DNA from: Bacteroidota bacterium
GTDB lineage: Bacteria; Bacteroidota; Bacteroidia; B-17B0; Aurantibacillaceae
Length of the DNA: 64,000 bases
Assembly: GCA_017303905.1 (NCBI GenBank)
Contig: JAFLBH010000001.1
Location: 1,279,809-1,343,808, forward strand
Reading direction: 5' to 3'
Positions within the stretch are counted from its first letter, which is position 1; each line of letters opens with the position of its first letter. Position numbers and translations under genes: made by a program. Under the pieces are notes generated by a model, which was not told where the DNA came from, searched no databases, and was given only the letters and a program-made list of their open reading frames with translations. This document shows, piece after piece, positions 1 through 64,000 of the stretch.

Positions 1-1
1 G

Positions 2-487
2 GTGCAATATATTGTGGATACCATTCAGTCAGGAAAAACCATTGCGCTAATTAGTGATGCCGGTACGCCCGGTATCTCTGACCCCGGATTTTTATTGGTG
101 CGTGAAAGTATAAAGGCCGGAATTTCGATAGAAACCTTACCCGGTGCTACAGCCTTTGTGCCGGCATTAGTGAACAGTGGTTTGCCTTGTGATTCATTTG
201 TATTTGTAGGGTTTTTACCGCAAAAAAAAGGAAGACAAACAAAACTACTTTCATTGAAGGAAGAAACCAGAACCATGGTTTTTTATGAATCACCATTCCG
301 ATTGGTGAAAGCTTTGGAAGAGTTTAAAGAGCATTACGGTGGAGATAGATTGGTTGCTGTTTCCAGGGAGCTTACAAAATTACATGAAGAAAATTTCAGA
401 GGAACGGTAGATGAAGTACTCGCTCATTTTAATACTAAACAGGTAAAAGGTGAAATTGTAATTGTTTTAGGAGGAAAAAAAGAATGA
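2..487 (+). CDS. rsmI: 16S rRNA (cytidine-1402-2'-O)-methyltransferase RsmI, 5'-truncated by window edge
   Basis: RsmI uses S-adenosylmethionine to 2'-O-methylate C1402 in the 16S rRNA decoding centre. The 161 visible residues carry the family's SAM-binding segment SDAGTPGISDPG near the start, PGATAFVPALVNSGLP after it, and FVGFLP and FYESPFR further on. Family members run to about 220-240 residues, so roughly the first 60-70 are outside the window; the GTG at position 2 is an internal codon, not a start. The stop overlaps the corA start by 4 bp (ATGA), so the two genes are probably co-transcribed. Family assignment is secure. Confidence 0.93.
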   Translation: MQYIVDTIQSGKTIALISDAGTPGISDPGFLLVRESIKAGISIETLPGATAFVPALVNSGLPCDSFVFVGFLPQKKGRQTKLLSLKEETRTMVFYESPFRLVKALEEFKEHYGGDRLVAVSRELTKLHEENFRGTVDEVLAHFNTKQVKGEIVIVLGGKKE

Positions 488-1533
488 GAAAAAGAAAATC
501 ACATGATATTGGTATTCCTCCGGGAACACTTGTGTATACCGGCGATTCTAAAACAGAAAGAATAAAGATTTCTTTAATAGAGTATAATGAGAATGAATTT
601 ATTGAACAAGAATTTTACGATTTGTCGGAGTGCATTTCACATGTAAAGCCACATTTAGTGAAATGGATTAATGTGGAAGGCATTCATAAAACGGAAGTGA
701 TTGAGAAGATTGGAAAACTATATGACATACATTCATTAACACTTGAAGACATTGTGCACGTGGATCAGCGTCCTAAATTTGAAGACTATGATAATTATGT
801 GGTAGCTATCATGAAAATGATTAACTACGACACCAAAATACATGCCGAACAATTATCAATCGTATTATTCGATAATATGGTTATTTCATTTCAGGAGCCA
901 CAAGGAGGTGATGCGTTTGAAATTATCCGTAACCGCTTAAGACAAGCCAAAGGAAGAATCCGAAAATGTGGAGCCGATTATTTAGCTTATGCTTTAATGG
1001 ACGCGGTTATTGATTGCTATTTTCATGTGATCGAAAAAATTGGTGATTCCGTTGAAAAAATAGAAGAGCATATTATTTCACATTCTTCCAAAAGCTCTCT
1101 TATACAATTGCACGAATTAAAACGTGAAATGATTTTTCTTCGCAAGCAAGTTTGGCCCATGCGTGATATGATTAGTAACATGGTGCGTTCCGAAACCAAA
1201 CTGATTAATCCGAGTACGGATATTTATTTACGCGATTTACAAGATCACGTAACGCGAGTAATAGATACTGTTGAAACATACCGCGATTTATTATCGGGTA
1301 TTATGGATATTTATTTAAGTACAAACGCTAATAAAATGAATGAAGTGATGAAAGTTTTAACCATCATGTCTTCCATTTTTATTCCGGTTACTTTTATTGC
1401 CGGCGTTTATGGCATGAACTTTGAGTTTATGCCGGAGTTGAAGTCTCCTTATGGATACGCAATAACATGGGGCGTGATGTTATCTGTTATGATCGGACTC
1501 ATCATTTACTTTAAGCGAAAGAAGTGGATGTAA
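484..1533 (+). CDS. corA: CorA-family magnesium/cobalt transporter
   Basis: A 349-residue divalent-cation channel of the inner membrane, expected to be a homopentamer. The long N-terminal cytoplasmic domain contains the conserved SLTLEDIVHVDQRPKFE stretch. Two membrane segments lie at the C-terminus, the first ending in the signature YGMNFEFMPE (GMN at residues 310-312), and the protein ends in a basic tail, KRKKWM. Length and motif order match the family. Transport of Mg2+ versus Co2+ or Zn2+ cannot be decided from sequence. It overlaps rsmI by 4 bp and converges on the sensor gene that ends at 1548. Confidence 0.93.
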   Translation: MRKRKSHDIGIPPGTLVYTGDSKTERIKISLIEYNENEFIEQEFYDLSECISHVKPHLVKWINVEGIHKTEVIEKIGKLYDIHSLTLEDIVHVDQRPKFEDYDNYVVAIMKMINYDTKIHAEQLSIVLFDNMVISFQEPQGGDAFEIIRNRLRQAKGRIRKCGADYLAYALMDAVIDCYFHVIEKIGDSVEKIEEHIISHSSKSSLIQLHELKREMIFLRKQVWPMRDMISNMVRSETKLINPSTDIYLRDLQDHVTRVIDTVETYRDLLSGIMDIYLSTNANKMNEVMKVLTIMSSIFIPVTFIAGVYGMNFEFMPELKSPYGYAITWGVMLSVMIGLIIYFKRKKWM

Positions 1534-1547
1534 ACTGTTCTCTCAAC

Positions 1548-4500
1548 TTATAATTTAATACCGACAATGGTGACGTCGTCAATTTGCTCAAGATTACCCT
1601 TCCATTTATAAAATAATTCAGAAAGTATTTGTTCTTGTTGTTGCATTTCTACGCCGGAATTAGTGAGAAGGTAATTTTTAAGATTTTTTAATTTTAACTT
1701 CTTACCCGATTCTCCGCCAAACTGATCGGCATAACCATCGGTTAATACATATAAAGTGTCTCCTTTTTCAAGTTTAAATTCATAGGTATTAAACCCGATG
1801 TTTTCTTTAGGGGATTTTCCAACCGGCATTCGGTCGTTATTCAATTCAATTAATTCATTGTTTCTAATTACAACAACAGGATTATGAGCGCAGGCGTACT
1901 CAAGCGTTTTTGTTTCAAAATCAAAGCGCAATAAACTGCAATCCATTCCGTCTTTTCCACCTTCACTGCTTCCGTCTTCTGCTAAACTATGAATAAGACG
2001 TTGTCGCACGTAATTTAAAATCTCGCCGGGCTTCTCAATTTCACGCTCATTAATAGCTTCATTTAAAAAACTAATATTGAGTAAACTCATAAATGCACCG
2101 GGAACACCGTGCCCTGTGCTGTCAGCAACTATAAAATAGAATTTGTTATTGATGAAGGTAGCCCAATAAAAATCTCCGCTTACCAAATCTTTCGGGTTAA
2201 AGAAAATGAAATAATGACTTAAGTGTTGATCGAGGAGCGTTTTACTTGCCAACAATGCTTTTTGAATGCGCTGTGCATATTTAATCGAATCAACAATTTC
2301 TTTTTGCTTTTCTTCAATTAGTTCCTTTTGGTGACGGATTTCCTGTGCTTTACTTACAACCTCTTGTGTTCTTTCATCAACTATTTTTTCTAATTCTGCT
2401 TGTCGTTTTTGCAAAGCTTTTTCTCTTGATTTGATAATTCTGACGACAACAAAAATTAAACATCCTATGACAATCAATATAAACCACCATGTTTTCCAGA
2501 ATGGATTTTTTATTTCAAATGAAATTTGCAGAGGCTTTGACGAAACGTTATAACTATTAATGCTTTCTATGATTAAGGTATACTGGCCGGCAGGTAAATT
2601 CTGCAACTTGATTTTAGGAGAAGTTTCGTTATCAATCCATTTATCATCAAGCCCAATTAATTTGTATCTGAATTTACTGGGTGAAGGAGTGTAAAGCTGA
2701 TTGGTGTTAACTTCAAATATCAACGAATTTTTGTTATAAGCCAGTTTTAAATTTTTATTCAATAATAAGTTCAAATCAGCTTCAGTTAATATACTGTCGT
2801 TTGCTAAAACTTTATCAATGCTTAATTCAGGCACACGTTCAGGCAACTTTATTTTATTGATGTTGAAGTATAGTAATCCTTTTACAGTAGGAAAGAAAAT
2901 GGTCTGGCCGTCTGTAACCATAGACGGAATAGTTCCGCGATGATCGAAGCCATTGGGCTGAAAACCTAAAGCTTTATTAAAACAAGTAAGCGTTTTTGTT
3001 TTGAAATTATAACGGTAAAAATCGCGCGCAGAAGTAAACCATAAATTACCTTCTTCGTCTTCAACTATCCCCGAAACCAGCATTTGTTCTATACCTATTT
3101 CTTTATTGCGATTAGTCACTTCGCCTGTTACTATGTCATACGAGTTAATACCGTTGCGGGTAGAAATCCAAACTGTATTTTTCCCGGCGTAATAGTAACT
3201 TTCAATTAAACTATCGTTAAATAATTTATCGTATTCCCCTTTACGTGAACCGTATAAAATTGTTTTTTTTGTTTGAGGATCAAAGACAACGAATTTGTAA
3301 GGACCTGCGGAAAGTAGCCATTTACCATTACTAAGCAATTCACTGTGATAGGGGTATGGAGTATGTTTTTTGTCAAATACATGAAAAGTATCTAATTCGC
3401 CGGCGTTATTATATTTTTGTATACAGTGATTTTTACCACTCAATACATAAACAGGCTGTGATAGCGTATCTTTTGGAAAAAGTGCACCATGCGAATGTTC
3501 TTTGTTTTTTGCAAACGTAAATTTTTTGCTCTTATGATCATATATAGCAGGTATACCAAAATGATTATTAATGTTGAATGTAGCAGGGAAATAAAATTTA
3601 CCATTAAGTAATCTGAAATTTGGTGCCAACCGGAATAAAATGTTGGTTTCGTTTTTTGTTTTGGTGGGATGGATAATCTCTACGATCGTATCTGAGTTAT
3701 AATTATAAACACTGATACCATTAAAGCTAAGAAGGTAGATATTCTTATTATTTCTTACTAAAAAATTTGAAAGCGGAATGGACTGTGCTGATGAATTACA
3801 AAATTCAACTTTTAATTCATCCCAGCCTTTTAGTTTCATATATTGTTTATAAGGGCTATAAATTCCAATACCCCGACTACCATTTGTTACCCAAATATTA
3901 CCATCATTATCTTTAGTGAAATTCCCAATGCGATTATCGCTGATGCAATTTGAACAGCTGTTGCCTTGCATGTGATAAAAAGCTTTGGTGGTTTTAAGAT
4001 CCACAATCATAATACCTGAATTAGCGGTGCTGGTCCATAATCGTTCTTGATCATCCACAATAAAATTGCCTGTGTTGTCCAGATTCAATATCTGACCCGC
4101 TTCAAAAATTTTTGCTGAAACTCGCTTGCATAATTTGTTTTTTAGATCAATATATACGAGGCCGCTATAAGTGCCAACCCATAGCTTTTCTGATTTATCG
4201 AGGTAAACAAAATGACAGATACTTAAAATGTGTTTTATTTCTTCGAAAGCAGCTTCACTTAAATTTCCTCTGTATTCTTCGATAGGAAAGGGTGTAATAA
4301 TGTTTTTGGTAACATCATAAATGCCGGGATATCCAATGGGTTGTTCGTGAAAATAAGTGATTAATAATTTACCGGGTTCCAATTCAAGCATGGCTCGGGT
4401 AGCAAGAGTACGCAAGCCTTGTTCACGGCTAGGGAAACATTTTTCATTAAGGGTAAAATATTTTTCGCGGCTTTTATCGAGTACAAAAATACCGCCACCC

Positions 4501-5000
4501 CAGGTAGTCACATAAAGTTTTCCGTCGGCAGCTTCTAAGAAACGAGAAACAACTGATTCAGGGAAAGAGTTTTTATCATCTTTGTTATAAGCATAATGGC
4601 GAAATTGACCTGTTTTTAAATTGAAGCTAGTGAGACAGGCTTGATCTTCGTAACCAAACCAAAGTATTCCGGATTTATCTTCAAACAACTCCAGTATATT
4701 ATTGGAAAGCGGTGTGTTTTCATTGCTATCGATATGCGAAAAATGTTTTGTTGTAAAGCCATTGTAAATACCCAAGCCTTTATTGGTAATCATCCACATT
4801 TTTTCGTGTGCAGCACTGTAAAGAACGCCTCGTATGGCCTTCACACCAAAGTGTTCCGGGTCTAAATTTTGAAAAACCGGCTGATTGATTTTCTGTGCGA
4901 ATGAATTAGCGAAGAAAATAAATAGAAGACATGTAAGGAGCCATTTAAGGCGGTAAGGTTTTAAATAAGAATATGTAAGAACGAGACCCGATTTACACAT
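1548..5000 (-). CDS. Membrane sensor with Reg_prop beta-propellers, Y_Y_Y domain and SpoIIE/PP2C phosphatase
   Basis: A predicted 1150-residue transmembrane signalling protein. A signal peptide or anchor lies near residues 19-35. It is followed by about 700 residues of two-component-regulator propeller repeats (for example DKSGILWFGYEDQ, DNDGNIWVTNGSRG), a Y_Y_Y-type domain (YKLIGLDDKWIDNE...LPAGQYTLII), one membrane helix (WWFILIVIGCLIFVVVRI) and a charged coiled coil. The C-terminal PP2C-type SpoIIE domain has SGDFYW, then ADSTGHGVPGAFMS near residue 955 and VLTDGYADQ. The sensor half resembles hybrid two-component proteins, but the output is a serine/threonine phosphatase rather than a kinase. 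No anti-sigma or anti-anti-sigma partner is adjacent, so the target is unknown. Confidence 0.85.
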   Translation of the reverse strand: MCKSGLVLTYSYLKPYRLKWLLTCLLFIFFANSFAQKINQPVFQNLDPEHFGVKAIRGVLYSAAHEKMWMITNKGLGIYNGFTTKHFSHIDSNENTPLSNNILELFEDKSGILWFGYEDQACLTSFNLKTGQFRHYAYNKDDKNSFPESVVSRFLEAADGKLYVTTWGGGIFVLDKSREKYFTLNEKCFPSREQGLRTLATRAMLELEPGKLLITYFHEQPIGYPGIYDVTKNIITPFPIEEYRGNLSEAAFEEIKHILSICHFVYLDKSEKLWVGTYSGLVYIDLKNKLCKRVSAKIFEAGQILNLDNTGNFIVDDQERLWTSTANSGIMIVDLKTTKAFYHMQGNSCSNCISDNRIGNFTKDNDGNIWVTNGSRGIGIYSPYKQYMKLKGWDELKVEFCNSSAQSIPLSNFLVRNNKNIYLLSFNGISVYNYNSDTIVEIIHPTKTKNETNILFRLAPNFRLLNGKFYFPATFNINNHFGIPAIYDHKSKKFTFAKNKEHSHGALFPKDTLSQPVYVLSGKNHCIQKYNNAGELDTFHVFDKKHTPYPYHSELLSNGKWLLSAGPYKFVVFDPQTKKTILYGSRKGEYDKLFNDSLIESYYYAGKNTVWISTRNGINSYDIVTGEVTNRNKEIGIEQMLVSGIVEDEEGNLWFTSARDFYRYNFKTKTLTCFNKALGFQPNGFDHRGTIPSMVTDGQTIFFPTVKGLLYFNINKIKLPERVPELSIDKVLANDSILTEADLNLLLNKNLKLAYNKNSLIFEVNTNQLYTPSPSKFRYKLIGLDDKWIDNETSPKIKLQNLPAGQYTLIIESINSYNVSSKPLQISFEIKNPFWKTWWFILIVIGCLIFVVVRIIKSREKALQKRQAELEKIVDERTQEVVSKAQEIRHQKELIEEKQKEIVDSIKYAQRIQKALLASKTLLDQHLSHYFIFFNPKDLVSGDFYWATFINNKFYFIVADSTGHGVPGAFMSLLNISFLNEAINEREIEKPGEILNYVRQRLIHSLAEDGSSEGGKDGMDCSLLRFDFETKTLEYACAHNPVVVIRNNELIELNNDRMPVGKSPKENIGFNTYEFKLEKGDTLYVLTDGYADQFGGESGKKLKLKNLKNYLLTNSGVEMQQQEQILSELFYKWKGNLEQIDDVTIVGIKL

Positions 5001-5170
5001 ATGATATAAATATACTAATTTTCTAATTTACCTGTAAAATTACTGTGCTGTAAAGTCAATTTATTGCTAGCGTGGATGGTTTGCAGGCGCAAATACATAA
5101 GTTATTCTAAAATTTAAATTAAATTTGTGACCTTACTTTGTATTTGTTAAAAGTTATTTGAAATATAATT

Positions 5171-5242
5171 GGCCCTGTAGTTCAATGGATAGAACGAGCG
5201 TTTCCTAAACGCTAAATCCCAGTTCGATTCTGGGCGGGGCTA
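5171..5242 (+). tRNA. tRNA-Arg (anticodon CCU)
   Basis: A full cloverleaf folds by eye. The acceptor arm GGCCCTG pairs with CGGGGCT (a G-U at the first pair and a U-G inside). The D arm is GTTC/GAAC, the anticodon arm AGCGT-TTCCTAA-ACGCT with CCT at the anticodon, and the T arm CCCAG-TTCGATT-CTGGG. The discriminator is A, and CCA is not encoded. The gene stands alone and is followed by a terminator. A degraded copy of its 3' end lies at 8696-8718. Confidence 0.93.
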
Positions 5243-5266
5243 CACAACCCAATGCTAAAAAATGCT

Positions 5267-5291
5267 AAATCCCCTATAAAACAGGGGGTTT
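5267..5291 (+). terminator. Rho-independent terminator after tRNA-Arg
   Basis: Arms AAATCCCCT (5267-5275) and AGGGGGTTT (5283-5291) pair over 9 bp with one T-G wobble around a 7-nt loop. The sequence continues TTGTTTTT, giving a T-rich tail. It lies 25 bp after the tRNA. Confidence 0.8.
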
Positions 5292-5440
5292 TGTTTTTCA
5301 TGACTTTCTTTGTTTTACCTTATTTTCTGATTTCATTAGCCTTTTGTTACCCTATTGTTACTTGAAAATTTACAGCAATTTAAACTTTGTACCTTGTTTA
5401 ATTCAATAAATTAAATAATTTTATATAAAGAAATTTCAAA

Positions 5441-6673
5441 ATGAGAATAGCTTATATATTATGTTTATTACTTGCACTTCTAGGTTGTAAAAAGAATAAA
5501 ACAAACACACCAAAAACATATGAAGTAGAAGGATTTGTTAATCAGGTATACTGTACTAATATGTATTATTACAACATTACAACCAATAATAAGCCAACTT
5601 TATCAACAGAAATAGATTTTGGAGACGGCAGCCCTGTTTCGAACAGCAATATTGGTTATCATCAATATAATTCAACTGGAACTTTTAATTTCAAAGTAAA
5701 GCAAACATTTGAGGATGGAGGTACTGCTGAAAAGGTTTATCCTATTTCGATTGGTCAAATATCAGAATTCAGAAAAATTGGAACTACAAATTATGATATG
5801 ACTCAATTAAATTTTAATCCTAAGTATGATAGGATGATTAAGGGTAGCGGTAAGGTGAAGCTGATGGGTGACAATTTGCACGCGGATTTTGATTTTACTA
5901 CGAAATCACTTTCAAACGTTATGTTATTAACTGGAACTACTAATGGATATTATTATTGGCAAAATGATAATTATATAATTGGTCATAAGCAAGGGGGTGC
6001 TGGTTCAAACTTATATAGATTGTTAATTGATACTATTAATCATACATATCTTACTCCAAATGGGTTTTCTAATCTTTATACGGAAAGGTATGACGAGGTG
6101 CGTTATGCTTATAAGCACAAATTTTACTGGGGATTCGGCAACAAATCGAATGCCCCTGCACCAGGCTTTACTTATTATAAGGACCTTATAGTTTTTGATG
6201 CTACAAACGGAGCAGTTACCACAACTCTTAGCATTAGTTCTGTCTTTGGAAGTATGGATTATAATATTAAAGTTTTCAATCAAATAGCTTATAATGACAA
6301 GTTGTATATTTTTTGCGCAGCTGCTCAAGAAATCCCGCCGTATAATGGAGGTTATTATGTTGTAATACTTGATTTAAACACAACGACATTTACTTATCAC
6401 ACGGTAGTTGGTACTTCATTTATTTATTATGATACTCAAGCTTTGGTTGTAAAAGACGAAATATATTTATTTGGTAATGGATTAGACTGTATTGTATATA
6501 ATCCAAGTACTGCAACTTTTCGAACTCCGCAAACAGATTGTTCGCTAACAAATTTGAATAGTAAAATTATGTTGCCATACAACAATAAATTGTATTGTAT
6601 TGGAGTTTATGTTAAACCAAAAAGCGCAACAACGAGTGCTGATAAAGTAGATATTTGGGAGTATACGCCTTGA
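5441..6673 (+). CDS. Lipoprotein with PKD-like domain, function unknown
   Basis: A 410-residue predicted lipoprotein. The signal ends in a lipobox, LLALLGC, with the modified Cys near residue 16. A PKD-like segment follows (EIDFGDGSPVSN...YHQYNSTGTFNFKV), and the rest is Tyr/Asn-rich beta-sheet sequence of propeller-like character, with repeated strands such as DKLYIFCAA, DEIYLFGNG and NKLYCIGVY. I recognise no enzymatic motif. It is AT-rich like the neighbouring toxin module and lies inside the stretch bounded by the tRNA and its partial repeat, which suggests horizontally acquired cargo. Surface exposure is likely for a Bacteroidota lipoprotein but is inferred. Confidence 0.75.
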   Translation: MRIAYILCLLLALLGCKKNKTNTPKTYEVEGFVNQVYCTNMYYYNITTNNKPTLSTEIDFGDGSPVSNSNIGYHQYNSTGTFNFKVKQTFEDGGTAEKVYPISIGQISEFRKIGTTNYDMTQLNFNPKYDRMIKGSGKVKLMGDNLHADFDFTTKSLSNVMLLTGTTNGYYYWQNDNYIIGHKQGGAGSNLYRLLIDTINHTYLTPNGFSNLYTERYDEVRYAYKHKFYWGFGNKSNAPAPGFTYYKDLIVFDATNGAVTTTLSISSVFGSMDYNIKVFNQIAYNDKLYIFCAAAQEIPPYNGGYYVVILDLNTTTFTYHTVVGTSFIYYDTQALVVKDEIYLFGNGLDCIVYNPSTATFRTPQTDCSLTNLNSKIMLPYNNKLYCIGVYVKPKSATTSADKVDIWEYTP

Positions 6674-6854
6674 TTCTTTCTAATAAGGGAGAAGTATTGA
6701 ATTATTGGTTAGTCAATTCCCTTGTTGTTGCATTAACCATGACAAATAACTAATTTTATTTATAAAGAATGGCTCAATCTTGTATTCATTCAATAGGTTT
6801 GTTATTTGCTCAGCAATTATAATAAGATGTTAAGCTGATGTAGAAAGATAGAAA

Positions 6855-7310
6855 TTAATCTGACTTTTTCTTGAAGAAACCACTTGGGTTAACAATAGGT
6901 AGAGGGTTTATTTGTAATAAAGTACCTGTTGTTTTAGAAAAAATTATTCCTCGCATTGTGGATGTTGAAATGCTTACAAAAGTGATGAGTATGCCCTCAT
7001 CGTTGGGGTTCTTGAACTTGTATTCTTTTGACTTTTCATTAGTTTCTAAATATTCATTTAAATTTTCAATTCCAAAAACAAATAGATTTTCGGTATCTAA
7101 TACCGTTTCATTTGTATTTGATACAGTGCCGATAACATTTATTCTTACTAGAATAATTGACTCTTTTACTGAAAACTTAACATTTGGAGTAATGGTATAA
7201 TTTACTTTTACTAGCTCACCTTCCTTAACAGGAATTTTTGGTTGCTGGAAGTTGAATTTTATATCTTCTATTGCTTTTAATGAATATTTAATTAATTTCT
7301 TTTCTTCCAT
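6855..7310 (-). CDS. SecB-like chaperone of a toxin-antitoxin-chaperone (TAC) module
   Basis: A 151-residue protein whose pattern matches the SecB fold: an N-terminal strand SLKAIEDIKFNFQQP (compare the SecB opening ...DISFEAPN), a central strand IILVRINVIGTV, then the C-terminal block STSTMRGIIFSKTTG..LQINPLPIVNP. That block aligns with the SecB segment [20 protein letters not shown]. It starts 5 bp after the antitoxin stop, giving the toxin-antitoxin-chaperone order known for SecB-assisted HigBA systems. The expected role is to fold or protect the antitoxin rather than general secretion. Similarity is judged by eye; a fold prediction would settle it. Confidence 0.7.
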   Translation of the reverse strand: MEEKKLIKYSLKAIEDIKFNFQQPKIPVKEGELVKVNYTITPNVKFSVKESIILVRINVIGTVSNTNETVLDTENLFVFGIENLNEYLETNEKSKEYKFKNPNDEGILITFVSISTSTMRGIIFSKTTGTLLQINPLPIVNPSGFFKKKSD

Positions 7311-7315
7311 AAATA

Positions 7316-7798
7316 CTATGCCACATTTACAATTGGTTCATTATTGTCTTCTGTTAAAATGGAATTCAGGTTGGGTATGCCAATTTTGTCTAGTTCTTTG
7401 TAATCATGTTGAGTCTCGCTTAAATATGCAAATTTACTTTCTTGAATCATTCTTAAAATTGTAGGTTTCTGAATAACCGGCTCACTCTCCACATTAATTG
7501 ACTTAGAAACTCCAATTAATTCAATCCCTAGGGCTCTTTCTAATTTACAAATAGTTTCTAAAGTCAAATTCTCATGCCCTTTAACTATTCTGTTAATCTG
7601 AGATGCAGAAACAAACAATTTGGTTGCTAATGCGGACTGAGTGATACCTTGATTGTCTAATTCAAAAAGAATTTTCATTGCAATTTTTTGAGATTTTTGA
7701 ATCCACAAATCATTCTCTTCTCTTGCAATAGCTTCTTCTAACCAAGACCGTTTAGGTTTAGCAATTATCTGTTTAAGTTTATCTATTTTTTTACTCAT
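7316..7798 (-). CDS. XRE/HigA-like antitoxin with long C-terminal tail
   Basis: A 160-residue DNA-binding antitoxin candidate. A helix-turn-helix of the XRE/Cro type spans about residues 40-93 (GITQSALATKLFVSASQINR, then LTLETICKLERALG). The N-terminal 35 residues are charged and helical, and about 60 residues follow the HTH. In SecB-dependent TA systems such a tail is the chaperone-addiction segment; here that is inference from the neighbouring SecB-like gene. The start overlaps the toxin stop by 8 bp, so the two are translationally coupled. It probably represses its own operon, perhaps through the palindromes at 8380-8402. Confidence 0.8.
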   Translation of the reverse strand: MSKKIDKLKQIIAKPKRSWLEEAIAREENDLWIQKSQKIAMKILFELDNQGITQSALATKLFVSASQINRIVKGHENLTLETICKLERALGIELIGVSKSINVESEPVIQKPTILRMIQESKFAYLSETQHDYKELDKIGIPNLNSILTEDNNEPIVNVA

Positions 7799-8372
7799 CT
7801 TCTTCTTTTAGAAAATCAACTAAATCTTCTTTTTCTATTAAGTTGTTTATTTTTAAATATGTTATGGTTCTTTTTATTTTATCCAGTTCATTTTTGCCCT
7901 CATCGGTGTCTTGTATTTTATCTGAAAGTTTGATGTATCCACCTGTAACGATATATACATTTTCTTCAAGCTTAATAGCATATATCCTTAACCAACTAGT
8001 TTCATATTCTATTTCTGATATCCCATAGGCTTTAGAAGGTGTTAACTCAACTGTGTGTTTTAATTTATGGAGAGGTGCAAATATTTCATCTAATCCCTGA
8101 GTGTTATCCGTTGTGGTGCTTTTTGCAAGTTGAATAAATTTTTGCCTTAACTTTTTTGCTTCCTTTAGTGTTCTTACAATAGCCTCTTCAATTGTAAAAT
8201 TGGTGCCATTATTGTTTAATAATTTTGAATGTTTGGTAAAATAGTTCTTTAAAAATTCAATGTCATCCCATCGGTCAAATAACTTAATAAATTCTCCTAC
8301 ACCATCTTCCTCATAACATGAAGACGAAAGAATTGGATTATTTTCATCAACAAATATAGGTATTATTTCCAA
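7791..8372 (-). CDS. Large HigB/RelE-like toxin candidate
   Basis: A 193-residue protein, first gene of the three-gene module. The C-terminal part (about residues 105-175) looks like a RelE/HigB-type core, with strands WLRIYAIKL (127-135) and YIVTGGYIKL (140-149) and a final helix DEGKNELDKIKRTITYL. The first 100 residues form a helical extension (EFIKLFDRWDDIEFLKNYF) that ordinary HigB toxins of about 90-110 residues lack. The start codon is TTG, which preserves the MEIIPIF opening; no ATG is available at that end. It resembles uncharacterised Bacteroidota proteins found before XRE genes. mRNA cleavage is the family expectation and is not shown here. Confidence 0.65.
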   Translation of the reverse strand: MEIIPIFVDENNPILSSSCYEEDGVGEFIKLFDRWDDIEFLKNYFTKHSKLLNNNGTNFTIEEAIVRTLKEAKKLRQKFIQLAKSTTTDNTQGLDEIFAPLHKLKHTVELTPSKAYGISEIEYETSWLRIYAIKLEENVYIVTGGYIKLSDKIQDTDEGKNELDKIKRTITYLKINNLIEKEDLVDFLKEEDE

Positions 8373-8379
8373 ATTATTT

Positions 8380-8402
8380 ACTTATAAGTTAATTTTAAGT
8401 TA
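8380..8402. promoter_or_regulatory. Candidate operator of the TAC module
   Basis: The perfect 10-bp palindrome ACTTATAAGT (8380-8389) lies directly upstream of the toxin start. It overlaps the first of two direct copies of AAGTTA (8386-8391 and 8397-8402). Position just before the first gene and the presence of an HTH antitoxin suggest autoregulation. The AT-rich context makes chance occurrence quite possible. Confidence 0.35.
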
Positions 8403-8695
8403 TTTAAATACAGTATATTAACATATTTTGTTAAAATTAAGTGTCTGTAAAGTTGCTGAAACTATAAAAAATATTATTTCATAATCCATTACATTTAATA
8501 ATCAAATATAGCAAACTCTCTGAATAAACTAAGTCTGATCATTGATGGCTACAAAAAAATAGCATTTACAAAAACCTTTTTAAGTGGTTAACTTATTACA
8601 GTTAAAAAAGTAATTCTTAGTATATACTTCATTAATTAAGAATGCTTTTTTACTTTATCTTATTATTTCAAAATGTGACCCAGGGGAACTGGAGT

Positions 8696-8718
8696 CGTCG
8701 ATTCTCGGCGTGGCTACA
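8696..8718 (+). repeat. Degraded copy of the tRNA-Arg 3' end (possible att site)
   Basis: The 23 bases here match tRNA-Arg positions 5222-5244 at 19 positions, including the shared TCGATTCT and GGCTACA. There is no acceptor 5' arm, D arm or anticodon arm upstream, so it is not a working tRNA. A partial duplication of a tRNA 3' end about 3.5 kb downstream of the tRNA is the usual scar of site-specific integration. No integrase remains in between. It could also be a remnant of a different decayed tRNA. Confidence 0.45.
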
Positions 8719-8821
8719 AAAATTCAATTTTTACTCTTCGTCTACTCTTAAAATCCGAGTAGCATATCAGACGATTTTCCTGTTTTTTACTATCTAATTA
8801 CGTAAATTAGCATATTCATTC

Positions 8822-10084
8822 ATGAGTACTGCTATCATATTCGTTTTTATCATCGGTTATATATTAATAGCCTTTGAACATAACCTTAACATTAATAAGG
8901 CAGCTACGGCTTTGTTTACAGGTGTTTTGTGTTGGACTCTATTCATAATGGATTCATCAGACACACATGAAACGGTGAATAAACTTACGGAGCATCTTGG
9001 TGATATAGCCGGCATTCTGTTTTTTTTATTAGGAGCGATGACGGTTGTTGAACTGATTGATGCGCACGATGGATTTACACTCATTACGAAATTTATCACA
9101 ACTACCAATGCCCGAAAATTATTGTGGATTGTAGGGTTGATTTCCTTCTTCCTCTCTGCTGTACTCGATAACCTTACCACCACTATTGTAATGGTTTCTT
9201 TGTTACGAAAATTAATTTCCGATCAAAATAAACGACTTTATTTTGTTGGTTTAGTGGTTATCGCTGCAAATGCCGGCGGTGCATGGTCGCCCATTGGTGA
9301 TGTTACCACAACAATGCTTTGGATTGGCGGACAAATTACTACCAATCATATTATCACAGAGCTTTTCCTCCCAAGCCTAGTATGCTTGATTGTACCTGTT
9401 TTGATTTTAAGTATCAGATTTAAAGGAAATATTCAAAGACCTAAAGAAACAGCTGAAGATTTGAAAGTAGCCTCCTTGAAAGATAGAAATATCATCTTTT
9501 TTTCAGGCATATGTATTTTATTGTTTGTTCCTGTTTTTAAAACAATCACGCACCTTCCTCCTTTTATGGGAATGTTGCTTGGACTTGCTATGCTTTGGTT
9601 TATATCGGAATTACTACACAAGAAAAAGGATGATGCTTTAAAAACTAATTTCTCGGTGGTACGCGCACTCGAAAAAATTGACACACCAAGTATATTGTTC
9701 TTTTTAGGCATCTTATTATCAATTGCGGTATTAGAAATTGGCGGACAATTACATCAGCTTTCTGCCTGGCTCGGAACTTTGTTTAGCAGCAGCGAAGCAA
9801 TTGCTTATGTCATCGGATTATTATCGGCGATTGTCGATAACGTACCTCTTGTTGCAGCATCTATTGGTATGTATGACTTGCAAACTTTTCCAACGGATAG
9901 TATATTCTGGACCTTCTTAGCTTATTGTGCCGGAACCGGAGGTAGTGCTTTAATAATCGGTTCGGCTGCAGGTGTAGCAGCAATGGGCATAGAAAAAATA
10001 AGTTTTGTTTGGTATCTGAAGAAAATATCTCTGATAGCGTTGCTTGGTTATACTGCAGGCGCCATTTTCTTTCTTTTGGTTTAA
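8822..10084 (+). CDS. nhaD: NhaD-type Na+/H+ antiporter
   Basis: A 420-residue polytopic inner-membrane protein of the ion-transporter superfamily with about 10-12 hydrophobic helices. Signatures include DNLTTTIVMVSLLRKL, GGAWSPIGDVTTTMLWIGGQ and a second half-repeat, AIVDNVPLVAASIG, followed by GTGGSALIIGSAAGVAAMG. The two DN-containing segments reflect the internal duplication typical of the NhaD/ArsB fold. Role: sodium export in exchange for protons. It stands just outside the putative integrated stretch and upstream of, but separately promoted from, the stress genes at 10224. Length is normal for the family. Confidence 0.9.
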   Translation: MSTAIIFVFIIGYILIAFEHNLNINKAATALFTGVLCWTLFIMDSSDTHETVNKLTEHLGDIAGILFFLLGAMTVVELIDAHDGFTLITKFITTTNARKLLWIVGLISFFLSAVLDNLTTTIVMVSLLRKLISDQNKRLYFVGLVVIAANAGGAWSPIGDVTTTMLWIGGQITTNHIITELFLPSLVCLIVPVLILSIRFKGNIQRPKETAEDLKVASLKDRNIIFFSGICILLFVPVFKTITHLPPFMGMLLGLAMLWFISELLHKKKDDALKTNFSVVRALEKIDTPSILFFLGILLSIAVLEIGGQLHQLSAWLGTLFSSSEAIAYVIGLLSAIVDNVPLVAASIGMYDLQTFPTDSIFWTFLAYCAGTGGSALIIGSAAGVAAMGIEKISFVWYLKKISLIALLGYTAGAIFFLLV

Positions 10085-10141
10085 GTTTACTTTATTAAAT
10101 CGTTTCTGAATCGTTTTATCTGCAACTCGATTGTGTTTTCC

Positions 10142-10206
10142 TGACGTAAATCAGTATTTTAACTGATGAATACCAAAGTTATTCATTTAAATACGCAATA
10201 GTTTTG
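10142..10206 (+). promoter_or_regulatory. Class II FNR/CRP-like promoter of the usp-hsp20 operon
   Basis: A perfect -7 box TAGTTTTG lies at 10199-10206. Exactly 23 nt upstream is TGATGAATACCA (10164-10175, one mismatch in TGA-N6-TCA), and 22 bp further up is the perfect site TGACGTAAATCA (10142-10153). The start codon follows 17 nt after the -7 box. Confidence 0.65.
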
Positions 10207-10223
10207 ATTTAAAATTTAAACAC

Positions 10224-11048
10224 ATGGAAAATATCTTTTTAGCCATCGATTTTACAAGTGCCTCGAAAAATGCGGCTGAATACGCTGCAAATTTAGCGGG
10301 TTACTTCGGTTCGAAATTAACTTTGTTCCATTCTTACCATGCACCCATCACTAATTTCGAAACGGGTTACATTCCACCGATAACAGATATGAAGGAGGAA
10401 TCGGAACTTGAGATAAATAAATTCAAGTCAGACCTTGAATCGCGCTTTAAAGGGATTGAAATAGAGACACGCTTGGATATGGGCTTGGCAGCTGATATTG
10501 TTGAAGAAAATGCCGTTGCAAATAAAGCTGATTTAATTGTGATGGGCATCGCCGGACAAAATAGCGTCATCAAAGAACATTTAGTGGGAAGTGTGGCAAC
10601 TCAAATTGCACAAGATAGTAAAATCCCTGTTTTAATTGTACCTGAACATTGTAAATACACGAAAGTAAAGAACATCGCTTTCGCCTGTGATTTCGATAAA
10701 AAATTGGAAACGAATACTACACTACTAAAAATAAAATATTTCGTTTCTCTATTTGATGCAGAGCTCGAAATCTTAAATGTAATGGATCCGAAAGAAGAAA
10801 TCAGTGTTGAAAAAGCAGCTACCGATTTATACATCGAAGAAAAATTACAGAATACTCGCCACAAAACATTTTTCATTTATGAGGAGAATGTGGATAGGGG
10901 CATCCTTGAGTTTTTAGAAAACAATAAATGCGAATTAATTATTACAAGCCCGAAAAAGCATAATTTCTTCTATAGTTTATTTAAAGAAAGCCATACAAAG
11001 AGGTTAGCTTTTCATTCGCCAATTCCAATTTTAACAATCCACGAATAA
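10224..11048 (+). CDS. Universal stress protein, two tandem UspA domains
   Basis: A 274-residue cytoplasmic protein. The first UspA domain (about 1-140) opens with IFLAIDFTSASKNAAEYAANLA and closes with MGIAGQN...LVGSVATQIA...IPVLIVPE, which resembles the ATP-binding glycine pattern although the spacer is one residue longer than usual. The second domain (about 148-274) is degenerate, starting KNIAFACDFDKK and ending SPIPILTIHE. Tandem USPs of this kind are common in low-oxygen and starvation responses. A paralogue is at 44191. It precedes hsp20 by 42 bp and is probably co-transcribed with it from the FNR-like promoter upstream. Confidence 0.9.
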   Translation: MENIFLAIDFTSASKNAAEYAANLAGYFGSKLTLFHSYHAPITNFETGYIPPITDMKEESELEINKFKSDLESRFKGIEIETRLDMGLAADIVEENAVANKADLIVMGIAGQNSVIKEHLVGSVATQIAQDSKIPVLIVPEHCKYTKVKNIAFACDFDKKLETNTTLLKIKYFVSLFDAELEILNVMDPKEEISVEKAATDLYIEEKLQNTRHKTFFIYEENVDRGILEFLENNKCELIITSPKKHNFFYSLFKESHTKRLAFHSPIPILTIHE

Positions 11049-11077
11049 CATAATCAAAATAAAAACAAATAATCAAA

Positions 11078-11086
11078 AAAGGAGGT
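11078..11086 (+). promoter_or_regulatory. Unusually strong Shine-Dalgarno site of hsp20
   Basis: AAAGGAGGT lies 4 nt before the ATG at 11091, a near-perfect match to the anti-Shine-Dalgarno sequence. Most other genes in this window have no such motif, as is usual in Bacteroidota, so this site stands out and fixes the start. Confidence 0.75.
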
Positions 11087-11090
11087 CAAC

Positions 11091-11522
11091 ATGTCACTTG
11101 TAAAGAACAACCCAAAATTTCCATCAGTGTTTACCGATTTATTAGACTATGATAAATTTTTCGGTAACGATTTTTTCAAAGGATTTGAATCCAACTTGCC
11201 GGCTGCAAATGTTATAGAAGGCGAAAAGTCTTATAAGATTGAGCTTGCAATTCCGGGATTTAAAAAGGAAGATGTTAAAGTGAATTTAGAAAATGAAGTG
11301 CTTACCATCAGTGCTGAAACTAAAGCTGAAAAAGAGGATAAGAACGAAAAATATACCCGAAAGGAATTCTCGTATAATACGTTTTCACGCTCATTTCAGC
11401 TGCCAAAAACGGCTAATTCCGATAAAATTGATGCAAAGTATGAGAACGGACTTTTAAAGCTGGAAGTAGCTAAAAAGGACGAAGCCATAAAACAAGGACG
11501 TAAAGAAATATCCATTGGATAG
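11091..11522 (+). CDS. Hsp20 / alpha-crystallin small heat-shock protein
   Basis: A 143-residue holdase chaperone that forms oligomers and binds unfolding proteins without ATP. The alpha-crystallin domain covers about residues 38-135: it begins AANVIEGEKSYKIELAIPGF, continues KEDVKVNLENEVLTISAE, and ends with the conserved strand ENGLLKLEVAKK. Length is typical. It follows a universal stress gene, is translated from an exceptionally strong ribosome-binding site, and is followed by a terminator, so the usp-hsp20 pair forms a compact stress operon. Confidence 0.95.
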   Translation: MSLVKNNPKFPSVFTDLLDYDKFFGNDFFKGFESNLPAANVIEGEKSYKIELAIPGFKKEDVKVNLENEVLTISAETKAEKEDKNEKYTRKEFSYNTFSRSFQLPKTANSDKIDAKYENGLLKLEVAKKDEAIKQGRKEISIG

Positions 11523-11540
11523 AGTAATCGTCCCTCAACA

Positions 11541-11572
11541 AAAAAGCCCCTGCAATTGCGCGGGGGCTTTTT
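11541..11572 (+). terminator. Rho-independent terminator after hsp20
   Basis: AAAAAGCCCC and GGGGGCTTTTT pair around a GC-containing loop. The A-run and T-run on either side mean it can work in both directions, serving hsp20 and the convergent gene ending at 11592. Confidence 0.85.
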
Positions 11573-11591
11573 AATTTTATGGAGTGAGATT

Positions 11592-11993
11592 TTATTTCTG
11601 GTTGTAATACACCGGATCGCCATTGATGCCGGCTATCTCCTGAAAAAATTTATCCAATATGGCTTGTTCTTTTGGAGCCACCGGCGCAAAGGCTTTGGCG
11701 ATTTTCTCCATAACTTTTATAAAGGTTTCTTTCATTTGCGGACTCAAATAATGACTGTTGGTACGAATCTCTTTCATGGCCCAATTATAAGTGGTTTCAC
11801 TGTCCATACTGTCTTTAGACATTAATTGAAATATTATATCAGACACATCAAAGTTGTAATCCTTAGAACGTAACTCAGCCGCCACAATGCTTTGAAATTT
11901 TTCTTTTTCTTCCTTTTGTATTTTGCCATCGGCTTTCGCCACGGCATAGGCTAATTCGCCAATGGCGTAATGTAAACTTTCAATAGGTGTCAT
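11592..11993 (-). CDS. TerB-like protein
   Basis: A 133-residue, all-helical acidic protein. The pattern AIGELAYAVAKADGKIQKEEKEKFQ near the N-terminus, with an acidic metal-binding-like D-G-x-I-x-x-E-E motif, is typical of the TerB/DjlA-type fold, and a second similar half follows (ETFIKVMEKIAKAFAPVAPKEQAILDKFF). TerB proteins are linked to tellurite resistance and more broadly to stress at the membrane, but no other ter genes are nearby, so the name describes the fold only. It converges on hsp20. Confidence 0.7.
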   Translation of the reverse strand: MTPIESLHYAIGELAYAVAKADGKIQKEEKEKFQSIVAAELRSKDYNFDVSDIIFQLMSKDSMDSETTYNWAMKEIRTNSHYLSPQMKETFIKVMEKIAKAFAPVAPKEQAILDKFFQEIAGINGDPVYYNQK

Positions 11994-12078
11994 GTTTTTC
12001 TTTTAAAGATATAGAAAAATAATTCAGGTTTTTCAACAATATTTATGTAACTAAGATAATTTTTGTTAGTTTAACTGC

Positions 12079-12121
12079 TGATATTGGTCACTTTTGAATG
12101 CCCATACTCGAGTTAAGTTTA
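12079..12121 (+). promoter_or_regulatory. Class II FNR/CRP-like promoter of ccoI
   Basis: TGATATTGGTCA (12079-12090), 23 nt, then TAAGTTTA (12114-12121, five of six fixed positions of TAnnTTTG). A degenerate copy, TAATTTTTGTTA, lies 22 bp further upstream at 12057-12068. The coding start is 20 nt downstream. Confidence 0.6.
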
Positions 12122-12141
12122 CAACGGTAAAATAGAACCCT

Positions 12142-14589
12142 GTGATTATAGAAAATAAAATCAACGAGAAATTACTTTGCTACCACTGTGGAGAAGCGGT
12201 TATTAATAAAACCATTAAGCACGAGGACAAAAATTTTTGTTGCGAAGGTTGTAAAATGGTGTATGAAATTATTAATCAAAACAACCTCTGTAATTATTAC
12301 GACCTCGAAAAGAATCCAGGCATTTCACAAAAACATAAAGTTCGTGAGGGTAAATTCGCATTCCTGGATGATAAATCAATTCAGACTAGTTTAATTCATT
12401 TTACCCAAGGCAATCAAAGTCATGTCCAGTTTTATTTACCTCAAATGCATTGCAGTTCCTGTATTTGGATTCTGGAACACCTGAATAAATTACAACCGGG
12501 AATTATAAAATCTCAGGTTGATTTTTTGAAGAAGGAGATTGTAGTGGTGTTTGATCATGAGCAAACCGGACTACGAAAGATAGCAGAAACACTTACTTCT
12601 ATAGGCTATGAACCACATATCAATTTAAGCCACGTTAACAGTAAAAAAATAAGTAAATACGATAAAAGCCGCATTTTTAAAATTGGTGTTTCCGGATTTG
12701 CATTCGGTAATATCATGATGATGAGCTTTCCGGAATATTTTTCTCTCGGAACTTTTGAAGAAGAAGGTATGCGTGAGTTTTTAGGATATTTCAATCTTAT
12801 TTTGGCCCTTCCTGTTTTCTTTTATTCAGCCTCTGAATTTTTTATTTCAGCGTGGAAGGGATTCAAACAAAAGATAGTAAACATTGATGCGCCTATTGCA
12901 TTGGCAGTTCTTATTACTTTTGGTCGCTCTTTCTACGAAGTAGTTTCCGGTACCGGTGCAGGTTATTTCGACTCTATGACCGGTATTGTGTTTTTTATGC
13001 TAATCGGACGCTATTTCCAGGGAAAAACGTACGATACGCTTTCCTTTGAGCGCGATTATACTTCGTACTTTCCAATAGGTGTTACAGTATTGAATGAAAA
13101 TGGAAATGAAACGCAAATCCCGGTGTCTAATTTAAAAATCGGACAGCGAATTAAAATTCATAGTCATGAAATTATTCCCGCAGATTCAATTTTGTTTTTA
13201 GGTAAAGCTAATATCGATTACAGTTTTGTAACCGGTGAATCTCTTCCGGTTGAAAAAAACATCGGTGAAATAATTTACGCCGGCGGAAAACAAATTGGCG
13301 GAGCAATTGAATTGGAAGTAGTAAAAGAAGTTTCGCAAAGTTATCTTACCAAATTATGGAATAACGATGTATTTAAAGAAAATCAGGAAGAGAAAAAGGA
13401 ATCGTTTATCCATTCCGTGAGCCGTTATTTTACGGTGGCTTTGTTTTCGGTGGCCGCAGCGGCTGTTATTTATTGGTCTGTTTATGATTCATCGAAAGTT
13501 TGGAACGCTTTAACCGCTGTTTTAATTGTGGCTTGTCCTTGCGCCTTATTATTAAGCGCCACTTTTACGAATGGAAGTTTAATTCGATTATTGGGCAAAT
13601 TAAATCTTTATGTAAAGAACGCTAATGTCATTGAACGTATTTCTGAAGCTGATACAGTTGTATTTGACAAAACAGGAACAATCACCCGTCAGCAAGAAGC
13701 GCAAATTATTTATAATGGTCCGGATCTGACGGAAGCAGAACAACAGTTGGTAAGGTCTTTGGCTAATCAATCGAACCACCCTCTAAGTAAATCAATTGTT
13801 AGTTTTTTACCTTTTAGTAAAACATTGAGTGTGAAAAATTTTAAGGAGGAGAAGGGAAAAGGAGTAAGTGGCGTTGTTAATGGTGTTGAAATTAAGTTGG
13901 GCTCTGCCGGCTTTATGAACATTGGTAAATCAATTCATAGCGATGACGGAAGTAATGTGTATGTTATGATAGATGGTGAGATCAACGGTTGCTTTGTTAT
14001 CAAAAACGTCTATCGTGAAGGCTTAATTGAAGTGGCAGATTCTCTCCGTCAGAATTACAAACTGGCAATTATTTCGGGTGATAACGATAATGAGAAAGCT
14101 AAACTCGAAGCAATATTTGGCAAGGAAACACACATGTTGTTCAATCAAAAGCCGGAAGATAAATTGGAGTTCATTAAATCTCTGCAACAGCAAGGTCATA
14201 AAACCATTATGATAGGTGATGGATTAAACGATGCCGGTGCCTTAAAGCAAAGTGATGTAGGAATTGCTATCACCGATAATATCAATAATTTTTCACCGGC
14301 TTGCGATGCTATCTTATCCGGAGAAAAATTCAAATGGTTAAATGGTTTGATAAATTATTGTAAGAAGGAAAAGCAAATCATTTATGGAAGCTTTATTATA
14401 TCTATTCTATATAACATAGTGGGATTGTTTTTCGCGGTTCAAGGCACGCTTGAGCCGGTTATTGCAGCTATACTAATGCCCGCAAGTTCTATCAGCATTG
14501 TCTTATTTACAACAGGAATGAGTTCGTTTTATTATATGAGACTTAAATCAAGAATGAATGGAAACAAAAATTCAATCGAGCAATATTAA
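12142..14589 (+). CDS. ccoI: CcoI/FixI-type copper-translocating P-type ATPase
   Basis: An 815-residue heavy-metal P1B-ATPase that supplies copper for cbb3 oxidase assembly. The N-terminus has a Cys-rich ATPase-associated domain (CYHCGEA...CCEGCKMVYEI) and an HMA domain with C104-S-S-C107. The membrane CPC motif is at 465-467, the phosphorylated D509 in DKTGT, SNHPLSKS near 548 and GDGLNDAGAL around 692. This N-terminal layout and the adjacent cco genes separate CcoI from CopA exporters. The start is GTG; no ATG is available upstream of the conserved Cys motif. The 3' end overlaps the next gene by 32 bp. Confidence 0.93.
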   Translation: MIIENKINEKLLCYHCGEAVINKTIKHEDKNFCCEGCKMVYEIINQNNLCNYYDLEKNPGISQKHKVREGKFAFLDDKSIQTSLIHFTQGNQSHVQFYLPQMHCSSCIWILEHLNKLQPGIIKSQVDFLKKEIVVVFDHEQTGLRKIAETLTSIGYEPHINLSHVNSKKISKYDKSRIFKIGVSGFAFGNIMMMSFPEYFSLGTFEEEGMREFLGYFNLILALPVFFYSASEFFISAWKGFKQKIVNIDAPIALAVLITFGRSFYEVVSGTGAGYFDSMTGIVFFMLIGRYFQGKTYDTLSFERDYTSYFPIGVTVLNENGNETQIPVSNLKIGQRIKIHSHEIIPADSILFLGKANIDYSFVTGESLPVEKNIGEIIYAGGKQIGGAIELEVVKEVSQSYLTKLWNNDVFKENQEEKKESFIHSVSRYFTVALFSVAAAAVIYWSVYDSSKVWNALTAVLIVACPCALLLSATFTNGSLIRLLGKLNLYVKNANVIERISEADTVVFDKTGTITRQQEAQIIYNGPDLTEAEQQLVRSLANQSNHPLSKSIVSFLPFSKTLSVKNFKEEKGKGVSGVVNGVEIKLGSAGFMNIGKSIHSDDGSNVYVMIDGEINGCFVIKNVYREGLIEVADSLRQNYKLAIISGDNDNEKAKLEAIFGKETHMLFNQKPEDKLEFIKSLQQQGHKTIMIGDGLNDAGALKQSDVGIAITDNINNFSPACDAILSGEKFKWLNGLINYCKKEKQIIYGSFIISILYNIVGLFFAVQGTLEPVIAAILMPASSISIVLFTTGMSSFYYMRLKSRMNGNKNSIEQY

Positions 14590-14773
14590 GTGTGGAGGGT
14601 GCGTAAGTACTATCACCAAAGCTCTAACACAGATTCAAGGGATTAAAGCAGTCAATGTAGATATTCCAACAAATGAAATTACAATCGAATACGATGCAAG
14701 TATTGATTTAAATACTGTAAAAAATAAATTGAAAGAAATCGGTTATCCCGAAAAGGTGATTGAAATAAAATAA
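14558..14773 (+). CDS. Small HMA-domain metallochaperone (CopZ-like)
   Basis: A 71-residue protein with a complete beta-alpha-beta-beta-alpha-beta HMA domain: SSNIKCGGCVSTITKAL with the CxxC metal site (C-G-G-C), AVNVDIPTNEITIEYD and the final EIGYPEKVI. It is a likely copper donor or acceptor for the preceding ATPase. Its ATG lies within the end of ccoI in another frame, a 32-bp overlap that implies translational coupling. Copper specificity is inferred from context. Confidence 0.85.
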   Translation: METKIQSSNIKCGGCVSTITKALTQIQGIKAVNVDIPTNEITIEYDASIDLNTVKNKLKEIGYPEKVIEIK

Positions 14774-14788
14774 GCCTGTATAATACGG

Positions 14789-14890
14789 TGATTTACATCA
14801 AAATAACTGTTAAGAAAACAAAACATGAGAAAAGTCATACTTCTAACTGACGATTCTCAAACTAAACCAATTTAAGCACAAATACATTTG
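14789..14890 (+). promoter_or_regulatory. cbb3 oxidase promoter with three FNR/CRP-like sites
   Basis: A perfect -7 box TACATTTG lies at 14883-14890. Exactly 23 nt upstream is TGACGATTCTCA (14848-14859), 22 bp above that TGAGAAAAGTCA (14826-14837), and further up TGATTTACATCA (14789-14800), which matches the core of the FNR/Anr box. ccoS starts 10 nt after the -7 box. Confidence 0.75.
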
Positions 14891-14900
14891 TTATCGAATT

Positions 14901-15071
14901 ATGAGCGTAGTTTTCGTACTGATAATAGCAAGTTTAATAGTAGCCATCGGCTTTTTAATCGCCTTTATCTGGTCGGTAAAAAGCGGACAATACGAAGATG
15001 ATTACACGCCTTCAGTACGTATGCTCTTCGACGAAGAAAATAAGCAAAACCAACATAAAACAAACAAATAA
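14901..15071 (+). CDS. ccoS: cbb3 oxidase assembly protein CcoS
   Basis: A 56-residue protein. It begins MSVVFVLIIASLIVAIGFLI, one membrane helix, then FIWSVKSGQYEDDYTPSVRM. The motif W-x-x-x-x-G-Q-Y-E-D-D is diagnostic for CcoS, which is needed for cofactor insertion into cbb3 oxidase. It lies 11 bp before ccoNO, the normal context. Confidence 0.92.
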   Translation: MSVVFVLIIASLIVAIGFLIAFIWSVKSGQYEDDYTPSVRMLFDEENKQNQHKTNK

Positions 15072-15082
15072 AACACACATCT

Positions 15083-17212
15083 ATGGAACTGGAAAAATTT
15101 AGATACGACAACAAAATAGTTAAGATGTTTGCCTATGCAACCATCTTATGGAGTTTGGTAGGTATGCTGGCAGGTTTACTCGCCGCCTTGCAATTAGTTT
15201 TACCGGCTTTAAATTTTGACCTTCCTTACACGTCTTTCGGGCGCGTAAGACCAATTCACACGAATGCTATTATTTTCGCGTTTGTTGGAAATGGAATTTT
15301 TATGGGCGTTTATTACTCGATGCAACGCTTATTAAAAGCACGCATGTTTAGCGATATGCTTAGTAAAATTCACTTCTGGGGATGGCAATTAATTATCGTG
15401 TTAGCAGCTCTAACATTAGTATTAGGTTATACTACCGGTAAAGAATACGCTGAACTAGAGTGGCCAATTGATATTTTAATCACCTTGGTGTGGGTAGTGT
15501 TCGGATGGAATATGTTTGGTACAATCTTGCGTCGTCGTGAACGCCATTTATATGTTGCCATTTGGTTTTATATAGCCACTTTCGTCACTGTTGCAATGTT
15601 ACACATTGTTAACTCAATTGAAATTCCGGTTTCATTAACTAAATCTTATTCATGGTATGCCGGTGTACAAGATGCATTGGTGCAATGGTGGTACGGACAT
15701 AATGCGGTAGCGTTTTTCTTAACAACACCATATTTAGGTTTAATGTATTACTTCTTACCAAAAGCCGCAAACCGTCCGGTGTTCTCTTATAGATTATCTA
15801 TTATTCACTTCTGGGCTTTAATTTTCATTTACATTTGGGCTGGACCTCACCACTTATTATACACAGCAACGCCTGATTGGGCACAATCTCTCGGTGTTGT
15901 ATTCTCTGTAATGTTAATTGCTCCAAGTTGGGGTGGTATGATTAATGGTTTATTAACCTTGCGCGGCGCATGGGATCGCGTGCGTGATAGTGTTGTGTTG
16001 AAGTTTTTAGTGGTGGCTGTTACTGCATATGGTATGGCAACGTTTGAAGGTCCGATGTTATCTCTTAAAAATGTAAACGCAATTAGTCACTTTACTGATT
16101 GGACCATTGCTCACGTTCACGTTGGTGCTTTAGGATGGAATGGTTTCTTAACCTTCGGTATTTTATATTGGTTAATACCACGATTATTTCAAACAAAATT
16201 ATACTCCGATAAATTAGCGAACATGCACTTTTGGATTGGAACTTTAGGAATTGTAGTTTATGCAGTGCCTTTATATTGGGCTGGTTTCATGCAAAGTTCT
16301 ATGTGGAAAGACTTCACTCCTGAAGGACAATTAAAATGGCAGTTCATGGATACGATTACTAAGATGATGCCATTCTACATCGCGAGAGCTATTGGCGGAA
16401 CGTTATATTTAATCGGCGCCATCGTTATGACTTACAACTTAATTAAAACAGTTAAGATGGGTAACTTCCTTGAAGTGGAAGAAGCAGAAGCACCAGCATT
16501 AAGTGGTGAATATCATTCACACGCTAAAGATCACTGGCACCGTTGGATTGAACGCAAGCCGGTGCAATTAATGGTGTTGAGTTTAGTAGTGGTTGCCATT
16601 GGCGGTATCATCGAATTTGTTCCGGCTTTCTTAGTGAAATCAAATATTCCAACTATCTCCAGTGTAAAACCATATACACCGCTTGAATTAGAAGGTCGTG
16701 ATATATATGTGCGTGAAGGTTGTTACGTATGTCATTCACAAATGATTCGTCCGTTCAGAAGTGAAACTGCACGTTATGGCGAATATTCAAAAGCAGGTGA
16801 ATTTGTTTATGATCATCCATTCCAATGGGGCTCTAAGCGTACAGGTCCGGATTTAGCACGCATTGGTGGAAAGTATCCCGACAGCTGGCATTATAATCAT
16901 ATGTTAGACCCAACCAGTATGTCACCTAACTCTATTATGCCACCTTACTCTTGGTTATTAGATGATGATTTAAATACATCTCTGTTAAGTGGAAAAATTA
17001 ATGCCATGAAAACTTTAGGTGTTCCATATCCGGAAGGTTACGAAGACAAAGCCATTGATGATTTAAATAAGCAAGCAGAAGAAATCACTGCTAACTTAAA
17101 GAAAGATGGAATTGAAACAGCTTCTAACAAAGAAATCATCGCGCTGATAGCCTACTTACAGCGTATGGGTAAAGATATTAAAGCAGAAAATAAAGAAGTA
17201 GCTAACAAATAA
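15083..17212 (+). CDS. ccoNO: cbb3-type cytochrome c oxidase, fused subunits I and II (CcoN-CcoO)
   Basis: A 709-residue fusion of the catalytic haem-copper subunit and the monohaem subunit of the high-affinity terminal oxidase. Residues about 1-475 are CcoN: IHTNAIIFAFVGNGIFMG, WWYGHNAVAFFLTTPYLG (copper/haem His region), GPHHLLYTATPDW and HVHVGALGWNGF. A membrane helix near 500 leads into CcoO with C547-Y-V-C550-H551 and RTGPDLARIGGKYPDSWH, MPPYSWL. Fusion of N and O is a known Bacteroidota arrangement. It reduces O2 at low oxygen and pumps protons. Confidence 0.96.
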   Translation: MELEKFRYDNKIVKMFAYATILWSLVGMLAGLLAALQLVLPALNFDLPYTSFGRVRPIHTNAIIFAFVGNGIFMGVYYSMQRLLKARMFSDMLSKIHFWGWQLIIVLAALTLVLGYTTGKEYAELEWPIDILITLVWVVFGWNMFGTILRRRERHLYVAIWFYIATFVTVAMLHIVNSIEIPVSLTKSYSWYAGVQDALVQWWYGHNAVAFFLTTPYLGLMYYFLPKAANRPVFSYRLSIIHFWALIFIYIWAGPHHLLYTATPDWAQSLGVVFSVMLIAPSWGGMINGLLTLRGAWDRVRDSVVLKFLVVAVTAYGMATFEGPMLSLKNVNAISHFTDWTIAHVHVGALGWNGFLTFGILYWLIPRLFQTKLYSDKLANMHFWIGTLGIVVYAVPLYWAGFMQSSMWKDFTPEGQLKWQFMDTITKMMPFYIARAIGGTLYLIGAIVMTYNLIKTVKMGNFLEVEEAEAPALSGEYHSHAKDHWHRWIERKPVQLMVLSLVVVAIGGIIEFVPAFLVKSNIPTISSVKPYTPLELEGRDIYVREGCYVCHSQMIRPFRSETARYGEYSKAGEFVYDHPFQWGSKRTGPDLARIGGKYPDSWHYNHMLDPTSMSPNSIMPPYSWLLDDDLNTSLLSGKINAMKTLGVPYPEGYEDKAIDDLNKQAEEITANLKKDGIETASNKEIIALIAYLQRMGKDIKAENKEVANK

Positions 17213-17223
17213 AATATAAAGCC

Positions 17224-17394
17224 ATGAAATTCATCAATTATTTAGAATCGATAACAGGCATCGGAATATATCCCTTAGTCTCCCTTATGATTTTCTTTAT
17301 CTTTTTTGCTTTGGTTACATATTCAGTTATTAAGGCAGATAAATCATATATCAACAAGGTTAAAAACATTCCTGTCAATAACGAATTACAATAA
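17224..17394 (+). CDS. ccoQ: CcoQ-like small subunit of cbb3 oxidase
   Basis: A 56-residue single-helix membrane protein (GIGIYPLVSLMIFFIFFALV, then a basic cytoplasmic tail VIKADKSYINKVKN). Size, topology and place between ccoNO and ccoP identify it as the CcoQ equivalent, which stabilises the complex. Sequence similarity to proteobacterial CcoQ is weak, as is common for such short proteins. Confidence 0.8.
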   Translation: MKFINYLESITGIGIYPLVSLMIFFIFFALVTYSVIKADKSYINKVKNIPVNNELQ

Positions 17395-17405
17395 AAAGTC
17401 GGTTT

Positions 17406-18620
17406 ATGAAAACTAAAACTCTAAATAGTAAAATGTGGTTACTGATGTTTGTCGGTATGCCTCTGATCAATTTTGCCCAGGAAGCTCAGGCAAGTCAATC
17501 AACCTATTTTTCAAACGCTCTATTTAATACATTGCTCGCGATTATCTTCCTTTTAGTGATTGTAATTGCAGGAATGGCTAATGTGGTAAAAAATTTATCA
17601 CAAAGCGATTATTTTCAGGAGAAAATAAAGAAGGCGAAAGAAAGTAATTCAGGTTCAGCCAAAGCGGGAGCAATTACTTTATTTATGTTTTCTGCTTTAT
17701 ATGCTAACGCGCAAGAAGCACCGGTGGCTATTGAGAAAAACGATTGGTTAATTGGCGGACTCGATATGTTTACGTTCTACTTCATGGTAGGAATCATTTT
17801 TCTTGAATTGTGTTTTGTAGTTGGTTTGTATTATGCGTTAAAAGGCATGCTTGCACCAGATGCGGAAGAATTAGCTGCTGAGGCGGCCGCCGCAAAAACA
17901 AAACCGGTTGAGAAAACAATTTTTGATAAATTAAATGCTGCAGTAGAAGTAGAACGTGAAGAAGAAATCATGCTTGATCACGATTACGATGGTATTAAAG
18001 AGCTGGATAATGATTTACCGCCTTGGTGGAAGTATGGTTTCTATTTAACAATTGTAATATCTGTATTTTACTTAATTCATTATCATATTTCAGGTACAGG
18101 CGATTTACAAGCTGTTGAGTACAATAAAGAAATTGCGAAAGCTAAAGCTGAAGTGGAAGCCTATATGAAAACTGCCGCTAATAATGTGGATGAAACAACA
18201 GTGAAAATGCTGGATGGCGCTTCTGACCTTGAAAGCGGTAAGCAAGTGTATCAGGCAAACTGCGCGGCTTGTCATGGTAAATTAGGTGAGGGTGGAGTTG
18301 GTCCTAATTTCGCCGATGAATATTGGATCCACGGTGGAAGTATTCAGGATATTTTTAAAACAGTTAAATATGGTTTTGCCGATAAAGGAATGAAAGCATG
18401 GAAAGAAGATTTATCTCCAATGCAAATCGCTCAGGTAACTTCTTTCATTCGTACTTTAAAAGGCACTAATCCTCCGAACGGTAAAGCTCCTCAAGGTGAT
18501 TTGTATAAGGAAGATGGTGCGCCGGCCGCAAGTGATTCTACTACAGTAATTGCAGATTCGTTGAAGGTTGTTGTGCCTGTGGATAGCTTAGCAAAGCCAA
18601 GTGCTGAAGTGAAAAAATAA
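17406..18620 (+). CDS. ccoP: cbb3 oxidase subunit III, monohaem CcoP
   Basis: A 404-residue electron-entry subunit. The N-terminal half has several hydrophobic segments, including FNTLLAIIFLLVIVIAGMANVV, MVGIIFLELCFVVGLYYAL and YGFYLTIVISVFYLI, preceding the cytochrome c domain with C286-A-A-C289-H290 and GVGPNFADEYWIHGG. Proteobacterial CcoP carries two haem c groups; only one CxxCH exists here. The second half after the haem domain is a short Ala/Val-rich tail. The N-terminal extension with an extra membrane segment is longer than in Proteobacteria. It is 11 bp after ccoQ and 2 bp before ccoG. Confidence 0.94.
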   Translation: MKTKTLNSKMWLLMFVGMPLINFAQEAQASQSTYFSNALFNTLLAIIFLLVIVIAGMANVVKNLSQSDYFQEKIKKAKESNSGSAKAGAITLFMFSALYANAQEAPVAIEKNDWLIGGLDMFTFYFMVGIIFLELCFVVGLYYALKGMLAPDAEELAAEAAAAKTKPVEKTIFDKLNAAVEVEREEEIMLDHDYDGIKELDNDLPPWWKYGFYLTIVISVFYLIHYHISGTGDLQAVEYNKEIAKAKAEVEAYMKTAANNVDETTVKMLDGASDLESGKQVYQANCAACHGKLGEGGVGPNFADEYWIHGGSIQDIFKTVKYGFADKGMKAWKEDLSPMQIAQVTSFIRTLKGTNPPNGKAPQGDLYKEDGAPAASDSTTVIADSLKVVVPVDSLAKPSAEVKK

Positions 18621-18622
18621 TT

Positions 18623-20068
18623 ATGGACTCTGATTCTGATATAAAGAACAAACAAAATTCTAATAATACTGACAACGAATCATTCCGAGACAGTATAGCT
18701 ACCGTAGATAAGGAAGGTAAGCGCGTTTGGATTTACCCGACAAAACCATCGGGTAAATTCTACAACTGGAGAAAATACTTAAGTTACATTTATCTCGTAC
18801 TTTTTTTTGCTATTCCATTCATTAAGATTAATGATGTTCCGCTTTTTATGCTGAATGTTGTTGAGAAAAAGTTCATTCTCTTCGGAATGATATTCTGGCC
18901 TCAGGACTTTTTCATCTTCATGCTGGGCATGCTTATTTTCATTGTGTTTATCGCCCTCTTTACAGTGGTATTCGGGCGTGTTTTTTGCGGATGGGCTTGT
19001 CCGCAAACTATATTCATGGAAATGTTGTTCCGCCGTATCGAATACTGGATTGAAGGCGACGCGAATTATCAAAAAGCCTTAAAGCATGCACCTTGGACTA
19101 CAGACAAAATCATTAAACGCGTATCTAAGTTTACTTTATTTTTTCTGCTTTCATTCATCATTGCCAATACTTTGTTGGCTTACATCATTGGAGTGGATGA
19201 AGTAATAAAAAATGCAACAGAGCCCATCTCTCAACACATGGGCGGATTTATTTCTTTAATGTTGTTTACCGGTGTTTTCTTCTTTGTGTATTCCTGGTTC
19301 CGTGAGCAGGTATGTTTAATTGTGTGTCCTTACGGTCGTATGCAGGGTGTTCTCCTCGATAAAAATTCAGTGGTAGTGGCGTATGATTATGTACGCGGCG
19401 AAGAACGTCATAAATTCAAAAAGAATGAAGTGCGTACCGGCGGTGATTGCATCGACTGTAATTTATGTGTAAAGGTTTGTCCTACCGGTATTGATATTCG
19501 TAACGGTACGCAATTAGAATGTGTAAACTGTACCGCTTGTATTGATGCCTGCGATCACATGATGGAGAGCGTTGGTTTACCGAAAGGTTTGATTCGTTAC
19601 GATTCTGAAAACGGCATTAAGAATAAAGTTAAGTTAGCCTTCACCACTCGTATGAAAGCTTACTCTGCTGTATTGTTATTGTTGATTGGTGTTGAAACTT
19701 TCTTATTGGCAACGCGCTCTGATTACGATGCAACAATTTTAAGAGCTAAAGGTATGTTGTATCAAGATCAGCCGAATGATCAAATTAGTAATTTATATAC
19801 CATCAAGCTAGTGAATAAAACACGTAAGGAATTGCCTGTTGAACTAAAGGTAGAAAATTTTGAGAACGCAAATATTAAAATAATTGGCAAGGATTTACAT
19901 GTAAAACAAGAGGATATTAGTTCAGGAGAATTTTTTGTGTACTTGAATAGGAAAGAGGTGAAGGAAAGAAAAACAAAGCTGGAAATCGGTGTGTACTCTA
20001 ACGGTAAAAAAATAAAAACAGTCAAGACTAATTTTTTAGGTCCAATTAGTTATAACGGTAAAAAATAA
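18623..20068 (+). CDS. ccoG: CcoG/RdxA-like polyferredoxin, cbb3 assembly
   Basis: A 481-residue membrane protein with cytoplasmic 4Fe-4S clusters, proposed to reduce copper for cbb3 assembly. Visible signatures are FCGWACPQTIFMEMLFRRIE near residue 118, CLIVCPYGRMQGVL, and the two cluster motifs CIDCNLCVKVCPTGIDI and CVNCTACIDACDHMM. Several membrane helices precede them, and an immunoglobulin-like C-terminal domain (residues about 370-480) follows. Start and order after ccoP are standard. Confidence 0.94.
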   Translation: MDSDSDIKNKQNSNNTDNESFRDSIATVDKEGKRVWIYPTKPSGKFYNWRKYLSYIYLVLFFAIPFIKINDVPLFMLNVVEKKFILFGMIFWPQDFFIFMLGMLIFIVFIALFTVVFGRVFCGWACPQTIFMEMLFRRIEYWIEGDANYQKALKHAPWTTDKIIKRVSKFTLFFLLSFIIANTLLAYIIGVDEVIKNATEPISQHMGGFISLMLFTGVFFFVYSWFREQVCLIVCPYGRMQGVLLDKNSVVVAYDYVRGEERHKFKKNEVRTGGDCIDCNLCVKVCPTGIDIRNGTQLECVNCTACIDACDHMMESVGLPKGLIRYDSENGIKNKVKLAFTTRMKAYSAVLLLLIGVETFLLATRSDYDATILRAKGMLYQDQPNDQISNLYTIKLVNKTRKELPVELKVENFENANIKIIGKDLHVKQEDISSGEFFVYLNRKEVKERKTKLEIGVYSNGKKIKTVKTNFLGPISYNGKK

Positions 20069-20073
20069 ATATC

Positions 20074-20511
20074 ATGAGCTGGGGTTTTAGAATAACAATT
20101 TTGTATTTAAGCTTTGTGGCTTTAATTGTAACACTGGTAGTGCTGTGTTACGGACAAAAAGTAGAATTAGTATCGAAAGATTACTATAGGCAAGAATTGC
20201 AATATCAGGACAGAATAGATGCTATCAACAACGCCAATGCTGCTACGCACACTATTAATCACGCAGTGGAAGCAAACGGTGTTTTATTAACGGCAAGTGC
20301 AGAATTTATGCAAGCGGGATTTACAGGCACAGTTAATTTTTTTCGTCCAAGCGATTCTTCAAAAGATTTTAGTACTGAGATTAAATTCGATGCTGAGGGA
20401 AAACAAATGATTTCTGCCGATAAACTTGAAAGGGGTTTATATAAGATGCAATTATCTTGGGAGTCGGGTGGCAAAAATTATTTTAAAGAACAAGTAATTA
20501 CCATTAAGTAA
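20074..20511 (+). CDS. ccoH: FixH/CcoH family protein
   Basis: A 145-residue protein with one N-terminal helix (ITILYLSFVALIVTLVVLCYG) followed by KVELVSKDYYRQELQYQDRI, the hallmark of FixH. The periplasmic beta-rich domain ends in GLYKMQLSWESGGKNYF. FixH/CcoH assists cbb3 oxidase maturation. The stop shares one base with the next gene's start, indicating tight coupling. Confidence 0.9.
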   Translation: MSWGFRITILYLSFVALIVTLVVLCYGQKVELVSKDYYRQELQYQDRIDAINNANAATHTINHAVEANGVLLTASAEFMQAGFTGTVNFFRPSDSSKDFSTEIKFDAEGKQMISADKLERGLYKMQLSWESGGKNYFKEQVITIK

Positions 20512-21245
20512 TGTTAATGCTATGGGCAGCCATATCGTTAGGTTTATTGGGTAGCTTACACTGCGTAGGCATGTGTGGTCCTATTGCCCTTTCTTTACCT
20601 GTGCACGGCCGCTCGCAATCTTCCCGCTTCATCGCCATCCTGGTGTATAATGCAGGGCGAATCATGACGTATTCTGCATTAGGCGCTTTGTTTGGTTTAC
20701 TCGGCCAAGGCTTCGCGATTTTTGGCTTGCAACAAATTCTTTCTATTGTATTAGGCGTTATCATTCTTTTATCTGTTTTATTGCCGGGCGATATTTTCGC
20801 GCAATTTTCTTTCACTTCAAAATTACATCAGCTTTTCGCCCGTCTTAAATCTTCATTAGGGAATTTATTTCAAAACCGCAGTACCAAAGCATTGTTTTAT
20901 ATCGGACTTCTTAACGGTCTGCTACCCTGCGGCTTAATTTATATGGCCATCACAGGCGCTTTAGCCAGCGGTTCTGTGATTCAGGGCGCGCTCTTCATGG
21001 CGATGTTTGGATTAGGAACCGTACCGGCTATGTTTTCTGTGGCTTGGTTCAGTAATTTAATTTCAGTAAAATTCAGGGCAAGCATTACCAAAGCCATGCC
21101 GTATGTAGTTTCTGTGATGGCTGTGTTATTGATATTGCGCGGAATGAATTTAGGGATTCCGTATATTAGCCCTAAAATGGCGGAACAAAACACTGCAGTG
21201 AGTTGTCATACAACACCTAAAGTAGAATGCTGTCATAAAGAGTAA
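20511..21245 (+). CDS. Sulfite exporter TauE/SafE-like (UreH/DsbD-like) membrane protein
   Basis: A 244-residue protein with about six helices. The opening GLLGSLHCVGMCGPIALSLP has the conserved C-x-x-x-C membrane motif shared with DsbD-like and copper-handling proteins, and a half-repeat appears as GLLNGLLPCGLIYMAI. The soluble tail is Cys/His-containing (SCHTT, ECCHKE). In cbb3 clusters this family is linked to copper or redox supply to the oxidase; that role is taken from context. It lies directly between ccoH and hemN. Confidence 0.8.
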   Translation: MLMLWAAISLGLLGSLHCVGMCGPIALSLPVHGRSQSSRFIAILVYNAGRIMTYSALGALFGLLGQGFAIFGLQQILSIVLGVIILLSVLLPGDIFAQFSFTSKLHQLFARLKSSLGNLFQNRSTKALFYIGLLNGLLPCGLIYMAITGALASGSVIQGALFMAMFGLGTVPAMFSVAWFSNLISVKFRASITKAMPYVVSVMAVLLILRGMNLGIPYISPKMAEQNTAVSCHTTPKVECCHKE

Positions 21246-21249
21246 TCCG

Positions 21250-22602
21250 GTGAATTTAATTTCAAAATATAATATTCCCGTTCCAAGATACACCAGTTAT
21301 CCCACTGTTCCGTTCTGGGATAAATCGCCTTCATTAGAAGAATGGAAAGATTTAGTAAAGGATTGTTTTAACTCAACCAACAGTAAAGACGGAATAAGTC
21401 TTTACATTCATTTACCTTTTTGTGAAAGTTTATGTACGTATTGCGCCTGCAATACACGCATCACAGTTAATCACAAAGTAGAAGAGCCTTATATCAACAC
21501 CGTACTAAAAGAATGGGATTTATATCTGGAGCTTTTTAATGAAAAACCTCTCATCAGGGAAATACATTTAGGTGGTGGAACGCCAACATTTTTCACAGCT
21601 GAAAATTTAAAGAAATTAATCCAGGGCATTTTGGATAAATCCAACGTAGCATCTAATGCAGAATTCAGTTTTGAAGCGCATCCTGCTAATACGACCATTG
21701 GACATTTAATTACTTTATACCAATTAGGATTTAAACGCATCAGTTTCGGTATTCAGGATTTTGATGATAAAGTACAAGACGCCATTAACCGCTATCAATC
21801 TTTTGAGGAAGTAAAATCAATTGTTGATCAATGCCGCGCGGTAGGATATACATCCGTGAATTTTGATTTAGTATATGGTTTGCCTTTTCAGACCTATGCC
21901 AGCATGCAGGATACGGTAGAGAAGGTGATTGCTTTAAAACCCGACCGCATTGCATTTTACAGCTACGCGCATGTGCCCTGGATAAAACCCGGACAACGAA
22001 AATTCACCGAGAAGGATTTACCGGTGGACGATGATAAACGGAAATTGTATGAATTAGGTAAGGAACTATTTTTACAAAATGCCTATAAGGAAGTAGGGAT
22101 GGACCATTTCGCTTTGGAGAATGATGAATTGTTTGCGGCGATGAAGAACAAAAAATTACACCGCAATTTCATGGGCTATACCGCGAATTATACCGCTCTG
22201 TTAATCGGATTAGGTGTTTCATCCATCAGCGATACTTGGACCGGCTTTGCGCAGAACATTAAAACCGTAGAAGAATATCAGGAATGCATTAACAGCGGTG
22301 AGCTGGCCGTTACCCGCGGACATGTGTTGAATGAAGAGGATTTAATTTTACGCAAGCATATTTTAAACATCATGTGCCATTTGGAAACCAAATGGGATAA
22401 GCCCGAAACGCAATGCGAAGCCTTGTACCAAGGCATCGAACGATTAACTGAATTGCAAAAAGACGGTTTGGTGGAAGTGCATCCGTATCATTTAAAAGTG
22501 ACCGAAACAGGTAAAGCTTTTTTACGCAATATCTGCATGTGCATCGATGCCCGTTACTGGCGCAAAACCCCGGAAGCTAAAATATTCAGCTCGGCGGTTT
22601 AA
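21250..22602 (+). CDS. hemN: Oxygen-independent coproporphyrinogen III dehydrogenase HemN
   Basis: A 450-residue radical-SAM enzyme converting coproporphyrinogen III to protoporphyrinogen IX without O2. The 4Fe-4S motif is C58-E-S-L-C62-T-Y-C65, followed by the fourth cysteine typical of true HemN (ACNT). GGGTPTFF, SFEAHPANTT, RISFGIQDF and NFDLVYGLPFQT are present. The C-terminus has the HemN-type CMCIDARY. The start is GTG, 4 bp after the preceding stop. Its place at the end of the cco cluster fits haem supply when oxygen is low. Confidence 0.95.
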   Translation: MNLISKYNIPVPRYTSYPTVPFWDKSPSLEEWKDLVKDCFNSTNSKDGISLYIHLPFCESLCTYCACNTRITVNHKVEEPYINTVLKEWDLYLELFNEKPLIREIHLGGGTPTFFTAENLKKLIQGILDKSNVASNAEFSFEAHPANTTIGHLITLYQLGFKRISFGIQDFDDKVQDAINRYQSFEEVKSIVDQCRAVGYTSVNFDLVYGLPFQTYASMQDTVEKVIALKPDRIAFYSYAHVPWIKPGQRKFTEKDLPVDDDKRKLYELGKELFLQNAYKEVGMDHFALENDELFAAMKNKKLHRNFMGYTANYTALLIGLGVSSISDTWTGFAQNIKTVEEYQECINSGELAVTRGHVLNEEDLILRKHILNIMCHLETKWDKPETQCEALYQGIERLTELQKDGLVEVHPYHLKVTETGKAFLRNICMCIDARYWRKTPEAKIFSSAV

Positions 22603-22605
22603 TTA

Positions 22606-22636
22606 TTTGGATAAATTCTAAAATTTTATATATTTG
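22606..22636 (+). promoter_or_regulatory. Canonical Bacteroidota promoter
   Basis: TTTG at 22606-22609 and TATATTTG at 22629-22636 are separated by 19 bp, the textbook -33/-7 layout of this phylum. It lies 24 nt before the gene at 22661 and has no TGA-N6-TCA site, making it a useful internal contrast for the activator-dependent promoters. Confidence 0.7.
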
Positions 22637-22660
22637 TTATACACTAAATATGTATAATAA

Positions 22661-23167
22661 ATGAGAATTATAATAGTTATAATATTGATATTTTTGTTTG
22701 ATAGAGTAATATCTCAAACAAGATTATCTAACCCGCCAACTACAATTACAGTTTGTGCTGAGATGAAAAAAAACTGCAAGACTGGGAAAATAATCACTAA
22801 TGAAAAGTATGGTATTGGAGAGAAGACGGTAGTATATCTTGAAGGGCAATTTACTGATATTACTGAAAAGAAACTTGGATATACTATTTTTACGTTAATA
22901 GGTGAGGGCAGTAAGAATAAGCATATGACATTGACGGACTCTTTAGGACATTTTAAATTAGTTGTCGAGCCTGGTGTTTATACATTAAGTGTTAATGCTT
23001 TTGGTTATCCAGACCTTGTTGTAAATAATCTTAAATTTTCCCCTGGTGATAAAAGAAATTTACTCATTGATGTGGGAGAATATTGTTGCAATAAAACCGA
23101 GGTGAAAAGGGTTGACTTTAATTCTCAGATTGAAGAATTTGAAAAGCAAAAGTCTGGACAAAAATGA
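22661..23167 (+). CDS. Secreted protein with carboxypeptidase-regulatory-like domain
   Basis: A 168-residue protein with a signal peptide (IIIVIILIFLFDRVISQ). A beta-sandwich segment KHMTLTDSLGHFKLVVEPGVYTLSVNAFGYP matches the CarboxypepD_reg/transthyretin-like pattern, and there are paired cysteines (EYCC). The fold is a common extracellular scaffold, and no enzymatic role is visible. It has its own promoter just after hemN and precedes the T9SS protein by 42 bp. Confidence 0.65.
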   Translation: MRIIIVIILIFLFDRVISQTRLSNPPTTITVCAEMKKNCKTGKIITNEKYGIGEKTVVYLEGQFTDITEKKLGYTIFTLIGEGSKNKHMTLTDSLGHFKLVVEPGVYTLSVNAFGYPDLVVNNLKFSPGDKRNLLIDVGEYCCNKTEVKRVDFNSQIEEFEKQKSGQK

Positions 23168-23209
23168 ACTGTCAATCGGAGGCCTAATATTATCTGTTAG
23201 CTAGTCTAA

Positions 23210-24799
23210 ATGTTACGCAAATTATATATCATAATTTTTATTATTCTTAGTGTTACTATTTTTTCGCAATCGCAAGTTAACATAGATTGGGTAAAAACAT
23301 ACAGTAATGGTACTACCGATACAGTAATGCGAGCTATTGATATGGCAATAGACGATAGCGGCGCTATATATATTACCGGATTGGGTTGTAGTAATATTCC
23401 GAATACAACGGATATTGTAATAGTGAAATATGATTCTCAAGGGAATCAAAAATGGGTTAACCGCTTTAATAAGGGCGGCACAAGTACATTTAATAAACCC
23501 AATTCAATAAAAATAGATAGCGCGGGAAATGTCTACGTAGCAGGGGTTTCAACCTTTGGAATGTTAACCTTAAAGTATAGTTCGGTGGGTAATTTGATTT
23601 GGGATAAGTCATATGCCTCAGCTAATCTAAATGAAGCTCATGATCTTGAAGTTGATAATTCAGGAAATGTGTATACAACCGGCATTTCAGATTACAACGG
23701 GATAACTTGTCTTCACACCACCCTTAAATATAACTCGTCAGGCAATATGCTGTGGATGGTAAACGATACGTTTAATGTAGCCGGAGGTTACGGATTGTCC
23801 CATCTGACTTTAGATAAATACAATAACGTTTTTGTGTTATTCCGCTCATTCGATACTTTGTATTATGCATGTAAAACTATCAAGTATAACACTGCGGGAA
23901 CTAAACAATGGGAACAAATTTATTTGGGATCAAATCTTTTATCCGGTGCTACTCCTGTAGATGTACAAATTGATAATAACAGCAATGTACTTGTTCAAGT
24001 TTATGACAGAAAGATAGGATATGTTGTGGTAAAATATTCGAACAACGGTGGTTTAAATTGGATTAGTAAATATGACAATGATACTTCAAGTGTTTTTATC
24101 AATTCCTGTTTACCAAGTGCAATGGCAATTGATGGAAATGATAATGTTTTTCAAACAGGAACTGTTTATCCATGGTATGGCGGGCTTGATGCGTTTTGTA
24201 CAATTAAAACAAATTCGATTGGAAACAACATTTGGATAAAAAATCATACTGATAGCTGTTTAAATTGGGATATGGCCTATGATATTGCCACTGATGGCTC
24301 AAATAATATTTATGTAACAGGCTTGAGTTGTGATGACAGTACCGATAACGATATTGTAACTTTAAGGTATGACCAAAATGGAAATGTAAATTGGAAAAGT
24401 AGATATCAAAATGTAAATAGTGAAGAGGGATATAAAGTAAAGGTTAGTCCTGATGGTTCTGTTTATGCGTTTGGCATACAGTATGTGGTTAATTCAAATT
24501 ATAGGTCTCAATTTGTATTAATTAAGTATATTCAAAATTTACTCGGCATAAATGAATATACTAATGGTTTAAACGCAGTCATTTACCCTAACCCCAACTC
24601 CGGTTCTTTCACTATACAAACCAAAGGAGATGTTGTTTTAGAAATTGTAAATGAATTGGGTCAAGTGGTTAGAAATATAAAATTAGACGCGAGCAATAAT
24701 CATCAAACTAACATTACAGGTTTAGCTGATGGAGTGTATTGCTTGAAAGATAAATTAAGTGGTACCATTGTTAAAAATAAAATTGTTGTGGTGAGGTAA
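23210..24799 (+). CDS. SBBP-repeat beta-propeller protein with T9SS sorting domain
   Basis: A 529-residue secreted protein. After a signal peptide come about eight repeats of the SBBP type, such as DIVIVKYDSQGNQKWVNRFN, IDSAGNVYVAGVS, VDNSGNVYTTGIS and ATDGSNNIYVTGLS. The C-terminal about 75 residues form a type IX secretion sorting domain (NAVIYPNPNSGSFTIQT ... GLADGVYCLKDK ... KIVVVR). This implies export through the T9SS and surface attachment or release. Ligand unknown. Confidence 0.88.
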   Translation: MLRKLYIIIFIILSVTIFSQSQVNIDWVKTYSNGTTDTVMRAIDMAIDDSGAIYITGLGCSNIPNTTDIVIVKYDSQGNQKWVNRFNKGGTSTFNKPNSIKIDSAGNVYVAGVSTFGMLTLKYSSVGNLIWDKSYASANLNEAHDLEVDNSGNVYTTGISDYNGITCLHTTLKYNSSGNMLWMVNDTFNVAGGYGLSHLTLDKYNNVFVLFRSFDTLYYACKTIKYNTAGTKQWEQIYLGSNLLSGATPVDVQIDNNSNVLVQVYDRKIGYVVVKYSNNGGLNWISKYDNDTSSVFINSCLPSAMAIDGNDNVFQTGTVYPWYGGLDAFCTIKTNSIGNNIWIKNHTDSCLNWDMAYDIATDGSNNIYVTGLSCDDSTDNDIVTLRYDQNGNVNWKSRYQNVNSEEGYKVKVSPDGSVYAFGIQYVVNSNYRSQFVLIKYIQNLLGINEYTNGLNAVIYPNPNSGSFTIQTKGDVVLEIVNELGQVVRNIKLDASNNHQTNITGLADGVYCLKDKLSGTIVKNKIVVVR

Positions 24800-24802
24800 A
24801 CT

Positions 24803-24820
24803 CTCTCTCGCAGGAGAGAG
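24803..24820. terminator. Hairpin between convergent genes
   Basis: CTCTCTC and GAGAGAG pair perfectly around a GCAG loop between two convergent stops (24799 and 24822). It lacks a T-run, so intrinsic termination is uncertain. Confidence 0.4.
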
Positions 24821-24821
24821 C

Positions 24822-25949
24822 TTACTCATCCGCTGTATTCTTCAAGCTCATCAATAAACTGTAAGCGCCTTTGGTAACAATAGGTTTGTTATTTAAGGTT
24901 TCGCTATTGGTGATTTCGGTAAAGCCGTTTTCAGTTAAGCCTATTTTAATCTCTTTCATTTCGTAATTACCTTTTCCGTTATCGATAAACACGTAAGTCT
25001 TGTTTTCAAAATTCACGATGGCTTCTTCTGTAATCACAAAGGCGTTATTAGTTACCACTTCCAACTCGGCATTCATGTACATACCCGGCAATAAGGTTTT
25101 ATCGTAATCGTTAAAATGGCAATGCACCATCACGCTGCGCTCCGGCGACAAGTCCTGACTGATTAAAATGATTTCAGCCGGATGTTTTTTCTCCGGTTCA
25201 TTATTGGTATACGCCATTAATTTCTGGCCAATAAATAGCTTATTCACATCCTTTTCAAAAACTGTTAAACCCAAATGTATATCCGTCGGATTAATCAGTT
25301 CAAAAATCACATCGGAAGGATTCACATATTTTCCAATATTGACATTCACCTTCGATACAAAACCTTCAATCGGCGAATACACATTAACGCTTCTCGAAAT
25401 GGTATTTTCATCCAAAGTCTCCGGATTTACACCAATGAGTTTTAGTTTTTCGTACAAAGACTTGGTGGCAATCTTTTGCGATTTGAAATCAGCTTCGGCT
25501 TGTTGCATTACTTTATCGCTGCTGGCTTTGCTCTGGTTTAATTCTTTCTGACGCGCAAATTCTTTTTCTAAGTAATTCAATTTGGCCACAGAGGTGAGAT
25601 AATCCTGCTGAATTTGTATGTACTGCGGATCTTCAATTACTGCAATCACTTCACCCTTTTTGATTTTTGTGCCCGGTAAAAGATGCGTTGATTTTAAATA
25701 ACCTCCTAACGGTATGCTTACCGAGACAATGTTTTGCGGCGGCACTTCAATTTTACCATTAACTTTTAAAACGGAAGAGATGGAGCGGCGCTCTCCCATT
25801 GCGCTGCTGATGCCCGCATTGGCCATTTGTTTTTCGTTAAGGCTTACCATGGAGGGTGTGCCTGATTTTTCTTCTTCCTTTACTTCCGGTGCCGAGTTGC
25901 ACGCGTTTAACAGTAAGGCAAGACTTAATAAGATTAATGAGTTTTTCAT
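24822..25949 (-). CDS. RND efflux periplasmic adaptor (CusB/CzcB family) lipoprotein
   Basis: A 375-residue membrane-fusion protein. It has a lipoprotein signal (ILLSLALLLNAC), a lipoyl-type half motif VSIPLGGYLKSTHLLPGTKIKKGEVIAVI near residue 80, a helical hairpin of about 80 residues, then NVYSPIEGFVSKVNVNIGKYV and beta-barrel strands. It bridges the inner-membrane pump and outer-membrane channel. The gene starts 1 bp after the pump stop, so the three functions form one operon. Metal specificity is not decided by the sequence. Confidence 0.92.
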   Translation of the reverse strand: MKNSLILLSLALLLNACNSAPEVKEEEKSGTPSMVSLNEKQMANAGISSAMGERRSISSVLKVNGKIEVPPQNIVSVSIPLGGYLKSTHLLPGTKIKKGEVIAVIEDPQYIQIQQDYLTSVAKLNYLEKEFARQKELNQSKASSDKVMQQAEADFKSQKIATKSLYEKLKLIGVNPETLDENTISRSVNVYSPIEGFVSKVNVNIGKYVNPSDVIFELINPTDIHLGLTVFEKDVNKLFIGQKLMAYTNNEPEKKHPAEIILISQDLSPERSVMVHCHFNDYDKTLLPGMYMNAELEVVTNNAFVITEEAIVNFENKTYVFIDNGKGNYEMKEIKIGLTENGFTEITNSETLNNKPIVTKGAYSLLMSLKNTADE

Positions 25950-25950
25950 A

Positions 25951-28900
25951 TTATTTGGATAATAAATAGTTTAAGTAAATAACAGCTTCGTTGTATTGTT
26001 TCACCGTATTGAGGTAATCGCTCTTCATGTTTAAAGATTGATTCATCAGCATGGCCCATTCAAGATAATTGATTTCACCTTTTTGATAACGGGCGTTAGC
26101 GGCTTCGTCTATCAGTTGAGCATTCTTGTTGCCTTTTGTTTCAAAATAATTCAAGGTGCTCTTTAAATTCTGAATGCTGTTTACGGTTTTCAGATATTCA
26201 TTCTGCATGCCTTTTAATTGCAGGCGGTAATTATTTTCGTTAAGCAATTGCAAACCGCGCGCTGAATGGATGCGTGCTTTTTGCGCACCGAAAAAGAGCG
26301 GTATTCCTAAGCCAATCTGCGCCGACTGAAATCTTGCGGAGCCGGTATAGGTAATATTGTCGGCACCATTGCCAATCATGCTCATGTTGTTATAAGCAAA
26401 ATTTAAATCCGGAAGCAGTTTAGATTTTTCCAATTTGGTATTCATTCGGCTGATGCGGTTTTGTTGCTCAAGCTGACGGATAAATGGATGCTGCTTGATG
26501 GCAGATGTGTCTGCAGATACATTGGCTTCCATGAAAAGAGTTCCGCTTTCCGGTAATACTTTTTCATTGCTATTGAGCAACAATTGAAATTCAAGAGCAG
26601 CCATCTCCAAATCTTGTTTTACCTGATTGGTTTGGGTGAGTATTTGTCCGCGCTGACTTTCAGCGGCAGCTTTCTCTAAAATATTATTCTCTCCTTTTTC
26701 AAAGCGCAATTGCGCAGCACTTACTACCTTTTCGTACACCGAATCAATATTCTGCAGCAGTTTTAATCTTTCCTGCAACAACAACAATTCATAATAGGCT
26801 AAACTAATGTTACGTTTGAGTTCCGATTCCTTAACGGCCACATTCAATACGCTGCTTTTCCATTCTTCATTCAGCAATGATTTCTGTTTGGCATACACCG
26901 TCGGGAAATTCATGCTTTGCGAAACAGAAATGCGGTTGTCGTAATAAGCACTGTTGATTTGTCCGTATTCTCCATTAAGGGATGTAGCTGGTAAATCCAG
27001 TCCGGTCTTCACCATCTTTTTCTGGTACTCCGCTTTTAACTGTTCGTTTTTTACCTGCAGATTATTTTTCAATCCCATATCAATGGCAGACTGCAACGAA
27101 ATTGTTTTTTGTCCGAATGATGCCGCGCTAACCATTAACAGCAAAGCCATGGTGGTTTTACCGATGAATAATTTGACATTCAGTTTTCTTTCGAACAGCA
27201 TATATAAAATGGGTAAGACGAACAACGTTAAGAAGGTTGCAATTAATAAACCGCCTATTACAACGGTGGCCAATGGTCGTTGAACTTCCGCGCCGGCACC
27301 ATTGCTGACTGCCATTGGTAAAAAGCCTAATGAAGCCACAAAGGCTGTCATTAATACAGGGCGTAAACGCATGCGTGTTCCTTTCATGATGATTCGTAAA
27401 TTGTTTTTATAACCTTCTTTTCTCAAGCGATTGAATTCCGCAATCAGTACAATCCCATTTAATACAGCCACGCCAAATAGAGCGATGAAGCCAACACCCG
27501 CGCTGATGCTAAATGGCATGCCGCGCGAGTATAAAGCGAAGATGCCGCCAATAGCCGAAAGCGGAATGGCCGAATAAATCAGCAGGCCGTGTTTAACGGA
27601 GTTAAAGGCGAAATAAAGCAGGAAGAAAATTAAAATCAAAGAAACAGGCACTGCAATTGATAAACGTTTCTTGGCCTGATTTAAATTTTCAAAAGCACCG
27701 CCGTATGTAGGATAATATCCTGCCGGAAATTTGATTTGCTTCTCTACTTTGTCTTGTAGTTCATGAACTATGCTTTGTACATCACGACCACGCACGTTAA
27801 ATCCAACAATGATTCTGCGTTTAGCATCCTCACGTTGTATTTGATTAGGACCGTCCTTTATTTCCACATTCGCTAATTGATAGAGCGGAATTTGTTGTCC
27901 TTCTTTTACAGGAATGAGGAGATTTTTAATGTCATCCAGATTACTACGGTTGTTTTGATTCAAGCGCACTACTAAATCAAAACGGCGTTCGCCTTCAAAT
28001 ACCAATCCGCTGCTTTGTCCCGCAAAGGCAGTATTAATGATTTTGTTCACATCACCGATATTTAATCCGTATTGTGCTATGGCATTGCGGTTATAATCTA
28101 TAATCACTTGCGGCATTCCTGTTACCGCTTCAATGTATATATCCTTAGCACCATCTACAGTATTTACAATTTTACCCAGACGCGCGGCATAAGCCGCTAA
28201 AGTATCCAGATTCTCACCGAAAATTTTGCATACTACATCCTGTTTCGCGCCGGTCATAAGTTCATTAAAACGCATTTGTACGGGATATTGAAAACTGTAA
28301 GTAACACCAGGTACTTCGGATAAAGCTTCATTCATTTTTTCGGCGAGTTCATTAAACGTACTTGCGCTGGTCCATTCGGATTTATCTTTTAATATCACCA
28401 TCATATCAGCGGCATCCATGGGCATAGGATCGGTAGGAACTTCCCCGCTTCCGATTTTGGTGACTACTTTTTCTATTTCAGGAAATTTCGCCAGTAAAAT
28501 CTTCACCGCCTTTTGCGTATTCTCAATGCCCGTTTTCAAATTACTTCCGGTTAATACCCGCGTCTCCACGGCAAAGTCGCCTTCTTCGAGAGCAGGAATA
28601 AATTCTCCGCCTAATGACAATAAAGCAAAAATTGAGAGGCCAAACATACCTATAACAATACTTAGAACAATTTTTGGTTTGCTTATAACTTTAAATAGTG
28701 AGGAAGTGTAAAACTGTTCTACTTTTTCCATCAGCTTATCGGAGAAAGTTTTGTTGTGATTGATTTTTTTGCTGAGGAAAAATGCACTCATCATCGGAAT
28801 GTACGTGAGGGAAAGAATAAACGCTCCTAATAAAGCGAAGGCTACGGTTTGTGCCATGGGTTTAAACATTTTTCCTTCGATGCCTTGTAATGAGAATATT

Positions 28901-30294
28901 GGAAGGTAAACAACAAGAATAATAATTTGTCCGAATACAGCGCTGTTCATCATTTTTCCGGCTGAATGATTCACTTGCTCATCCATCGTTGTCTGGTCAA
29001 TCTTATTGGTAGTGAAGAAACGCTTGCCATGCGTGAGCTGATGCATCACAGCTTCTACGATAATCACGGCGCCGTCGACAATCAAACCGAAATCAAGCGC
29101 GCCTAAGCTCATCAGGTTACCACTCACGCCAAATAAATTCATCATGATGATGGCGAATAACATCGCTAAGGGGATAACGGAGGCCACTAGTAATCCCGCG
29201 CGCAAATTACCGAGGAATAAAACAAGAATGAATACAACGATGAGTGCTCCTTCCAATAAATTCTTTTCCACCGTGCCAATCGCGTTGTTCACCATTTTGG
29301 TGCGGTCTAAGAAAGGTTCAATCACGACGCCTTCAGGTAATGTTTTTTGGATTTGCGCAATCCTTGTTTTGATGTTTTCAATTACTTCATTGCTATTCTC
29401 GCCTTTCAACATCATGACAACAGCGCCGGCAACTTCACCTTTGTCGTTATAGCACATCGCGCCAAATCGTGTAGAGTAACCAAAACGTACTTCAGCAATA
29501 TCTTTAATAAATAATGGGGTACCATCCTCGTTGGATTTCACCGCAATGTTTTTAATATTATCGATGTTGCTGATCAATCCTTCGGTGCGTATGTATAAAA
29601 CGGTAGGCCCTTTTTCTATATAAGCACCTCCCGTGTTTTCGTTGTTGCTTTCTAAAGCATTGAATACATCGTTAATGGTGATGTTATAGGCATTAAGTTT
29701 ATTCGGATCAACGGCGATTTCATATTGTTTTAGTTTCCCGCCAAAGCTGCTCACTTCAGCAACACCTTTTACGCCGAGTAACTGGCGACGAACGATCCAA
29801 TCCTGAATGGTGCGTAGCTCCATGTCGGAGAACTTACCTTCATAACCGTCGGCAGGCCTCACCACATATTGGTATATCTCACCTAAACCTGTAGTAACCG
29901 GTCCGAGTTCAGGTGAACCAATTCCTTTAGGTATTTGATCTTTTACTTTTTGCAGACGTTCTGCAACTTGTTGTCTTGCCCAATAGATGTCGATATCGTC
30001 TTCAAACACGATAGTAACAAGAGAGAGGCCAAACCGCGAGAAACTCCGGATTTCGATGAGTCCCGGTAAATTGTTATTCGCCTGTTCTATTGGAAAGGTG
30101 ATGAGACGCTCGATATCCGTAGCGCCATAGGAAGGTGCTACTGTGATAACCTGAACCTGATTGTTAGTGATGTCAGGCACGGCGTCGATAGGAAGTTTCC
30201 TTAATTCATAAATACCGAGGGTAATTAGAATTAGAGTGAAAAGTCCAATGATAAGTTTGTTCTTGACTGAGAACGCAATTATTTTATTCAGCAT
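25951..30294 (-). CDS. CusA/CzcA heavy-metal RND pump fused to a TolC-like channel
   Basis: A 1447-residue protein. Residues about 1-1040 are an HME-type RND transporter: KLPIDAVPDITNNQVQV, SFSRFGLSLVTIVFEDD, and the TM4 motif LGALDFGLIVDGAVIIVEAV, with 12 membrane helices. After the last helix (FVLPILYMLFERKLN) a second hydrophobic segment, MALLLMVSAASFGQ, starts at residue 1049 and looks like a complete signal peptide. Residues about 1065-1447 are an outer-membrane-factor domain (SLQSAIDMGLKNNLQVKNEQ). The fusion is known in Bacteroidota; cleavage after the internal signal would free the channel. Substrate is probably a divalent cation. Confidence 0.92.
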   Translation of the reverse strand: MLNKIIAFSVKNKLIIGLFTLILITLGIYELRKLPIDAVPDITNNQVQVITVAPSYGATDIERLITFPIEQANNNLPGLIEIRSFSRFGLSLVTIVFEDDIDIYWARQQVAERLQKVKDQIPKGIGSPELGPVTTGLGEIYQYVVRPADGYEGKFSDMELRTIQDWIVRRQLLGVKGVAEVSSFGGKLKQYEIAVDPNKLNAYNITINDVFNALESNNENTGGAYIEKGPTVLYIRTEGLISNIDNIKNIAVKSNEDGTPLFIKDIAEVRFGYSTRFGAMCYNDKGEVAGAVVMMLKGENSNEVIENIKTRIAQIQKTLPEGVVIEPFLDRTKMVNNAIGTVEKNLLEGALIVVFILVLFLGNLRAGLLVASVIPLAMLFAIIMMNLFGVSGNLMSLGALDFGLIVDGAVIIVEAVMHQLTHGKRFFTTNKIDQTTMDEQVNHSAGKMMNSAVFGQIIILVVYLPIFSLQGIEGKMFKPMAQTVAFALLGAFILSLTYIPMMSAFFLSKKINHNKTFSDKLMEKVEQFYTSSLFKVISKPKIVLSIVIGMFGLSIFALLSLGGEFIPALEEGDFAVETRVLTGSNLKTGIENTQKAVKILLAKFPEIEKVVTKIGSGEVPTDPMPMDAADMMVILKDKSEWTSASTFNELAEKMNEALSEVPGVTYSFQYPVQMRFNELMTGAKQDVVCKIFGENLDTLAAYAARLGKIVNTVDGAKDIYIEAVTGMPQVIIDYNRNAIAQYGLNIGDVNKIINTAFAGQSSGLVFEGERRFDLVVRLNQNNRSNLDDIKNLLIPVKEGQQIPLYQLANVEIKDGPNQIQREDAKRRIIVGFNVRGRDVQSIVHELQDKVEKQIKFPAGYYPTYGGAFENLNQAKKRLSIAVPVSLILIFFLLYFAFNSVKHGLLIYSAIPLSAIGGIFALYSRGMPFSISAGVGFIALFGVAVLNGIVLIAEFNRLRKEGYKNNLRIIMKGTRMRLRPVLMTAFVASLGFLPMAVSNGAGAEVQRPLATVVIGGLLIATFLTLFVLPILYMLFERKLNVKLFIGKTTMALLLMVSAASFGQKTISLQSAIDMGLKNNLQVKNEQLKAEYQKKMVKTGLDLPATSLNGEYGQINSAYYDNRISVSQSMNFPTVYAKQKSLLNEEWKSSVLNVAVKESELKRNISLAYYELLLLQERLKLLQNIDSVYEKVVSAAQLRFEKGENNILEKAAAESQRGQILTQTNQVKQDLEMAALEFQLLLNSNEKVLPESGTLFMEANVSADTSAIKQHPFIRQLEQQNRISRMNTKLEKSKLLPDLNFAYNNMSMIGNGADNITYTGSARFQSAQIGLGIPLFFGAQKARIHSARGLQLLNENNYRLQLKGMQNEYLKTVNSIQNLKSTLNYFETKGNKNAQLIDEAANARYQKGEINYLEWAMLMNQSLNMKSDYLNTVKQYNEAVIYLNYLLSK

Positions 30295-30329
30295 AAATGT
30301 TGCTTAATTAATTTAAACGAATGAGTACG

Positions 30330-30350
30330 GTATAACGCTAACCGTTATAC
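30330..30350. promoter_or_regulatory. Perfect 8-bp inverted repeat before the metal pump gene
   Basis: Arms GTATAACG (30330-30337) and CGTTATAC (30343-30350) with a 5-bp spacer lie in the 72-bp gap between the His-rich gene and the pump start. It has operator-like symmetry but could also be an mRNA hairpin affecting pump expression. No metalloregulator gene is in the window. Confidence 0.45.
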
Positions 30351-30366
30351 AAAAACACGAAATAAA

Positions 30367-30750
30367 TTAACCTAGTTTAGGCGGTTGCCAGATGGAACCT
30401 ACGAAAGAGTTATAAATGCTTTCGTTACTGTGTGACATTTTTTGTGAATGGAACACCAAAGGTTTAATGGTATAATGATGTTCATGAGTAATCACCACAG
30501 AAATATTCGGGCTCGGATGATTGGAACATCCGTCGTTGGAATGCTTAAAAGGTAATTTACCGTGATCATGATCGCTATTAGCGTGATGATTATCGGTATA
30601 ATGGTCTTTAATAAAATCAGCGAAACTATGATGATGTGATCCGGTTTCGTTATAATGATGGAATAAAAAAGGAATTTTCACCAATTCGGCAAAAGCTTCA
30701 TGGTTAGTGAAGAATTGAAGGATTAATACTAAACTTAAAACCTTTTTCAT
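30367..30750 (-). CDS. His-rich secreted protein, probable metal-binding
   Basis: A protein of about 127 residues from the preferred ATG at 30750; a start 21 bp upstream is possible but lies within the promoter. It begins with a signal peptide, MKKVLSLVLILQFFTNHEAFA, and the mature part is rich in histidine: FHHYN, GSHHHSF, HHANSDHDHG, HEHHY. It lies directly upstream of the RND pump gene on the same strand. His clusters plus context suggest periplasmic binding of zinc, copper, cobalt or nickel. No named family recognised. Confidence 0.7.
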   Translation of the reverse strand: MKKVLSLVLILQFFTNHEAFAELVKIPFLFHHYNETGSHHHSFADFIKDHYTDNHHANSDHDHGKLPFKHSNDGCSNHPSPNISVVITHEHHYTIKPLVFHSQKMSHSNESIYNSFVGSIWQPPKLG

Positions 30751-30758
30751 TAGATAAA

Positions 30759-30801
30759 CAAATATAAGCAATTAAAAGTGAAATGTAAATGATAAATTTC
30801 A
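30759..30801 (-). promoter_or_regulatory. Class II FNR/CRP-like promoter of the His-rich/metal efflux operon
   Basis: On the minus strand, TGAAATTTATCA (30801-30790), 23 nt, then a perfect TATATTTG (30766-30759). The ATG at 30750 follows 8 nt later, which supports that start over the upstream one. Confidence 0.6.
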
Positions 30802-30853
30802 TGAGAAAGGATTAGAATAATTGCGCAACTTTACTCTCGTAAATACTGTATTT

Positions 30854-32050
30854 ATGAAAAAGTCAGTTAGTATAATAGGTGGAGGTCCGGCAGCAATGAT
30901 GTTAGCCGCAAAGTTGGATACTGAAAAATATAACGTATCTGTTTATGAGAAGAATAAAGCATTAGGAAGAAAATTTTTAGTAGCAGGCAAAGGTGGATTT
31001 AATTTAACCCATGGCGAGGAATTGGAAGTGTTTGTAGGTCGGTATCATCTCAATTATTTTTTAAAGCAGGCAGTGACAGATTTTTCTAATATTGATTTAC
31101 AAAAATGGCTGAAAGAATTAGGTATTGAAACTTATGCAGGTACCAGTAACAGAATTTTTCCTGTAAAAGGAACCAAACCTGTTGAAGTATTGAATGCGAT
31201 ACTTTCGCAAATGGAAAATAATAAGGTAAACATTTATACAGGTTATAAATGGATAGGATTTGCCAATGATAATTCGTTAATGTTTGAAAGCAAAAATCAA
31301 ATTAAGAATGTTGATTCTGATATTGTAGTATTTGCATTAGGCGGCGCGAGTTGGAAAATAACAGGTTCTGATGGCACCTGGCTGGATTATTTTATGAAAC
31401 GCGGTATTACTTGCTTGCCGTTTGAAGCATCTAATTGCGGCTATAAGGTTAATTGGCCTTCAATAATTTTGGATAAGATAGAGGGAAAGGCTTTAAAAAA
31501 CTGTCAGTTCAAATCCGGTTTAACTTTTCATGCCGGTGAAGCCGTAATAACTTCTTTAGGAATTGAAGGCAGCGGTGTGTATCCTTTAGGTTATGAAATA
31601 AGAAAACAGTTATCTGAAAAAAACAAAGCGGAATTACTCATTGATTTAAAGCCGCAAAACACCTCGGAAGAAATCAGACTGAAATTAGCGAATCGAAAGA
31701 ATGTTTCGCTAACCCGTTACCTCGAGAAGGATATGAATTTGGGTGAAACAAAAACACTTTTATTAAAAGCACTTTTGTCAAAAGAAAATTTTACAGATAG
31801 TAACGCGCTTGCAGTAAAAATCAAAAATCTGCCGCTTGAAATTTCGGGACTTGCACCAATTGACGAAGCTATTTCTACCGTTGGCGGAGTTTCATTAAAA
31901 GAGATTGATGATCATTACCAGTTAAAAAAAATCCCCAATCATTTTGTAATTGGGGAAATGCTCGATTGGGATGCGCCTACCGGAGGGTATCTTTTACAAG
32001 CTTGTTTCAGTATGGGAAACAACCTTGCACATTACTTAAATAAAAATTAA
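30854..32050 (+). CDS. HI0933/BaiN-like NAD(P)/FAD-dependent oxidoreductase (TIGR03862-like)
   Basis: A flavoprotein of about 398 residues. The N-terminal Rossmann motif SVSIIGGGPAAMMLAAKL is followed by YEKNKALGRKFLVAGKGGFNLTHG, the family signature, and near the end PTGGYLLQACFSMGN. The reading frame extends upstream to a TTG at 30821, but the ATG at 30854 places the FAD motif at the normal distance from the N-terminus, so I use it. Physiological substrate unknown. It converges on the small gene ending at 32047 with a 4-bp overlap. Confidence 0.85.
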   Translation: MKKSVSIIGGGPAAMMLAAKLDTEKYNVSVYEKNKALGRKFLVAGKGGFNLTHGEELEVFVGRYHLNYFLKQAVTDFSNIDLQKWLKELGIETYAGTSNRIFPVKGTKPVEVLNAILSQMENNKVNIYTGYKWIGFANDNSLMFESKNQIKNVDSDIVVFALGGASWKITGSDGTWLDYFMKRGITCLPFEASNCGYKVNWPSIILDKIEGKALKNCQFKSGLTFHAGEAVITSLGIEGSGVYPLGYEIRKQLSEKNKAELLIDLKPQNTSEEIRLKLANRKNVSLTRYLEKDMNLGETKTLLLKALLSKENFTDSNALAVKIKNLPLEISGLAPIDEAISTVGGVSLKEIDDHYQLKKIPNHFVIGEMLDWDAPTGGYLLQACFSMGNNLAHYLNKN

Positions 32051-32265
32051 GCTTTCTTTTCTTCTCTCGGGCAAGTGTTAATTCCAAGTAAGGGATAAAG
32101 CGGACAAAAACTAATCAGGCTGGTTAGAATAAAGATTGCAGAAAGCCCAAGTAAAACATAGCTTAAAACGCCATCTGTTAGATTAGTAGCGAAAACTACA
32201 ATCATTAATACGGCCGCTAAAATCAATCGGATCATGCGGTCCATGTTTCCCATATTCTTTTTCAT
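32047..32265 (-). CDS. DUF2892 (YgaP-like) inner-membrane protein
   Basis: A 72-residue protein with two membrane helices: MDRMIRLILAAVLMIVVFA and SYVLLGLSAIFILTSLI. The end has the conserved FCPLYPLLGINTC with two cysteines. This matches DUF2892, often fused to or found beside rhodanese domains; a rhodanese gene lies 3.6 kb away at 35682. Function unknown. It is transcribed divergently from paaA and shares its control region, with its own FNR-like site. Confidence 0.8.
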   Translation of the reverse strand: MKKNMGNMDRMIRLILAAVLMIVVFATNLTDGVLSYVLLGLSAIFILTSLISFCPLYPLLGINTCPREEKKA

Positions 32266-32288
32266 AGGTTAAATTTTAAATGTTGCAA

Positions 32289-32331
32289 CAAATGTCAGTT
32301 TTCTTTGCAGTCTATTCTGTGACTTAGGTTA
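32289..32331 (-). promoter_or_regulatory. Class II FNR/CRP-like promoter of the DUF2892 gene
   Basis: Reading the minus strand: TAACCTAAGTCA (32331-32320, one mismatch), 23 nt, then GACATTTG (32296-32289). The plus-strand reading extends it to TGTGACTTAGGTTACACA, close to the CRP consensus. The upstream partner site TGACAAAAATCA begins 22 bp away. Confidence 0.6.
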
Positions 32332-32341
32332 CACACGATTA

Positions 32342-32411
32342 TGATTTTTGTCAGCCTTTCCCACTTTCTGACTTAGGTCATGTTATTCATACGCATCAAA
32401 AAATACATTTA
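32342..32411 (+). promoter_or_regulatory. Class II FNR/CRP-like promoter of paaABCD
   Basis: TGACTTAGGTCA (32369-32380, a perfect palindrome) is followed by 23 nt and TACATTTA (32404-32411). A second site, TGATTTTTGTCA, lies at 32342-32353. With the site at 32320, three copies fall within 61 bp between divergent genes. paaA starts 15 nt after the -7 box. Confidence 0.7.
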
Positions 32412-32426
32412 CAAAAAAAATCGCTT

Positions 32427-33371
32427 ATGCATAACGAACATACCGATCAGCATTTTCAGTTTAGAATTGATAATGGTGAACATATTGAAGCAAAAGATTA
32501 CATGCCTGATGGCTATCGCAAGCATTTAATCCGTCAAATTTCACAGCACGCCCATTCAGAAGTAATTGGCATGCAGCCGGAGGGTAATTGGATTACACGC
32601 GCACCAAGTTTGCGTTCTAAACAAATTCTATTAGCAAAAATTCAGGATGAAGGTGGACATGGTCTTTATCTTTATTCGGCGGCTGAAACATTAGGGATTT
32701 CGCGCGTTGAATTGATTGATCAATTACATTCAGGTAAAGCAAAATATTCAAACATATTTAATTATCCGGCATTAAACTGGGCTGATATAGGCGCTATTGG
32801 TTGGTTAGTGGATGGAGCCGCTATTGTTAATCAGGTTTCCTTGCAACGTACATCTTACGGTCCGTATAGTAGGGCAATGGTGCGTATTTGTAAGGAAGAA
32901 AGTTTTCATCAGCGTCAGGGTTATGAAATCATGGCGAACATGATGAAGGGAACTAAGGAACAACGCGAGATGGCGCAGGACGCTATGAATCGTTGGTGGT
33001 GGCCGGCTTTAATGATGTTTGGTCCGCATGATACGGATTCTCCACATTCAAGCGATGCCGTTAAATGGAAAATCAAACGTGAAACAAATGATGAATTACG
33101 TCAGAAGTTTATTGATAAAACGGTTCAACAAGCTGAGATTATCGGTTTAACTATTCCTGATAAGGATTTAAAGTTTAACGAAAAGACAGGTCATTATGAT
33201 ATTGGAAAAATTAATTGGGATGAATTTCATCGTGTGATTAATGGTAATGGCCCTTGTAATAAGCAGCGTATGGAGCATCACATTAAATATCACAATGAAG
33301 GTGCATGGGTGCGCGAAGCTGCTGAAGCACATAAAAAGAAAAGATTAGCCAAACAATTAGAAATCGCTTAA
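32427..33371 (+). CDS. paaA: 1,2-phenylacetyl-CoA epoxidase subunit PaaA
   Basis: The 314-residue catalytic subunit of the di-iron multicomponent oxygenase that epoxidises the ring of phenylacetyl-CoA. Ferritin-like iron ligand motifs are visible: [20 protein letters not shown] and [18 protein letters not shown]. Other conserved stretches are [20 protein letters not shown] and [17 protein letters not shown]. First gene of a compact paaABCD operon. Confidence 0.96.
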
Positions 33372-33382
33372 AAAGAATTACA

Positions 33383-33673
33383 ATGGCAAAAGATACACAA
33401 TTAGATTTATGGGAAGTGTTTATTCAAAGTAAATCAGGTCTCCCATATGTGCATGCAGGAAGCGTACATGCTTCGGATGCAAAAATGGCAATGCAAAATG
33501 CGCGCGATACTTATACAAGAAGAGGTGAAGGAACAAGTATTTGGTTATTGCCTTCAAAAAACATAGTAGCCTCAAATCCGGATGATAACGAAATGTTATT
33601 CGATCCATCCAATGATAAGGTATACCGTCACCCGACTTTTTACGTAATGCCGGAAGGCGCAAAAAATATTTAA
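33383..33673 (+). CDS. paaB: Phenylacetyl-CoA epoxidase subunit PaaB
   Basis: A 96-residue structural subunit needed for the PaaABC core complex. LWEVFIQSKSGLPYVHAGSVHASDAKMAMQNARDTYTRRGEG is the conserved body (here interrupted for length: LWEVFIQ, HAGSVHA, NARDTYTRR), followed by SIWLLPSKNI. It starts 11 bp after paaA. Confidence 0.95.
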   Translation: MAKDTQLDLWEVFIQSKSGLPYVHAGSVHASDAKMAMQNARDTYTRRGEGTSIWLLPSKNIVASNPDDNEMLFDPSNDKVYRHPTFYVMPEGAKNI

Positions 33674-33683
33674 ACTCATTATT

Positions 33684-34442
33684 ATGACACAGAAAGAAGC
33701 TTTATTTCAATATTGTTTAAGATTAGGGGATAATGCCTTAATACTTGGACATCGTTTATCAGAATGGTGCAGTCGCGCGCCGTTTATCGAGGAGGATTTA
33801 GCATTAACCAATATGTCTTTGGATATGATTGGTCGCGCTCAAGCATTATTAAAGTATGCCGCAGAAGTGGAAGGCAGTGGTAAAACAGAAGATGATTTAG
33901 CGTATCGCCGTCCTGAGCCAAAATATTTTAATCATTTAATTACAGAACAACCTAATGGTGATTTTGCGCACACCATCGCGCGTCAATTGTATATTTCAAC
34001 TTTCGAATATTATTTCTATTCGGATTTAGAGAAAAGCAAAGACAAAACTTTGGCGGCTATAGCTTCAAAGGCTATTAAGGAAGTGAAATATCATTTGCAG
34101 CATGCCGCCGACTGGACTATCCGTTTAGGAGATGGAACAGAGGAGAGTCGTAACCGCATGCAAAAGGCAATTAGCGATTTGTGGATGTGGTCTGGCGAAT
34201 TGTTTGAAATGGATGAAGTAGAAAATTCATTGTTAAAAGATGGTATTGCCGTTGACTTGATTCCGATTAAAGCATTATGGTCGAATCATATTAAACAAGT
34301 ATTAACCGAGGCTACATTAAATATGCCGGAGGAAGATTACATGCAAACCGGAAGCCGCAAAGGAATTCATACCGAAAATCTCGGACATATTTTATCCGAA
34401 ATGCAATATTTACAAAGAGCATATCCCGACGCGAAATGGTAA
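33684..34442 (+). CDS. paaC: Phenylacetyl-CoA epoxidase subunit PaaC
   Basis: A 252-residue structural partner of PaaA with a ferritin-like fold. Recognisable segments are LRLGDNALILGHRLSEWC, PFIEEDLALTNMSLDMIGRA and KEVKYHLQHAADWTIRLGDG, with the terminal MQYLQRAYPDAKW typical of the family. It overlaps paaD by 7 bp. Confidence 0.95.
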   Translation: MTQKEALFQYCLRLGDNALILGHRLSEWCSRAPFIEEDLALTNMSLDMIGRAQALLKYAAEVEGSGKTEDDLAYRRPEPKYFNHLITEQPNGDFAHTIARQLYISTFEYYFYSDLEKSKDKTLAAIASKAIKEVKYHLQHAADWTIRLGDGTEESRNRMQKAISDLWMWSGELFEMDEVENSLLKDGIAVDLIPIKALWSNHIKQVLTEATLNMPEEDYMQTGSRKGIHTENLGHILSEMQYLQRAYPDAKW

Positions 34443-34927
34443 CTCAGCAAGTAGATACACAACAGGTGTTTGATTGGATTTCGGATATTCCGGATCCCGA
34501 AATACCTGTTATTTCTATTAAAGATCTTGGAATGCTCAGACATGTGGAGTACGATAGCAATAACTATGTTGTTACGATTACACCTACTTATACGGCTTGT
34601 CCTGCCATGAAGATGATTGAGGACGAAATTCTCGAGAAACTTCATCAACATAACATCGATAATGTAAAGGTTAAGTTAACGTATGAACCGGCATGGACAA
34701 CTGATTGGTTAACTGAGGAAGCAAAACTGAAAATGAAAAATTACGGTATTGCCCCTCCGCAACATAGTTCTTGCAGTAAATTATTTAGTACTGCCGAAAC
34801 AGTTGTTTGTCCGCGTTGTAATTCTAAACACACCGAAATGATTAGCCGTTTCGGTTCTACGGCATGTAAATCGCTTTATAAATGTGTAGATTGTAAAGAG
34901 CCCTTTGAGCATTTTAAATGCCATTAG
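34436..34927 (+). CDS. paaD: PaaD, epoxidase maturation factor
   Basis: A 163-residue protein. The N-terminal MIP18/DUF59 domain (WISDIPDPEIPVISIKDLGM, TPTYTACPAMKMIE) belongs to the iron-sulfur assembly-like family, and the C-terminus carries a zinc-ribbon-like set of cysteines (CPRCNSKH, KCVDCKEPFEHFKC). PaaD is required for epoxidase maturation. No paaE reductase follows; a terminator comes next. Confidence 0.93.
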   Translation: MVTQQVDTQQVFDWISDIPDPEIPVISIKDLGMLRHVEYDSNNYVVTITPTYTACPAMKMIEDEILEKLHQHNIDNVKVKLTYEPAWTTDWLTEEAKLKMKNYGIAPPQHSSCSKLFSTAETVVCPRCNSKHTEMISRFGSTACKSLYKCVDCKEPFEHFKCH

Positions 34928-34943
34928 CTATTAGTGTTTGTGT

Positions 34944-34970
34944 AAAAGGTGGGTTTTGCCCGCCTTTTTT
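34944..34970 (+). terminator. Rho-independent terminator of paaABCD
   Basis: AAAAGGTGGG (34944-34953) pairs with CCCGCCTTTT (34959-34968) with one T-G wobble around TTTTG, followed by more T residues. Confidence 0.85.
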
Positions 34971-35008
34971 ATTTAGGTGCTTGTAAATTTTAACACAATT
35001 TTTAAGAG

Positions 35009-35056
35009 TTGTGTGACCTTTGTCACACAATTTACCTTGTTTGCTTCCGACATTTG
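35009..35056 (+). promoter_or_regulatory. Perfect CRP-consensus palindrome and promoter of the redox operon
   Basis: Two 9-bp arms, TTGTGTGAC and GTCACACAA, flank a 4-bp spacer (35009-35030) and contain the full consensus TGTGA-N6-TCACA. From its TGACCTTTGTCA core (35014-35025) there are exactly 23 nt to GACATTTG (35049-35056). The predicted transcription start falls at or next to the GTG at 35061. Confidence 0.75.
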
Positions 35057-35060
35057 TACT

Positions 35061-35270
35061 GTGAAAGCGGAGATAATTAGAAAATACAAAGGAAGTTTGA
35101 TAGGTATGGCCATTGGGGCAATTGCCGGTTGGGCTTACTACTATTTTATAGGTTGTAGTAGTGGCTCCTGTGCAATTGCCTCGAATTGGCAAATTGCCGT
35201 TCCGTATGGCGCTGTCATGGGGCTCTTAATGGCCGGTATAGTAAAAAAGGAAGAAGTCAAAAAAGCTTAA
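35061..35270 (+). CDS. DUF6132-like small membrane protein
   Basis: A protein of about 69 residues from GTG 35061. It has a glycine-rich helix, GSLIGMAIGAIAGWAYYYFIG, then CSSGSCAIASNW and a second helix, AVPYGAVMGLLMAGIV. The pattern YYY-F-x-GCSSGSC-I-S-N is that of DUF6132, a Bacteroidota family of unknown role. The frame extends upstream but would cross the promoter, so a start at or after 35061 is preferred; ATG 35106 is an alternative. First gene of a six-gene redox-flavoured operon. Confidence 0.7.
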   Translation: MKAEIIRKYKGSLIGMAIGAIAGWAYYYFIGCSSGSCAIASNWQIAVPYGAVMGLLMAGIVKKEEVKKA

Positions 35271-35281
35271 AACCATTTTTT

Positions 35282-35692
35282 ATGAAAATAGCAGAAACAG
35301 TTTATTCGATGGCGCTAAACAAATGTGCGCGTTGTCACCAAGGTGATGTGTTTAAATCAAAAAATCCTTATGATTTAACTTCGATGTTTGAAATGCATGA
35401 GACCTGTTCTCATTGTGGTTTAAAATATCAAAAGGAACCAAGCTTTTTTTACGGGGCCATGTATGTTTCTTACGCATTAACATCCGGATGGTTTATTGTT
35501 TGGTTTGTTCTGCAGAACTATGTTTTAAATTGGGATTTGCTGAATTTTGCCATTTTTATGGTAGCAACTATCATTGCACTTAGTCCTTTAAGTTTACGTT
35601 GGTCGCGTTTAATTTGGTTAAATTTCTTTTATAAATACGATAAAAAGTACAGCAAAAAAATAAACGCAAATCAATTGAGTTATGATAGATAG
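35282..35692 (+). CDS. DUF983 family membrane protein
   Basis: A 136-residue protein from ATG 35282; the frame extends upstream only through the overlapping preceding gene. The N-terminal zinc-ribbon-like motif CARCHQGDVF...CSHCGLKYQKEPSFFYGAMYVSY (two CxxC pairs) is diagnostic of DUF983. Two membrane helices and a basic tail follow. DUF983 proteins are sometimes linked to cytochrome oxidase genes; the role is not established. It overlaps the rhodanese gene by 11 bp. Confidence 0.8.
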   Translation: MKIAETVYSMALNKCARCHQGDVFKSKNPYDLTSMFEMHETCSHCGLKYQKEPSFFYGAMYVSYALTSGWFIVWFVLQNYVLNWDLLNFAIFMVATIIALSPLSLRWSRLIWLNFFYKYDKKYSKKINANQLSYDR

Positions 35693-35993
35693 TATTAAAA
35701 GTTTTTTAGGTTTGGGTCCGAAAGCGAATTACAGGGAGCTTATTGAAAACGGCGCACAAATAATTGATGTAAGAACACGTGGTGAATATGCATCCGGACA
35801 TATAAAAGGAAGTATTAATATCCCGTTGAATGAATTAAGCACGCAAATAAAAAAATTAAAAAAAGATAAAGCTATCATCACATGCTGTGCCAGTGGTATG
35901 AGAAGCGCTTCAGCGAAAGCGCAATTGAAATCTTTGGGTTTTGAAGAGGTTCATAATGGCGGCGGATGGTATAGCTTGCAAAATAAAATTTAA
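35682..35993 (+). CDS. Rhodanese-like domain protein
   Basis: A 103-residue single rhodanese domain: AQIIDVRTRGEYASGHIKGSINIPLNEL, then the active loop C69-A-S-G-M-R and GFEEVHNGGGWYSL. The catalytic Cys follows another Cys (C68). It probably transfers sulfane sulfur. It sits inside the operon with DUF983 and thioredoxins, which may reduce its persulfide. Confidence 0.9.
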   Translation: MIDSIKSFLGLGPKANYRELIENGAQIIDVRTRGEYASGHIKGSINIPLNELSTQIKKLKKDKAIITCCASGMRSASAKAQLKSLGFEEVHNGGGWYSLQNKI

Positions 35994-35996
35994 ATA

Positions 35997-36218
35997 ATGA
36001 AGGATATGATTTTAAATAATTGGAATGCCTGGAGAATCATCCGTTTGGTATTATCCATTGTGTTTGTGGTGGCTGGGTTTATGAACGCGGATTATTTTTT
36101 AGCAGCCGGTGGAGGATTTATTTTCTTTCAGGCCTTATTTAATACCGGTTGTTGCGCAATGGGTAATTGCGCGGATGGATCTTGTGAAGTGAAATATGAA
36201 AAAGTAAAATCAAAATAA
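35997..36218 (+). CDS. Small Cys-rich membrane protein
   Basis: A 73-residue protein with two hydrophobic segments (WRIIRLVLSIVFVVAGFM, FLAAGGGFIFFQALF) and a C-terminal cluster TGCCAMGNCADGSCEV with four cysteines. This arrangement resembles the membrane half of YgaP-type rhodanese proteins. It lies 3 bp after the rhodanese gene, so together they may be a split YgaP. Metal or sulfur binding by the Cys cluster is inferred. Confidence 0.65.
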   Translation: MKDMILNNWNAWRIIRLVLSIVFVVAGFMNADYFLAAGGGFIFFQALFNTGCCAMGNCADGSCEVKYEKVKSK

Positions 36219-36219
36219 A

Positions 36220-36513
36220 ATGTCGTTTTCAGAATTAATAAAATCAGATAAACCCGTTTTGGTTGATTTTTTTGCAACCTGGTGCGGACCATGTAAAACC
36301 ATGACTCCTATTTTAAGTCAGGTGAAGACGAAAATGGGAGATAAGGCTAATATCATTAAAGTGGATGTTGACCAAAATCCTTCGGCGGCACAGGCCTACC
36401 AAGTGAGTGGGGTTCCTACCCTTATCGTATTTAAAAACGGACAAATTGTTTGGCGTCAATCCGGTGTGGTTGGTCCCGACCAGTTGGTTAACGTTTTAAA
36501 TTCGTATATTTAA
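36220..36513 (+). CDS. trxA: Thioredoxin
   Basis: A 97-residue cytoplasmic thioredoxin with the active site W21-C-G-P-C25, the cis-Pro loop SGVPTLIVFKNG and the buried Asp in LVDFFAT. Slightly shorter than E. coli TrxA. It starts 1 bp after the preceding stop and is followed 3 bp later by a second thioredoxin-like gene. Confidence 0.92.
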   Translation: MSFSELIKSDKPVLVDFFATWCGPCKTMTPILSQVKTKMGDKANIIKVDVDQNPSAAQAYQVSGVPTLIVFKNGQIVWRQSGVVGPDQLVNVLNSYI

Positions 36514-36516
36514 TGT

Positions 36517-36918
36517 ATGAAAAAGATAATAGTATTAAGCTTCATTCTAGTGGCAGTTATCACTTCATCGTTTATTCTTTCTTCCAATACGCAGGAAGAA
36601 AAAGGATTAACTCTTGAGCAATACAATGAAAAGGTTGCCAACAAGGAGAAAATCGTTTTGGTTTATTTTAACGCCGATTGGTGCGTGCCTTGTATTAAAC
36701 TCAAACCTATTATAGAGCAAATTGAATCGGAAGAAAAGGAAAGAGCAGTTATTTTAAAGTTAAATGTAGATGATAATAAGGATATCGCTACGCATTTCGA
36801 GATAAATACCCTCCCGCAATTTTACATTTACCGAAACGGTAAAATAGCCTGGCAGTATACAGGTATCTTGAACAAAAAGGAATTATCTGACAAGATTAAT
36901 CTTTACAAGTATCAGTAA
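36517..36918 (+). CDS. Exported thioredoxin-like protein
   Basis: A 133-residue thioredoxin-fold protein with an N-terminal signal or anchor (IIVLSFILVAVITSSFIL). The active site is C56-V-P-C59 in NADWCVPCIKLKP and the cis-Pro loop is NTLPQFYIYRNG. Export makes it the periplasmic partner of the cytoplasmic TrxA encoded just upstream. Last gene of the redox operon. Confidence 0.88.
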   Translation: MKKIIVLSFILVAVITSSFILSSNTQEEKGLTLEQYNEKVANKEKIVLVYFNADWCVPCIKLKPIIEQIESEEKERAVILKLNVDDNKDIATHFEINTLPQFYIYRNGKIAWQYTGILNKKELSDKINLYKYQ

Positions 36919-36934
36919 TTTTATTTGCCGGTAC

Positions 36935-36977
36935 TGATCTAAATCATTTTTATTTATTGGCGATTAATTCACCTTTG
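36935..36977 (+). promoter_or_regulatory. Class II FNR/CRP-like promoter of hmgA
   Basis: TGATCTAAATCA (36935-36946), 23 nt, then CACCTTTG (36970-36977). The site nearly equals the one before the histidine kinase gene (TGACCTAAATCA), and both are followed by TTTTT. hmgA starts 19 nt downstream. Confidence 0.65.
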
Positions 36978-36996
36978 ATAGGTAAAATTTAGCATT

Positions 36997-38172
36997 ATGC
37001 CTATCTATCAAAAACACGGTATTATCCCAAATAAACGCCACGTTGTATTTCGTAGCAAAAAGGGTGATTTATACCATGAAGAGCTTTTCGGGACGGAAGG
37101 TTTTTCTAGCACTTCTTCATTGGTATATCATTTAAATCCGCCAACTATGGTGAAGGAATTAGGCAAGCCGCATTGGGCAAGACCTGAAGCCGCCATAGAA
37201 GACAACTTGAAGGCGTTGAGCTTCATGGGTTATGATGTGGAACCAGAGAAGGATTATTTACAGAGCAGAAAAACATTTTTCTTCAACGATGACATGCAAA
37301 TTGGAATGGCTTGTCCGAGCGAAAGCATGAATGATTATTTCTTCAAAAACGCAGATTCGGATGAGATGTTGTTTATTCATAAGGGAAGCGGCCGTTGTAA
37401 AACCATGTACGGTACAGTTGATTTTGAGTACGGAGATTATGTAATTATCCCACGCGGTACGGTTTATAAATTGGAATTTGATACCAACGAGAATAAGATA
37501 TTATTTGTTGAATCACACAGTCCGATCAGAACGCCTAAACGTTACCGCAATGAATTCGGTCAACTTTTAGAGCACTCTCCATTCTGCGAGCGCGATTTTA
37601 AATTGCCTTACAATTTTGAAACCCATGATGAGCATGGTGATTTTAAAATCATGATTAAGAAGCGCGGATTGATTTATCCTTATGTATACGAAACGCATCC
37701 TTTTGATTTGGTAGGATGGGATGGATACAGTTATCCTTATGCATTCTCCATTTTTAATTTTGAGCCAATTACCGGACGAATTCACATGCCTCCTCCAATT
37801 CATCAGCAATTTGAAGGAAGAAATTTTGTGATTTGTTCGTTTGTGCCTCGTTTATATGATTATCATCCGGAGGCTATTCCTGCGCCTTATCACCACAGTA
37901 ATATTGATGCTGATGAAATTCTTTATTATGTGGATGGTGATTTCATGAGCCGCAATAATATTCAGCAAGGACAATTCACCTTGCATCCTGCAGGTATTCC
38001 TCACGGTCCGCACCCTGGTGCAATTGAAAGAAGCATTGGAAAGAAGGAAACAAAAGAGCTGGCAGTAATGATTGATCCGTTTAATCCGTTAAAAATTACT
38101 ACTGAAGCCATGAAATATGAAGTAAAGGATTATTATAAATCCTGGATGACAAAACCTCAATTAACTCACTAA
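36997..38172 (+). CDS. hmgA: Homogentisate 1,2-dioxygenase
   Basis: A 391-residue cupin dioxygenase that opens homogentisate to maleylacetoacetate with Fe(II) and O2 in tyrosine/phenylalanine breakdown. Key segments are MPIYQKHGIIPNKRHVVF, GEYDYVIIPRGT-like YGDYVIIPRGTVYKLE, PYHHSNIDADEILYYVDGDF and HPAGIPHGPHPGAIE with the iron-binding His and Glu residues. Slightly shorter than the mammalian enzyme, as usual for this phylum. Followed 13 bp later by hppD. Confidence 0.93.
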   Translation: MPIYQKHGIIPNKRHVVFRSKKGDLYHEELFGTEGFSSTSSLVYHLNPPTMVKELGKPHWARPEAAIEDNLKALSFMGYDVEPEKDYLQSRKTFFFNDDMQIGMACPSESMNDYFFKNADSDEMLFIHKGSGRCKTMYGTVDFEYGDYVIIPRGTVYKLEFDTNENKILFVESHSPIRTPKRYRNEFGQLLEHSPFCERDFKLPYNFETHDEHGDFKIMIKKRGLIYPYVYETHPFDLVGWDGYSYPYAFSIFNFEPITGRIHMPPPIHQQFEGRNFVICSFVPRLYDYHPEAIPAPYHHSNIDADEILYYVDGDFMSRNNIQQGQFTLHPAGIPHGPHPGAIERSIGKKETKELAVMIDPFNPLKITTEAMKYEVKDYYKSWMTKPQLTH

Positions 38173-38185
38173 AAAATTTATTACG

Positions 38186-39343
38186 ATGATCACAAAAGAT
38201 TTAACCAAAGTAAAAAATTACGATTATTCGGGAGAAAAAGTATTTGAGAAGGCACAAGACTTTTTACCGATTAATGGAACAGACTACGTTGAACTGTATG
38301 TTGGTAACGCTAAGCAAGCAGCTCATTTTTATAAAACAGCTTTAGGTTTTCAGGAATTAGCTTATGCCGGATTAGAAACCGGTTCTCGGGACAGAGTGTC
38401 TTACGTACTGGTGCAAGATAAAATTCGCTTGGTGTTAACCTCACCATTCGATCCTAACAGTGAAATTTCTCATCATATCCGCATGCATGGTGATGGTGTA
38501 AAAGTAATCGCACTTTGGGTGGATGATGCGCGCAAAGCTTTTGAAGAAACCACGAAGCGCGGTGCAAAGCCATATATGGAACCAATTGTTACAAAGGATG
38601 AGAACGGAGAAATTGTTCGTTCAGGTATTCATACTTACGGTGAAACAGTGCACGTTTTTGTGGAGCGAAAAAATTATAAAGGTGTATTTATGCCGGGTTA
38701 TGTAAAATGGGAAACAGAATACCATCCAACACCAACCGGATTAAAATACATCGATCACATGGTAGGTAATGTGGAGTTAGGTGCCATGAATAAATGGTCG
38801 ACATTTTATGCTGATGTAATGGGCTTCGCGAATTTAATCACATTCGATGATAAGGATATTTCTACCGAATATACCGCGCTCATGAGTAAAGTAATGACAA
38901 ACGGTAACGGAAGAATTAAATTCCCTATCAATGAACCGGCAAAAGGAAAAAAGAAATCACAGGTAGAAGAGTACCTGGATTTTTATCACGGTCCGGGTTG
39001 CCAGCACATTGCTGTAGCAACAGATGATATTGTATTTACGATTTCAGAAATGCGTAAACGCGGTGTTGAATTTTTATATGTTCCCGGAACTTATTACGAT
39101 ACTGTAAAAGACCGTGTAGGAATTATTGAAGAAGACATGGAAGTGTTGAAGAAATGGGGAATTATGGTAGATAGAGACGAAGACGGATATCTGTTACAGA
39201 TTTTCACAAAACCTGTAGAAGACCGCCCGACTTTATTCTTTGAAATTATACAACGTAAGGGAGCAAAATCCTTTGGAAAAGGAAACTTCCAGGCTTTATT
39301 TGAATCCATAGAAGCAGAGCAAGCAAGAAGAGGCACTCTGTAA
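38186..39343 (+). CDS. hppD: 4-Hydroxyphenylpyruvate dioxygenase
   Basis: A 385-residue Fe(II) enzyme making homogentisate from 4-hydroxyphenylpyruvate. Two vicinal-oxygen-chelate halves are visible: the first at residues about 30-160 and the catalytic second half with YIDHMVGNV, GCQHIAVATDDI and LFFEIIQRKG, whose His, His and Glu bind iron. The C-terminus GAKSFGKGNFQALFESIE is characteristic. It supplies the substrate of the preceding gene's enzyme. Confidence 0.95.
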   Translation: MITKDLTKVKNYDYSGEKVFEKAQDFLPINGTDYVELYVGNAKQAAHFYKTALGFQELAYAGLETGSRDRVSYVLVQDKIRLVLTSPFDPNSEISHHIRMHGDGVKVIALWVDDARKAFEETTKRGAKPYMEPIVTKDENGEIVRSGIHTYGETVHVFVERKNYKGVFMPGYVKWETEYHPTPTGLKYIDHMVGNVELGAMNKWSTFYADVMGFANLITFDDKDISTEYTALMSKVMTNGNGRIKFPINEPAKGKKKSQVEEYLDFYHGPGCQHIAVATDDIVFTISEMRKRGVEFLYVPGTYYDTVKDRVGIIEEDMEVLKKWGIMVDRDEDGYLLQIFTKPVEDRPTLFFEIIQRKGAKSFGKGNFQALFESIEAEQARRGTL

Positions 39344-39355
39344 TTTAATCATCTG

Positions 39356-39413
39356 CGTCATTGCGAGATAAATCCGATTTGTTAGTGTGTGTTGGGTTTA
39401 TTAAGCAATGACG
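39356..39413. repeat. Palindromic repeat / hairpin with T-rich tail
   Basis: Outer arms CGTCATTGC (39356-39364) and GCAATGACG (39405-39413) are perfect inverts, and inner arms ATAAATCC and GGGTTTAT extend the pairing. TTTTTATTTT follows, so it could end hmgA-hppD transcription. The CGTCATTGCGAG motif is familiar from interspersed palindromes in many bacterial genomes. Confidence 0.6.
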
Positions 39414-39428
39414 TTTTTATTTTAAGCT

Positions 39429-39968
39429 ATGAATGTTATTCCACCAATTAATTTTAAAAAATGGATTGATGAAAACCGTCATCTGTTAAAACCGCCTGTA
39501 GGAAACCAGGTGGTGTATAAAGACAGTGAATTTATTGTCATGGTTGTTGGCGGTCCGAATGCCCGCAAAGAATTTCATTACAATGAAGGAGAAGAGTTCT
39601 TTTATCAAATCGAAGGCGATATGACACTGCCTATCCGTGAAAACGGTAAGGTGAGAAATATTGAAATAAAGGAGGGAGAAATATTTTTATTACCACCTCG
39701 TGTGGAGCACTCTCCGCAGCGTTATCCTAATACAGTTGGATTAGTTATTGAAAGACAAAGAAAGCCGCATGAACTGGATGCCTGCACCTGGTATTGCGAG
39801 AAATGCAATAATGAATTATTTAAAGCACAGTTTCATTTGGGAGATATTGTTGACCAACTCCCGCAGTTGATGCAAAAATATTATGATGATATTTCATTGC
39901 GGACCTGTAAAAAATGTGGCACTGTCATGGAAATACCAAAACTTAAAGAAGAAAAACAACACGCATGA
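39429..39968 (+). CDS. 3-Hydroxyanthranilate 3,4-dioxygenase
   Basis: A 179-residue cupin enzyme opening 3-hydroxyanthranilate on the route to quinolinate. Iron ligands H50, E56 (in HYNEGEEFF) and H94 (in RVEHSPQ) have the spacing of the human enzyme (47, 53, 91). The bacterial-type C-terminal rubredoxin-like metal site is present: C123-x-x-C126 and C160-x-x-C163. It overlaps kmo by 4 bp. Confidence 0.94.
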   Translation: MNVIPPINFKKWIDENRHLLKPPVGNQVVYKDSEFIVMVVGGPNARKEFHYNEGEEFFYQIEGDMTLPIRENGKVRNIEIKEGEIFLLPPRVEHSPQRYPNTVGLVIERQRKPHELDACTWYCEKCNNELFKAQFHLGDIVDQLPQLMQKYYDDISLRTCKKCGTVMEIPKLKEEKQHA

Positions 39969-41314
39969 AACAAGCAACCATCATTGGTTCGGGTTTAGTG
40001 GGCTCTTTATGGGCCATATATCTTTCCCGCGCCGGATATAAAGTAAAAGTATTTGAAAGAAGAAGCGATTTACGTAAAGCGAATATTTCTGCCGGTAAGT
40101 CTATCAACCTCGCCACTTCCTACCGCGGCTGGAAAGCTTTGGATGAAGTTGGTATAGGAGATGAGATCAGAAAAATAGCAATTCCGATGTACGGAAGAAC
40201 TATGCATAATGATGATGGCGAAAAAACCTATCAGCCTTACGGTATTAATGAACAAGCGATATTTTCAGTTTCCAGAGGGGAAATTAATGCTAAGCTCATG
40301 GATATTGCCGAACAAAAAGGTGCGGAGATATTTTTTAATGAAGAATGTACGGGCGCTGATTTGAAAAACGGTATTGTGTATTTAAAGAATTCTGAAACAG
40401 GAAAAGTTTCAGAAGTAAAATCGGATGTGGTGTTTGGGACGGATGGTGCTTTTTCATCCATTCGTTATAACGCAATGCAGAAACTGGATAAGTTTGATTA
40501 CAGTCAGAAATACATTGAAGATGGTTATCGCGAAATTTTATTGCCCGCAAATAAGGATGGAAGTTATAAATTAGAAAAGAACACACTGCATATTTGGCCA
40601 CGTGGTCGTTTTATGCTCATTGCCTTACCGAATTTTGATGGTTCGTTTACTTGTACCTTGTTTATGCCTTTTGATGGGCACAAGCATTGCTTCAATAATT
40701 TAACCAGTAAACATAAAGTAGAAGACTTTTTTAAAACTGTATTCCCTGATTTTTTCAAATTGATGCCAAATATAGCGGATGCCTGGGAAGATCATCCTTT
40801 GTCTTCATTGGCCATTGTTCGTTGTTTCCCTTGGACGCACGGTAAAACGGCTTTAATGGGCGATGCGGCGCATGCTACTGTACCTTTTTTCGGACAAGGT
40901 ATGAATTGTGGCTTTGAAGATTGTTCAGTGATGTATGGATTGATGAAAAAGCATGGAGAAAATTGGGAGGAGGTATTTAAAGAATATGAGAAGTTGCGTA
41001 AGCCGAATGGAGACGCAGTTCAGGATTTATCTCTACTTAATTATATTGTGATGCGCGATAAAGTGGCCGATCCGCAATATTTGCTACAACAGAAAGTGGA
41101 AAGGCGTATGAATGAATTATATCCGGATAAATATTTTCCGATGTATTCCATGGTATCGTTTAGAGATATTGAGTATCAGACCGCTTTGAAAAAGGGACAG
41201 GAACAGGATAAAATTATTGCCGAACAAATGGTGAAATTTAAAATTAATTCCTCATCTTCACAGGAAGAAATTGATGCGATGATTCATCAATTTTTTAATG
41301 TTAAAGTCAAATAA
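39965..41314 (+). CDS. kmo: Kynurenine 3-monooxygenase
   Basis: A 449-residue FAD/NADPH hydroxylase of kynurenine. Signatures are the N-terminal dinucleotide motif IIGSGLVGSLWAIYLSRAG, the family motif GKSINLATSYRGWKALDEVG, DVVFGTDGAFSSIR and the second FAD motif LMGDAAHATVPFFGQGMNCG. It lies in the middle of a three-gene kynurenine operon. Membrane association via the C-terminus is seen in mitochondrial homologues but is not obvious here. Confidence 0.94.
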   Translation: MKQATIIGSGLVGSLWAIYLSRAGYKVKVFERRSDLRKANISAGKSINLATSYRGWKALDEVGIGDEIRKIAIPMYGRTMHNDDGEKTYQPYGINEQAIFSVSRGEINAKLMDIAEQKGAEIFFNEECTGADLKNGIVYLKNSETGKVSEVKSDVVFGTDGAFSSIRYNAMQKLDKFDYSQKYIEDGYREILLPANKDGSYKLEKNTLHIWPRGRFMLIALPNFDGSFTCTLFMPFDGHKHCFNNLTSKHKVEDFFKTVFPDFFKLMPNIADAWEDHPLSSLAIVRCFPWTHGKTALMGDAAHATVPFFGQGMNCGFEDCSVMYGLMKKHGENWEEVFKEYEKLRKPNGDAVQDLSLLNYIVMRDKVADPQYLLQQKVERRMNELYPDKYFPMYSMVSFRDIEYQTALKKGQEQDKIIAEQMVKFKINSSSSQEEIDAMIHQFFNVKVK

Positions 41315-41323
41315 AAATTTTTT

Positions 41324-42289
41324 ATGAGTCAGAAGAGAGAAGAAATATTAAACCGGATGGAGGCCAAGTTTAAGGCCATCGATCAGGACACCGATGTGCA
41401 TTTGGAAGGTTTGGTTTGGGCCAAACCAATTACCTATTGGGATTATATTCAAACGGAAGCTTTATTGGGTTTACAAATCCAGCGTACGACTTTACCGGAT
41501 GAAATGGTGTTTATCATGTATCATCAGATTAACGAATTGTTATTTAAGATGATTTTATGGGAAGCCGATCAGGTATGTTCCGGTGAAAATATCTCTGCAG
41601 CCTTCTTCTCTGAGAAATTAATGCGCATCAGCCGTTATTTCGACATGCTTTCTTCTTCATTTAGCATTATGCAGCATGGTATGGAGGTAGAGCAATATAT
41701 GAAATTCCGTAATACGCTTACGCCGGCTAGCGGTTTCCAAAGCGCACAATACCGTTTAATTGAGTTTGCATCTACGGAGTTAATTAACCTTATCGATTAC
41801 CGTTTCCGCGCTACAATCGATCGTAATACGCCTTATGAGCATGCCTATAATCATTTATACTGGCAGGCTGCAGGTAAAGATCACGCTACCGGAAAGAAGA
41901 ATACTCTAATTACTAATTTTGAGAAAAAATACAAGGACTTCTTCATACGTAAAATGGAGGAGTACAATACGACTAATTTATATACCGTTTATAAAAAGCT
42001 TCCTGACGCGGTAAAGAATGATGTAGGCTTGATAAACGCTATGCGACATTATGATCATACAGTGAATGTTCGTTGGGTTATGGCGCACTATCATGCGGCT
42101 GAGCATTATTTAGAGAGTGGAGGAAAGAAAGCAGAGGCAACAGGTGGAAGTGATTGGAAAAAGTATATGCATCCGCGTTACCAGCGTAGAATTTTCTTCC
42201 CGGATTTATGGACAGAAGAAGAAATGAAAAATTGGGGCGTGGATAATTTGGAATCGATAGCAAAGTTAAGTTCTCCAATTAAAAAATAA
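41324..42289 (+). CDS. Tryptophan 2,3-dioxygenase
   Basis: A 321-residue haem dioxygenase that opens tryptophan to N-formylkynurenine. Segments matching the family: YWDYIQTEALLGLQIQR, MVFIMYHQINELLFKMIL, FRNTLTPASGFQSAQYRLIE and ATGGSDWKKYMHPRYQRR. It differs from short bacterial TDOs (about 280 residues) by modest insertions. Kynureninase and formamidase are not in the window. A strong terminator follows. Confidence 0.93.
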   Translation: MSQKREEILNRMEAKFKAIDQDTDVHLEGLVWAKPITYWDYIQTEALLGLQIQRTTLPDEMVFIMYHQINELLFKMILWEADQVCSGENISAAFFSEKLMRISRYFDMLSSSFSIMQHGMEVEQYMKFRNTLTPASGFQSAQYRLIEFASTELINLIDYRFRATIDRNTPYEHAYNHLYWQAAGKDHATGKKNTLITNFEKKYKDFFIRKMEEYNTTNLYTVYKKLPDAVKNDVGLINAMRHYDHTVNVRWVMAHYHAAEHYLESGGKKAEATGGSDWKKYMHPRYQRRIFFPDLWTEEEMKNWGVDNLESIAKLSSPIKK

Positions 42290-42310
42290 ATTATTATACT
42301 ATAAGAAACA

Positions 42311-42341
42311 AAAAGCCCCGAGGTTTGCACTCGGGGCTTTT
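42311..42341 (+). terminator. Strong bidirectional terminator
   Basis: AAAAGCCCCGAG and CTCGGGGCTTTT pair over 12 bp around a 7-nt loop, flanked by A and T runs. It lies between the kynurenine operon and the convergent gene ending at 42361. Confidence 0.92.
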
Positions 42342-42360
42342 TTTATGATTTTAATTTATA

Positions 42361-42681
42361 TTATAGATTCACTAATAAAAGTAAAGCGTTTAACACGGTT
42401 GTAATACAGAAAGTATTAAACAACCATTTAATAGGAGCTTGTCCGATAGCGGCAACGTTATTTGCCATAGCAGCCGACATACAAACGGCTAATTGCCAAA
42501 TTGGAGCATCATTTTCAAAAATCTGCATAGCGGTTAAACCGCCTAAAATACTTCCGATAGTAATCGTCATACTGATTAAACCAAAATAGCTAAAGTTTAA
42601 TTTCTTTAAAAAAGCATCGTATGCACCTTGAGTTTTAGATTCGCTGATGCTTTCGCTGTAAGATTTTGTGATTGTTGCCAT
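42361..42681 (-). CDS. Small three-helix membrane protein, function unknown
   Basis: A 106-residue protein with a polar N-terminus (ITKSYSESISESKTQGAYD) and three hydrophobic stretches: GLISMTITIGSILGGLTAM, WQLAVCMSAAMANNVAAIG and LFNTFCITTVLNALLLLV. No family recognised. It has one of the clearest FNR-like promoters in the window with two tandem sites, which ties it to the stress or oxygen response even though its activity is unknown. Confidence 0.65.
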   Translation of the reverse strand: MATITKSYSESISESKTQGAYDAFLKKLNFSYFGLISMTITIGSILGGLTAMQIFENDAPIWQLAVCMSAAMANNVAAIGQAPIKWLFNTFCITTVLNALLLLVNL

Positions 42682-42720
42682 AGTATTGTGTTTTTATAGG
42701 TTTGTATTATTTTCCTAATA

Positions 42721-42786
42721 CAAATGTCACCAATAGCAACGCGATGAAGAATGATGGAGGTCAGTTCAGGAAACTGATTTTTGTCA
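42721..42786 (-). promoter_or_regulatory. Tandem FNR/CRP-like promoter of the small membrane protein gene
   Basis: Minus strand: TGACAAAAATCA (42786-42775), then TGACCTCCATCA (42763-42752) 23 bp downstream, then 23 nt and GACATTTG (42728-42721). The upstream 12-mer is identical to the upstream site of the DUF2892 promoter. Confidence 0.7.
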
Positions 42787-42791
42787 GTTTT

Positions 42792-43172
42792 CTATACGTC
42801 ACCCGCAAAAGCCAAAACATGTCCATCTGAATCAGCAACATAGCCGACTACATGTCCCCAATCACGAACCTTGGGAAGGCTAATCAGTAGAGCGCCGGCA
42901 GTTATAGCGCGATTAAAATATTCCTGATAGGCCGGGTCTTTGAGATAGAGTTCACAGCGTGGTACACCCTTGGCTAAAGATGGATGAGGCATTATCGGAC
43001 AAATTATTTTAGCAATTCCCGAGTCGGGCATTAATCCAAGTTTCGTAGATTCACCCAATTCAAATTCAACCATTCCAGGCACGTCTAAGGAAGGTAATTG
43101 GTTTAACGCAAAACTGTAGAAGGTTTTGCTTTTCTCAAGATTACTAACATATAAGATGAATTCTGTTTCCAT
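42792..43172 (-). CDS. Glyoxalase/VOC-superfamily protein
   Basis: A 126-residue protein with the beta-alpha-beta-beta-beta pattern of the vicinal oxygen chelate fold: ETEFILYVSNLEKSKTFYSF at the start, CELYLKDPAYQEYFNRAI and the closing HVVGYVADSDGHVLAFAG. The final strand keeps the typical DPDGH-like motif as DSDGH. The His/Glu metal ligands are not all obvious. Substrate unknown; could be an antibiotic-resistance-like or lyase member. Confidence 0.8.
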   Translation of the reverse strand: METEFILYVSNLEKSKTFYSFALNQLPSLDVPGMVEFELGESTKLGLMPDSGIAKIICPIMPHPSLAKGVPRCELYLKDPAYQEYFNRAITAGALLISLPKVRDWGHVVGYVADSDGHVLAFAGDV

Positions 43173-43182
43173 GTTTAAATAT

Positions 43183-43210
43183 AAAAAAGGGCCGCGAATA
43201 ATCGCAGCCC
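43183..43210 (-). terminator. Rho-independent terminator (minus strand)
   Basis: On the minus strand GGGC-T-GCGA and TCGC-G-GCCC pair around TTAT (43210-43189), followed by TTTTTT (43188-43183). It ends the gene at 43237-43617. Confidence 0.8.
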
Positions 43211-43236
43211 TCTATCCAAATAAACCACATAATAAA

Positions 43237-43617
43237 TTACATCCACTTAGCTAAAAAAGCATTCAGTTCCTTACGCAATTCATTAAATACCTTATCAAAA
43301 GATGTATAACTATCGCGCATTTTTGGATGGTCGTTTACCTTACGGTGGTCAACAGCCGTTGGGTTTTCATTGACCCTGTTTTCTAAATAGTTTTCATGAT
43401 CTTTAATGCTATGGCATAGTTCGTCAATGTTATTACGTTGAATAATAAGTTGGTTCTGGAAATGTTCGATTTGTTTTAACACTTCGGGAGATGAATTTTT
43501 AGAAGCTACTTCAGAAATACGGTTTTGCATTACTTTAATTTCGTCTTTATAAAAGGCCAAATTATTTAACCATTCTTTATGCTCTTCATGAAGTTCATAG
43601 ATTTTTTTCGTTTCCAT
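43237..43617 (-). CDS. Small coiled-coil protein, function unknown
   Basis: A 126-residue, highly charged, helical protein without signal or membrane segment. Heptad-like stretches include LAFYKDEIKVMQNRISEVA and LKQIEHFQNQLIIQRNNIDEL. The N-terminus IYELHEEHKEWLNNL and the His/Glu content recall small stress proteins, but I recognise no family. It is transcribed divergently from the DoxX/USP operon and shares its FNR-like site, for which it has the better -7 box. Confidence 0.65.
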   Translation of the reverse strand: METKKIYELHEEHKEWLNNLAFYKDEIKVMQNRISEVASKNSSPEVLKQIEHFQNQLIIQRNNIDELCHSIKDHENYLENRVNENPTAVDHRKVNDHPKMRDSYTSFDKVFNELRKELNAFLAKWM

Positions 43618-43649
43618 TCTATATTGTTTTTAGGTTATTAACTACTCCA

Positions 43650-43692
43650 CAAATCTGCAACATAATGGACGCTGAACTTATGATAAAGATCA
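43650..43692 (-). promoter_or_regulatory. FNR/CRP-like promoter, leftward half of a divergent pair
   Basis: Minus strand: TGATCTTTATCA (43692-43681), 23 nt, CAGATTTG (43657-43650). The gene starts 32 nt further on. Confidence 0.6.
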
Positions 43693-43723
43693 CCTTTTAG
43701 TTTGATTATGCTCACGCTTTTTG
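43681..43723 (+). promoter_or_regulatory. FNR/CRP-like promoter, rightward half of a divergent pair
   Basis: The same site read rightward, TGATAAAGATCA, is followed by 23 nt and GCTTTTTG (43716-43723), a weaker -7 box that keeps the TTTG end. Confidence 0.5.
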
Positions 43724-43759
43724 TATATTTAATAAATCAACTTTGTAAAACCTTTACCA

Positions 43760-44188
43760 ATGGAAATTAGTATAAAATATTATGCAGTAGAGTTAATTCT
43801 CCGCGTTTTTTGCGGGGTTATTTTTATGTTTCAGGGATACGATAAAATATTTAATGTAAAAATTCGGGGTGTGATTGAAACATTCCGATATGAAGCGCAG
43901 CAAAAGAACATACCTTCTTTTTTGTTGACGTTTTCAGCTTATTATACTTCCTATGTAGAGTTTTTCGGCGGACTGTTGTTAATTCTGGGTTTGTTTAAAA
44001 ATTACGCATTAAGTTTATTAGGATTAGATTTAGTAATGGTAGCCATCGCATTTTCCTATTTGAAACCAATGTGGGATATGCGATTTGTTTTTCCGAGAAT
44101 AATTCTGGTAAGTATCCTATTGATATTACCAACACGGTGGGCTTATTTTAGTTTAGATCATTTATTAAGAATATTATTAGCTAAATAA
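43760..44188 (+). CDS. DoxX/MauE-like membrane protein
   Basis: A 142-residue protein with four helices. The opening ELILRVFCGVIFMFQGYDKIF is the DoxX-type first helix, followed by YTSYVEFFGGLLLILGLF and further segments. DoxX proteins relate to redox or thiol stress in some bacteria, and the biochemical role is open. It starts an operon with a universal stress protein (2 bp gap) and a small unknown protein. Confidence 0.8.
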   Translation: MEISIKYYAVELILRVFCGVIFMFQGYDKIFNVKIRGVIETFRYEAQQKNIPSFLLTFSAYYTSYVEFFGGLLLILGLFKNYALSLLGLDLVMVAIAFSYLKPMWDMRFVFPRIILVSILLILPTRWAYFSLDHLLRILLAK

Positions 44189-44190
44189 GT

Positions 44191-45012
44191 ATGAAAAAGA
44201 TAAAAAGTACAAAAACGATTTTAGTGGGTATTGATTATACCAAATCATCCGACAACGCATTAAATTATGCTGCCCTTTTAGCAAAACGAAATAAGGCTTC
44301 CATAATGCTTTTCCATATTTATGAAACGCCGGTTATTCATACTTATTCAGGAGCTTATTTTATTTCTTATAAAGAGATGCAGGGATTTAATATGGCTCGT
44401 TTGAATAAGTATAAATCGAAGGTGGAAGAAAAGCATCCTGGCATTACATTTGAAACCTTTTCAACCTATAAGTCTTTTAAGGCAGGGGTAAGTGATTTGA
44501 TTAAAAGCAGGAAAGTACATTACGTTGTACTCGGACTCGAGTCAAAATCTAAGTTCTCTAAATTTATTTATGGCACTACCGGATTGGAAGTAGCAGGAAA
44601 AATCAGTTGTCCGGTTATTATAGTACCGGAGCGATACAAGGATCATCGCTTAAATAAAATGGTGTTGGCTATTGATAATCAAAAAACACTTGAAACCAAG
44701 TTGATGCAAAAGGTAAAGGACTTTTCGAAAAACTTCAAAGCTGATTTGAGTGCCTTACATGTAAAAACAGAAAATGAGTTCATGCTCATTCCACATAAGA
44801 AATCTGAGAACGCAAACAAAAAATGGAAAGTTAACACGGTGGAAGCAAAGGATTTTGAAAGCGGTTTATTTGCTTATGTGAAAAGCAACAAAGTAGATTT
44901 AATAACCCTTATCAGTCATTCACATTCACTGATGTATAATTTATTTAACGAGTCAAATACTAAACAAATAGCATTTAAAACTAAAGTGCCAATAATGTCA
45001 ATACACGATTAA
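44191..45012 (+). CDS. Universal stress protein, tandem UspA domains
   Basis: A 273-residue paralogue of the protein at 10224. Domain one begins TILVGIDYTKSSDNALNYAALLA and ends LGLESKSKFSKFIYGTTGLEV...CPVIIVPE; domain two begins KMVLAIDNQKTLETK and ends KVPIMSIHD. The shared closing (PI-x-SIHD versus PI-LTIHE) and similar length indicate duplication and divergence. The glycine-rich nucleotide motif is incomplete, so ATP binding is uncertain. Confidence 0.88.
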   Translation: MKKIKSTKTILVGIDYTKSSDNALNYAALLAKRNKASIMLFHIYETPVIHTYSGAYFISYKEMQGFNMARLNKYKSKVEEKHPGITFETFSTYKSFKAGVSDLIKSRKVHYVVLGLESKSKFSKFIYGTTGLEVAGKISCPVIIVPERYKDHRLNKMVLAIDNQKTLETKLMQKVKDFSKNFKADLSALHVKTENEFMLIPHKKSENANKKWKVNTVEAKDFESGLFAYVKSNKVDLITLISHSHSLMYNLFNESNTKQIAFKTKVPIMSIHD

Positions 45013-45031
45013 TTTATAAAATAAAAGAACT

Positions 45032-45397
45032 ATGATTATAAATATCACCAATAACAAAACAATAGAAGAGTTGCAAGCGGATTTCAATAATGAATTCCCA
45101 TACTTGAAGATTCAGTTTTTTAAGCATAGTCATAAGATGTTTAAGGGCAGCGATAAAAAGGAATTAATTCCTATCAGTACTACTATTGGCGCATTAAAAC
45201 ATCATAATGGTGCTATTGAGATAAGCGATAATATGACGGTAAGTGATCTTGAGACTATGTTCAAACAAAAGCTTGGATTAAATGTACAAGTATTCCGTAA
45301 ATCAGGAAGAAGCTGGTTGGAAACTACTGTAACCGATAACTGGACACTAAGAAAACAAAATGATGAAGGCAAGGAATTAAGTGTACTTGAAATTTAG
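45032..45397 (+). CDS. Conserved-looking small protein of unknown function
   Basis: A 121-residue cytoplasmic protein. Two halves may be related: IEELQADFNNEFPYLKIQFFK near the N-terminus and VSDLETMFKQKLGLNVQVFRK in the second half, each a helix followed by a strand. This suggests a duplicated alpha-beta unit. No family recognised. It lies 19 bp after the universal stress gene, so it probably belongs to the same stress operon. Confidence 0.65.
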   Translation: MIINITNNKTIEELQADFNNEFPYLKIQFFKHSHKMFKGSDKKELIPISTTIGALKHHNGAIEISDNMTVSDLETMFKQKLGLNVQVFRKSGRSWLETTVTDNWTLRKQNDEGKELSVLEI

Positions 45398-45437
45398 TCC
45401 TTAACAGGTTTTCTACCTAAAAAAATTGTAATAGTTT

Positions 45438-46178
45438 TTATTCATTAAGTTTAGTTTTAGTATTTCTCCAAATCAAATCTTTATAGTTTCTTCTTTGAAT
45501 CAAATCATAAGCGCCATCTTTGTTTAACAAGAAGAAACGTTCTCCCTCTTCATCTTTGAAGAAGAACCTTCCGTTTTTATCAATAGGAAACATTTGACGT
45601 GGAATACCACCATTTTTGTGGCTCATTAATTTATTGTTGTCTAAGTAAATTTTTATATAAGAATTTTCTGATAATTGATAAGTACCTTCATATTGTTTAA
45701 GTAATTCTGCATAAACGACACAAACAGCCGGGTCGATGGGAATTTCGTAATATTCAAAAACTTTAAGCTTCCAAACCTTATTTATTTTTTCAAAATAGTT
45801 GGTAGTTCTGAATTTTGTATCCATAATCTGTCCGAAAATTTTAAGATGTTCATCAGCTATGAATGTTGCAAATGCTGAATTTCCATTTATATAGATCTTT
45901 AAATCCTTTACATCAATGCTGAATTCTCTGCCTGTGCTTGGCGGGTGTAATTCTGATACAAGCTCTTCTCGTGAGTAAAGCTTACCATCGCGATTTATCA
46001 TTACACCATCTACGTTCATATACTTCATCCAAATACTTTTATCACCAGTGGTAACTGCAGTTTCCAATTCTGTAATCATAGTTGCAAGAATCGTACTGTC
46101 GGTGTCGTTTGATGCTAGTGTGCTCAGAGTAATAAATAAAGGAAATAGAGCGCTCAAAGGTTTAATTATTTTTCTCAT
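45438..46178 (-). CDS. Exported NTF2-like (DUF4440/SnoaL-type) protein
   Basis: A 246-residue protein from ATG 46178; a start 45 bp upstream exists but overlaps the promoter box. After a signal peptide (IIKPLSALFPLFITLSTLAS) comes an NTF2-like domain, ITELETAVTTGDKSIWMKYM...DGVMINRDGKLYSREEL, ending KVWKLKVFEYYEIP. The last about 80 residues are beta-rich (KQYEGTYQLSENSYIKIYLD...RFFFKDEEGERFFLL), a pattern seen in secreted hydrolase-associated domains. Function unknown. Confidence 0.7.
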   Translation of the reverse strand: MRKIIKPLSALFPLFITLSTLASNDTDSTILATMITELETAVTTGDKSIWMKYMNVDGVMINRDGKLYSREELVSELHPPSTGREFSIDVKDLKIYINGNSAFATFIADEHLKIFGQIMDTKFRTTNYFEKINKVWKLKVFEYYEIPIDPAVCVVYAELLKQYEGTYQLSENSYIKIYLDNNKLMSHKNGGIPRQMFPIDKNGRFFFKDEEGERFFLLNKDGAYDLIQRRNYKDLIWRNTKTKLNE

Positions 46179-46189
46179 CGTCTTTTTTT

Positions 46190-46235
46190 CAAATGTAGTT
46201 TTGATTAAAAGACAGGTTAACACCCTTTTTGGGTG
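46190..46235 (-). promoter_or_regulatory. Promoter with CACCC/GGGTG palindrome
   Basis: A perfect -7 box TACATTTG (minus strand, 46197-46190) lies 11 nt before the ATG at 46178. The palindrome CACCC-TTTTT-GGGTG (46221-46235) begins 23 nt upstream of that box, where the TGA-N6-TCA site lies at other promoters, suggesting a different regulator. Further ACCCC/GGG elements follow at 46260-46280. Confidence 0.5.
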
Positions 46236-46338
46236 ATTTGTTTTTTAACGGAAATAAATACCCCAAAGTGGGCTACCCCAAATTTCGGTATAAATGATAA
46301 AGGTTGGATGTTATGGTACTTATTACAGTATTGCTTTG

Positions 46339-47397
46339 CTAAGCCTTTAATTTCTTTAGCTTTTCATAGTTCGTAATAGTGATATTACTGCTTTTCACTT
46401 CAATTAATTTTTCTTCTTTAAAATCACTTAAAGTTCTGATTAAAGACTCCGTAGCTGTTCCAACTATGTTCGCTAAATCTTCACGCGAAATGGAAATATT
46501 GAATTTCTCTTCCGGTTGTTTATTGTAGCGGTCGTAAAGAGTTACAAGCGCGTTGGCAACACGTTTTCTAACCGAGCTATAGGCCAGGTTTACCAGTTGA
46601 TTTTCTTTTTCAATAATATTATCACTCAACATTTTGATGAATTTCTTCATCACACCGGCGTTATTATAAATCAGAGAATAAAAATCTTCCTTCGGAATTA
46701 ATAATACATCACTGTCTTCCAATGCCTCAGCATTTTCAGCAAAAGGTAAATCCTCCAATAAGGCAATGTAACCAAAGAAATCACCTTCCTTATATAAGTT
46801 TGTTATAAATTCCTTTCCGTATTCGTGCGATTTGAAAGTTTTTACTTTCCCTTTTGCCAGGAAGTAAAGAAAATTAGGGGAGCTACCTTCGTTAAAAATA
46901 ATTTCTTTTTTCTTGAAGGATTTTATACGACGGTCATTTGATAATTTTTTTAATTCTTCAATGTTTTTAATGTCGTCGAAGAATTTGTTAACGCCATCTA
47001 CATTATTAGAAAATTCATTCTTAAGAAGCTCGGCTTTTTTCAGGCGACTTTCTACAGCACGTAATAACTCTACATCATCAAAAGGTTTGGTGATATAATC
47101 ATCAGCCCCCATCTCCATACCTTTTCTGAAATCACCACGTTCGGTTTTTGCTGTTAAAAATATAAATGGAATGGTTGATGTTTCTGTGTTTTTAGATAAC
47201 ATATGAATTACGCCATAACCATCTAATACAGGCATCATAATGTCACAAATAATTAAATCGGGTTTGTTAGCCTGCGCTAATTCCACACCAATTTTACCGT
47301 TTTCCGCTTGTAATACTTTGAAATTAGCGAGTTCCAGAATTTCAGCTGTATTTTCTCTTACTTCAACGTTATCTTCAATTAATAAAATGGTTTTCAT
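46339..47397 (-). CDS. Response regulator: receiver fused to CRP/FNR-type DNA-binding module
   Basis: A 352-residue fusion. Residues 1-120 are a receiver with phosphoacceptor D52 (LIICDIMMPVLDGYG) and K104. Residues about 150-270 have the cyclic-nucleotide-binding fold, but the phosphate cassette reads FFGYIALLEDLPFAENAEA, lacking the CRP Glu and Arg-Ser that hold cAMP. Residues about 275-345 are a CRP-type winged helix. Its recognition helix TATESLIRTL carries E317 and R321 at the CRP E181/R185 positions, with Thr in place of R180, a set expected to read TGA half-sites. Phosphorylation rather than cAMP is the likely signal. It lies 14 bp after the kinase gene. Confidence 0.9.
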   Translation of the reverse strand: MKTILLIEDNVEVRENTAEILELANFKVLQAENGKIGVELAQANKPDLIICDIMMPVLDGYGVIHMLSKNTETSTIPFIFLTAKTERGDFRKGMEMGADDYITKPFDDVELLRAVESRLKKAELLKNEFSNNVDGVNKFFDDIKNIEELKKLSNDRRIKSFKKKEIIFNEGSSPNFLYFLAKGKVKTFKSHEYGKEFITNLYKEGDFFGYIALLEDLPFAENAEALEDSDVLLIPKEDFYSLIYNNAGVMKKFIKMLSDNIIEKENQLVNLAYSSVRKRVANALVTLYDRYNKQPEEKFNISISREDLANIVGTATESLIRTLSDFKEEKLIEVKSSNITITNYEKLKKLKA

Positions 47398-47411
47398 AAT
47401 TATTTTGTGTT

Positions 47412-48626
47412 TTATATTTTTTGATACGGTATGTCGATTATAAATGTTGTTCCGATATTTAATTCGCTATTGAAATCAATCTTACCTTTCATTTCTTCAA
47501 TATATTTGGCAACGATACTCAATCCTAAGCCGGTACCCTGAATGTTTGTAGCGTTTTTTGCGCGGTAGAAACGTTCAAATAGATTGTTTTGTTCTTCTTT
47601 AGGGATTCCTATGCCCTGATCTTTTACTTCAATGTGAACAGCGTTATTTTCATTGGAGATGAAAACCGAAATAATTTTGTCTTCTAATGAAAATTTGATA
47701 GCATTTGAAATAAGGTTAATGAAGATGTTACGCATCATTTGCTTATCAAGATACACAATTTCACTACCCAAAAAAGTAAAGTCAATTTTTTGGTTTGGCT
47801 TTAATAAACCGCTTAATTCATTAATGATTTCATTAACGAGTTGTTTTAAATCAAATTCTACCGGTGAAGCTGCAACCTTTCCTGCTTCCAGTTTTTCGGC
47901 CGATAAAAAATCATTAAGTATAAGGGTCATGTTGGTTACGGCCGATTTAACGCGATCAACATGTTTATTTCTTTTTTGATCCTCATCTTCTGTTTTGTAC
48001 TTACTAATTAGCGATACAGATGAGAGAATAGTACTTAAAGGAGTGCGAAACTCGTGCGAAGCCATAGTAACAAATCGCGACTTCAAATCATTCAGTTCTT
48101 TTTCTTTTTCTAAAGCTTTGCTTAATTGTTCTTTCGATTGCTCAAGTTCTTTGAGCGCTTCCTGCAATACTTTAGTTCGTTCACTTACCTTTTGTTCCAG
48201 CTCAATGTTAACTCTTTTAATTTTTTCTTGAGCAGCAAGTCGCTCAGAAATATCAATGATGAAAGCGACAACACGCATTTCATTATCTTGAACAAAGTGG
48301 GTTAAACTAATCTCTACAGGAAACTCAGTGCCATCTTTTCTTTTCGCCATTAAGGCTATATCCTGACCCATTGATCGTGAGTGAGGATTTTTGTTGAACT
48401 TTTCGCGATGACCCTGATGTCTGTGTGTTAAATGATCCGGTATCAAATTTTCAACTGTTTTACCAATTAACTCTCCTTTATTATATCCAAACAAACGTTC
48501 GGAACTCGGATTGGCTTTGGTAATAACACCTTTTTTATCGGTGATGATAATGCCTTCAGTAGCAAATTCAAATAAAGCATTAAGGCTTTCCATTTCTTTT
48601 TTCTTATCCGAATTCAAGATAGGCAT
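47412..48626 (-). CDS. PAS-domain sensor histidine kinase
   Basis: A 404-residue soluble kinase without membrane helices. The PAS domain spans about residues 12-130, a coiled linker follows, and then HisKA with H191 in SHEFRTPLSTIL and HATPase_c with NLISNAIKFS, VKDQGIGIP and GTGLGLSIVAKYIEE. The PAS resembles FixL: H70 (in THRHQGH) aligns with the FixL haem His, but the FixL oxygen-sensing Arg is Ile here (I90). A haem, flavin or other ligand is therefore possible but unproven. Cognate partner is the receiver-CRP gene that follows. Confidence 0.92.
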   Translation of the reverse strand: MPILNSDKKKEMESLNALFEFATEGIIITDKKGVITKANPSSERLFGYNKGELIGKTVENLIPDHLTHRHQGHREKFNKNPHSRSMGQDIALMAKRKDGTEFPVEISLTHFVQDNEMRVVAFIIDISERLAAQEKIKRVNIELEQKVSERTKVLQEALKELEQSKEQLSKALEKEKELNDLKSRFVTMASHEFRTPLSTILSSVSLISKYKTEDEDQKRNKHVDRVKSAVTNMTLILNDFLSAEKLEAGKVAASPVEFDLKQLVNEIINELSGLLKPNQKIDFTFLGSEIVYLDKQMMRNIFINLISNAIKFSLEDKIISVFISNENNAVHIEVKDQGIGIPKEEQNNLFERFYRAKNATNIQGTGLGLSIVAKYIEEMKGKIDFNSELNIGTTFIIDIPYQKI

Positions 48627-48644
48627 TTTTTTAAAATTAACTAA

Positions 48645-48687
48645 GCAAGGTAACCGGATTAGTTAATCTCAAAAATGATTTAGGTCA
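48645..48687 (-). promoter_or_regulatory. FNR/CRP-like promoter of the kinase-regulator operon
   Basis: Minus strand: TGACCTAAATCA (48687-48676), 23 nt, then TACCTTGC (48652-48645), a weaker -7 box. It suggests autoregulation of the two-component pair. Confidence 0.55.
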
Positions 48688-48772
48688 GGAATGCCTGTAT
48701 TGAAGTATAAGTAATTGTAATAAAACGAGATAAAAATGTTGGAGCGAATGTTTTCTATGCCTAATGCTAGTA

Positions 48773-50176
48773 TTAAACTAAGGTAAAACCTTCCGATTTA
48801 CGGGGTATAATTACCAAGGGGAAACCTCTCTCCATCAAAGTCTTTTTAAATTCAACTTTTGAATCTTCTTCGCCATGCACTAAAAACAAGGTTTTAATTT
48901 TTGATTTATCCTGGCAAGACATGAAATTAATAAGTTCTTCATAATCGGCATGCGCGCTATAGGAAGAAATTACTTCAACATCCGCATTTACGGTAATGTC
49001 ATCGCCAAATATTCTAACTTGTTTATTTCCGTCTATTAGCTTACCACCTAAAGTATAAGGCGGACAATAACCAACAATTAAGAGTGTGTTCTTTTTATAA
49101 GGTAATGTGTGTTTTAAATGGTGTTTGATTCTTCCGGCATCCATCATTCCGGAAGCAGAGATAATAATACATGGTTCAGATGATTCATTTAAAGCTATCG
49201 AATCTTCTTTATCGGTAACATATTTTAAACCTTCAAATCCAAACGGATCTTCATCGGTTTTCAAATGTTCCTGCACTTGATTATTCAAACTTTTTACATA
49301 ACGACGCATGATATTCGTTGCACTTGTTGATAACGGACTATCCACATACACTTTAATTTTCGGTAGCAATCCTTTATCATACATTTTATCGAGGGCATAC
49401 ACAATTTCCTGAGTTCTCCCCAAGCTAAAGGCCGGAATAATCAATTTTCCTTTTTTCTCAATGCAGGTATAGCGTACGCAATTCAACAAACGTAATTGAG
49501 CATCGTCTATTTTATCGTGTAATTTACTTCCGTAAGTGCTTTCACAAATTAAATAATCTGTCTGCGGAAACGGTTGCGGGTCGTGCATTAATAAATCATT
49601 GTAACGACCAACATCACCGCTGAATGTAAGTCGCGTTGTTCTTTCGCCATCCTGAAGTTTAATATTTACAACAGCACTTCCTAAAATGTGACCGGCATCC
49701 GTAAACATAAAGCTGACTTCATCATTCAAATTATATTCTGAATTATACGGAACCGATTTAAAATGACGCATGCATTTTTCAACATCCTTTGTAGTATAGC
49801 TTGGCTTCAATAATGGTTTTCCTTCCTTAGCTCTGCGTTTATTTACAAAAGCAATATCGTTTTCTTGAATCTTTGCGCTATCCATCAACAATACTTCACA
49901 AATATCAATGGTTGCAGGTGTACAATAAATACTCCCGTTAAACCCCTGTTTAACCAACAAAGGCAAATTGCCGGAGTGGTCGATATGCGCGTGTGATAAA
50001 ATAACTGTATCAACTTGCGCCGGATCAAAACCAAAGTGTGTATTTAAATCACCCGTTTCTTTTCCTAAGCCCTGATATAATCCGCAGTCTAATAATATCT
50101 GAACTCCTTTAGTGGTAGTTAGTAAATGTTTGCTGCCCGTTACGGTTTCAGTAGCTCCAAAAAATTGAATTTGCAT
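48773..50176 (-). CDS. MBL-fold beta-CASP ribonuclease-like metallohydrolase
   Basis: A 467-residue metallo-beta-lactamase-fold enzyme with beta-CASP and RMMBL parts, of the CPSF73/YsfA-like type acting on RNA. The zinc motif is H62-A-H64-I-D66-H67, followed by DAGHILGSAVVNI, SGDVGRYNDLL, ICESTYGS, PAFSLGRTQEI, SASGMMDAGR and SAHADYEEL. I prefer ATG 50176, since the upstream ATG at 50197 would overlap the preceding peptidase gene and adds residues before the first strand QIQFFGATETVTGS. Confidence 0.9.
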   Translation of the reverse strand: MQIQFFGATETVTGSKHLLTTTKGVQILLDCGLYQGLGKETGDLNTHFGFDPAQVDTVILSHAHIDHSGNLPLLVKQGFNGSIYCTPATIDICEVLLMDSAKIQENDIAFVNKRRAKEGKPLLKPSYTTKDVEKCMRHFKSVPYNSEYNLNDEVSFMFTDAGHILGSAVVNIKLQDGERTTRLTFSGDVGRYNDLLMHDPQPFPQTDYLICESTYGSKLHDKIDDAQLRLLNCVRYTCIEKKGKLIIPAFSLGRTQEIVYALDKMYDKGLLPKIKVYVDSPLSTSATNIMRRYVKSLNNQVQEHLKTDEDPFGFEGLKYVTDKEDSIALNESSEPCIIISASGMMDAGRIKHHLKHTLPYKKNTLLIVGYCPPYTLGGKLIDGNKQVRIFGDDITVNADVEVISSYSAHADYEELINFMSCQDKSKIKTLFLVHGEEDSKVEFKKTLMERGFPLVIIPRKSEGFTLV

Positions 50177-50186
50177 AGTACAGATA

Positions 50187-53150
50187 TTAATAACCAAAAA
50201 TGTCTTTTAGGGTGAGTTCTTTTACTTCACCATATTTACTTAGAGTTTGAAAATCGATTTTATCTTTTCTTCCAACAACTAATACAGTTACGGGTTTGTT
50301 TTTGATAATTGTTTCCTGAAATTTAGCCATTTCATCAAAACTCATATTACTAACTTTTTCGAAAATTTCTTTCCGAACGTCAGTCTTATTGCCAAACTTC
50401 ACAGCTTCTTCATAGTTGAATAGAATTCCTGATTTGGTAATTCTTTCCGAACGTATTTCCTGAAGCACAACTTCTTTAGCTGAATTAAAGGATACATCCG
50501 CTTTTGGCATTTCATTCAGTAAATCGCTCATGCCTTTTAAAGCTTCAGCTAATTTATCTGCCTGTGAGCCGATGTAAGAATAATTTACATAGCGACGTTT
50601 AGGTGTGTTTGGTTTTAAATAGGTGGAGTATGCTGAATAAGCCAAGGCTTTAGATTCTCTTAAATCCTGGAACACAACACTACTCATTCCACCACCGAAG
50701 TAGTTATTGTATAATGTTATCTGAGGTAATTTGGAAGCATCGTAATTTTCACCTTTGCTAATCATTACAATTTCTGCTTGCTTCATGTCAAAATCAACAA
50801 AATAAACTTTATTACCTAATTCTTCTTCTTTAAAAACTACCTCAGATGGAATAGGCTTTAATGTTGCCGGTACTTTATGAAGTGAGTTCAATTTGTTGCT
50901 TACAGATTGCATTTCATCCGGCCCATAATATAAAACGCGATGACTAAAGCTAGTGAGGTTTTTTATATTATCTGTTACTTGGTCAACCGTCACTTTTCTC
51001 ATTTCGTCAGGACTTAATTTATAAGTGAAACGATTAATGGGACCATTAACTGCATAATTGTAAAGACCTTCTCTTAAAATTACCATTTTATTAGATTTAG
51101 CATCTTCGCGTTTCTTAATTATGTCAGATACCAGATTGTCAAGCGATTCTTGTTTTAAAACCGGATTCATCAGAACGTCTTCAAATAGTTTCACGGCCTT
51201 CTCGAAATTTTCACTCAATCCGTTTAGGCTTACCCACATTTGATCTTCGCTTACATAAATATCAAACGAACAACCTAGTTTGTACAGCTCTTCTTTAACT
51301 TGAGCAGCAGTTAAATCTTTTGTTCCGCAAAAAGGAACACTCTCTACCGTAATGCGTAAATTTTTATCGTGATTACTGCCCATGTCAAAAGCATAATACA
51401 TTTCAAACGTAAGGTTCTCGGTATTCTTATTATAAAAAACCGGAATACCCGAGTTTAATTTAGTTTTTTGGATGTCTTTATCGTAATCAATATAGCGGGG
51501 TTCAATTGGTTTGGTTGGGCTTGTTAAAATCGAATTGACAAATGGAGAGGAATTATCTCTGTCTACTTCAACAGGTGTAATAGCAGGCTTCTCTACTTTC
51601 TCCACATTCTTATCTTCGCCTTTACGTTTGAAAACAACCACATAATTGTTAGTGTTGTAGTTTTTCTTTACGAAATCCATCACCTCTTGCTTAGTAATTT
51701 TGGATAAGCGCTCGGTTGTATTCACTGCTTGTTGCCATTTGATATTGTTTTTAAATGCATTCAACATAGTAAACGAACGCGACATATTGTTCTCGAGTTC
51801 TTTCGTCTTTTGAAGTTTATAATCGGTGATGATAGCTTTTAATAACCAATCACTGAATTGGCCTTTCTTTAATTTCTCCAGTTGTTCTAAAATCAAACGC
51901 TCAACTTCTTCTAAAGATTGACCTTCCTTTGGATTGCCATATAGGATATGTGTAGCATAGTCTTTTAGTATATAAGGAAACCCTCCGGAACCAATTACTT
52001 TCTGTGCCTGATTTAAATTTAAATCAAATAAACCTGCTTTTCCATTACTAAGAATAGAGTTGACAATAGTAATCATGTCGGCATCACGAGTGCCTGCTCC
52101 GTCAAAACGCCAGGCCATTGCTAAATTTTCTGCTTCGGGTCCGTAAACTTCCTTAACTATTTTAGACGTAATGGGAGCCTCCTTAACATATTTATAGGGC
52201 TCTACCGGTTTACTTGCAAAAACATTAAAGTGTTTTTCGATATCTTTTATCGTTTGATCCGGATCAAAATCACCCGACATGATGATGGCCATGTTATTCG
52301 GAACATAATTTTTATTGTAGTACTTCATAATTTCTTTCATTGAAGGATTCTTCAAATGATCGATTGTACCAATGGGTGTTTGAGTTCCATATGTGTGTTT
52401 TTGAAATAAACTCGACATCATGGCTTCCCAGGCTTTATCATTGTCATTATCCAGGCCACGATTTTTTTCTTCGTAAACCGCTTCTAATTCCGTGTGAAAT
52501 AATCTCAAAACCGGTTTTCTGAAGCGCTCTGCTTCAATCTTCAGCCAATTTTCGATTTGATTATTCGGGATATCGTTAATGTATACCGTTTCATCAAAGG
52601 AAGTAAATGCGTTTGTGTTTTGAGCGCCGATGCCTGCCACCATTTTGTCATATTCATTGGCAATGGCATATTTCGCCGCTAATCCCGAAATACTGTCAAT
52701 TTGATGGTAAATTTCTTTACGCTTCTTTTCGTCTTTTGTCACGCGATATACTTCGTATAAATCTTCTACTTGTTTGATAAGTGCGCCTTCTTTTGCAAAA
52801 TCTTTTGTACCGAATTTGTCGGTGCCTTTAAATAGCATGTGTTCGAGATAATGCGCAAGACCGGTAGCATTGGCCGGATCGTTTTTACTTCCTGCTTTTA
52901 CCGCAATCATCGTTTGAATGCGAGGTGCATTTTTGTAAACCGACATGTATACCTTCATGCCGTTACTTAAAGTGTAGATGCGTGTTTTTAAAGGATCATT
53001 GGGTACACTTTCGTAATTGGTAACTACTTCTTTTTCTGCCGGCGCATCATTTACGATTACAGCGGGAGGCGTATTTAATGGTTTTTTTTGTGCGTAATTA
53101 ATTCCAACGCATAAAACAAACGCGAGTAGTAAATTAAATTTATTTTTCAT
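50187..53150 (-). CDS. M16-family zinc metallopeptidase, two-lobed
   Basis: A 987-residue exported peptidase with signal peptide (LLLAFVLCVGINYAQ). The inverted zinc motif H100-Y-L-E103-H104 is in GLAHYLEHMLFKGTDKFG, and the downstream Glu lies in LEAVYEEKNRGLDND. A second, inactive M16 half follows at residues about 530-960 (GGGMSSVVFQDLRESKALAY). It belongs to the pitrilysin/insulinase group. It is downstream of dnaX by 16 bp. Confidence 0.93.
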   Translation of the reverse strand: MKNKFNLLLAFVLCVGINYAQKKPLNTPPAVIVNDAPAEKEVVTNYESVPNDPLKTRIYTLSNGMKVYMSVYKNAPRIQTMIAVKAGSKNDPANATGLAHYLEHMLFKGTDKFGTKDFAKEGALIKQVEDLYEVYRVTKDEKKRKEIYHQIDSISGLAAKYAIANEYDKMVAGIGAQNTNAFTSFDETVYINDIPNNQIENWLKIEAERFRKPVLRLFHTELEAVYEEKNRGLDNDNDKAWEAMMSSLFQKHTYGTQTPIGTIDHLKNPSMKEIMKYYNKNYVPNNMAIIMSGDFDPDQTIKDIEKHFNVFASKPVEPYKYVKEAPITSKIVKEVYGPEAENLAMAWRFDGAGTRDADMITIVNSILSNGKAGLFDLNLNQAQKVIGSGGFPYILKDYATHILYGNPKEGQSLEEVERLILEQLEKLKKGQFSDWLLKAIITDYKLQKTKELENNMSRSFTMLNAFKNNIKWQQAVNTTERLSKITKQEVMDFVKKNYNTNNYVVVFKRKGEDKNVEKVEKPAITPVEVDRDNSSPFVNSILTSPTKPIEPRYIDYDKDIQKTKLNSGIPVFYNKNTENLTFEMYYAFDMGSNHDKNLRITVESVPFCGTKDLTAAQVKEELYKLGCSFDIYVSEDQMWVSLNGLSENFEKAVKLFEDVLMNPVLKQESLDNLVSDIIKKREDAKSNKMVILREGLYNYAVNGPINRFTYKLSPDEMRKVTVDQVTDNIKNLTSFSHRVLYYGPDEMQSVSNKLNSLHKVPATLKPIPSEVVFKEEELGNKVYFVDFDMKQAEIVMISKGENYDASKLPQITLYNNYFGGGMSSVVFQDLRESKALAYSAYSTYLKPNTPKRRYVNYSYIGSQADKLAEALKGMSDLLNEMPKADVSFNSAKEVVLQEIRSERITKSGILFNYEEAVKFGNKTDVRKEIFEKVSNMSFDEMAKFQETIIKNKPVTVLVVGRKDKIDFQTLSKYGEVKELTLKDIFGY

Positions 53151-53166
53151 ACTAGTTAAATATGGA

Positions 53167-54888
53167 TTAATAATCGAGTTCTAAATCAAAGCGTTTTTTT
53201 AATTCCAATAAAGCCGGATTTTTCTCGGCAAGGAATTTGAATTTGTCGCTTGGTTTGTAAACTTTGGCGGTGCTTACCGGCGCTTCTTCTATACGAATAT
53301 CAAGCCCAACCGTATTGTTTGATAACTGCTGACGAATGTTATCTAAAAATTCCTGACGCACATTGGTAAGAATTTCTTTTTGCGCTTCATTATGAATAAA
53401 CATGATAGCCAAATTGGTATCCGTAAGTTCAATTCGGGCCGTTGTTAATGTTGTGTATAACTGTCGGTTACCCGCGGCATTTTTTGCATTTGCAAATTCA
53501 TGAATAGCTTTTTGAAGCTCTTCAAAATTGAACGATTTGTTTTCAAAAGCTACTTCTGCCGTATTGCCGCCGCTGTCGGTAGCAACTACCGAATTATTCT
53601 TAATGGCTTCACTTAAGCTAAACTGAGCTTTTATTTTTAATTCTGAAAAAGGAACAACCGGTTTATCGGTGGTTTTGACGATTTTTTCAGGGCTTGCACT
53701 TAATACAGGCTTCGTGGTAGCAGCATTGTTAACCGTGACATTTTGCTGAAATACGGGCTCTAACTCATTTTTTTTTTCCGCATCCATATTTTGTGCGGTG
53801 TTGATATAAGCCATTTGCATTAAAGTCATCTCTACTAAGAGACGTGGATTTTTTGCCGACTTATAATTTACATCTGTTTTACTGATAAGCGCCAAACACT
53901 TTAGCAAAAACGGTAAAGAGCATCGCGTAGCTTGTTCGGCATATTTTGGTTTAAGATTGTCGCTGATTTCAAGCAACTGCACTGTTTGTGAATCTCGGCT
54001 TACCATTACATTACGTAAATGTTCTCCTAAGCCAATTAAAAAGTTATGCGCGTCGAATCCTTTTTTAAGAATGTCATCGAACGTGAGCATAATCTCAGGA
54101 AGTTTTTGATTCAGTAGAAAATCAGTGATCTTAAAATAATAATCGAAATCAAGAACGTGTAAATTCTCAACAACTGTTTTATACGTTAAATGATTTCCGG
54201 TAAAGGCAACCATTTGATCAAATATAGAACAAGCATCGCGCAAACCTCCATCCGCTTTTTGTGCAATCACATGTAAAGCCTCAGGTTCAAAAGATACATT
54301 CTCGGTTTTTGCAATATGCGCTAAGTGGTTCGAGATATCTTCATTCTTAATTCGGTTAAAATTAAAAACCTGACAGCGTGAAAGAATAGTTGGAATAATT
54401 TTATGCTTCTCAGTAGTCGCTAAAATAAATTTAGCGTGCTTGGGCGGTTCCTCTAATGTTTTCAGAAACGCATTAAAAGCCGCGGTAGATAACATGTGCA
54501 CCTCGTCGATGATATACACCTTGTATTCGCCTAATTGTGGCGCGAAACGAACCTGATCTACGAGGTTACGGATATCTTCTACCGAGTTATTCGAAGCAGC
54601 ATCTAATTCGTAAACGTTTAAGGATTGTCCGCTGTTAAACGATTGACACGATTCGCACTTATCACAAGCTTCTCCTTCCGGAGTTATATTGAAGCAATTG
54701 ATGGTTTTTGCGAAAATACGGGCACAGGTTGTTTTTCCTACACCACGCGGACCGCAAAACAAATAAGCCTGAGCTAATTGTTTATGAGCAATGGCATTTT
54801 TTAAAGTATTGGTAATATGAGATTGACCTACAACAGTATTAAAATGTTGTGGACGATACTTTCGGGCCGATACAATAAATGCTTCCAT
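53167..54888 (-). CDS. dnaX: DNA polymerase III subunit gamma/tau
   Basis: The 573-residue clamp-loader ATPase. Walker A is GPRGVGKT (46-53), the zinc site uses C65, C75, C78 and C81, Walker B is YIIDEVHMLS, and sensor 1 is FILATTEKHKIIPTILSRC. The C-terminal about 200 residues are low in conservation and end in the typical tau-like region (FKFLAEKNPALLELKKRFDL). I saw no obvious A-run plus hairpin slippage site for a short gamma form, so a single product is likely. Confidence 0.95.
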   Translation of the reverse strand: MEAFIVSARKYRPQHFNTVVGQSHITNTLKNAIAHKQLAQAYLFCGPRGVGKTTCARIFAKTINCFNITPEGEACDKCESCQSFNSGQSLNVYELDAASNNSVEDIRNLVDQVRFAPQLGEYKVYIIDEVHMLSTAAFNAFLKTLEEPPKHAKFILATTEKHKIIPTILSRCQVFNFNRIKNEDISNHLAHIAKTENVSFEPEALHVIAQKADGGLRDACSIFDQMVAFTGNHLTYKTVVENLHVLDFDYYFKITDFLLNQKLPEIMLTFDDILKKGFDAHNFLIGLGEHLRNVMVSRDSQTVQLLEISDNLKPKYAEQATRCSLPFLLKCLALISKTDVNYKSAKNPRLLVEMTLMQMAYINTAQNMDAEKKNELEPVFQQNVTVNNAATTKPVLSASPEKIVKTTDKPVVPFSELKIKAQFSLSEAIKNNSVVATDSGGNTAEVAFENKSFNFEELQKAIHEFANAKNAAGNRQLYTTLTTARIELTDTNLAIMFIHNEAQKEILTNVRQEFLDNIRQQLSNNTVGLDIRIEEAPVSTAKVYKPSDKFKFLAEKNPALLELKKRFDLELDY

Positions 54889-54955
54889 CAGGATTATAAA
54901 AATACTATTTAACCGCTAATAAATGAGGTGAAAGGGAGGATTAAAAAAGGTTAAA

Positions 54956-54964
54956 TTATCCACA
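54956..54964 (+). promoter_or_regulatory. Perfect DnaA box
   Basis: TTATCCACA, the strict 9-mer consensus, lies about 70 bp upstream of dnaX. A single box may arise by chance, but the position before a replication gene fits DnaA control of dnaX. Confidence 0.4.
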
Positions 54965-55006
54965 AAAAGTTAATAAATAATTCACTAAAGCTTAATTTAG
55001 CGGAGA

Positions 55007-55699
55007 CTGAAGTATTTAAAATTCATAACCGTTTTTTTAGTTGGTTTTTCAACCGCGTTTTCCCAGCAACTCATTAAAGGTAAGGTGGTAGAGGGCGACA
55101 GCTCCACCGTTATGCCGTTTGTTTATATTATCAATAAAAGCTCCGGTAACGGAACTATGAGTGATAATTCCGGAAATTTTTATTTGAGAACAAATGTAAA
55201 TGATACCTTGATGGTTTCGTTTGTTGGTTATGTACGCTTAAAATTGCCTGTTTCTCAATTGAAGTTGGATGCGAATGGCGAAGTGAAAATCGTGATGAAG
55301 CGTATCGCTTATGCTTTAGGTCCGATTACGGTTACAACTTTCAAAATCAAACCTTATGAGAGAGAGAAAATGCAGAAAGTGATTGAGGATGCTAAAATTA
55401 AGCCCGTTAACGCCATGAGCAGTCCGATTACTGCTTTATATGATCAATTCAGTAAGCGCGGAAAAGAACAGAGAAAATTGGCTGCTATATTTGAGCAGGT
55501 TTTCATCGATGAGCAAGTGAATCAAAAATTAAATCCCGAAATTTTAAGAAAGCTAACAGGGGATGAAACAATAGATTATGAGAAATTCAGAAAGTATTGT
55601 TTCAGTCTCACCGATTACTATATTCTCAACCATGATGGATATGACCTCTATTACAAAGTGATGGAGTGTTATTATCGATGGAAAGACGAAGGCCGATAG
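55007..55699 (+). CDS. Secreted CarboxypepD_reg-like protein with apparent CTG start
   Basis: A protein of 230 residues if started at CTG 55007. The first usual start codon (GTG 55085) leaves the protein without a signal, yet the in-frame upstream codons encode a good signal peptide, KYLKFITVFLVGFSTAFSQ, directly after CTG, and a stop codon lies just before. The mature part opens with QLIKGKVVEGDSSTVMPFVY and NFYLRTNVNDTLMVSFVGY, the usual carboxypeptidase-regulatory-like domain, then a helical tail. Either CTG is the start or the original ATG has been mutated or misread. Confidence 0.65.
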   Translation: MKYLKFITVFLVGFSTAFSQQLIKGKVVEGDSSTVMPFVYIINKSSGNGTMSDNSGNFYLRTNVNDTLMVSFVGYVRLKLPVSQLKLDANGEVKIVMKRIAYALGPITVTTFKIKPYEREKMQKVIEDAKIKPVNAMSSPITALYDQFSKRGKEQRKLAAIFEQVFIDEQVNQKLNPEILRKLTGDETIDYEKFRKYCFSLTDYYILNHDGYDLYYKVMECYYRWKDEGR

Positions 55700-55801
55700 G
55701 GATTAGCACGACTAAAATAAGGCTGAATTCACGCTTTTTTCTTATATTTGATTGGTTAATTAAACATTTCGCTTGTTTAAACGTCTAATAAAAAAACTAC
55801 T

Positions 55802-57544
55802 ATGAAAAAGTTTATTATTCTTTTCACATCTCTTTTCATTGCTCTAAACATGAGTGCTATCGGTAAGGACGACAAAACGAAATACCGGGATACAGTTGTT
55901 AATGTTGGAGATTTGAAAATACAATCAGACGATGTTTTCTCAACGGATGCTTATGTGAAAGCAAAGTTTCGCTTTGAAAATAAAAACGATTTTTTCATTC
56001 TATTAGACCCCAACAAATCATTTTTTTACATCAATGGAAATAAATCCATGTGTAAAGAGAGAGAGATTGTTTTACCTCCCGGTACAAAAAAGACAAAAGT
56101 ATTTGATGTAAAAGGACCGAATTTAAATTCTGTACAAGCTTTATCGTTGGTATTAGACGGCTTTACAAAGACTGGCAACGAAAAAATGGTAAACATGCCT
56201 GAATTAGTGGCAGACCGTAAACAAAAAACATCAGCCGGTGGTGTGGAAATTGCAATTGATGATGTGGATTATGATAAGGCGCAAAAGTTTCATGTACGCG
56301 TGAAGGTAACCAATACCGGCAACGATATTTTAATTGTGAATTCCGGAATTGTAGAGTTGAGCGAAGATGGTAATGTTTTAAATAATATTCGTAAACGTTC
56401 TAACAGCATCATGTTGCGCAAAGGTGAATCGCAGATGATCGCCATGATTTATCAGACTACCGGACAAAAATCAACCAAAAAAATAAATTGGAACGACGCT
56501 TTCGTGAGCGCAACATTATTACCAATGGATCCTGTTGAAATCGGCTTTGCGACGAGTCCGGATTTATTAAGCAATTATAAATATTTCATGGCGCCTATTC
56601 CTAAGAAAAAAGTAGATGCTATAGAAGATAAAAATATTGCAATGAATGATACTCGCTCCCAAAAGAAGAGCGAAACTAAAAAGGAGAATACAAAACCGGT
56701 GAAGGCAAAACCAAATCCAACACCACAAGATAAAACACAAGTAAAGAAACCGGAGACAACACGTGCCGAGACGATAGCTTCAGAAGGTGAAATGAGTGAA
56801 TTACATGCGGCGGATGTGAATTTTGGTGATGCTGGTGGAAAGTATTATGCTTTATTAATTGGCAGCAGTGACTATACGGATCCAAACATTCCTGATTTGG
56901 ATAATCTTCCTGTTAATGATGCAATAGCGTTAGGGAAAGTTTTACAAACCAATTATACTTTCGCGGAAGAAAACATTAAGGTACTAAAGAATCCAAGTCG
57001 CCGTGAAATTGTAATTGCATTGGATGATTTAAGCAAGAAAGTAACGAGTCAGGATAATGTATTGATTTTTTATGCGGGTCATGGTCATTATGAAGATGAC
57101 AGCGATATTGGATATTGGTTGCCTACAGATGCGGAAGTCAGTAACTCTGCGAATTGGTTGTATAATGATCAATTAACGGCTTCTATTCGTAAAATAAAAT
57201 CATTACATACATTATTAATTTCAGATGCTTGCTTTAGTGGTAGTATTTTCAAAAACAGAAGTATTAGTTTGACAGGTTCATCGGATGTAATTAAGAAAAA
57301 ATATCAGTTACCAAGCCGTAAAGCCATTACCAGCGGAACTTTAAAAACCGTTCCAAACAAAAGTGTATTCATCAAGTATTTGTTAGATCGTTTGGAAAAG
57401 AACAAAGACAAATACATGGCAGCAAGTACACTGTATCAAAACCTCGAGGCACCTGTTGGAAACAACAGCACTAGCTTACCGCAATACGGTGTAATTAATA
57501 ACGTAGGGGATGAGGGTGGAGATTTTATTTTTATTAGGAAATAA
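55802..57544 (+). CDS. Secreted caspase-like (C14) protein
   Basis: A 580-residue protein with signal peptide. Residues about 120-240 form a beta-sandwich domain, a Lys/Pro/Thr-rich linker of about 80 residues follows, and the C-terminal caspase fold starts at KYYALLIGSSDYTD. The catalytic dyad is H427 (in YAGHGHYED) and C477 (in SDACFSGSIF). Basic and acidic specificity cannot be read, but metacaspase-like enzymes cut after Arg or Lys. It follows the CTG-start gene by about 100 bp. Role unknown. Confidence 0.9.
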   Translation: MKKFIILFTSLFIALNMSAIGKDDKTKYRDTVVNVGDLKIQSDDVFSTDAYVKAKFRFENKNDFFILLDPNKSFFYINGNKSMCKEREIVLPPGTKKTKVFDVKGPNLNSVQALSLVLDGFTKTGNEKMVNMPELVADRKQKTSAGGVEIAIDDVDYDKAQKFHVRVKVTNTGNDILIVNSGIVELSEDGNVLNNIRKRSNSIMLRKGESQMIAMIYQTTGQKSTKKINWNDAFVSATLLPMDPVEIGFATSPDLLSNYKYFMAPIPKKKVDAIEDKNIAMNDTRSQKKSETKKENTKPVKAKPNPTPQDKTQVKKPETTRAETIASEGEMSELHAADVNFGDAGGKYYALLIGSSDYTDPNIPDLDNLPVNDAIALGKVLQTNYTFAEENIKVLKNPSRREIVIALDDLSKKVTSQDNVLIFYAGHGHYEDDSDIGYWLPTDAEVSNSANWLYNDQLTASIRKIKSLHTLLISDACFSGSIFKNRSISLTGSSDVIKKKYQLPSRKAITSGTLKTVPNKSVFIKYLLDRLEKNKDKYMAASTLYQNLEAPVGNNSTSLPQYGVINNVGDEGGDFIFIRK

Positions 57545-57667
57545 TTTTGATTTACCAGTGAGGCACTAAGTGAGGTTTGTTTTAAAACATTACTCTGTTT
57601 CTCCGTTTCTCTGTGTTGAAATTTCCTGCAGATTTTAATTAGTGCTTATTAGTGAAATTCGTGGCTC

Positions 57668-57695
57668 TCTAAATCCTATCTTCTAAATCCTATTT
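57668..57695. repeat. Tandem 14-bp repeat
   Basis: Two copies of TCTAAATCCTAT at 57668-57679 and 57682-57693 lie at the end of the ubiD gene. The surrounding 57545-57689 gap has no gene and contains CT-rich, low-complexity sequence. Confidence 0.6.
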
Positions 57696-59528
57696 CCTCA
57701 ACTTCTCCAAGCTACCGCCTTTTTCAAAAAGTTTATCTACTCTTTTCTCTATAGCAGGATCTTTTATTAATGCGGGCGCGTGATGTGGTTTTACACGCGC
57801 ATCAATAATAACGCTGTCGCAACCAAAATGTTTAAAGCGTGTAAATGGATTTACGCCATATATATCATGACTTGGATTGCAACGTGTAAAACTTACCCAA
57901 AGCCAATTGTTTAAAGTGGCAGATGTAAAATCACTGTCGTCACAAATTACGATAAGAGGATAATTATGTGTATCAATCCGGTTTCGGATTAATTCAATAT
58001 TAAATTCGGAAACTTCTTCTTCTGTTTTTTCGTGGCTTACAAATTTATTTGCTTGCAATACTAAAACGCCGGGTAATGCTAAAAACGGATGATTAAAGGT
58101 TTTTAATTCCATGATTTCATTGGTGATACTTGTAGCTAATTCGCGTTTTTTATCACCATATGCAGCAAATACAACTTTACTGCCGCTGTTTAAACCACTA
58201 CCACTGTAATCTAATGTATCAATGGTCGTGTTGGTGTAAAAATGTAAATCACGCGTAAGGTCAATTCTCTCCAATAAAAATTTGAAGTACCCGGGAATGT
58301 TATGTGTGCTGAGCTGATTACTATCATCAGCTGTTATAAACAAGAACTTCGCTAAACTTAATTGTCCTTTTCCTAAAATATGATTGGCTTGCGTCAGTAA
58401 CTCTGCAGGATGTTTGGTGGGAGAATAAGGTGTATAGCGTTCACTACCGATAGCTAGTAATAGCGGATGCACCCCTGCGGCATCTACTGCATTTACTTCT
58501 TTAATTCCCGGAATTTCATTCGGAATGGCTTTACCGGTTAATTCATGAATCAAGGCGCCGAAACTGGTGTCCTCTTGTGGTGGTCGGCCCACAACAGTGA
58601 AAGGCCAAATGGCATCGTAACGGTGATACACTTTATGTACTTTCATCACCGGAAAATCGTGCGTTAAACTATAGTAGCCTAAGTGATCACCAAACGGACC
58701 TTCGGGTTTGTTTTCATTCGGATAAATTTCTCCGGTAATAACAAAATCAGCATCCGTACTGATACAATAGCCGTCAATGTAAGTATAGCCAAAACGTTTA
58801 TTGCCTAAGGCGCCGGCAAAAGTTAATTCACTTAATCCTTCCGGTAAAGGCATAACGGCCGACAGGCTGTGGCTTGGTGGTCCGCCAATAAAAACCGAAA
58901 CTTTTAAAGGTTGTCCTTTTTTATTGGCTTTACTTTGATGAACGCCTATACCTCGGTGAATTTGATAATGCACACCAATTTCTTTATTTAATAGATAATT
59001 GTTGCCGTTTAATTGAATGCGATACATGCCTAAATTGGCATTCATTACACCGGGTTTATCAATGTCTTCGCTGTACACCTGAGGAAGCGTCACAAAAGCG
59101 CCGCCATCCATGGGCCAATGTTTAATTAAGGGTAATTTATCAATGGTTGTTTCCTTAAATAAAACAGGTTTTACAAATGGATTCTTTTTAGGAAGTGCGG
59201 ATAAACCCGTAAAAAAAACATCACTGTATTTAAAAGGGTTTTTTAGCGCGTTTAAAGGATTTTGTTTTACCTCTACCAGCTTTTGGATTTTTTCAAATGT
59301 GTCTCTGAAAATAAATTTACTTCTTTCCAGTGTCCCAAAGATATTGGAAGCGCATTGAAATTCGCAGCCTTTTACGTTTTCAAATAGCAGGGCAGGGCCT
59401 CCCATTTCGTAAACACGTAAATGAATGGCAGCCATCTCTAATTCAGGATCAACTTCTTCTTTAATACGAATGAGTTGTCCGTTTTTTTCGAGGTCGAGTA
59501 AACAATCTTTTAAGCTGCTGTAGCCCAT
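57690..59528 (-). CDS. UbiD-family decarboxylase
   Basis: A 612-residue prenylated-FMN-dependent decarboxylase. Conserved stretches include SLKDCLLDLEKNGQLIRI, GPALLFENVKG, KEIGVHYQIHRGIGVH, PEGPFGDHLGYY and VVGRPPQEDTSFG, in which Glu and Arg residues hold the cofactor. The family acts in ubiquinone or menaquinone synthesis and in degradation of aromatic acids. Bacteroidota make menaquinone, so a futalosine-route or MqnP-like role is possible. No ubiX is nearby. Confidence 0.88.
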   Translation of the reverse strand: MGYSSLKDCLLDLEKNGQLIRIKEEVDPELEMAAIHLRVYEMGGPALLFENVKGCEFQCASNIFGTLERSKFIFRDTFEKIQKLVEVKQNPLNALKNPFKYSDVFFTGLSALPKKNPFVKPVLFKETTIDKLPLIKHWPMDGGAFVTLPQVYSEDIDKPGVMNANLGMYRIQLNGNNYLLNKEIGVHYQIHRGIGVHQSKANKKGQPLKVSVFIGGPPSHSLSAVMPLPEGLSELTFAGALGNKRFGYTYIDGYCISTDADFVITGEIYPNENKPEGPFGDHLGYYSLTHDFPVMKVHKVYHRYDAIWPFTVVGRPPQEDTSFGALIHELTGKAIPNEIPGIKEVNAVDAAGVHPLLLAIGSERYTPYSPTKHPAELLTQANHILGKGQLSLAKFLFITADDSNQLSTHNIPGYFKFLLERIDLTRDLHFYTNTTIDTLDYSGSGLNSGSKVVFAAYGDKKRELATSITNEIMELKTFNHPFLALPGVLVLQANKFVSHEKTEEEVSEFNIELIRNRIDTHNYPLIVICDDSDFTSATLNNWLWVSFTRCNPSHDIYGVNPFTRFKHFGCDSVIIDARVKPHHAPALIKDPAIEKRVDKLFEKGGSLEKLRK

Positions 59529-59582
59529 TTCTTTTTCATTTGTGACGCCGAGCCGAGCGAGGCGTGTTTTTTATCTATTAAT

Positions 59583-59608
59583 TCAGTTCTCGACTAAGCT
59601 CGAACTGA
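59583..59608. repeat. Inverted repeat in the gap between two minus-strand genes
   Basis: TCAGTTC (59583-59589) and GAACTGA (59602-59608) pair around a 12-nt loop. The GTTCGAGCTTAGTCGAGAAC-like core is a common dispersed hairpin in this phylum. The nearby ACGCC...GGCGT hairpin (59544-59564) precedes a T-run but points the wrong way for either gene. Confidence 0.5.
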
Positions 59609-59617
59609 CATGCGAAG

Positions 59618-61297
59618 TTACCTTTTATAAACTAATTTCCCATCTATATAAGTCTCTAAAACCTGAGATTGTAAAATTTTATCTTCAGGACATTTCATTA
59701 AGTCTGTATCTATAACAACAAAGTCGGCGAATTTGTTTTTTTCGAGACTGCCTTTTTCTTTTTCTTCGAAATTAGCGTAAGCTGCCCAAACGGTCATTCC
59801 TTTAATGGTTTCTTCTCGCGTTAAAGCATTTTCTTTTTGGAATCCACCATCCGGAAATCCTTTGCTGTCTTTACGCGCTACGGAAGCGTAAAATGTTTTA
59901 AACGGACTAATATCCTCTACTGGAAAATCAGTGCCTAATGCGACGATTCCGGCTGCGTTCAATAAATCTTTATAAGCATAGGCCAATTTAACGCGATCTT
60001 TTCCTAAACGATCGGCTGCCCAATACATATCACTAGTGGCGTGCGTGGATTGAACAGAAGGAATAATATTTTTACTAAAGTCTTTGAAATTGTCTTTCAA
60101 TAAAACTTGTGCATGTTCAATGCGCCAACGTTTGTTATCGTTACCACTGCAGTATTTTTTGTAGATGTTGAGTATAACTTTCGCAGCTGAGTCACCAATA
60201 CAATGTGTGTTCATCTGGAAGCCGTGTTTGTTCATGAGTTCGGCATGCTTTTCAAAATAAGCGGCATCGTTTAATAAAAATCCTTTCCAATTGGTTTTGT
60301 CGGCATATTCGTGGCATAAACAAGCTCCTCTGGAACCAAGCGCACCATCACCATAAAATTTAAATGAACAAACAGTGAGCTTATCCGTTTTAAGTGTTCC
60401 ATTCTTTAAGTAGTATTCCAGATTTTCCTTGTTAGGTGTGAGCATGGCATACACACGCATGAATAACTCATTTTCTTTCTGCAATTTCTCAATGGCATCC
60501 ACCACACTTTTATCTAGACCCGCATCGCTTACGCTTGTGATTCCCATAGCTAAACAGTTTTCTTGCGCATTAAGTAAAGCGGTTTTTATAGTCTTATAAG
60601 AAGCTTTTGAAATTGATTTTTTAAGGGAGTCTTCCGCATTATCAATAAGTATTCCTGTTAGTTTCCCATTTTTTATTTCTACTTCACCACCACTTATTTT
60701 AGTATTAACCGAGAACCCTGCAATATCCAAAGCTTCTTGATTCACTAATGCCGCGTGCCCGTCGATGCGAGTAAGTATGACCGGTGTATTCGGGAAAATG
60801 CTATCGAGTTTCTTTTTATCAGGAAATTCTTTTACTTCCCAATCGTTCTGATCCCAGCCTCGGCCAATAATCCAGTCAATTTCTTGAATGTATCGTCCAT
60901 CTCCTGTGGGAAGAAGAATTGGTGTTTGATCGTGTTGAATCGTGAACTCTTTCACCCGTTCAATCACTTCATCAAATGATTTACTGCCAACCAAGTCAAC
61001 TTCCTGCAAACCCTTTCCGTAACCGTAAAAATGACAATGGGCATCAATGAATCCAGGAAACACAAATTTTCCTTTAGCATCAATTGTTTCTTTAGCTGTG
61101 TATTTTTTTAAAATAACTTCATTCGTTCCTGTTTCAATAATTTTACCATCTTTGATAACCATCGATTCACAAATACTAAATGAAAAATCAACGGTATAAA
61201 TAGTTGCAGAATGAATAATTAAATCGGCTTCTTGCTTTGCTGTATTGCAGGATAACAAGCAAGAAACAACGAGTAGAAAAATTATTTTTTTAAGCAT
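59618..61297 (-). CDS. YtcJ-like amidohydrolase lipoprotein
   Basis: A 559-residue metal-dependent amidohydrolase. From ATG 61297 it has a lipoprotein signal (FLLVVSCLLSC with C17). The earlier in-frame codon at 61360 would overlap the divergent gene. Zinc ligands start with H87-C-H89 in FPGFIDAHCHF; GDGALGSRGACL, MNTHCIGDSA and ALGTDFPVED follow. The family is sometimes linked to isoniazid-type or amide compounds; substrate unknown. Confidence 0.85.
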   Translation of the reverse strand: MLKKIIFLLVVSCLLSCNTAKQEADLIIHSATIYTVDFSFSICESMVIKDGKIIETGTNEVILKKYTAKETIDAKGKFVFPGFIDAHCHFYGYGKGLQEVDLVGSKSFDEVIERVKEFTIQHDQTPILLPTGDGRYIQEIDWIIGRGWDQNDWEVKEFPDKKKLDSIFPNTPVILTRIDGHAALVNQEALDIAGFSVNTKISGGEVEIKNGKLTGILIDNAEDSLKKSISKASYKTIKTALLNAQENCLAMGITSVSDAGLDKSVVDAIEKLQKENELFMRVYAMLTPNKENLEYYLKNGTLKTDKLTVCSFKFYGDGALGSRGACLCHEYADKTNWKGFLLNDAAYFEKHAELMNKHGFQMNTHCIGDSAAKVILNIYKKYCSGNDNKRWRIEHAQVLLKDNFKDFSKNIIPSVQSTHATSDMYWAADRLGKDRVKLAYAYKDLLNAAGIVALGTDFPVEDISPFKTFYASVARKDSKGFPDGGFQKENALTREETIKGMTVWAAYANFEEKEKGSLEKNKFADFVVIDTDLMKCPEDKILQSQVLETYIDGKLVYKR

Positions 61298-61326
61298 AAT
61301 ATAAAGATATAGTTTAAAGGTATACA

Positions 61327-61692
61327 ATGGAAATTGCAAAGCAAAATAAGGAAATAGCACTGAAGTGGTTTAAGGCATTCAACGAGCATAACCTTGAAAA
61401 TTTATTAAGTCTGTATGATGACAACGCGCAGCATTACAGTCCCAAATTAAAAATTCGTCAGCCCGAAACACGCGGACTCATACAAGGGAAAAATGCATTG
61501 CGTGCCTGGTGGAAGGATGCGTTTGATCGGTTACCAAGTCTGAAATACGAGGTAATTAAATTAACGGCTGATGAAGAGCAAGTCTTCATGGAGTATACAC
61601 GTTTTGTGGACGGAGAGGAAGCACTGAGTGTTGGTGAAGTGTTGGAAATTTCTAATGGGAAAATTGTTGCATCACGCGTGTATCACGCCTAA
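61327..61692 (+). CDS. SnoaL/NTF2-like protein
   Basis: A 121-residue protein of the NTF2-like superfamily: IALKWFKAFNEHNLENLLSLYDDNAQHY, GLIQGKNALRAWWKDAFDRL and ALSVGEVLEISNGKIVASRVY. Such cone-shaped folds serve as small cyclases or binding proteins. No catalytic set is obvious. It is divergent from the amidohydrolase gene and ends next to the convergent gene at 61693. Confidence 0.85.
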   Translation: MEIAKQNKEIALKWFKAFNEHNLENLLSLYDDNAQHYSPKLKIRQPETRGLIQGKNALRAWWKDAFDRLPSLKYEVIKLTADEEQVFMEYTRFVDGEEALSVGEVLEISNGKIVASRVYHA

Positions 61693-62799
61693 TTACATTA
61701 ACTGATACAGTTTTGTTCGCTGAAATTTCTGATAGAATTTCGGATAGCCTGTGTGCACACGGAATCCCATCGTGAAATTGACGCTGTAATACGTGGACTT
61801 AATTTCCATTTGTCCGCTTTTGTAAGGCATAATGTCACCAATGAAAGATACAAACGTGTAAAACTTACGGTAGTTTAATCCAATGGCGGCACGAACATCA
61901 CCGGTGAAATTGATATAGTTTAAATCACGGGTTGGCAAGCTATCGTATCGGTAAGTTCTGAATTGATCTTCCGGACCTAACATAAAGGTGGTGTTAATCA
62001 GCAAATGTTTCCATAATACAAGATTAAGCGACGCACCTCCATAAATTGAAAAACCAAATACATTCAGATTTCTCAATCCTGCCTGATCACCATAATAGGA
62101 GCGAACGGGTTGTGGAATGATACTGCTATCTCCTTTTAATGTATTGTAATAAGCATTAGCAGTAACTATCCAGGTAAAAGAAGATTTGATTTGGCGATAG
62201 CTCGAGCCATAGCAAGATTTAAAGGCAAAGCGTTTGTTATTGGAGAAATAGAGAAACTTCACTTTATGCAAAGTGCTTCGTATAGACGGATCGTTATAGT
62301 ATTTTCCGGTTTGTCTAAAAGTTGTGTCGTAATTAAGCGTATTCTTTTCGTAAAAACCCTGATAGCGACGGTAAGAACCCTCCACAATCCATTTATTACC
62401 TCCAATATTAAATCCAAAATTTAAGAATTTAGTTTCGCCCTTTTTGTCTTTGTCTTTTGGCGGTGTGCTTTTGTATCCGAAAGAAAGTGACAGTTTATCA
62501 TAACTGATTTCTATACCATCTACCCAATTCGATTCTCCAATGTAATTTAAGTTAGATTTGCGCAAAGTGTCTTTTGTAAGGTATTGCACCATGTCTACAT
62601 TATACCCTTTCGTAGAACCGTAGTAACCAACGATGATACTGGAATTGTATTTGGAAAAGTATAATGAATCGGGTGTGCGGGCTCTTTTTTCTTGAGGCTT
62701 TTTTTCTTTAGCTGCAGGTTTGGGTTTCTCTTCCTTTTTAGTTTGGGAAACGGCAATGAATGAACAAAGAGTTAAAACTATTAAAAGTAGTTGTCGCAA
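61693..62799 (-). CDS. DUF4421-like outer-membrane protein
   Basis: A protein of about 368 residues from TTG 62799, which gives a clean signal peptide (MRQLLLIVLTLCSFIAVSQ); a start at TTG 62838 would add 13 residues. A Lys/Pro-rich linker (KKEEKPKPAAKEKKPQEK) precedes alternating aromatic beta-strands such as LNYIGESNWVDGIEISYDKL, IVEGSYRRYQGFYE and YSVNFTMGFRVHTGYP, consistent with an outer-membrane beta-barrel. Function unknown. It is divergent from mscS, whose start codon overlaps the upstream TTG. Confidence 0.7.
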   Translation of the reverse strand: MRQLLLIVLTLCSFIAVSQTKKEEKPKPAAKEKKPQEKRARTPDSLYFSKYNSSIIVGYYGSTKGYNVDMVQYLTKDTLRKSNLNYIGESNWVDGIEISYDKLSLSFGYKSTPPKDKDKKGETKFLNFGFNIGGNKWIVEGSYRRYQGFYEKNTLNYDTTFRQTGKYYNDPSIRSTLHKVKFLYFSNNKRFAFKSCYGSSYRQIKSSFTWIVTANAYYNTLKGDSSIIPQPVRSYYGDQAGLRNLNVFGFSIYGGASLNLVLWKHLLINTTFMLGPEDQFRTYRYDSLPTRDLNYINFTGDVRAAIGLNYRKFYTFVSFIGDIMPYKSGQMEIKSTYYSVNFTMGFRVHTGYPKFYQKFQRTKLYQLM

Positions 62800-62837
62800 T
62801 TTTAATTTAATTTTGTACCAAGATAAAAAATATTTCA

Positions 62838-63644
62838 ATGAATTTGGATAAATATATTGATAGGATCATACATGTGTTGGCTGAATTTACCCCTGTGGTA
62901 ATATCGGCCTTATTGGTATTGCTAATTGGTTTATGGGTCATTAAACGTATTGCTATTTTTTCTCAAAGAGCTTTTGAAAAGCGAGATTTGGACGTATCAC
63001 TTCGTACTTTTTTGCGCAGTTTAATTTCAATTGGCTTAAAGATTATTTTAATTGTGACGGTGGCTGGTATGTTAGGAATCGGAACCGCTTCTTTTGTCAC
63101 TATATTAGGTGCTGCCGGTTTAGCTGTTGGTTTAGCCTTGCAAGGTTCACTATCTAATTTTGCAGGTGGAGTTTTAATTTTGATTTTTAAACCTTATAAA
63201 GTAGGAGATACTATAGAAGCGCAAGGACAAACGGGAGAGGTTACAGAGATACAGATTTTTAATACAATAATGATTACAACCGATGGAAGAACAGTCATAT
63301 TACCAAATGGCGCTTTATCGAACGGTACTATAGTTAACATTACACGCAATGGTTTTATACGTTTGGATATTCCGGTAAGTGTAGCAATGGAAAATGATAT
63401 TGAAAAAGTACGTTCTATTATTTATAATGTGCTCGACAAAAACGATATGGTTTTAAAATCGCCTTCGCCTATTATTTTAACACAACGTATTGCAGAGGGA
63501 GCGGTACACATTCAGGTAAGACCATATTGCAGTTATGATAACAGTACGATTGTGATTTCTCAAACGAATGAGGCATTAAAGGAAGAGTTCAAGAAGAATA
63601 GTATTTCCGGTGCCATTCAAACCAGATTTATTCATAACATTTAA
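62838..63644 (+). CDS. Small mechanosensitive channel, MscS family
   Basis: A 268-residue MscS-type channel with three N-terminal helices. The pore-lining third helix is visible as LGAAGLAVGLALQGSLSNFAGG, followed by FKPYKVGDTIEAQGQTGEV at the start of the cytoplasmic beta-domain and FNTIMITTDGRTVILPNGAL. It opens under osmotic downshock. Length is typical of the small type. Confidence 0.95.
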   Translation: MNLDKYIDRIIHVLAEFTPVVISALLVLLIGLWVIKRIAIFSQRAFEKRDLDVSLRTFLRSLISIGLKIILIVTVAGMLGIGTASFVTILGAAGLAVGLALQGSLSNFAGGVLILIFKPYKVGDTIEAQGQTGEVTEIQIFNTIMITTDGRTVILPNGALSNGTIVNITRNGFIRLDIPVSVAMENDIEKVRSIIYNVLDKNDMVLKSPSPIILTQRIAEGAVHIQVRPYCSYDNSTIVISQTNEALKEEFKKNSISGAIQTRFIHNI

Positions 63645-64000
63645 TTATTCGAAGCGCAAGCTTTCGATAGGATCCAGTTTTGAGGCGCGTTTTGCAGGAA
63701 AAAACCCGCTTACTAAGCCAACGAAAATACAAATTATTACACCGCTGATGATCCAAAACCATGGTACAAAAAATCCTGTGTCGAGTGCCATGCCTATCAC
63801 ATTGCCTATTATAATTCCAAGGATAATTCCTATTAATCCGCCCATCACGCAAATCACAACACTCTCAATTAAGAATTGATTTTTAATGGCGGATGGTGTT
63901 GCGCCTAATGCCTTTCGGATACCGATTTCTCGCGTACGTTCTGTAACGGATACCAGCATGATATTCATTAAACCAATCGCAGCACCCAGTAAAGTGATAA
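63645..64000 (-). CDS. FtsX/MacB-type ABC permease, C-terminal part, cut by window edge
   Basis: The 118 visible residues are the C-terminal membrane half of a MacB/LolC/FtsX-like permease: ITLLGAAIGLMNIMLVSVTE leading into RTREIGIRKALGATPSAIKNQF, then FVSGFFPAKRASKLDPIESL and the terminal RFE. The frame continues past 64000, so the N-terminal helix and periplasmic domain are not seen. The stop is adjacent to the mscS stop. Confidence 0.92.
   Translation of the reverse strand, partial: ITLLGAAIGLMNIMLVSVTERTREIGIRKALGATPSAIKNQFLIESVVICVMGGLIGIILGIIIGNVIGMALDTGFFVPWFWIISGVIICIFVGLVSGFFPAKRASKLDPIESLRFE

Follow-up and report, generated by a model that had tools for sequence, protein, structure and literature searches.

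A set of promoters in a 64,000-nt stretch of DNA (the window; contig JAFLBH010000001.1 of assembly GCA_017303905.1, positions 1,279,809-1,343,808) from a Bacteroidota bacterium of the Aurantibacillaceae carries TGA-N6-TCA palindromes at a fixed distance from the −7 box. This arrangement is conserved in related genomes and clusters around the gene for a response regulator in which a receiver is fused to a CRP/FNR module (REC-CRP). The genes that follow it include those for a cbb3 oxidase, a CcoI-type ATPase, universal stress proteins, DoxX and glutamyl-tRNA reductase, and in the window also oxygenases that attack aromatic rings. We propose, with a probability of about two in three, that these promoters form one regulon whose sites, centered at −41.5 and often also at −63.5, are bound by REC-CRP dimers phosphorylated by a heme-PAS kinase at low oxygen. 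Topic searches of the literature gave no paper matching this regulon.

Promoter geometry in the window and its conservation

The promoters, with scores (in bits) from the matrix scan described below, are as follows.

10142..10206, + strand: usp-hsp20 promoter; distal site 10142-10153, proximal site 10164-10175, box 10199-10206; score 29.2
12079..12121, + strand: ccoI (copper P-type ATPase) promoter; site 12079-12090, box 12114-12121; score 14.3
14826..14890, + strand: ccoS-ccoNO promoter; distal site 14826-14837, proximal site 14848-14859, box 14883-14890; score 35.3, the highest in the window
30759..30801, − strand: candidate promoter of a His-rich protein, single site; score 16.5
32289..32353, − strand: promoter of a YgaP-like membrane protein (earlier DUF2892); distal site 32342-32353, proximal site 32320-32331, box 32289-32296; score 32.1
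32369..32411, + strand: paaA (phenylacetic acid catabolic protein) promoter; site 32369-32380, box TACATTTA; no matrix match
35014..35056, + strand: candidate promoter of a DUF6132/DUF983 operon, single site; score ≤12
36935..36977, + strand: hmgA (homogentisate dioxygenase-like) promoter; site 36935-36946, box CACCTTTG; score 17.2
42721..42786, − strand: small protein promoter; distal site 42775-42786 (23 bp), proximal site 42752-42763, box 42721-42728; score 16.2
43650..43745, both strands: bidirectional promoter of a coiled-coil protein (−) and DoxX-USP (+); sites 43681-43692 and 43703-43714; scores 27.5 and 30.1
48645..48687, − strand: kinase-regulator operon promoter; site 48676-48687, box TACCTTGC at 48645-48652; no matrix match

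The first-pass annotation described twelve promoters with a 12-mer positioned 23 nt before a TAnnTTTG box, and indeed a TGAN6TCA-like word and a −7-like box are separated by 23 nt in all twelve. The box itself is exactly TAnnTTTG in only three (10164, 14848 and 30790), whereas eight have one mismatch and that of 48676 has two; for the 12-mers, a recount reduces the mismatched copies from three to two (10164 and 32320). Absent from that description is a second site 22-23 bp upstream, which occurs at 10142, 14826, 32342 (−), 42775 (−) and, in both directions, at 43681/43703. Each member of this last pair is proximal for one divergent gene and distal for the other, such that DoxX, to which 43681 had been assigned, is served by 43703 (box CAACTTTG) with 43681 as the upstream partner. 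The original observation is thus partly confirmed: it was real but understated the pattern. The product of the DUF2892 gene matches Pfam YgaP-like_TM.

The claimed class II position is also consistent with the geometry. A flavobacterial start map places the −7 box at −12 to −5 (PMC9723704), and this placement, if it holds for the host, would put the site center at −41.5 given the 23-nt gap. The loss of a −33 element at the regulon promoters was considered and dropped as uninformative because other TAnnTTTG promoters likewise lack TTTG at that distance (2.3% of 43 versus 4.8% of 270).

The composite of site and box is far more frequent than in randomized sequence. The strict form TGAN6TCA-N23-NAnnTTTG occurs seven times in the window, compared with a mean of 0.13 and a maximum of two in 200 dinucleotide shuffles, and the version with TAnnTTTG occurs 11 times genome-wide and never in the reversed control. 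Among 53 genome-wide pairs of TGAYN4RTCA and NAnnTTTG distributed over 31 spacings, 18 are exactly 23 nt apart (binomial p about 3e-14), four of them inside the window; with a TAnnTTTG box, the fraction is 8 of 19. The signal needs these stricter forms, since the composite with up to two mismatches is not significantly enriched in the window (21 versus 15 expected), and single TGAN6TCA words there reach 1.7-fold (34 versus 20 expected). A matrix trained on other loci only, with none from the window, recovers nine window promoters above 12 bits (shuffle mean 0.43) and five above 20 bits (none in 60 shuffles); the scan does not recover paaA, DUF6132 or 48676 above 12 bits.

Conservation in related genomes was another of the checks that had been suggested. 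In twelve relatives, the composite precedes 43 of 65 target homologues but only 2 of 75 other genes and 0.57% of 2800 shuffles. The two positive control genes are terB (1/2) and trx2 (1/3); usp2 (0/6) was placed among the controls because it directly follows doxX, and many of the 75 are internal to operons, which makes this control lenient. Sites are found in the relatives upstream of ccoI (4/4) and the small protein gene (4/6), every one of them tandem, and upstream of usp (2/4), hsp20 (1/1), doxX (7/8) and the coiled-coil gene (4/6). The sites of paaA (5/6 at 23 nt) and hmgA (6/8) are common among relatives, yet are missing from the 80 REC-CRP loci examined below (0/1 and 0/4), and the kinase site is present in 8/11 relatives but in only 13 to 18 of 75 cases in those more distant loci. 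Conversely, ccoNO homologues carry the site in 16/22 cases in the 80 loci (350-nt search) versus 0/3 relatives (200-nt search), and the YgaP-like promoter in 3/3 versus 1/3. One relative, G397, is nearly conspecific with the window's genome; without it the counts are paaA 4/5, hmgA 5/7, kinase 7/10, doxX 6/7, small protein 3/5 and coiled-coil 3/5. The earlier interpretation as an oxygen or redox regulon with fixed spacing is therefore partly supported: gene membership agrees with it for the regulon, whereas the His-rich (0/2 relatives) and DUF6132 (found only in G397; 0/1 relatives) promoters lack conservation support.

Tandem sites around the regulator and kinase genes

The last promoter in the list precedes a two-gene operon.

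46339..47397, − strand: REC-CRP response regulator P0001, 352 aa (Pfam: receiver, cNMP_binding and HTH_Crp_2)
47412..48626, − strand: PAS histidine kinase P0002, 404 aa (Pfam; PDB sequence search)

Across 80 related REC-CRP loci, the distribution of site-box spacings peaks sharply at 23 nt (120 cases) and at 45 nt (103 cases), and sites are paired 22 bp apart in 103 instances; five control palindromes produce no spacing spike in the same loci. The unit in related loci is thus mostly a tandem, with sites at −63.5 and −41.5. These 103 strict tandems correspond to 74 per Mb and are spread over 50 of the 80 loci, with none in the reversed control. The 145 genes downstream of sites include Usp (14), kinase (12), COX1 (10), GlutR (9), DoxX (9) and CcoI-type ATPase (7).

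At the level of whole genomes, 392 were compared and the contrast was restricted to 105 of the same class; the 287 others, which were omitted, have no REC-CRP match at E ≤ 1e-50. Strict tandems occur at 0.89 per Mb in the 59 genomes with REC-CRP versus 0.15 per Mb in the 46 without, as raw rates that ignore kinship. Among the 59, twelve lack any strict tandem, and family f5 accounts for 11 of these. Four of the omitted genomes (G271, G306, G380 and G384) hold 7-10 tandems each.

REC-CRP belongs to the CRP/FNR superfamily, with PF00027 and PF13545 both above cut-off. Response regulators typically have a phospho-acceptor Asp, an acidic pocket, a Thr and a Lys, and the protein has this set (D9, D52, T82 and K104) next to a kinase gene. 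Across 81 sequences, the receiver and recognition-helix residues D9, D52, K104, E317 and R321 are invariant, and T82 is kept in 97.5%. The cysteine cluster of an Fe-S FNR is not found in these sequences: 54 have one cysteine, 20 have two and seven have three or four, and the conserved one, C51, lies in the receiver. In cAMP-type CRP, a pocket Arg/Ser binds the cAMP phosphate; residues 205-232 of REC-CRP contain no conserved Arg among the 81.

The kinase gene is directly upstream of the regulator gene in 77 of 80 loci and 1042 nt away in one more. The cultured relative Runella limosa DSM 17973 also carries the pair. The PAS domain of the kinase matches FixL at E of about 3e-13 in the PDB sequence search. 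H70 lies opposite the FixL 'RH', whose His is the proximal heme ligand, and is conserved in 62 of the 63 rows that have a residue at this position. The best-scoring PDB chain for the domain is not FixL but 10jx, whose name says no more than 'multi-sensor' histidine kinase. The PAS-type kinases combine a PAS domain with a His at the proximal position, as in a FixL-type heme-PAS protein, and are predicted to sense oxygen via heme. PAS-based sensing is not universal, because a receiver replaces the PAS domain, and with it this signature, in 14 of 78 kinases (Pfam confirmed eight of eight scanned).

The kinase-regulator pair had been listed merely as a target. A site is indeed present at 48676, where it possibly mediates autoregulation, but judged from sequence the pair also encodes the likely reader of the sites, REC-CRP. 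At low oxygen, the PAS kinase, predicted to carry heme, would respond and phosphorylate REC-CRP, driving its dimers to bind; a proximal dimer at −41.5 would act as a class II activator, and a distal dimer at −63.5 may bind cooperatively. In class II promoters, the RNA polymerase alpha subunit is expected to bind where the second site lies, so the mechanism of activation is a testable question.

Which protein reads the sites

The window's genome encodes five further HTH_Crp_2 proteins, one of them FNR-like with N-terminal cysteines (C1:638.5-639.2 kb). One alternative is that this protein, which would be an Fe-S oxygen sensor, reads the sites and that REC-CRP is merely a target. Its recognition helix (GTTTETSIR) resembles that of REC-CRP (GTATESLIR), although the same helix core occurs in FNR-like proteins of tandem-free genomes (G012, G021 and G076), making such likeness weak evidence. 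Single 23-nt sites lie at or near the FNR-like gene (637180 and 639235), and those at C1:625-665 kb are close to this gene and to molybdenum-cofactor genes. In tandem-rich genomes without REC-CRP, a cysteine-bearing FNR-like gene is present next to tandem sites. Of 25 tandems in such genomes, several of them at cbb3 genes, only 16 have a word resembling the box at 23 nt; the stretches in question (L234-L249) were picked by the tandem pattern, which imposes the 22-bp spike and leaves only the box distance as independent. One of the query proteins, provisionally called GlutR, proved to be a radical-SAM/HemN-like protein, and that identity was dropped. Against this alternative, tandems cluster around REC-CRP, whereas around the FNR-like gene only single sites were seen. 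Moreover, a search with a cysteine-type FNR covered the 31 of the 59 REC-CRP genomes that have at least three tandems, and in 16 it returned nothing at E ≤ 1e-30 or REC-CRP alone; more distant paralogues could remain in these 16, which hold 96 tandems (reversed control, one). We consider it unlikely that the FNR-like protein is the principal reader.

It is similarly improbable that the two proteins share overlapping site sets and integrate two oxygen signals. They coexist in at least nine genomes (G000, G072, G126, G146, G166, G174, G222, G296 and G314), and their recognition helices are nearly alike. Outside the window, however, the single sites that carry TGATTATAATCA keep different company (genes for molybdenum cofactor, for a cytochrome c and for a hemerythrin-domain protein) and have no strict 22-bp partner, which suggests some separation. 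From the sites at C1:625-665 kb, more than one circuit in this genome may use the 23-nt spacing. Chance in AT-rich promoters would fit the modest excess of single words and the insignificant two-mismatch composite, but it is rejected by every one of the tests, on spacing, on tandem arrangement and on conservation. As an account of the pattern, chance is refuted for the set and very improbable overall, while for the His-rich and DUF6132 promoters individually it is possible.

REC-CRP thus stands as the probable reader, and a broader scenario can be entertained, tentatively, in which the regulator was replaced while the DNA side was preserved. One Bacteroidota tandem grammar (−63.5/−41.5/−7) on cbb3 and stress genes may have different readers: an FNR with cysteines in some lineages and, in others (even within one family), a REC-CRP fusion in which an FNR-like activator became phosphorylation-gated, fed by a FixL-like kinase or, in Pontibacter-like genomes, by a receiver-input kinase. 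The chemistry of sensing would then have changed under a constant promoter code, and nature would have run the experiment of exchanging a global regulator's sensor with binding-site spacing kept. If the REC-CRP reading is true, an abundant phylum would gain a defined regulon for low oxygen that has a promoter grammar of its own and is run by the equivalent of the FixJ-FixK relay in a single protein.

Comparison with known systems

FNR is an Fe-S oxygen-sensing activator of the CRP family that uses a TGA-N6-TCA site at −41.5 and targets cbb3 oxidase. The present system shares all three features of site, position and target, and its helix core is the same as in Bacteroidota FNR-like proteins, but the cysteine count of REC-CRP is just one or two in 74 of the 81 sequences. 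BT4338 (MalR) of Bacteroides thetaiotaomicron, which PMC8510549 assigns to the CRP/FNR family, is likewise a Bacteroidota regulator, and the promoter it acts on has a −7 sequence; it differs in its proposed site (wwwTATGTTnTAnAACATAwww) and in its signal, carbon limitation (PMC6989115). CRP/FNR homologues have also been described in Flavobacteriales and Saprospiraceae MAGs under changing oxygen, with MalR-like carbon sensing predicted, and the words 'receiver' and 'tandem' do not appear in the main text of that study (PMC8510549). A parallel can also be drawn to FixL-FixJ-FixK of rhizobia (PMC9104804, PMC7888657), which shares a FixL-like PAS kinase, a response regulator, a CRP/FNR output and a cbb3 target. 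A separate FixJ activating fixK is not found here; receiver and CRP/FNR module are fused in one chain, which would spare the relay one step, and its output is directed to tandem sites at −63.5/−41.5 combined with a Bacteroidota −7 box.

Site spacing and the tandem arrangement

The fixed spacing claimed by the first-pass annotation, in which a TGAN6TCA-like site stands 23 nt before a -7 box (TAnnTTTG) at twelve window promoters, is real, although some details of that description need correction. In the window's genome (3.95 Mb, six contigs), TGAN6TCA-23 nt-TAnnTTTG occurs 11 times versus 0 for the reversed control. When the site was refined to TGAYN4RTCA and the gap was left free over 31 values, exactly 23 nt was found genome-wide in 8 of 19 pairs with TAnnTTTG and in 18 of 53 pairs with NAnnTTTG, four of these 18 being within the window. 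With the strict site, 23 nt, and NAnnTTTG, the window holds seven composites versus a shuffle mean of 0.13. In a flavobacterial transcription-start study (PMC9723704) the -7 box occupies -12 to -5, which would center the site of the composite at -41.5.

Several window promoters carry an extra site 22 to 23 bp upstream that is absent from the earlier description. The same arrangement is present in 80 loci surrounding relatives of the window regulator. These are the 80 best among 587 confirmed matches and come from GTDB species records, of which many are metagenome assemblies. There, gaps from TGAN6TCA to NAnnTTTG number 120 at 23 nt and 103 at 45 nt, with at most 15 at every other gap from 5 to 45, and site-to-site distances number 103 at 22 bp and 11 at 23 bp, with at most four at every other distance to 60. 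Five control palindromes gave no comparable spike when counted likewise in these loci. The 151 promoters that combine a strict site with a box are spread over 69 of the 80 loci; both sites are strict in 72, only the proximal (-41.5) in 48, and only the distal (-63.5) in 31, and a partner site within two mismatches is present in 115. Averaged over the 80 loci, the distal copy reads TGAYAAAARTCA-T and is preceded by an A-rich stretch, whereas the proximal copy reads C-TGAYN5TCAT. A matrix built from these loci alone scores nine window promoters above 12 bits (0.43 in shuffles) and five above 20 bits (none in 60 shuffles). At ccoS-ccoNO a third TGAN6TCA word (14789-14800) precedes the distal site by 37 bp.

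Genes behind the promoters

Among 145 first genes behind promoters of the 80 loci are those for universal stress proteins (14), the kinase (12), CcoNO (10), glutamyl-tRNA reductase (9), DoxX (9), CcoI-type ATPases (7), YgaP-like proteins (6), radical-SAM proteins (6), and HSP20 (4). Conservation of the sites in relatives, proposed earlier as a check, was borne out in twenty stretches from twelve related genomes. Of 65 homologues of the proposed targets and their operon partners, 43 have the composite upstream, versus 2 of 75 other genes there, a set with many genes internal to operons; among 2800 shuffled upstream regions the rate is 0.57%. Between genomes the spacer letters vary and the core is constant, as for hmgA and paaA. 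The His-rich and DUF6132 promoters are without such support.

Composite upstream of target homologues in related genomes (G397 is nearly the same species as the window's genome)
hmgA: 6 of 8; 0 of 4 in the 80 loci
paaA: 5 of 6; 0 of 1 in the 80 loci
ccoI: 4 of 4
doxX: 7 of 8
kinase: 8 of 11
small protein: 4 of 6
coiled-coil protein: 4 of 6
usp: 2 of 4
DUF2892: 1 of 3
ccoNO: 0 of 3; 16 of 22 in the 80 loci with a longer search
His-rich: 0 of 2
DUF6132: 0 of 1; DUF983 in G397 only

Because none was found in the more distant 80 loci, composite control of the two aromatic pathways (hmgA, paaA) is likely a trait of the window genome's family. A second hmgA-like gene of this genome (L165, G000:C5:303411-304565), 64% identical to that of the window, is without a composite site. 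In four loci, heme-synthesis-like genes under these promoters adjoin the kinase-regulator pair:
L057:7354-8712, radical-SAM/HemN-like, before the kinase
L073:7197-8558, radical-SAM, before the kinase
L065:11709-12974 and L074:11158-12417, glutamyl-tRNA reductase, after the regulator

A candidate regulator and its partner kinase

What the first-pass annotation called a kinase-regulator pair consists of a PAS histidine kinase and a separate protein, REC-CRP, in which a receiver domain and a CRP/FNR module are fused; REC-CRP is the likely regulator of the sites:
46339..47397 (-), REC-CRP, 352 aa
47412..48626 (-), kinase

The fused domains are present in all 120 best protein relatives among the matches listed. 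The kinase lies directly upstream of the regulator (within 113 nt) in 77 of the 80 loci; one further locus has it at a distance of 1042 nt, and in the other two no kinase was found. Across 81 REC-CRP sequences, D9, D52, and K104 are invariant, as are E317 and R321 of the recognition helix, and 97.5% have T82. No more than two cysteines, and at least one, occur in 74 of the 81, which speaks against Fe-S sensing by REC-CRP.

The best PDB match of the kinase PAS domain is 10jx, whose chain is named only as a "multi-sensor" histidine kinase; FixL entries rank next and DosP after them. In the alignment, H70 lies opposite the "RH" of FixL, and of the 63 rows with a residue at this position, 62 have the histidine. 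By alignment, 14 of 78 partner kinases open with a receiver domain rather than PAS (L044, L053, L059, L065, L069, L074-L076, L080-L082, L086, L088, and L091), and Pfam agrees in all eight scanned. These loci include several of Pontibacter, Rufibacter, and Adhaeribacter. The replacement amounts to a swap of input, with site-plus-box promoters retained in 13 of the 14.

The 80 loci contain 103 strict tandems (74 per Mb), located in 50 of the loci, and the reversed control gives none. Among 392 Bacteroidota genomes drawn for comparison, the 59 with a REC-CRP homologue (E<=1e-50) account for 238 tandems over 266.9 Mb (control 3), versus 28 in 181.4 Mb (control 12) for 46 genomes of the same class without one (Mann-Whitney p 7e-9, a value that ignores kinship). 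Counting against REC-CRP as the reader, 12 of the 59, 11 of them from one family, have no strict tandem. Three or more tandems occur in 31 of the 59, and a cysteine-type FNR was used as query against these 31 (E<=1e-30). In 16 of them it gave no match or REC-CRP only, although they may still encode more distant CRP/FNR paralogues; these 16 hold 96 tandems (control 1).

FNR-like proteins and known systems

Tandems are also numerous in some genomes without REC-CRP (G150, G364, G017, and G273, and, from another class, G271, G306, G380, and G384). All eight encode FNR-like proteins with six to eight cysteines that share the recognition helix GTATE-x-x-IR-x-L with REC-CRP. Such a protein may be a second reader of the tandem grammar in REC-CRP-free genomes, but the same helix core also occurs in G012, G021, and G076, all without a tandem. 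The cbb3 cluster of G150, G364, and G273 includes the FNR-like gene, which a tandem separates from ccoI. Tandems also precede ccoNO in G150, G273, and G017, and either ccoI itself or the preceding gene in G017 and G384. A FixH-family gene of the G273 cbb3 cluster (L241:15520-15945) has its own tandem promoter.

Stretches from six such genomes, tandem-rich and REC-CRP-free, gave 25 tandems. A box-like word stands exactly 23 nt away on one or both sides of 16 of them and at 24 nt for two others; the FNR-ccoI tandems of G150 and G364 lack one. When gaps are counted per site, the commonest are 23 nt (19) and 45 nt (14), then 24 nt (6) and 46 nt (4). REC-CRP forms a single clade apart from stand-alone proteins (98/99, 16 rows), in a tree that gives no direction of change. 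The window's genome itself encodes an FNR-like protein with N-terminal cysteines, surrounded by single 23-nt sites reading TGATTATAATCA or TGATTAGAATCA:
L120 (G000:C1:635500-641500) and L122 (G000:C1:661000-667000), an FNR-like gene whose product has CxxCxxC close to the N-terminus, beside MoeA- and MobA-like genes (molybdenum cofactor) and a gene for cytochrome c

The literature on this topic, with few subscription journals covered, includes work on other Bacteroidota CRP/FNR proteins (PMC6989115, PMC8510549) but yielded no paper on the regulon of this REC-CRP fusion or describing paired sites at -63.5 and -41.5 in Bacteroidota. For REC-CRP, we propose that low oxygen would switch on a heme-PAS kinase and that REC-CRP would become phosphorylated. 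Two REC-CRP dimers could then sit side by side on the DNA, about two helical turns apart, with the proximal dimer touching polymerase as a class II activator. Such a system would resemble FixLJ-FixK (PMC9104804, PMC7888657) in its way of working, but it is not a member of that system because its receiver and CRP/FNR output are one protein.
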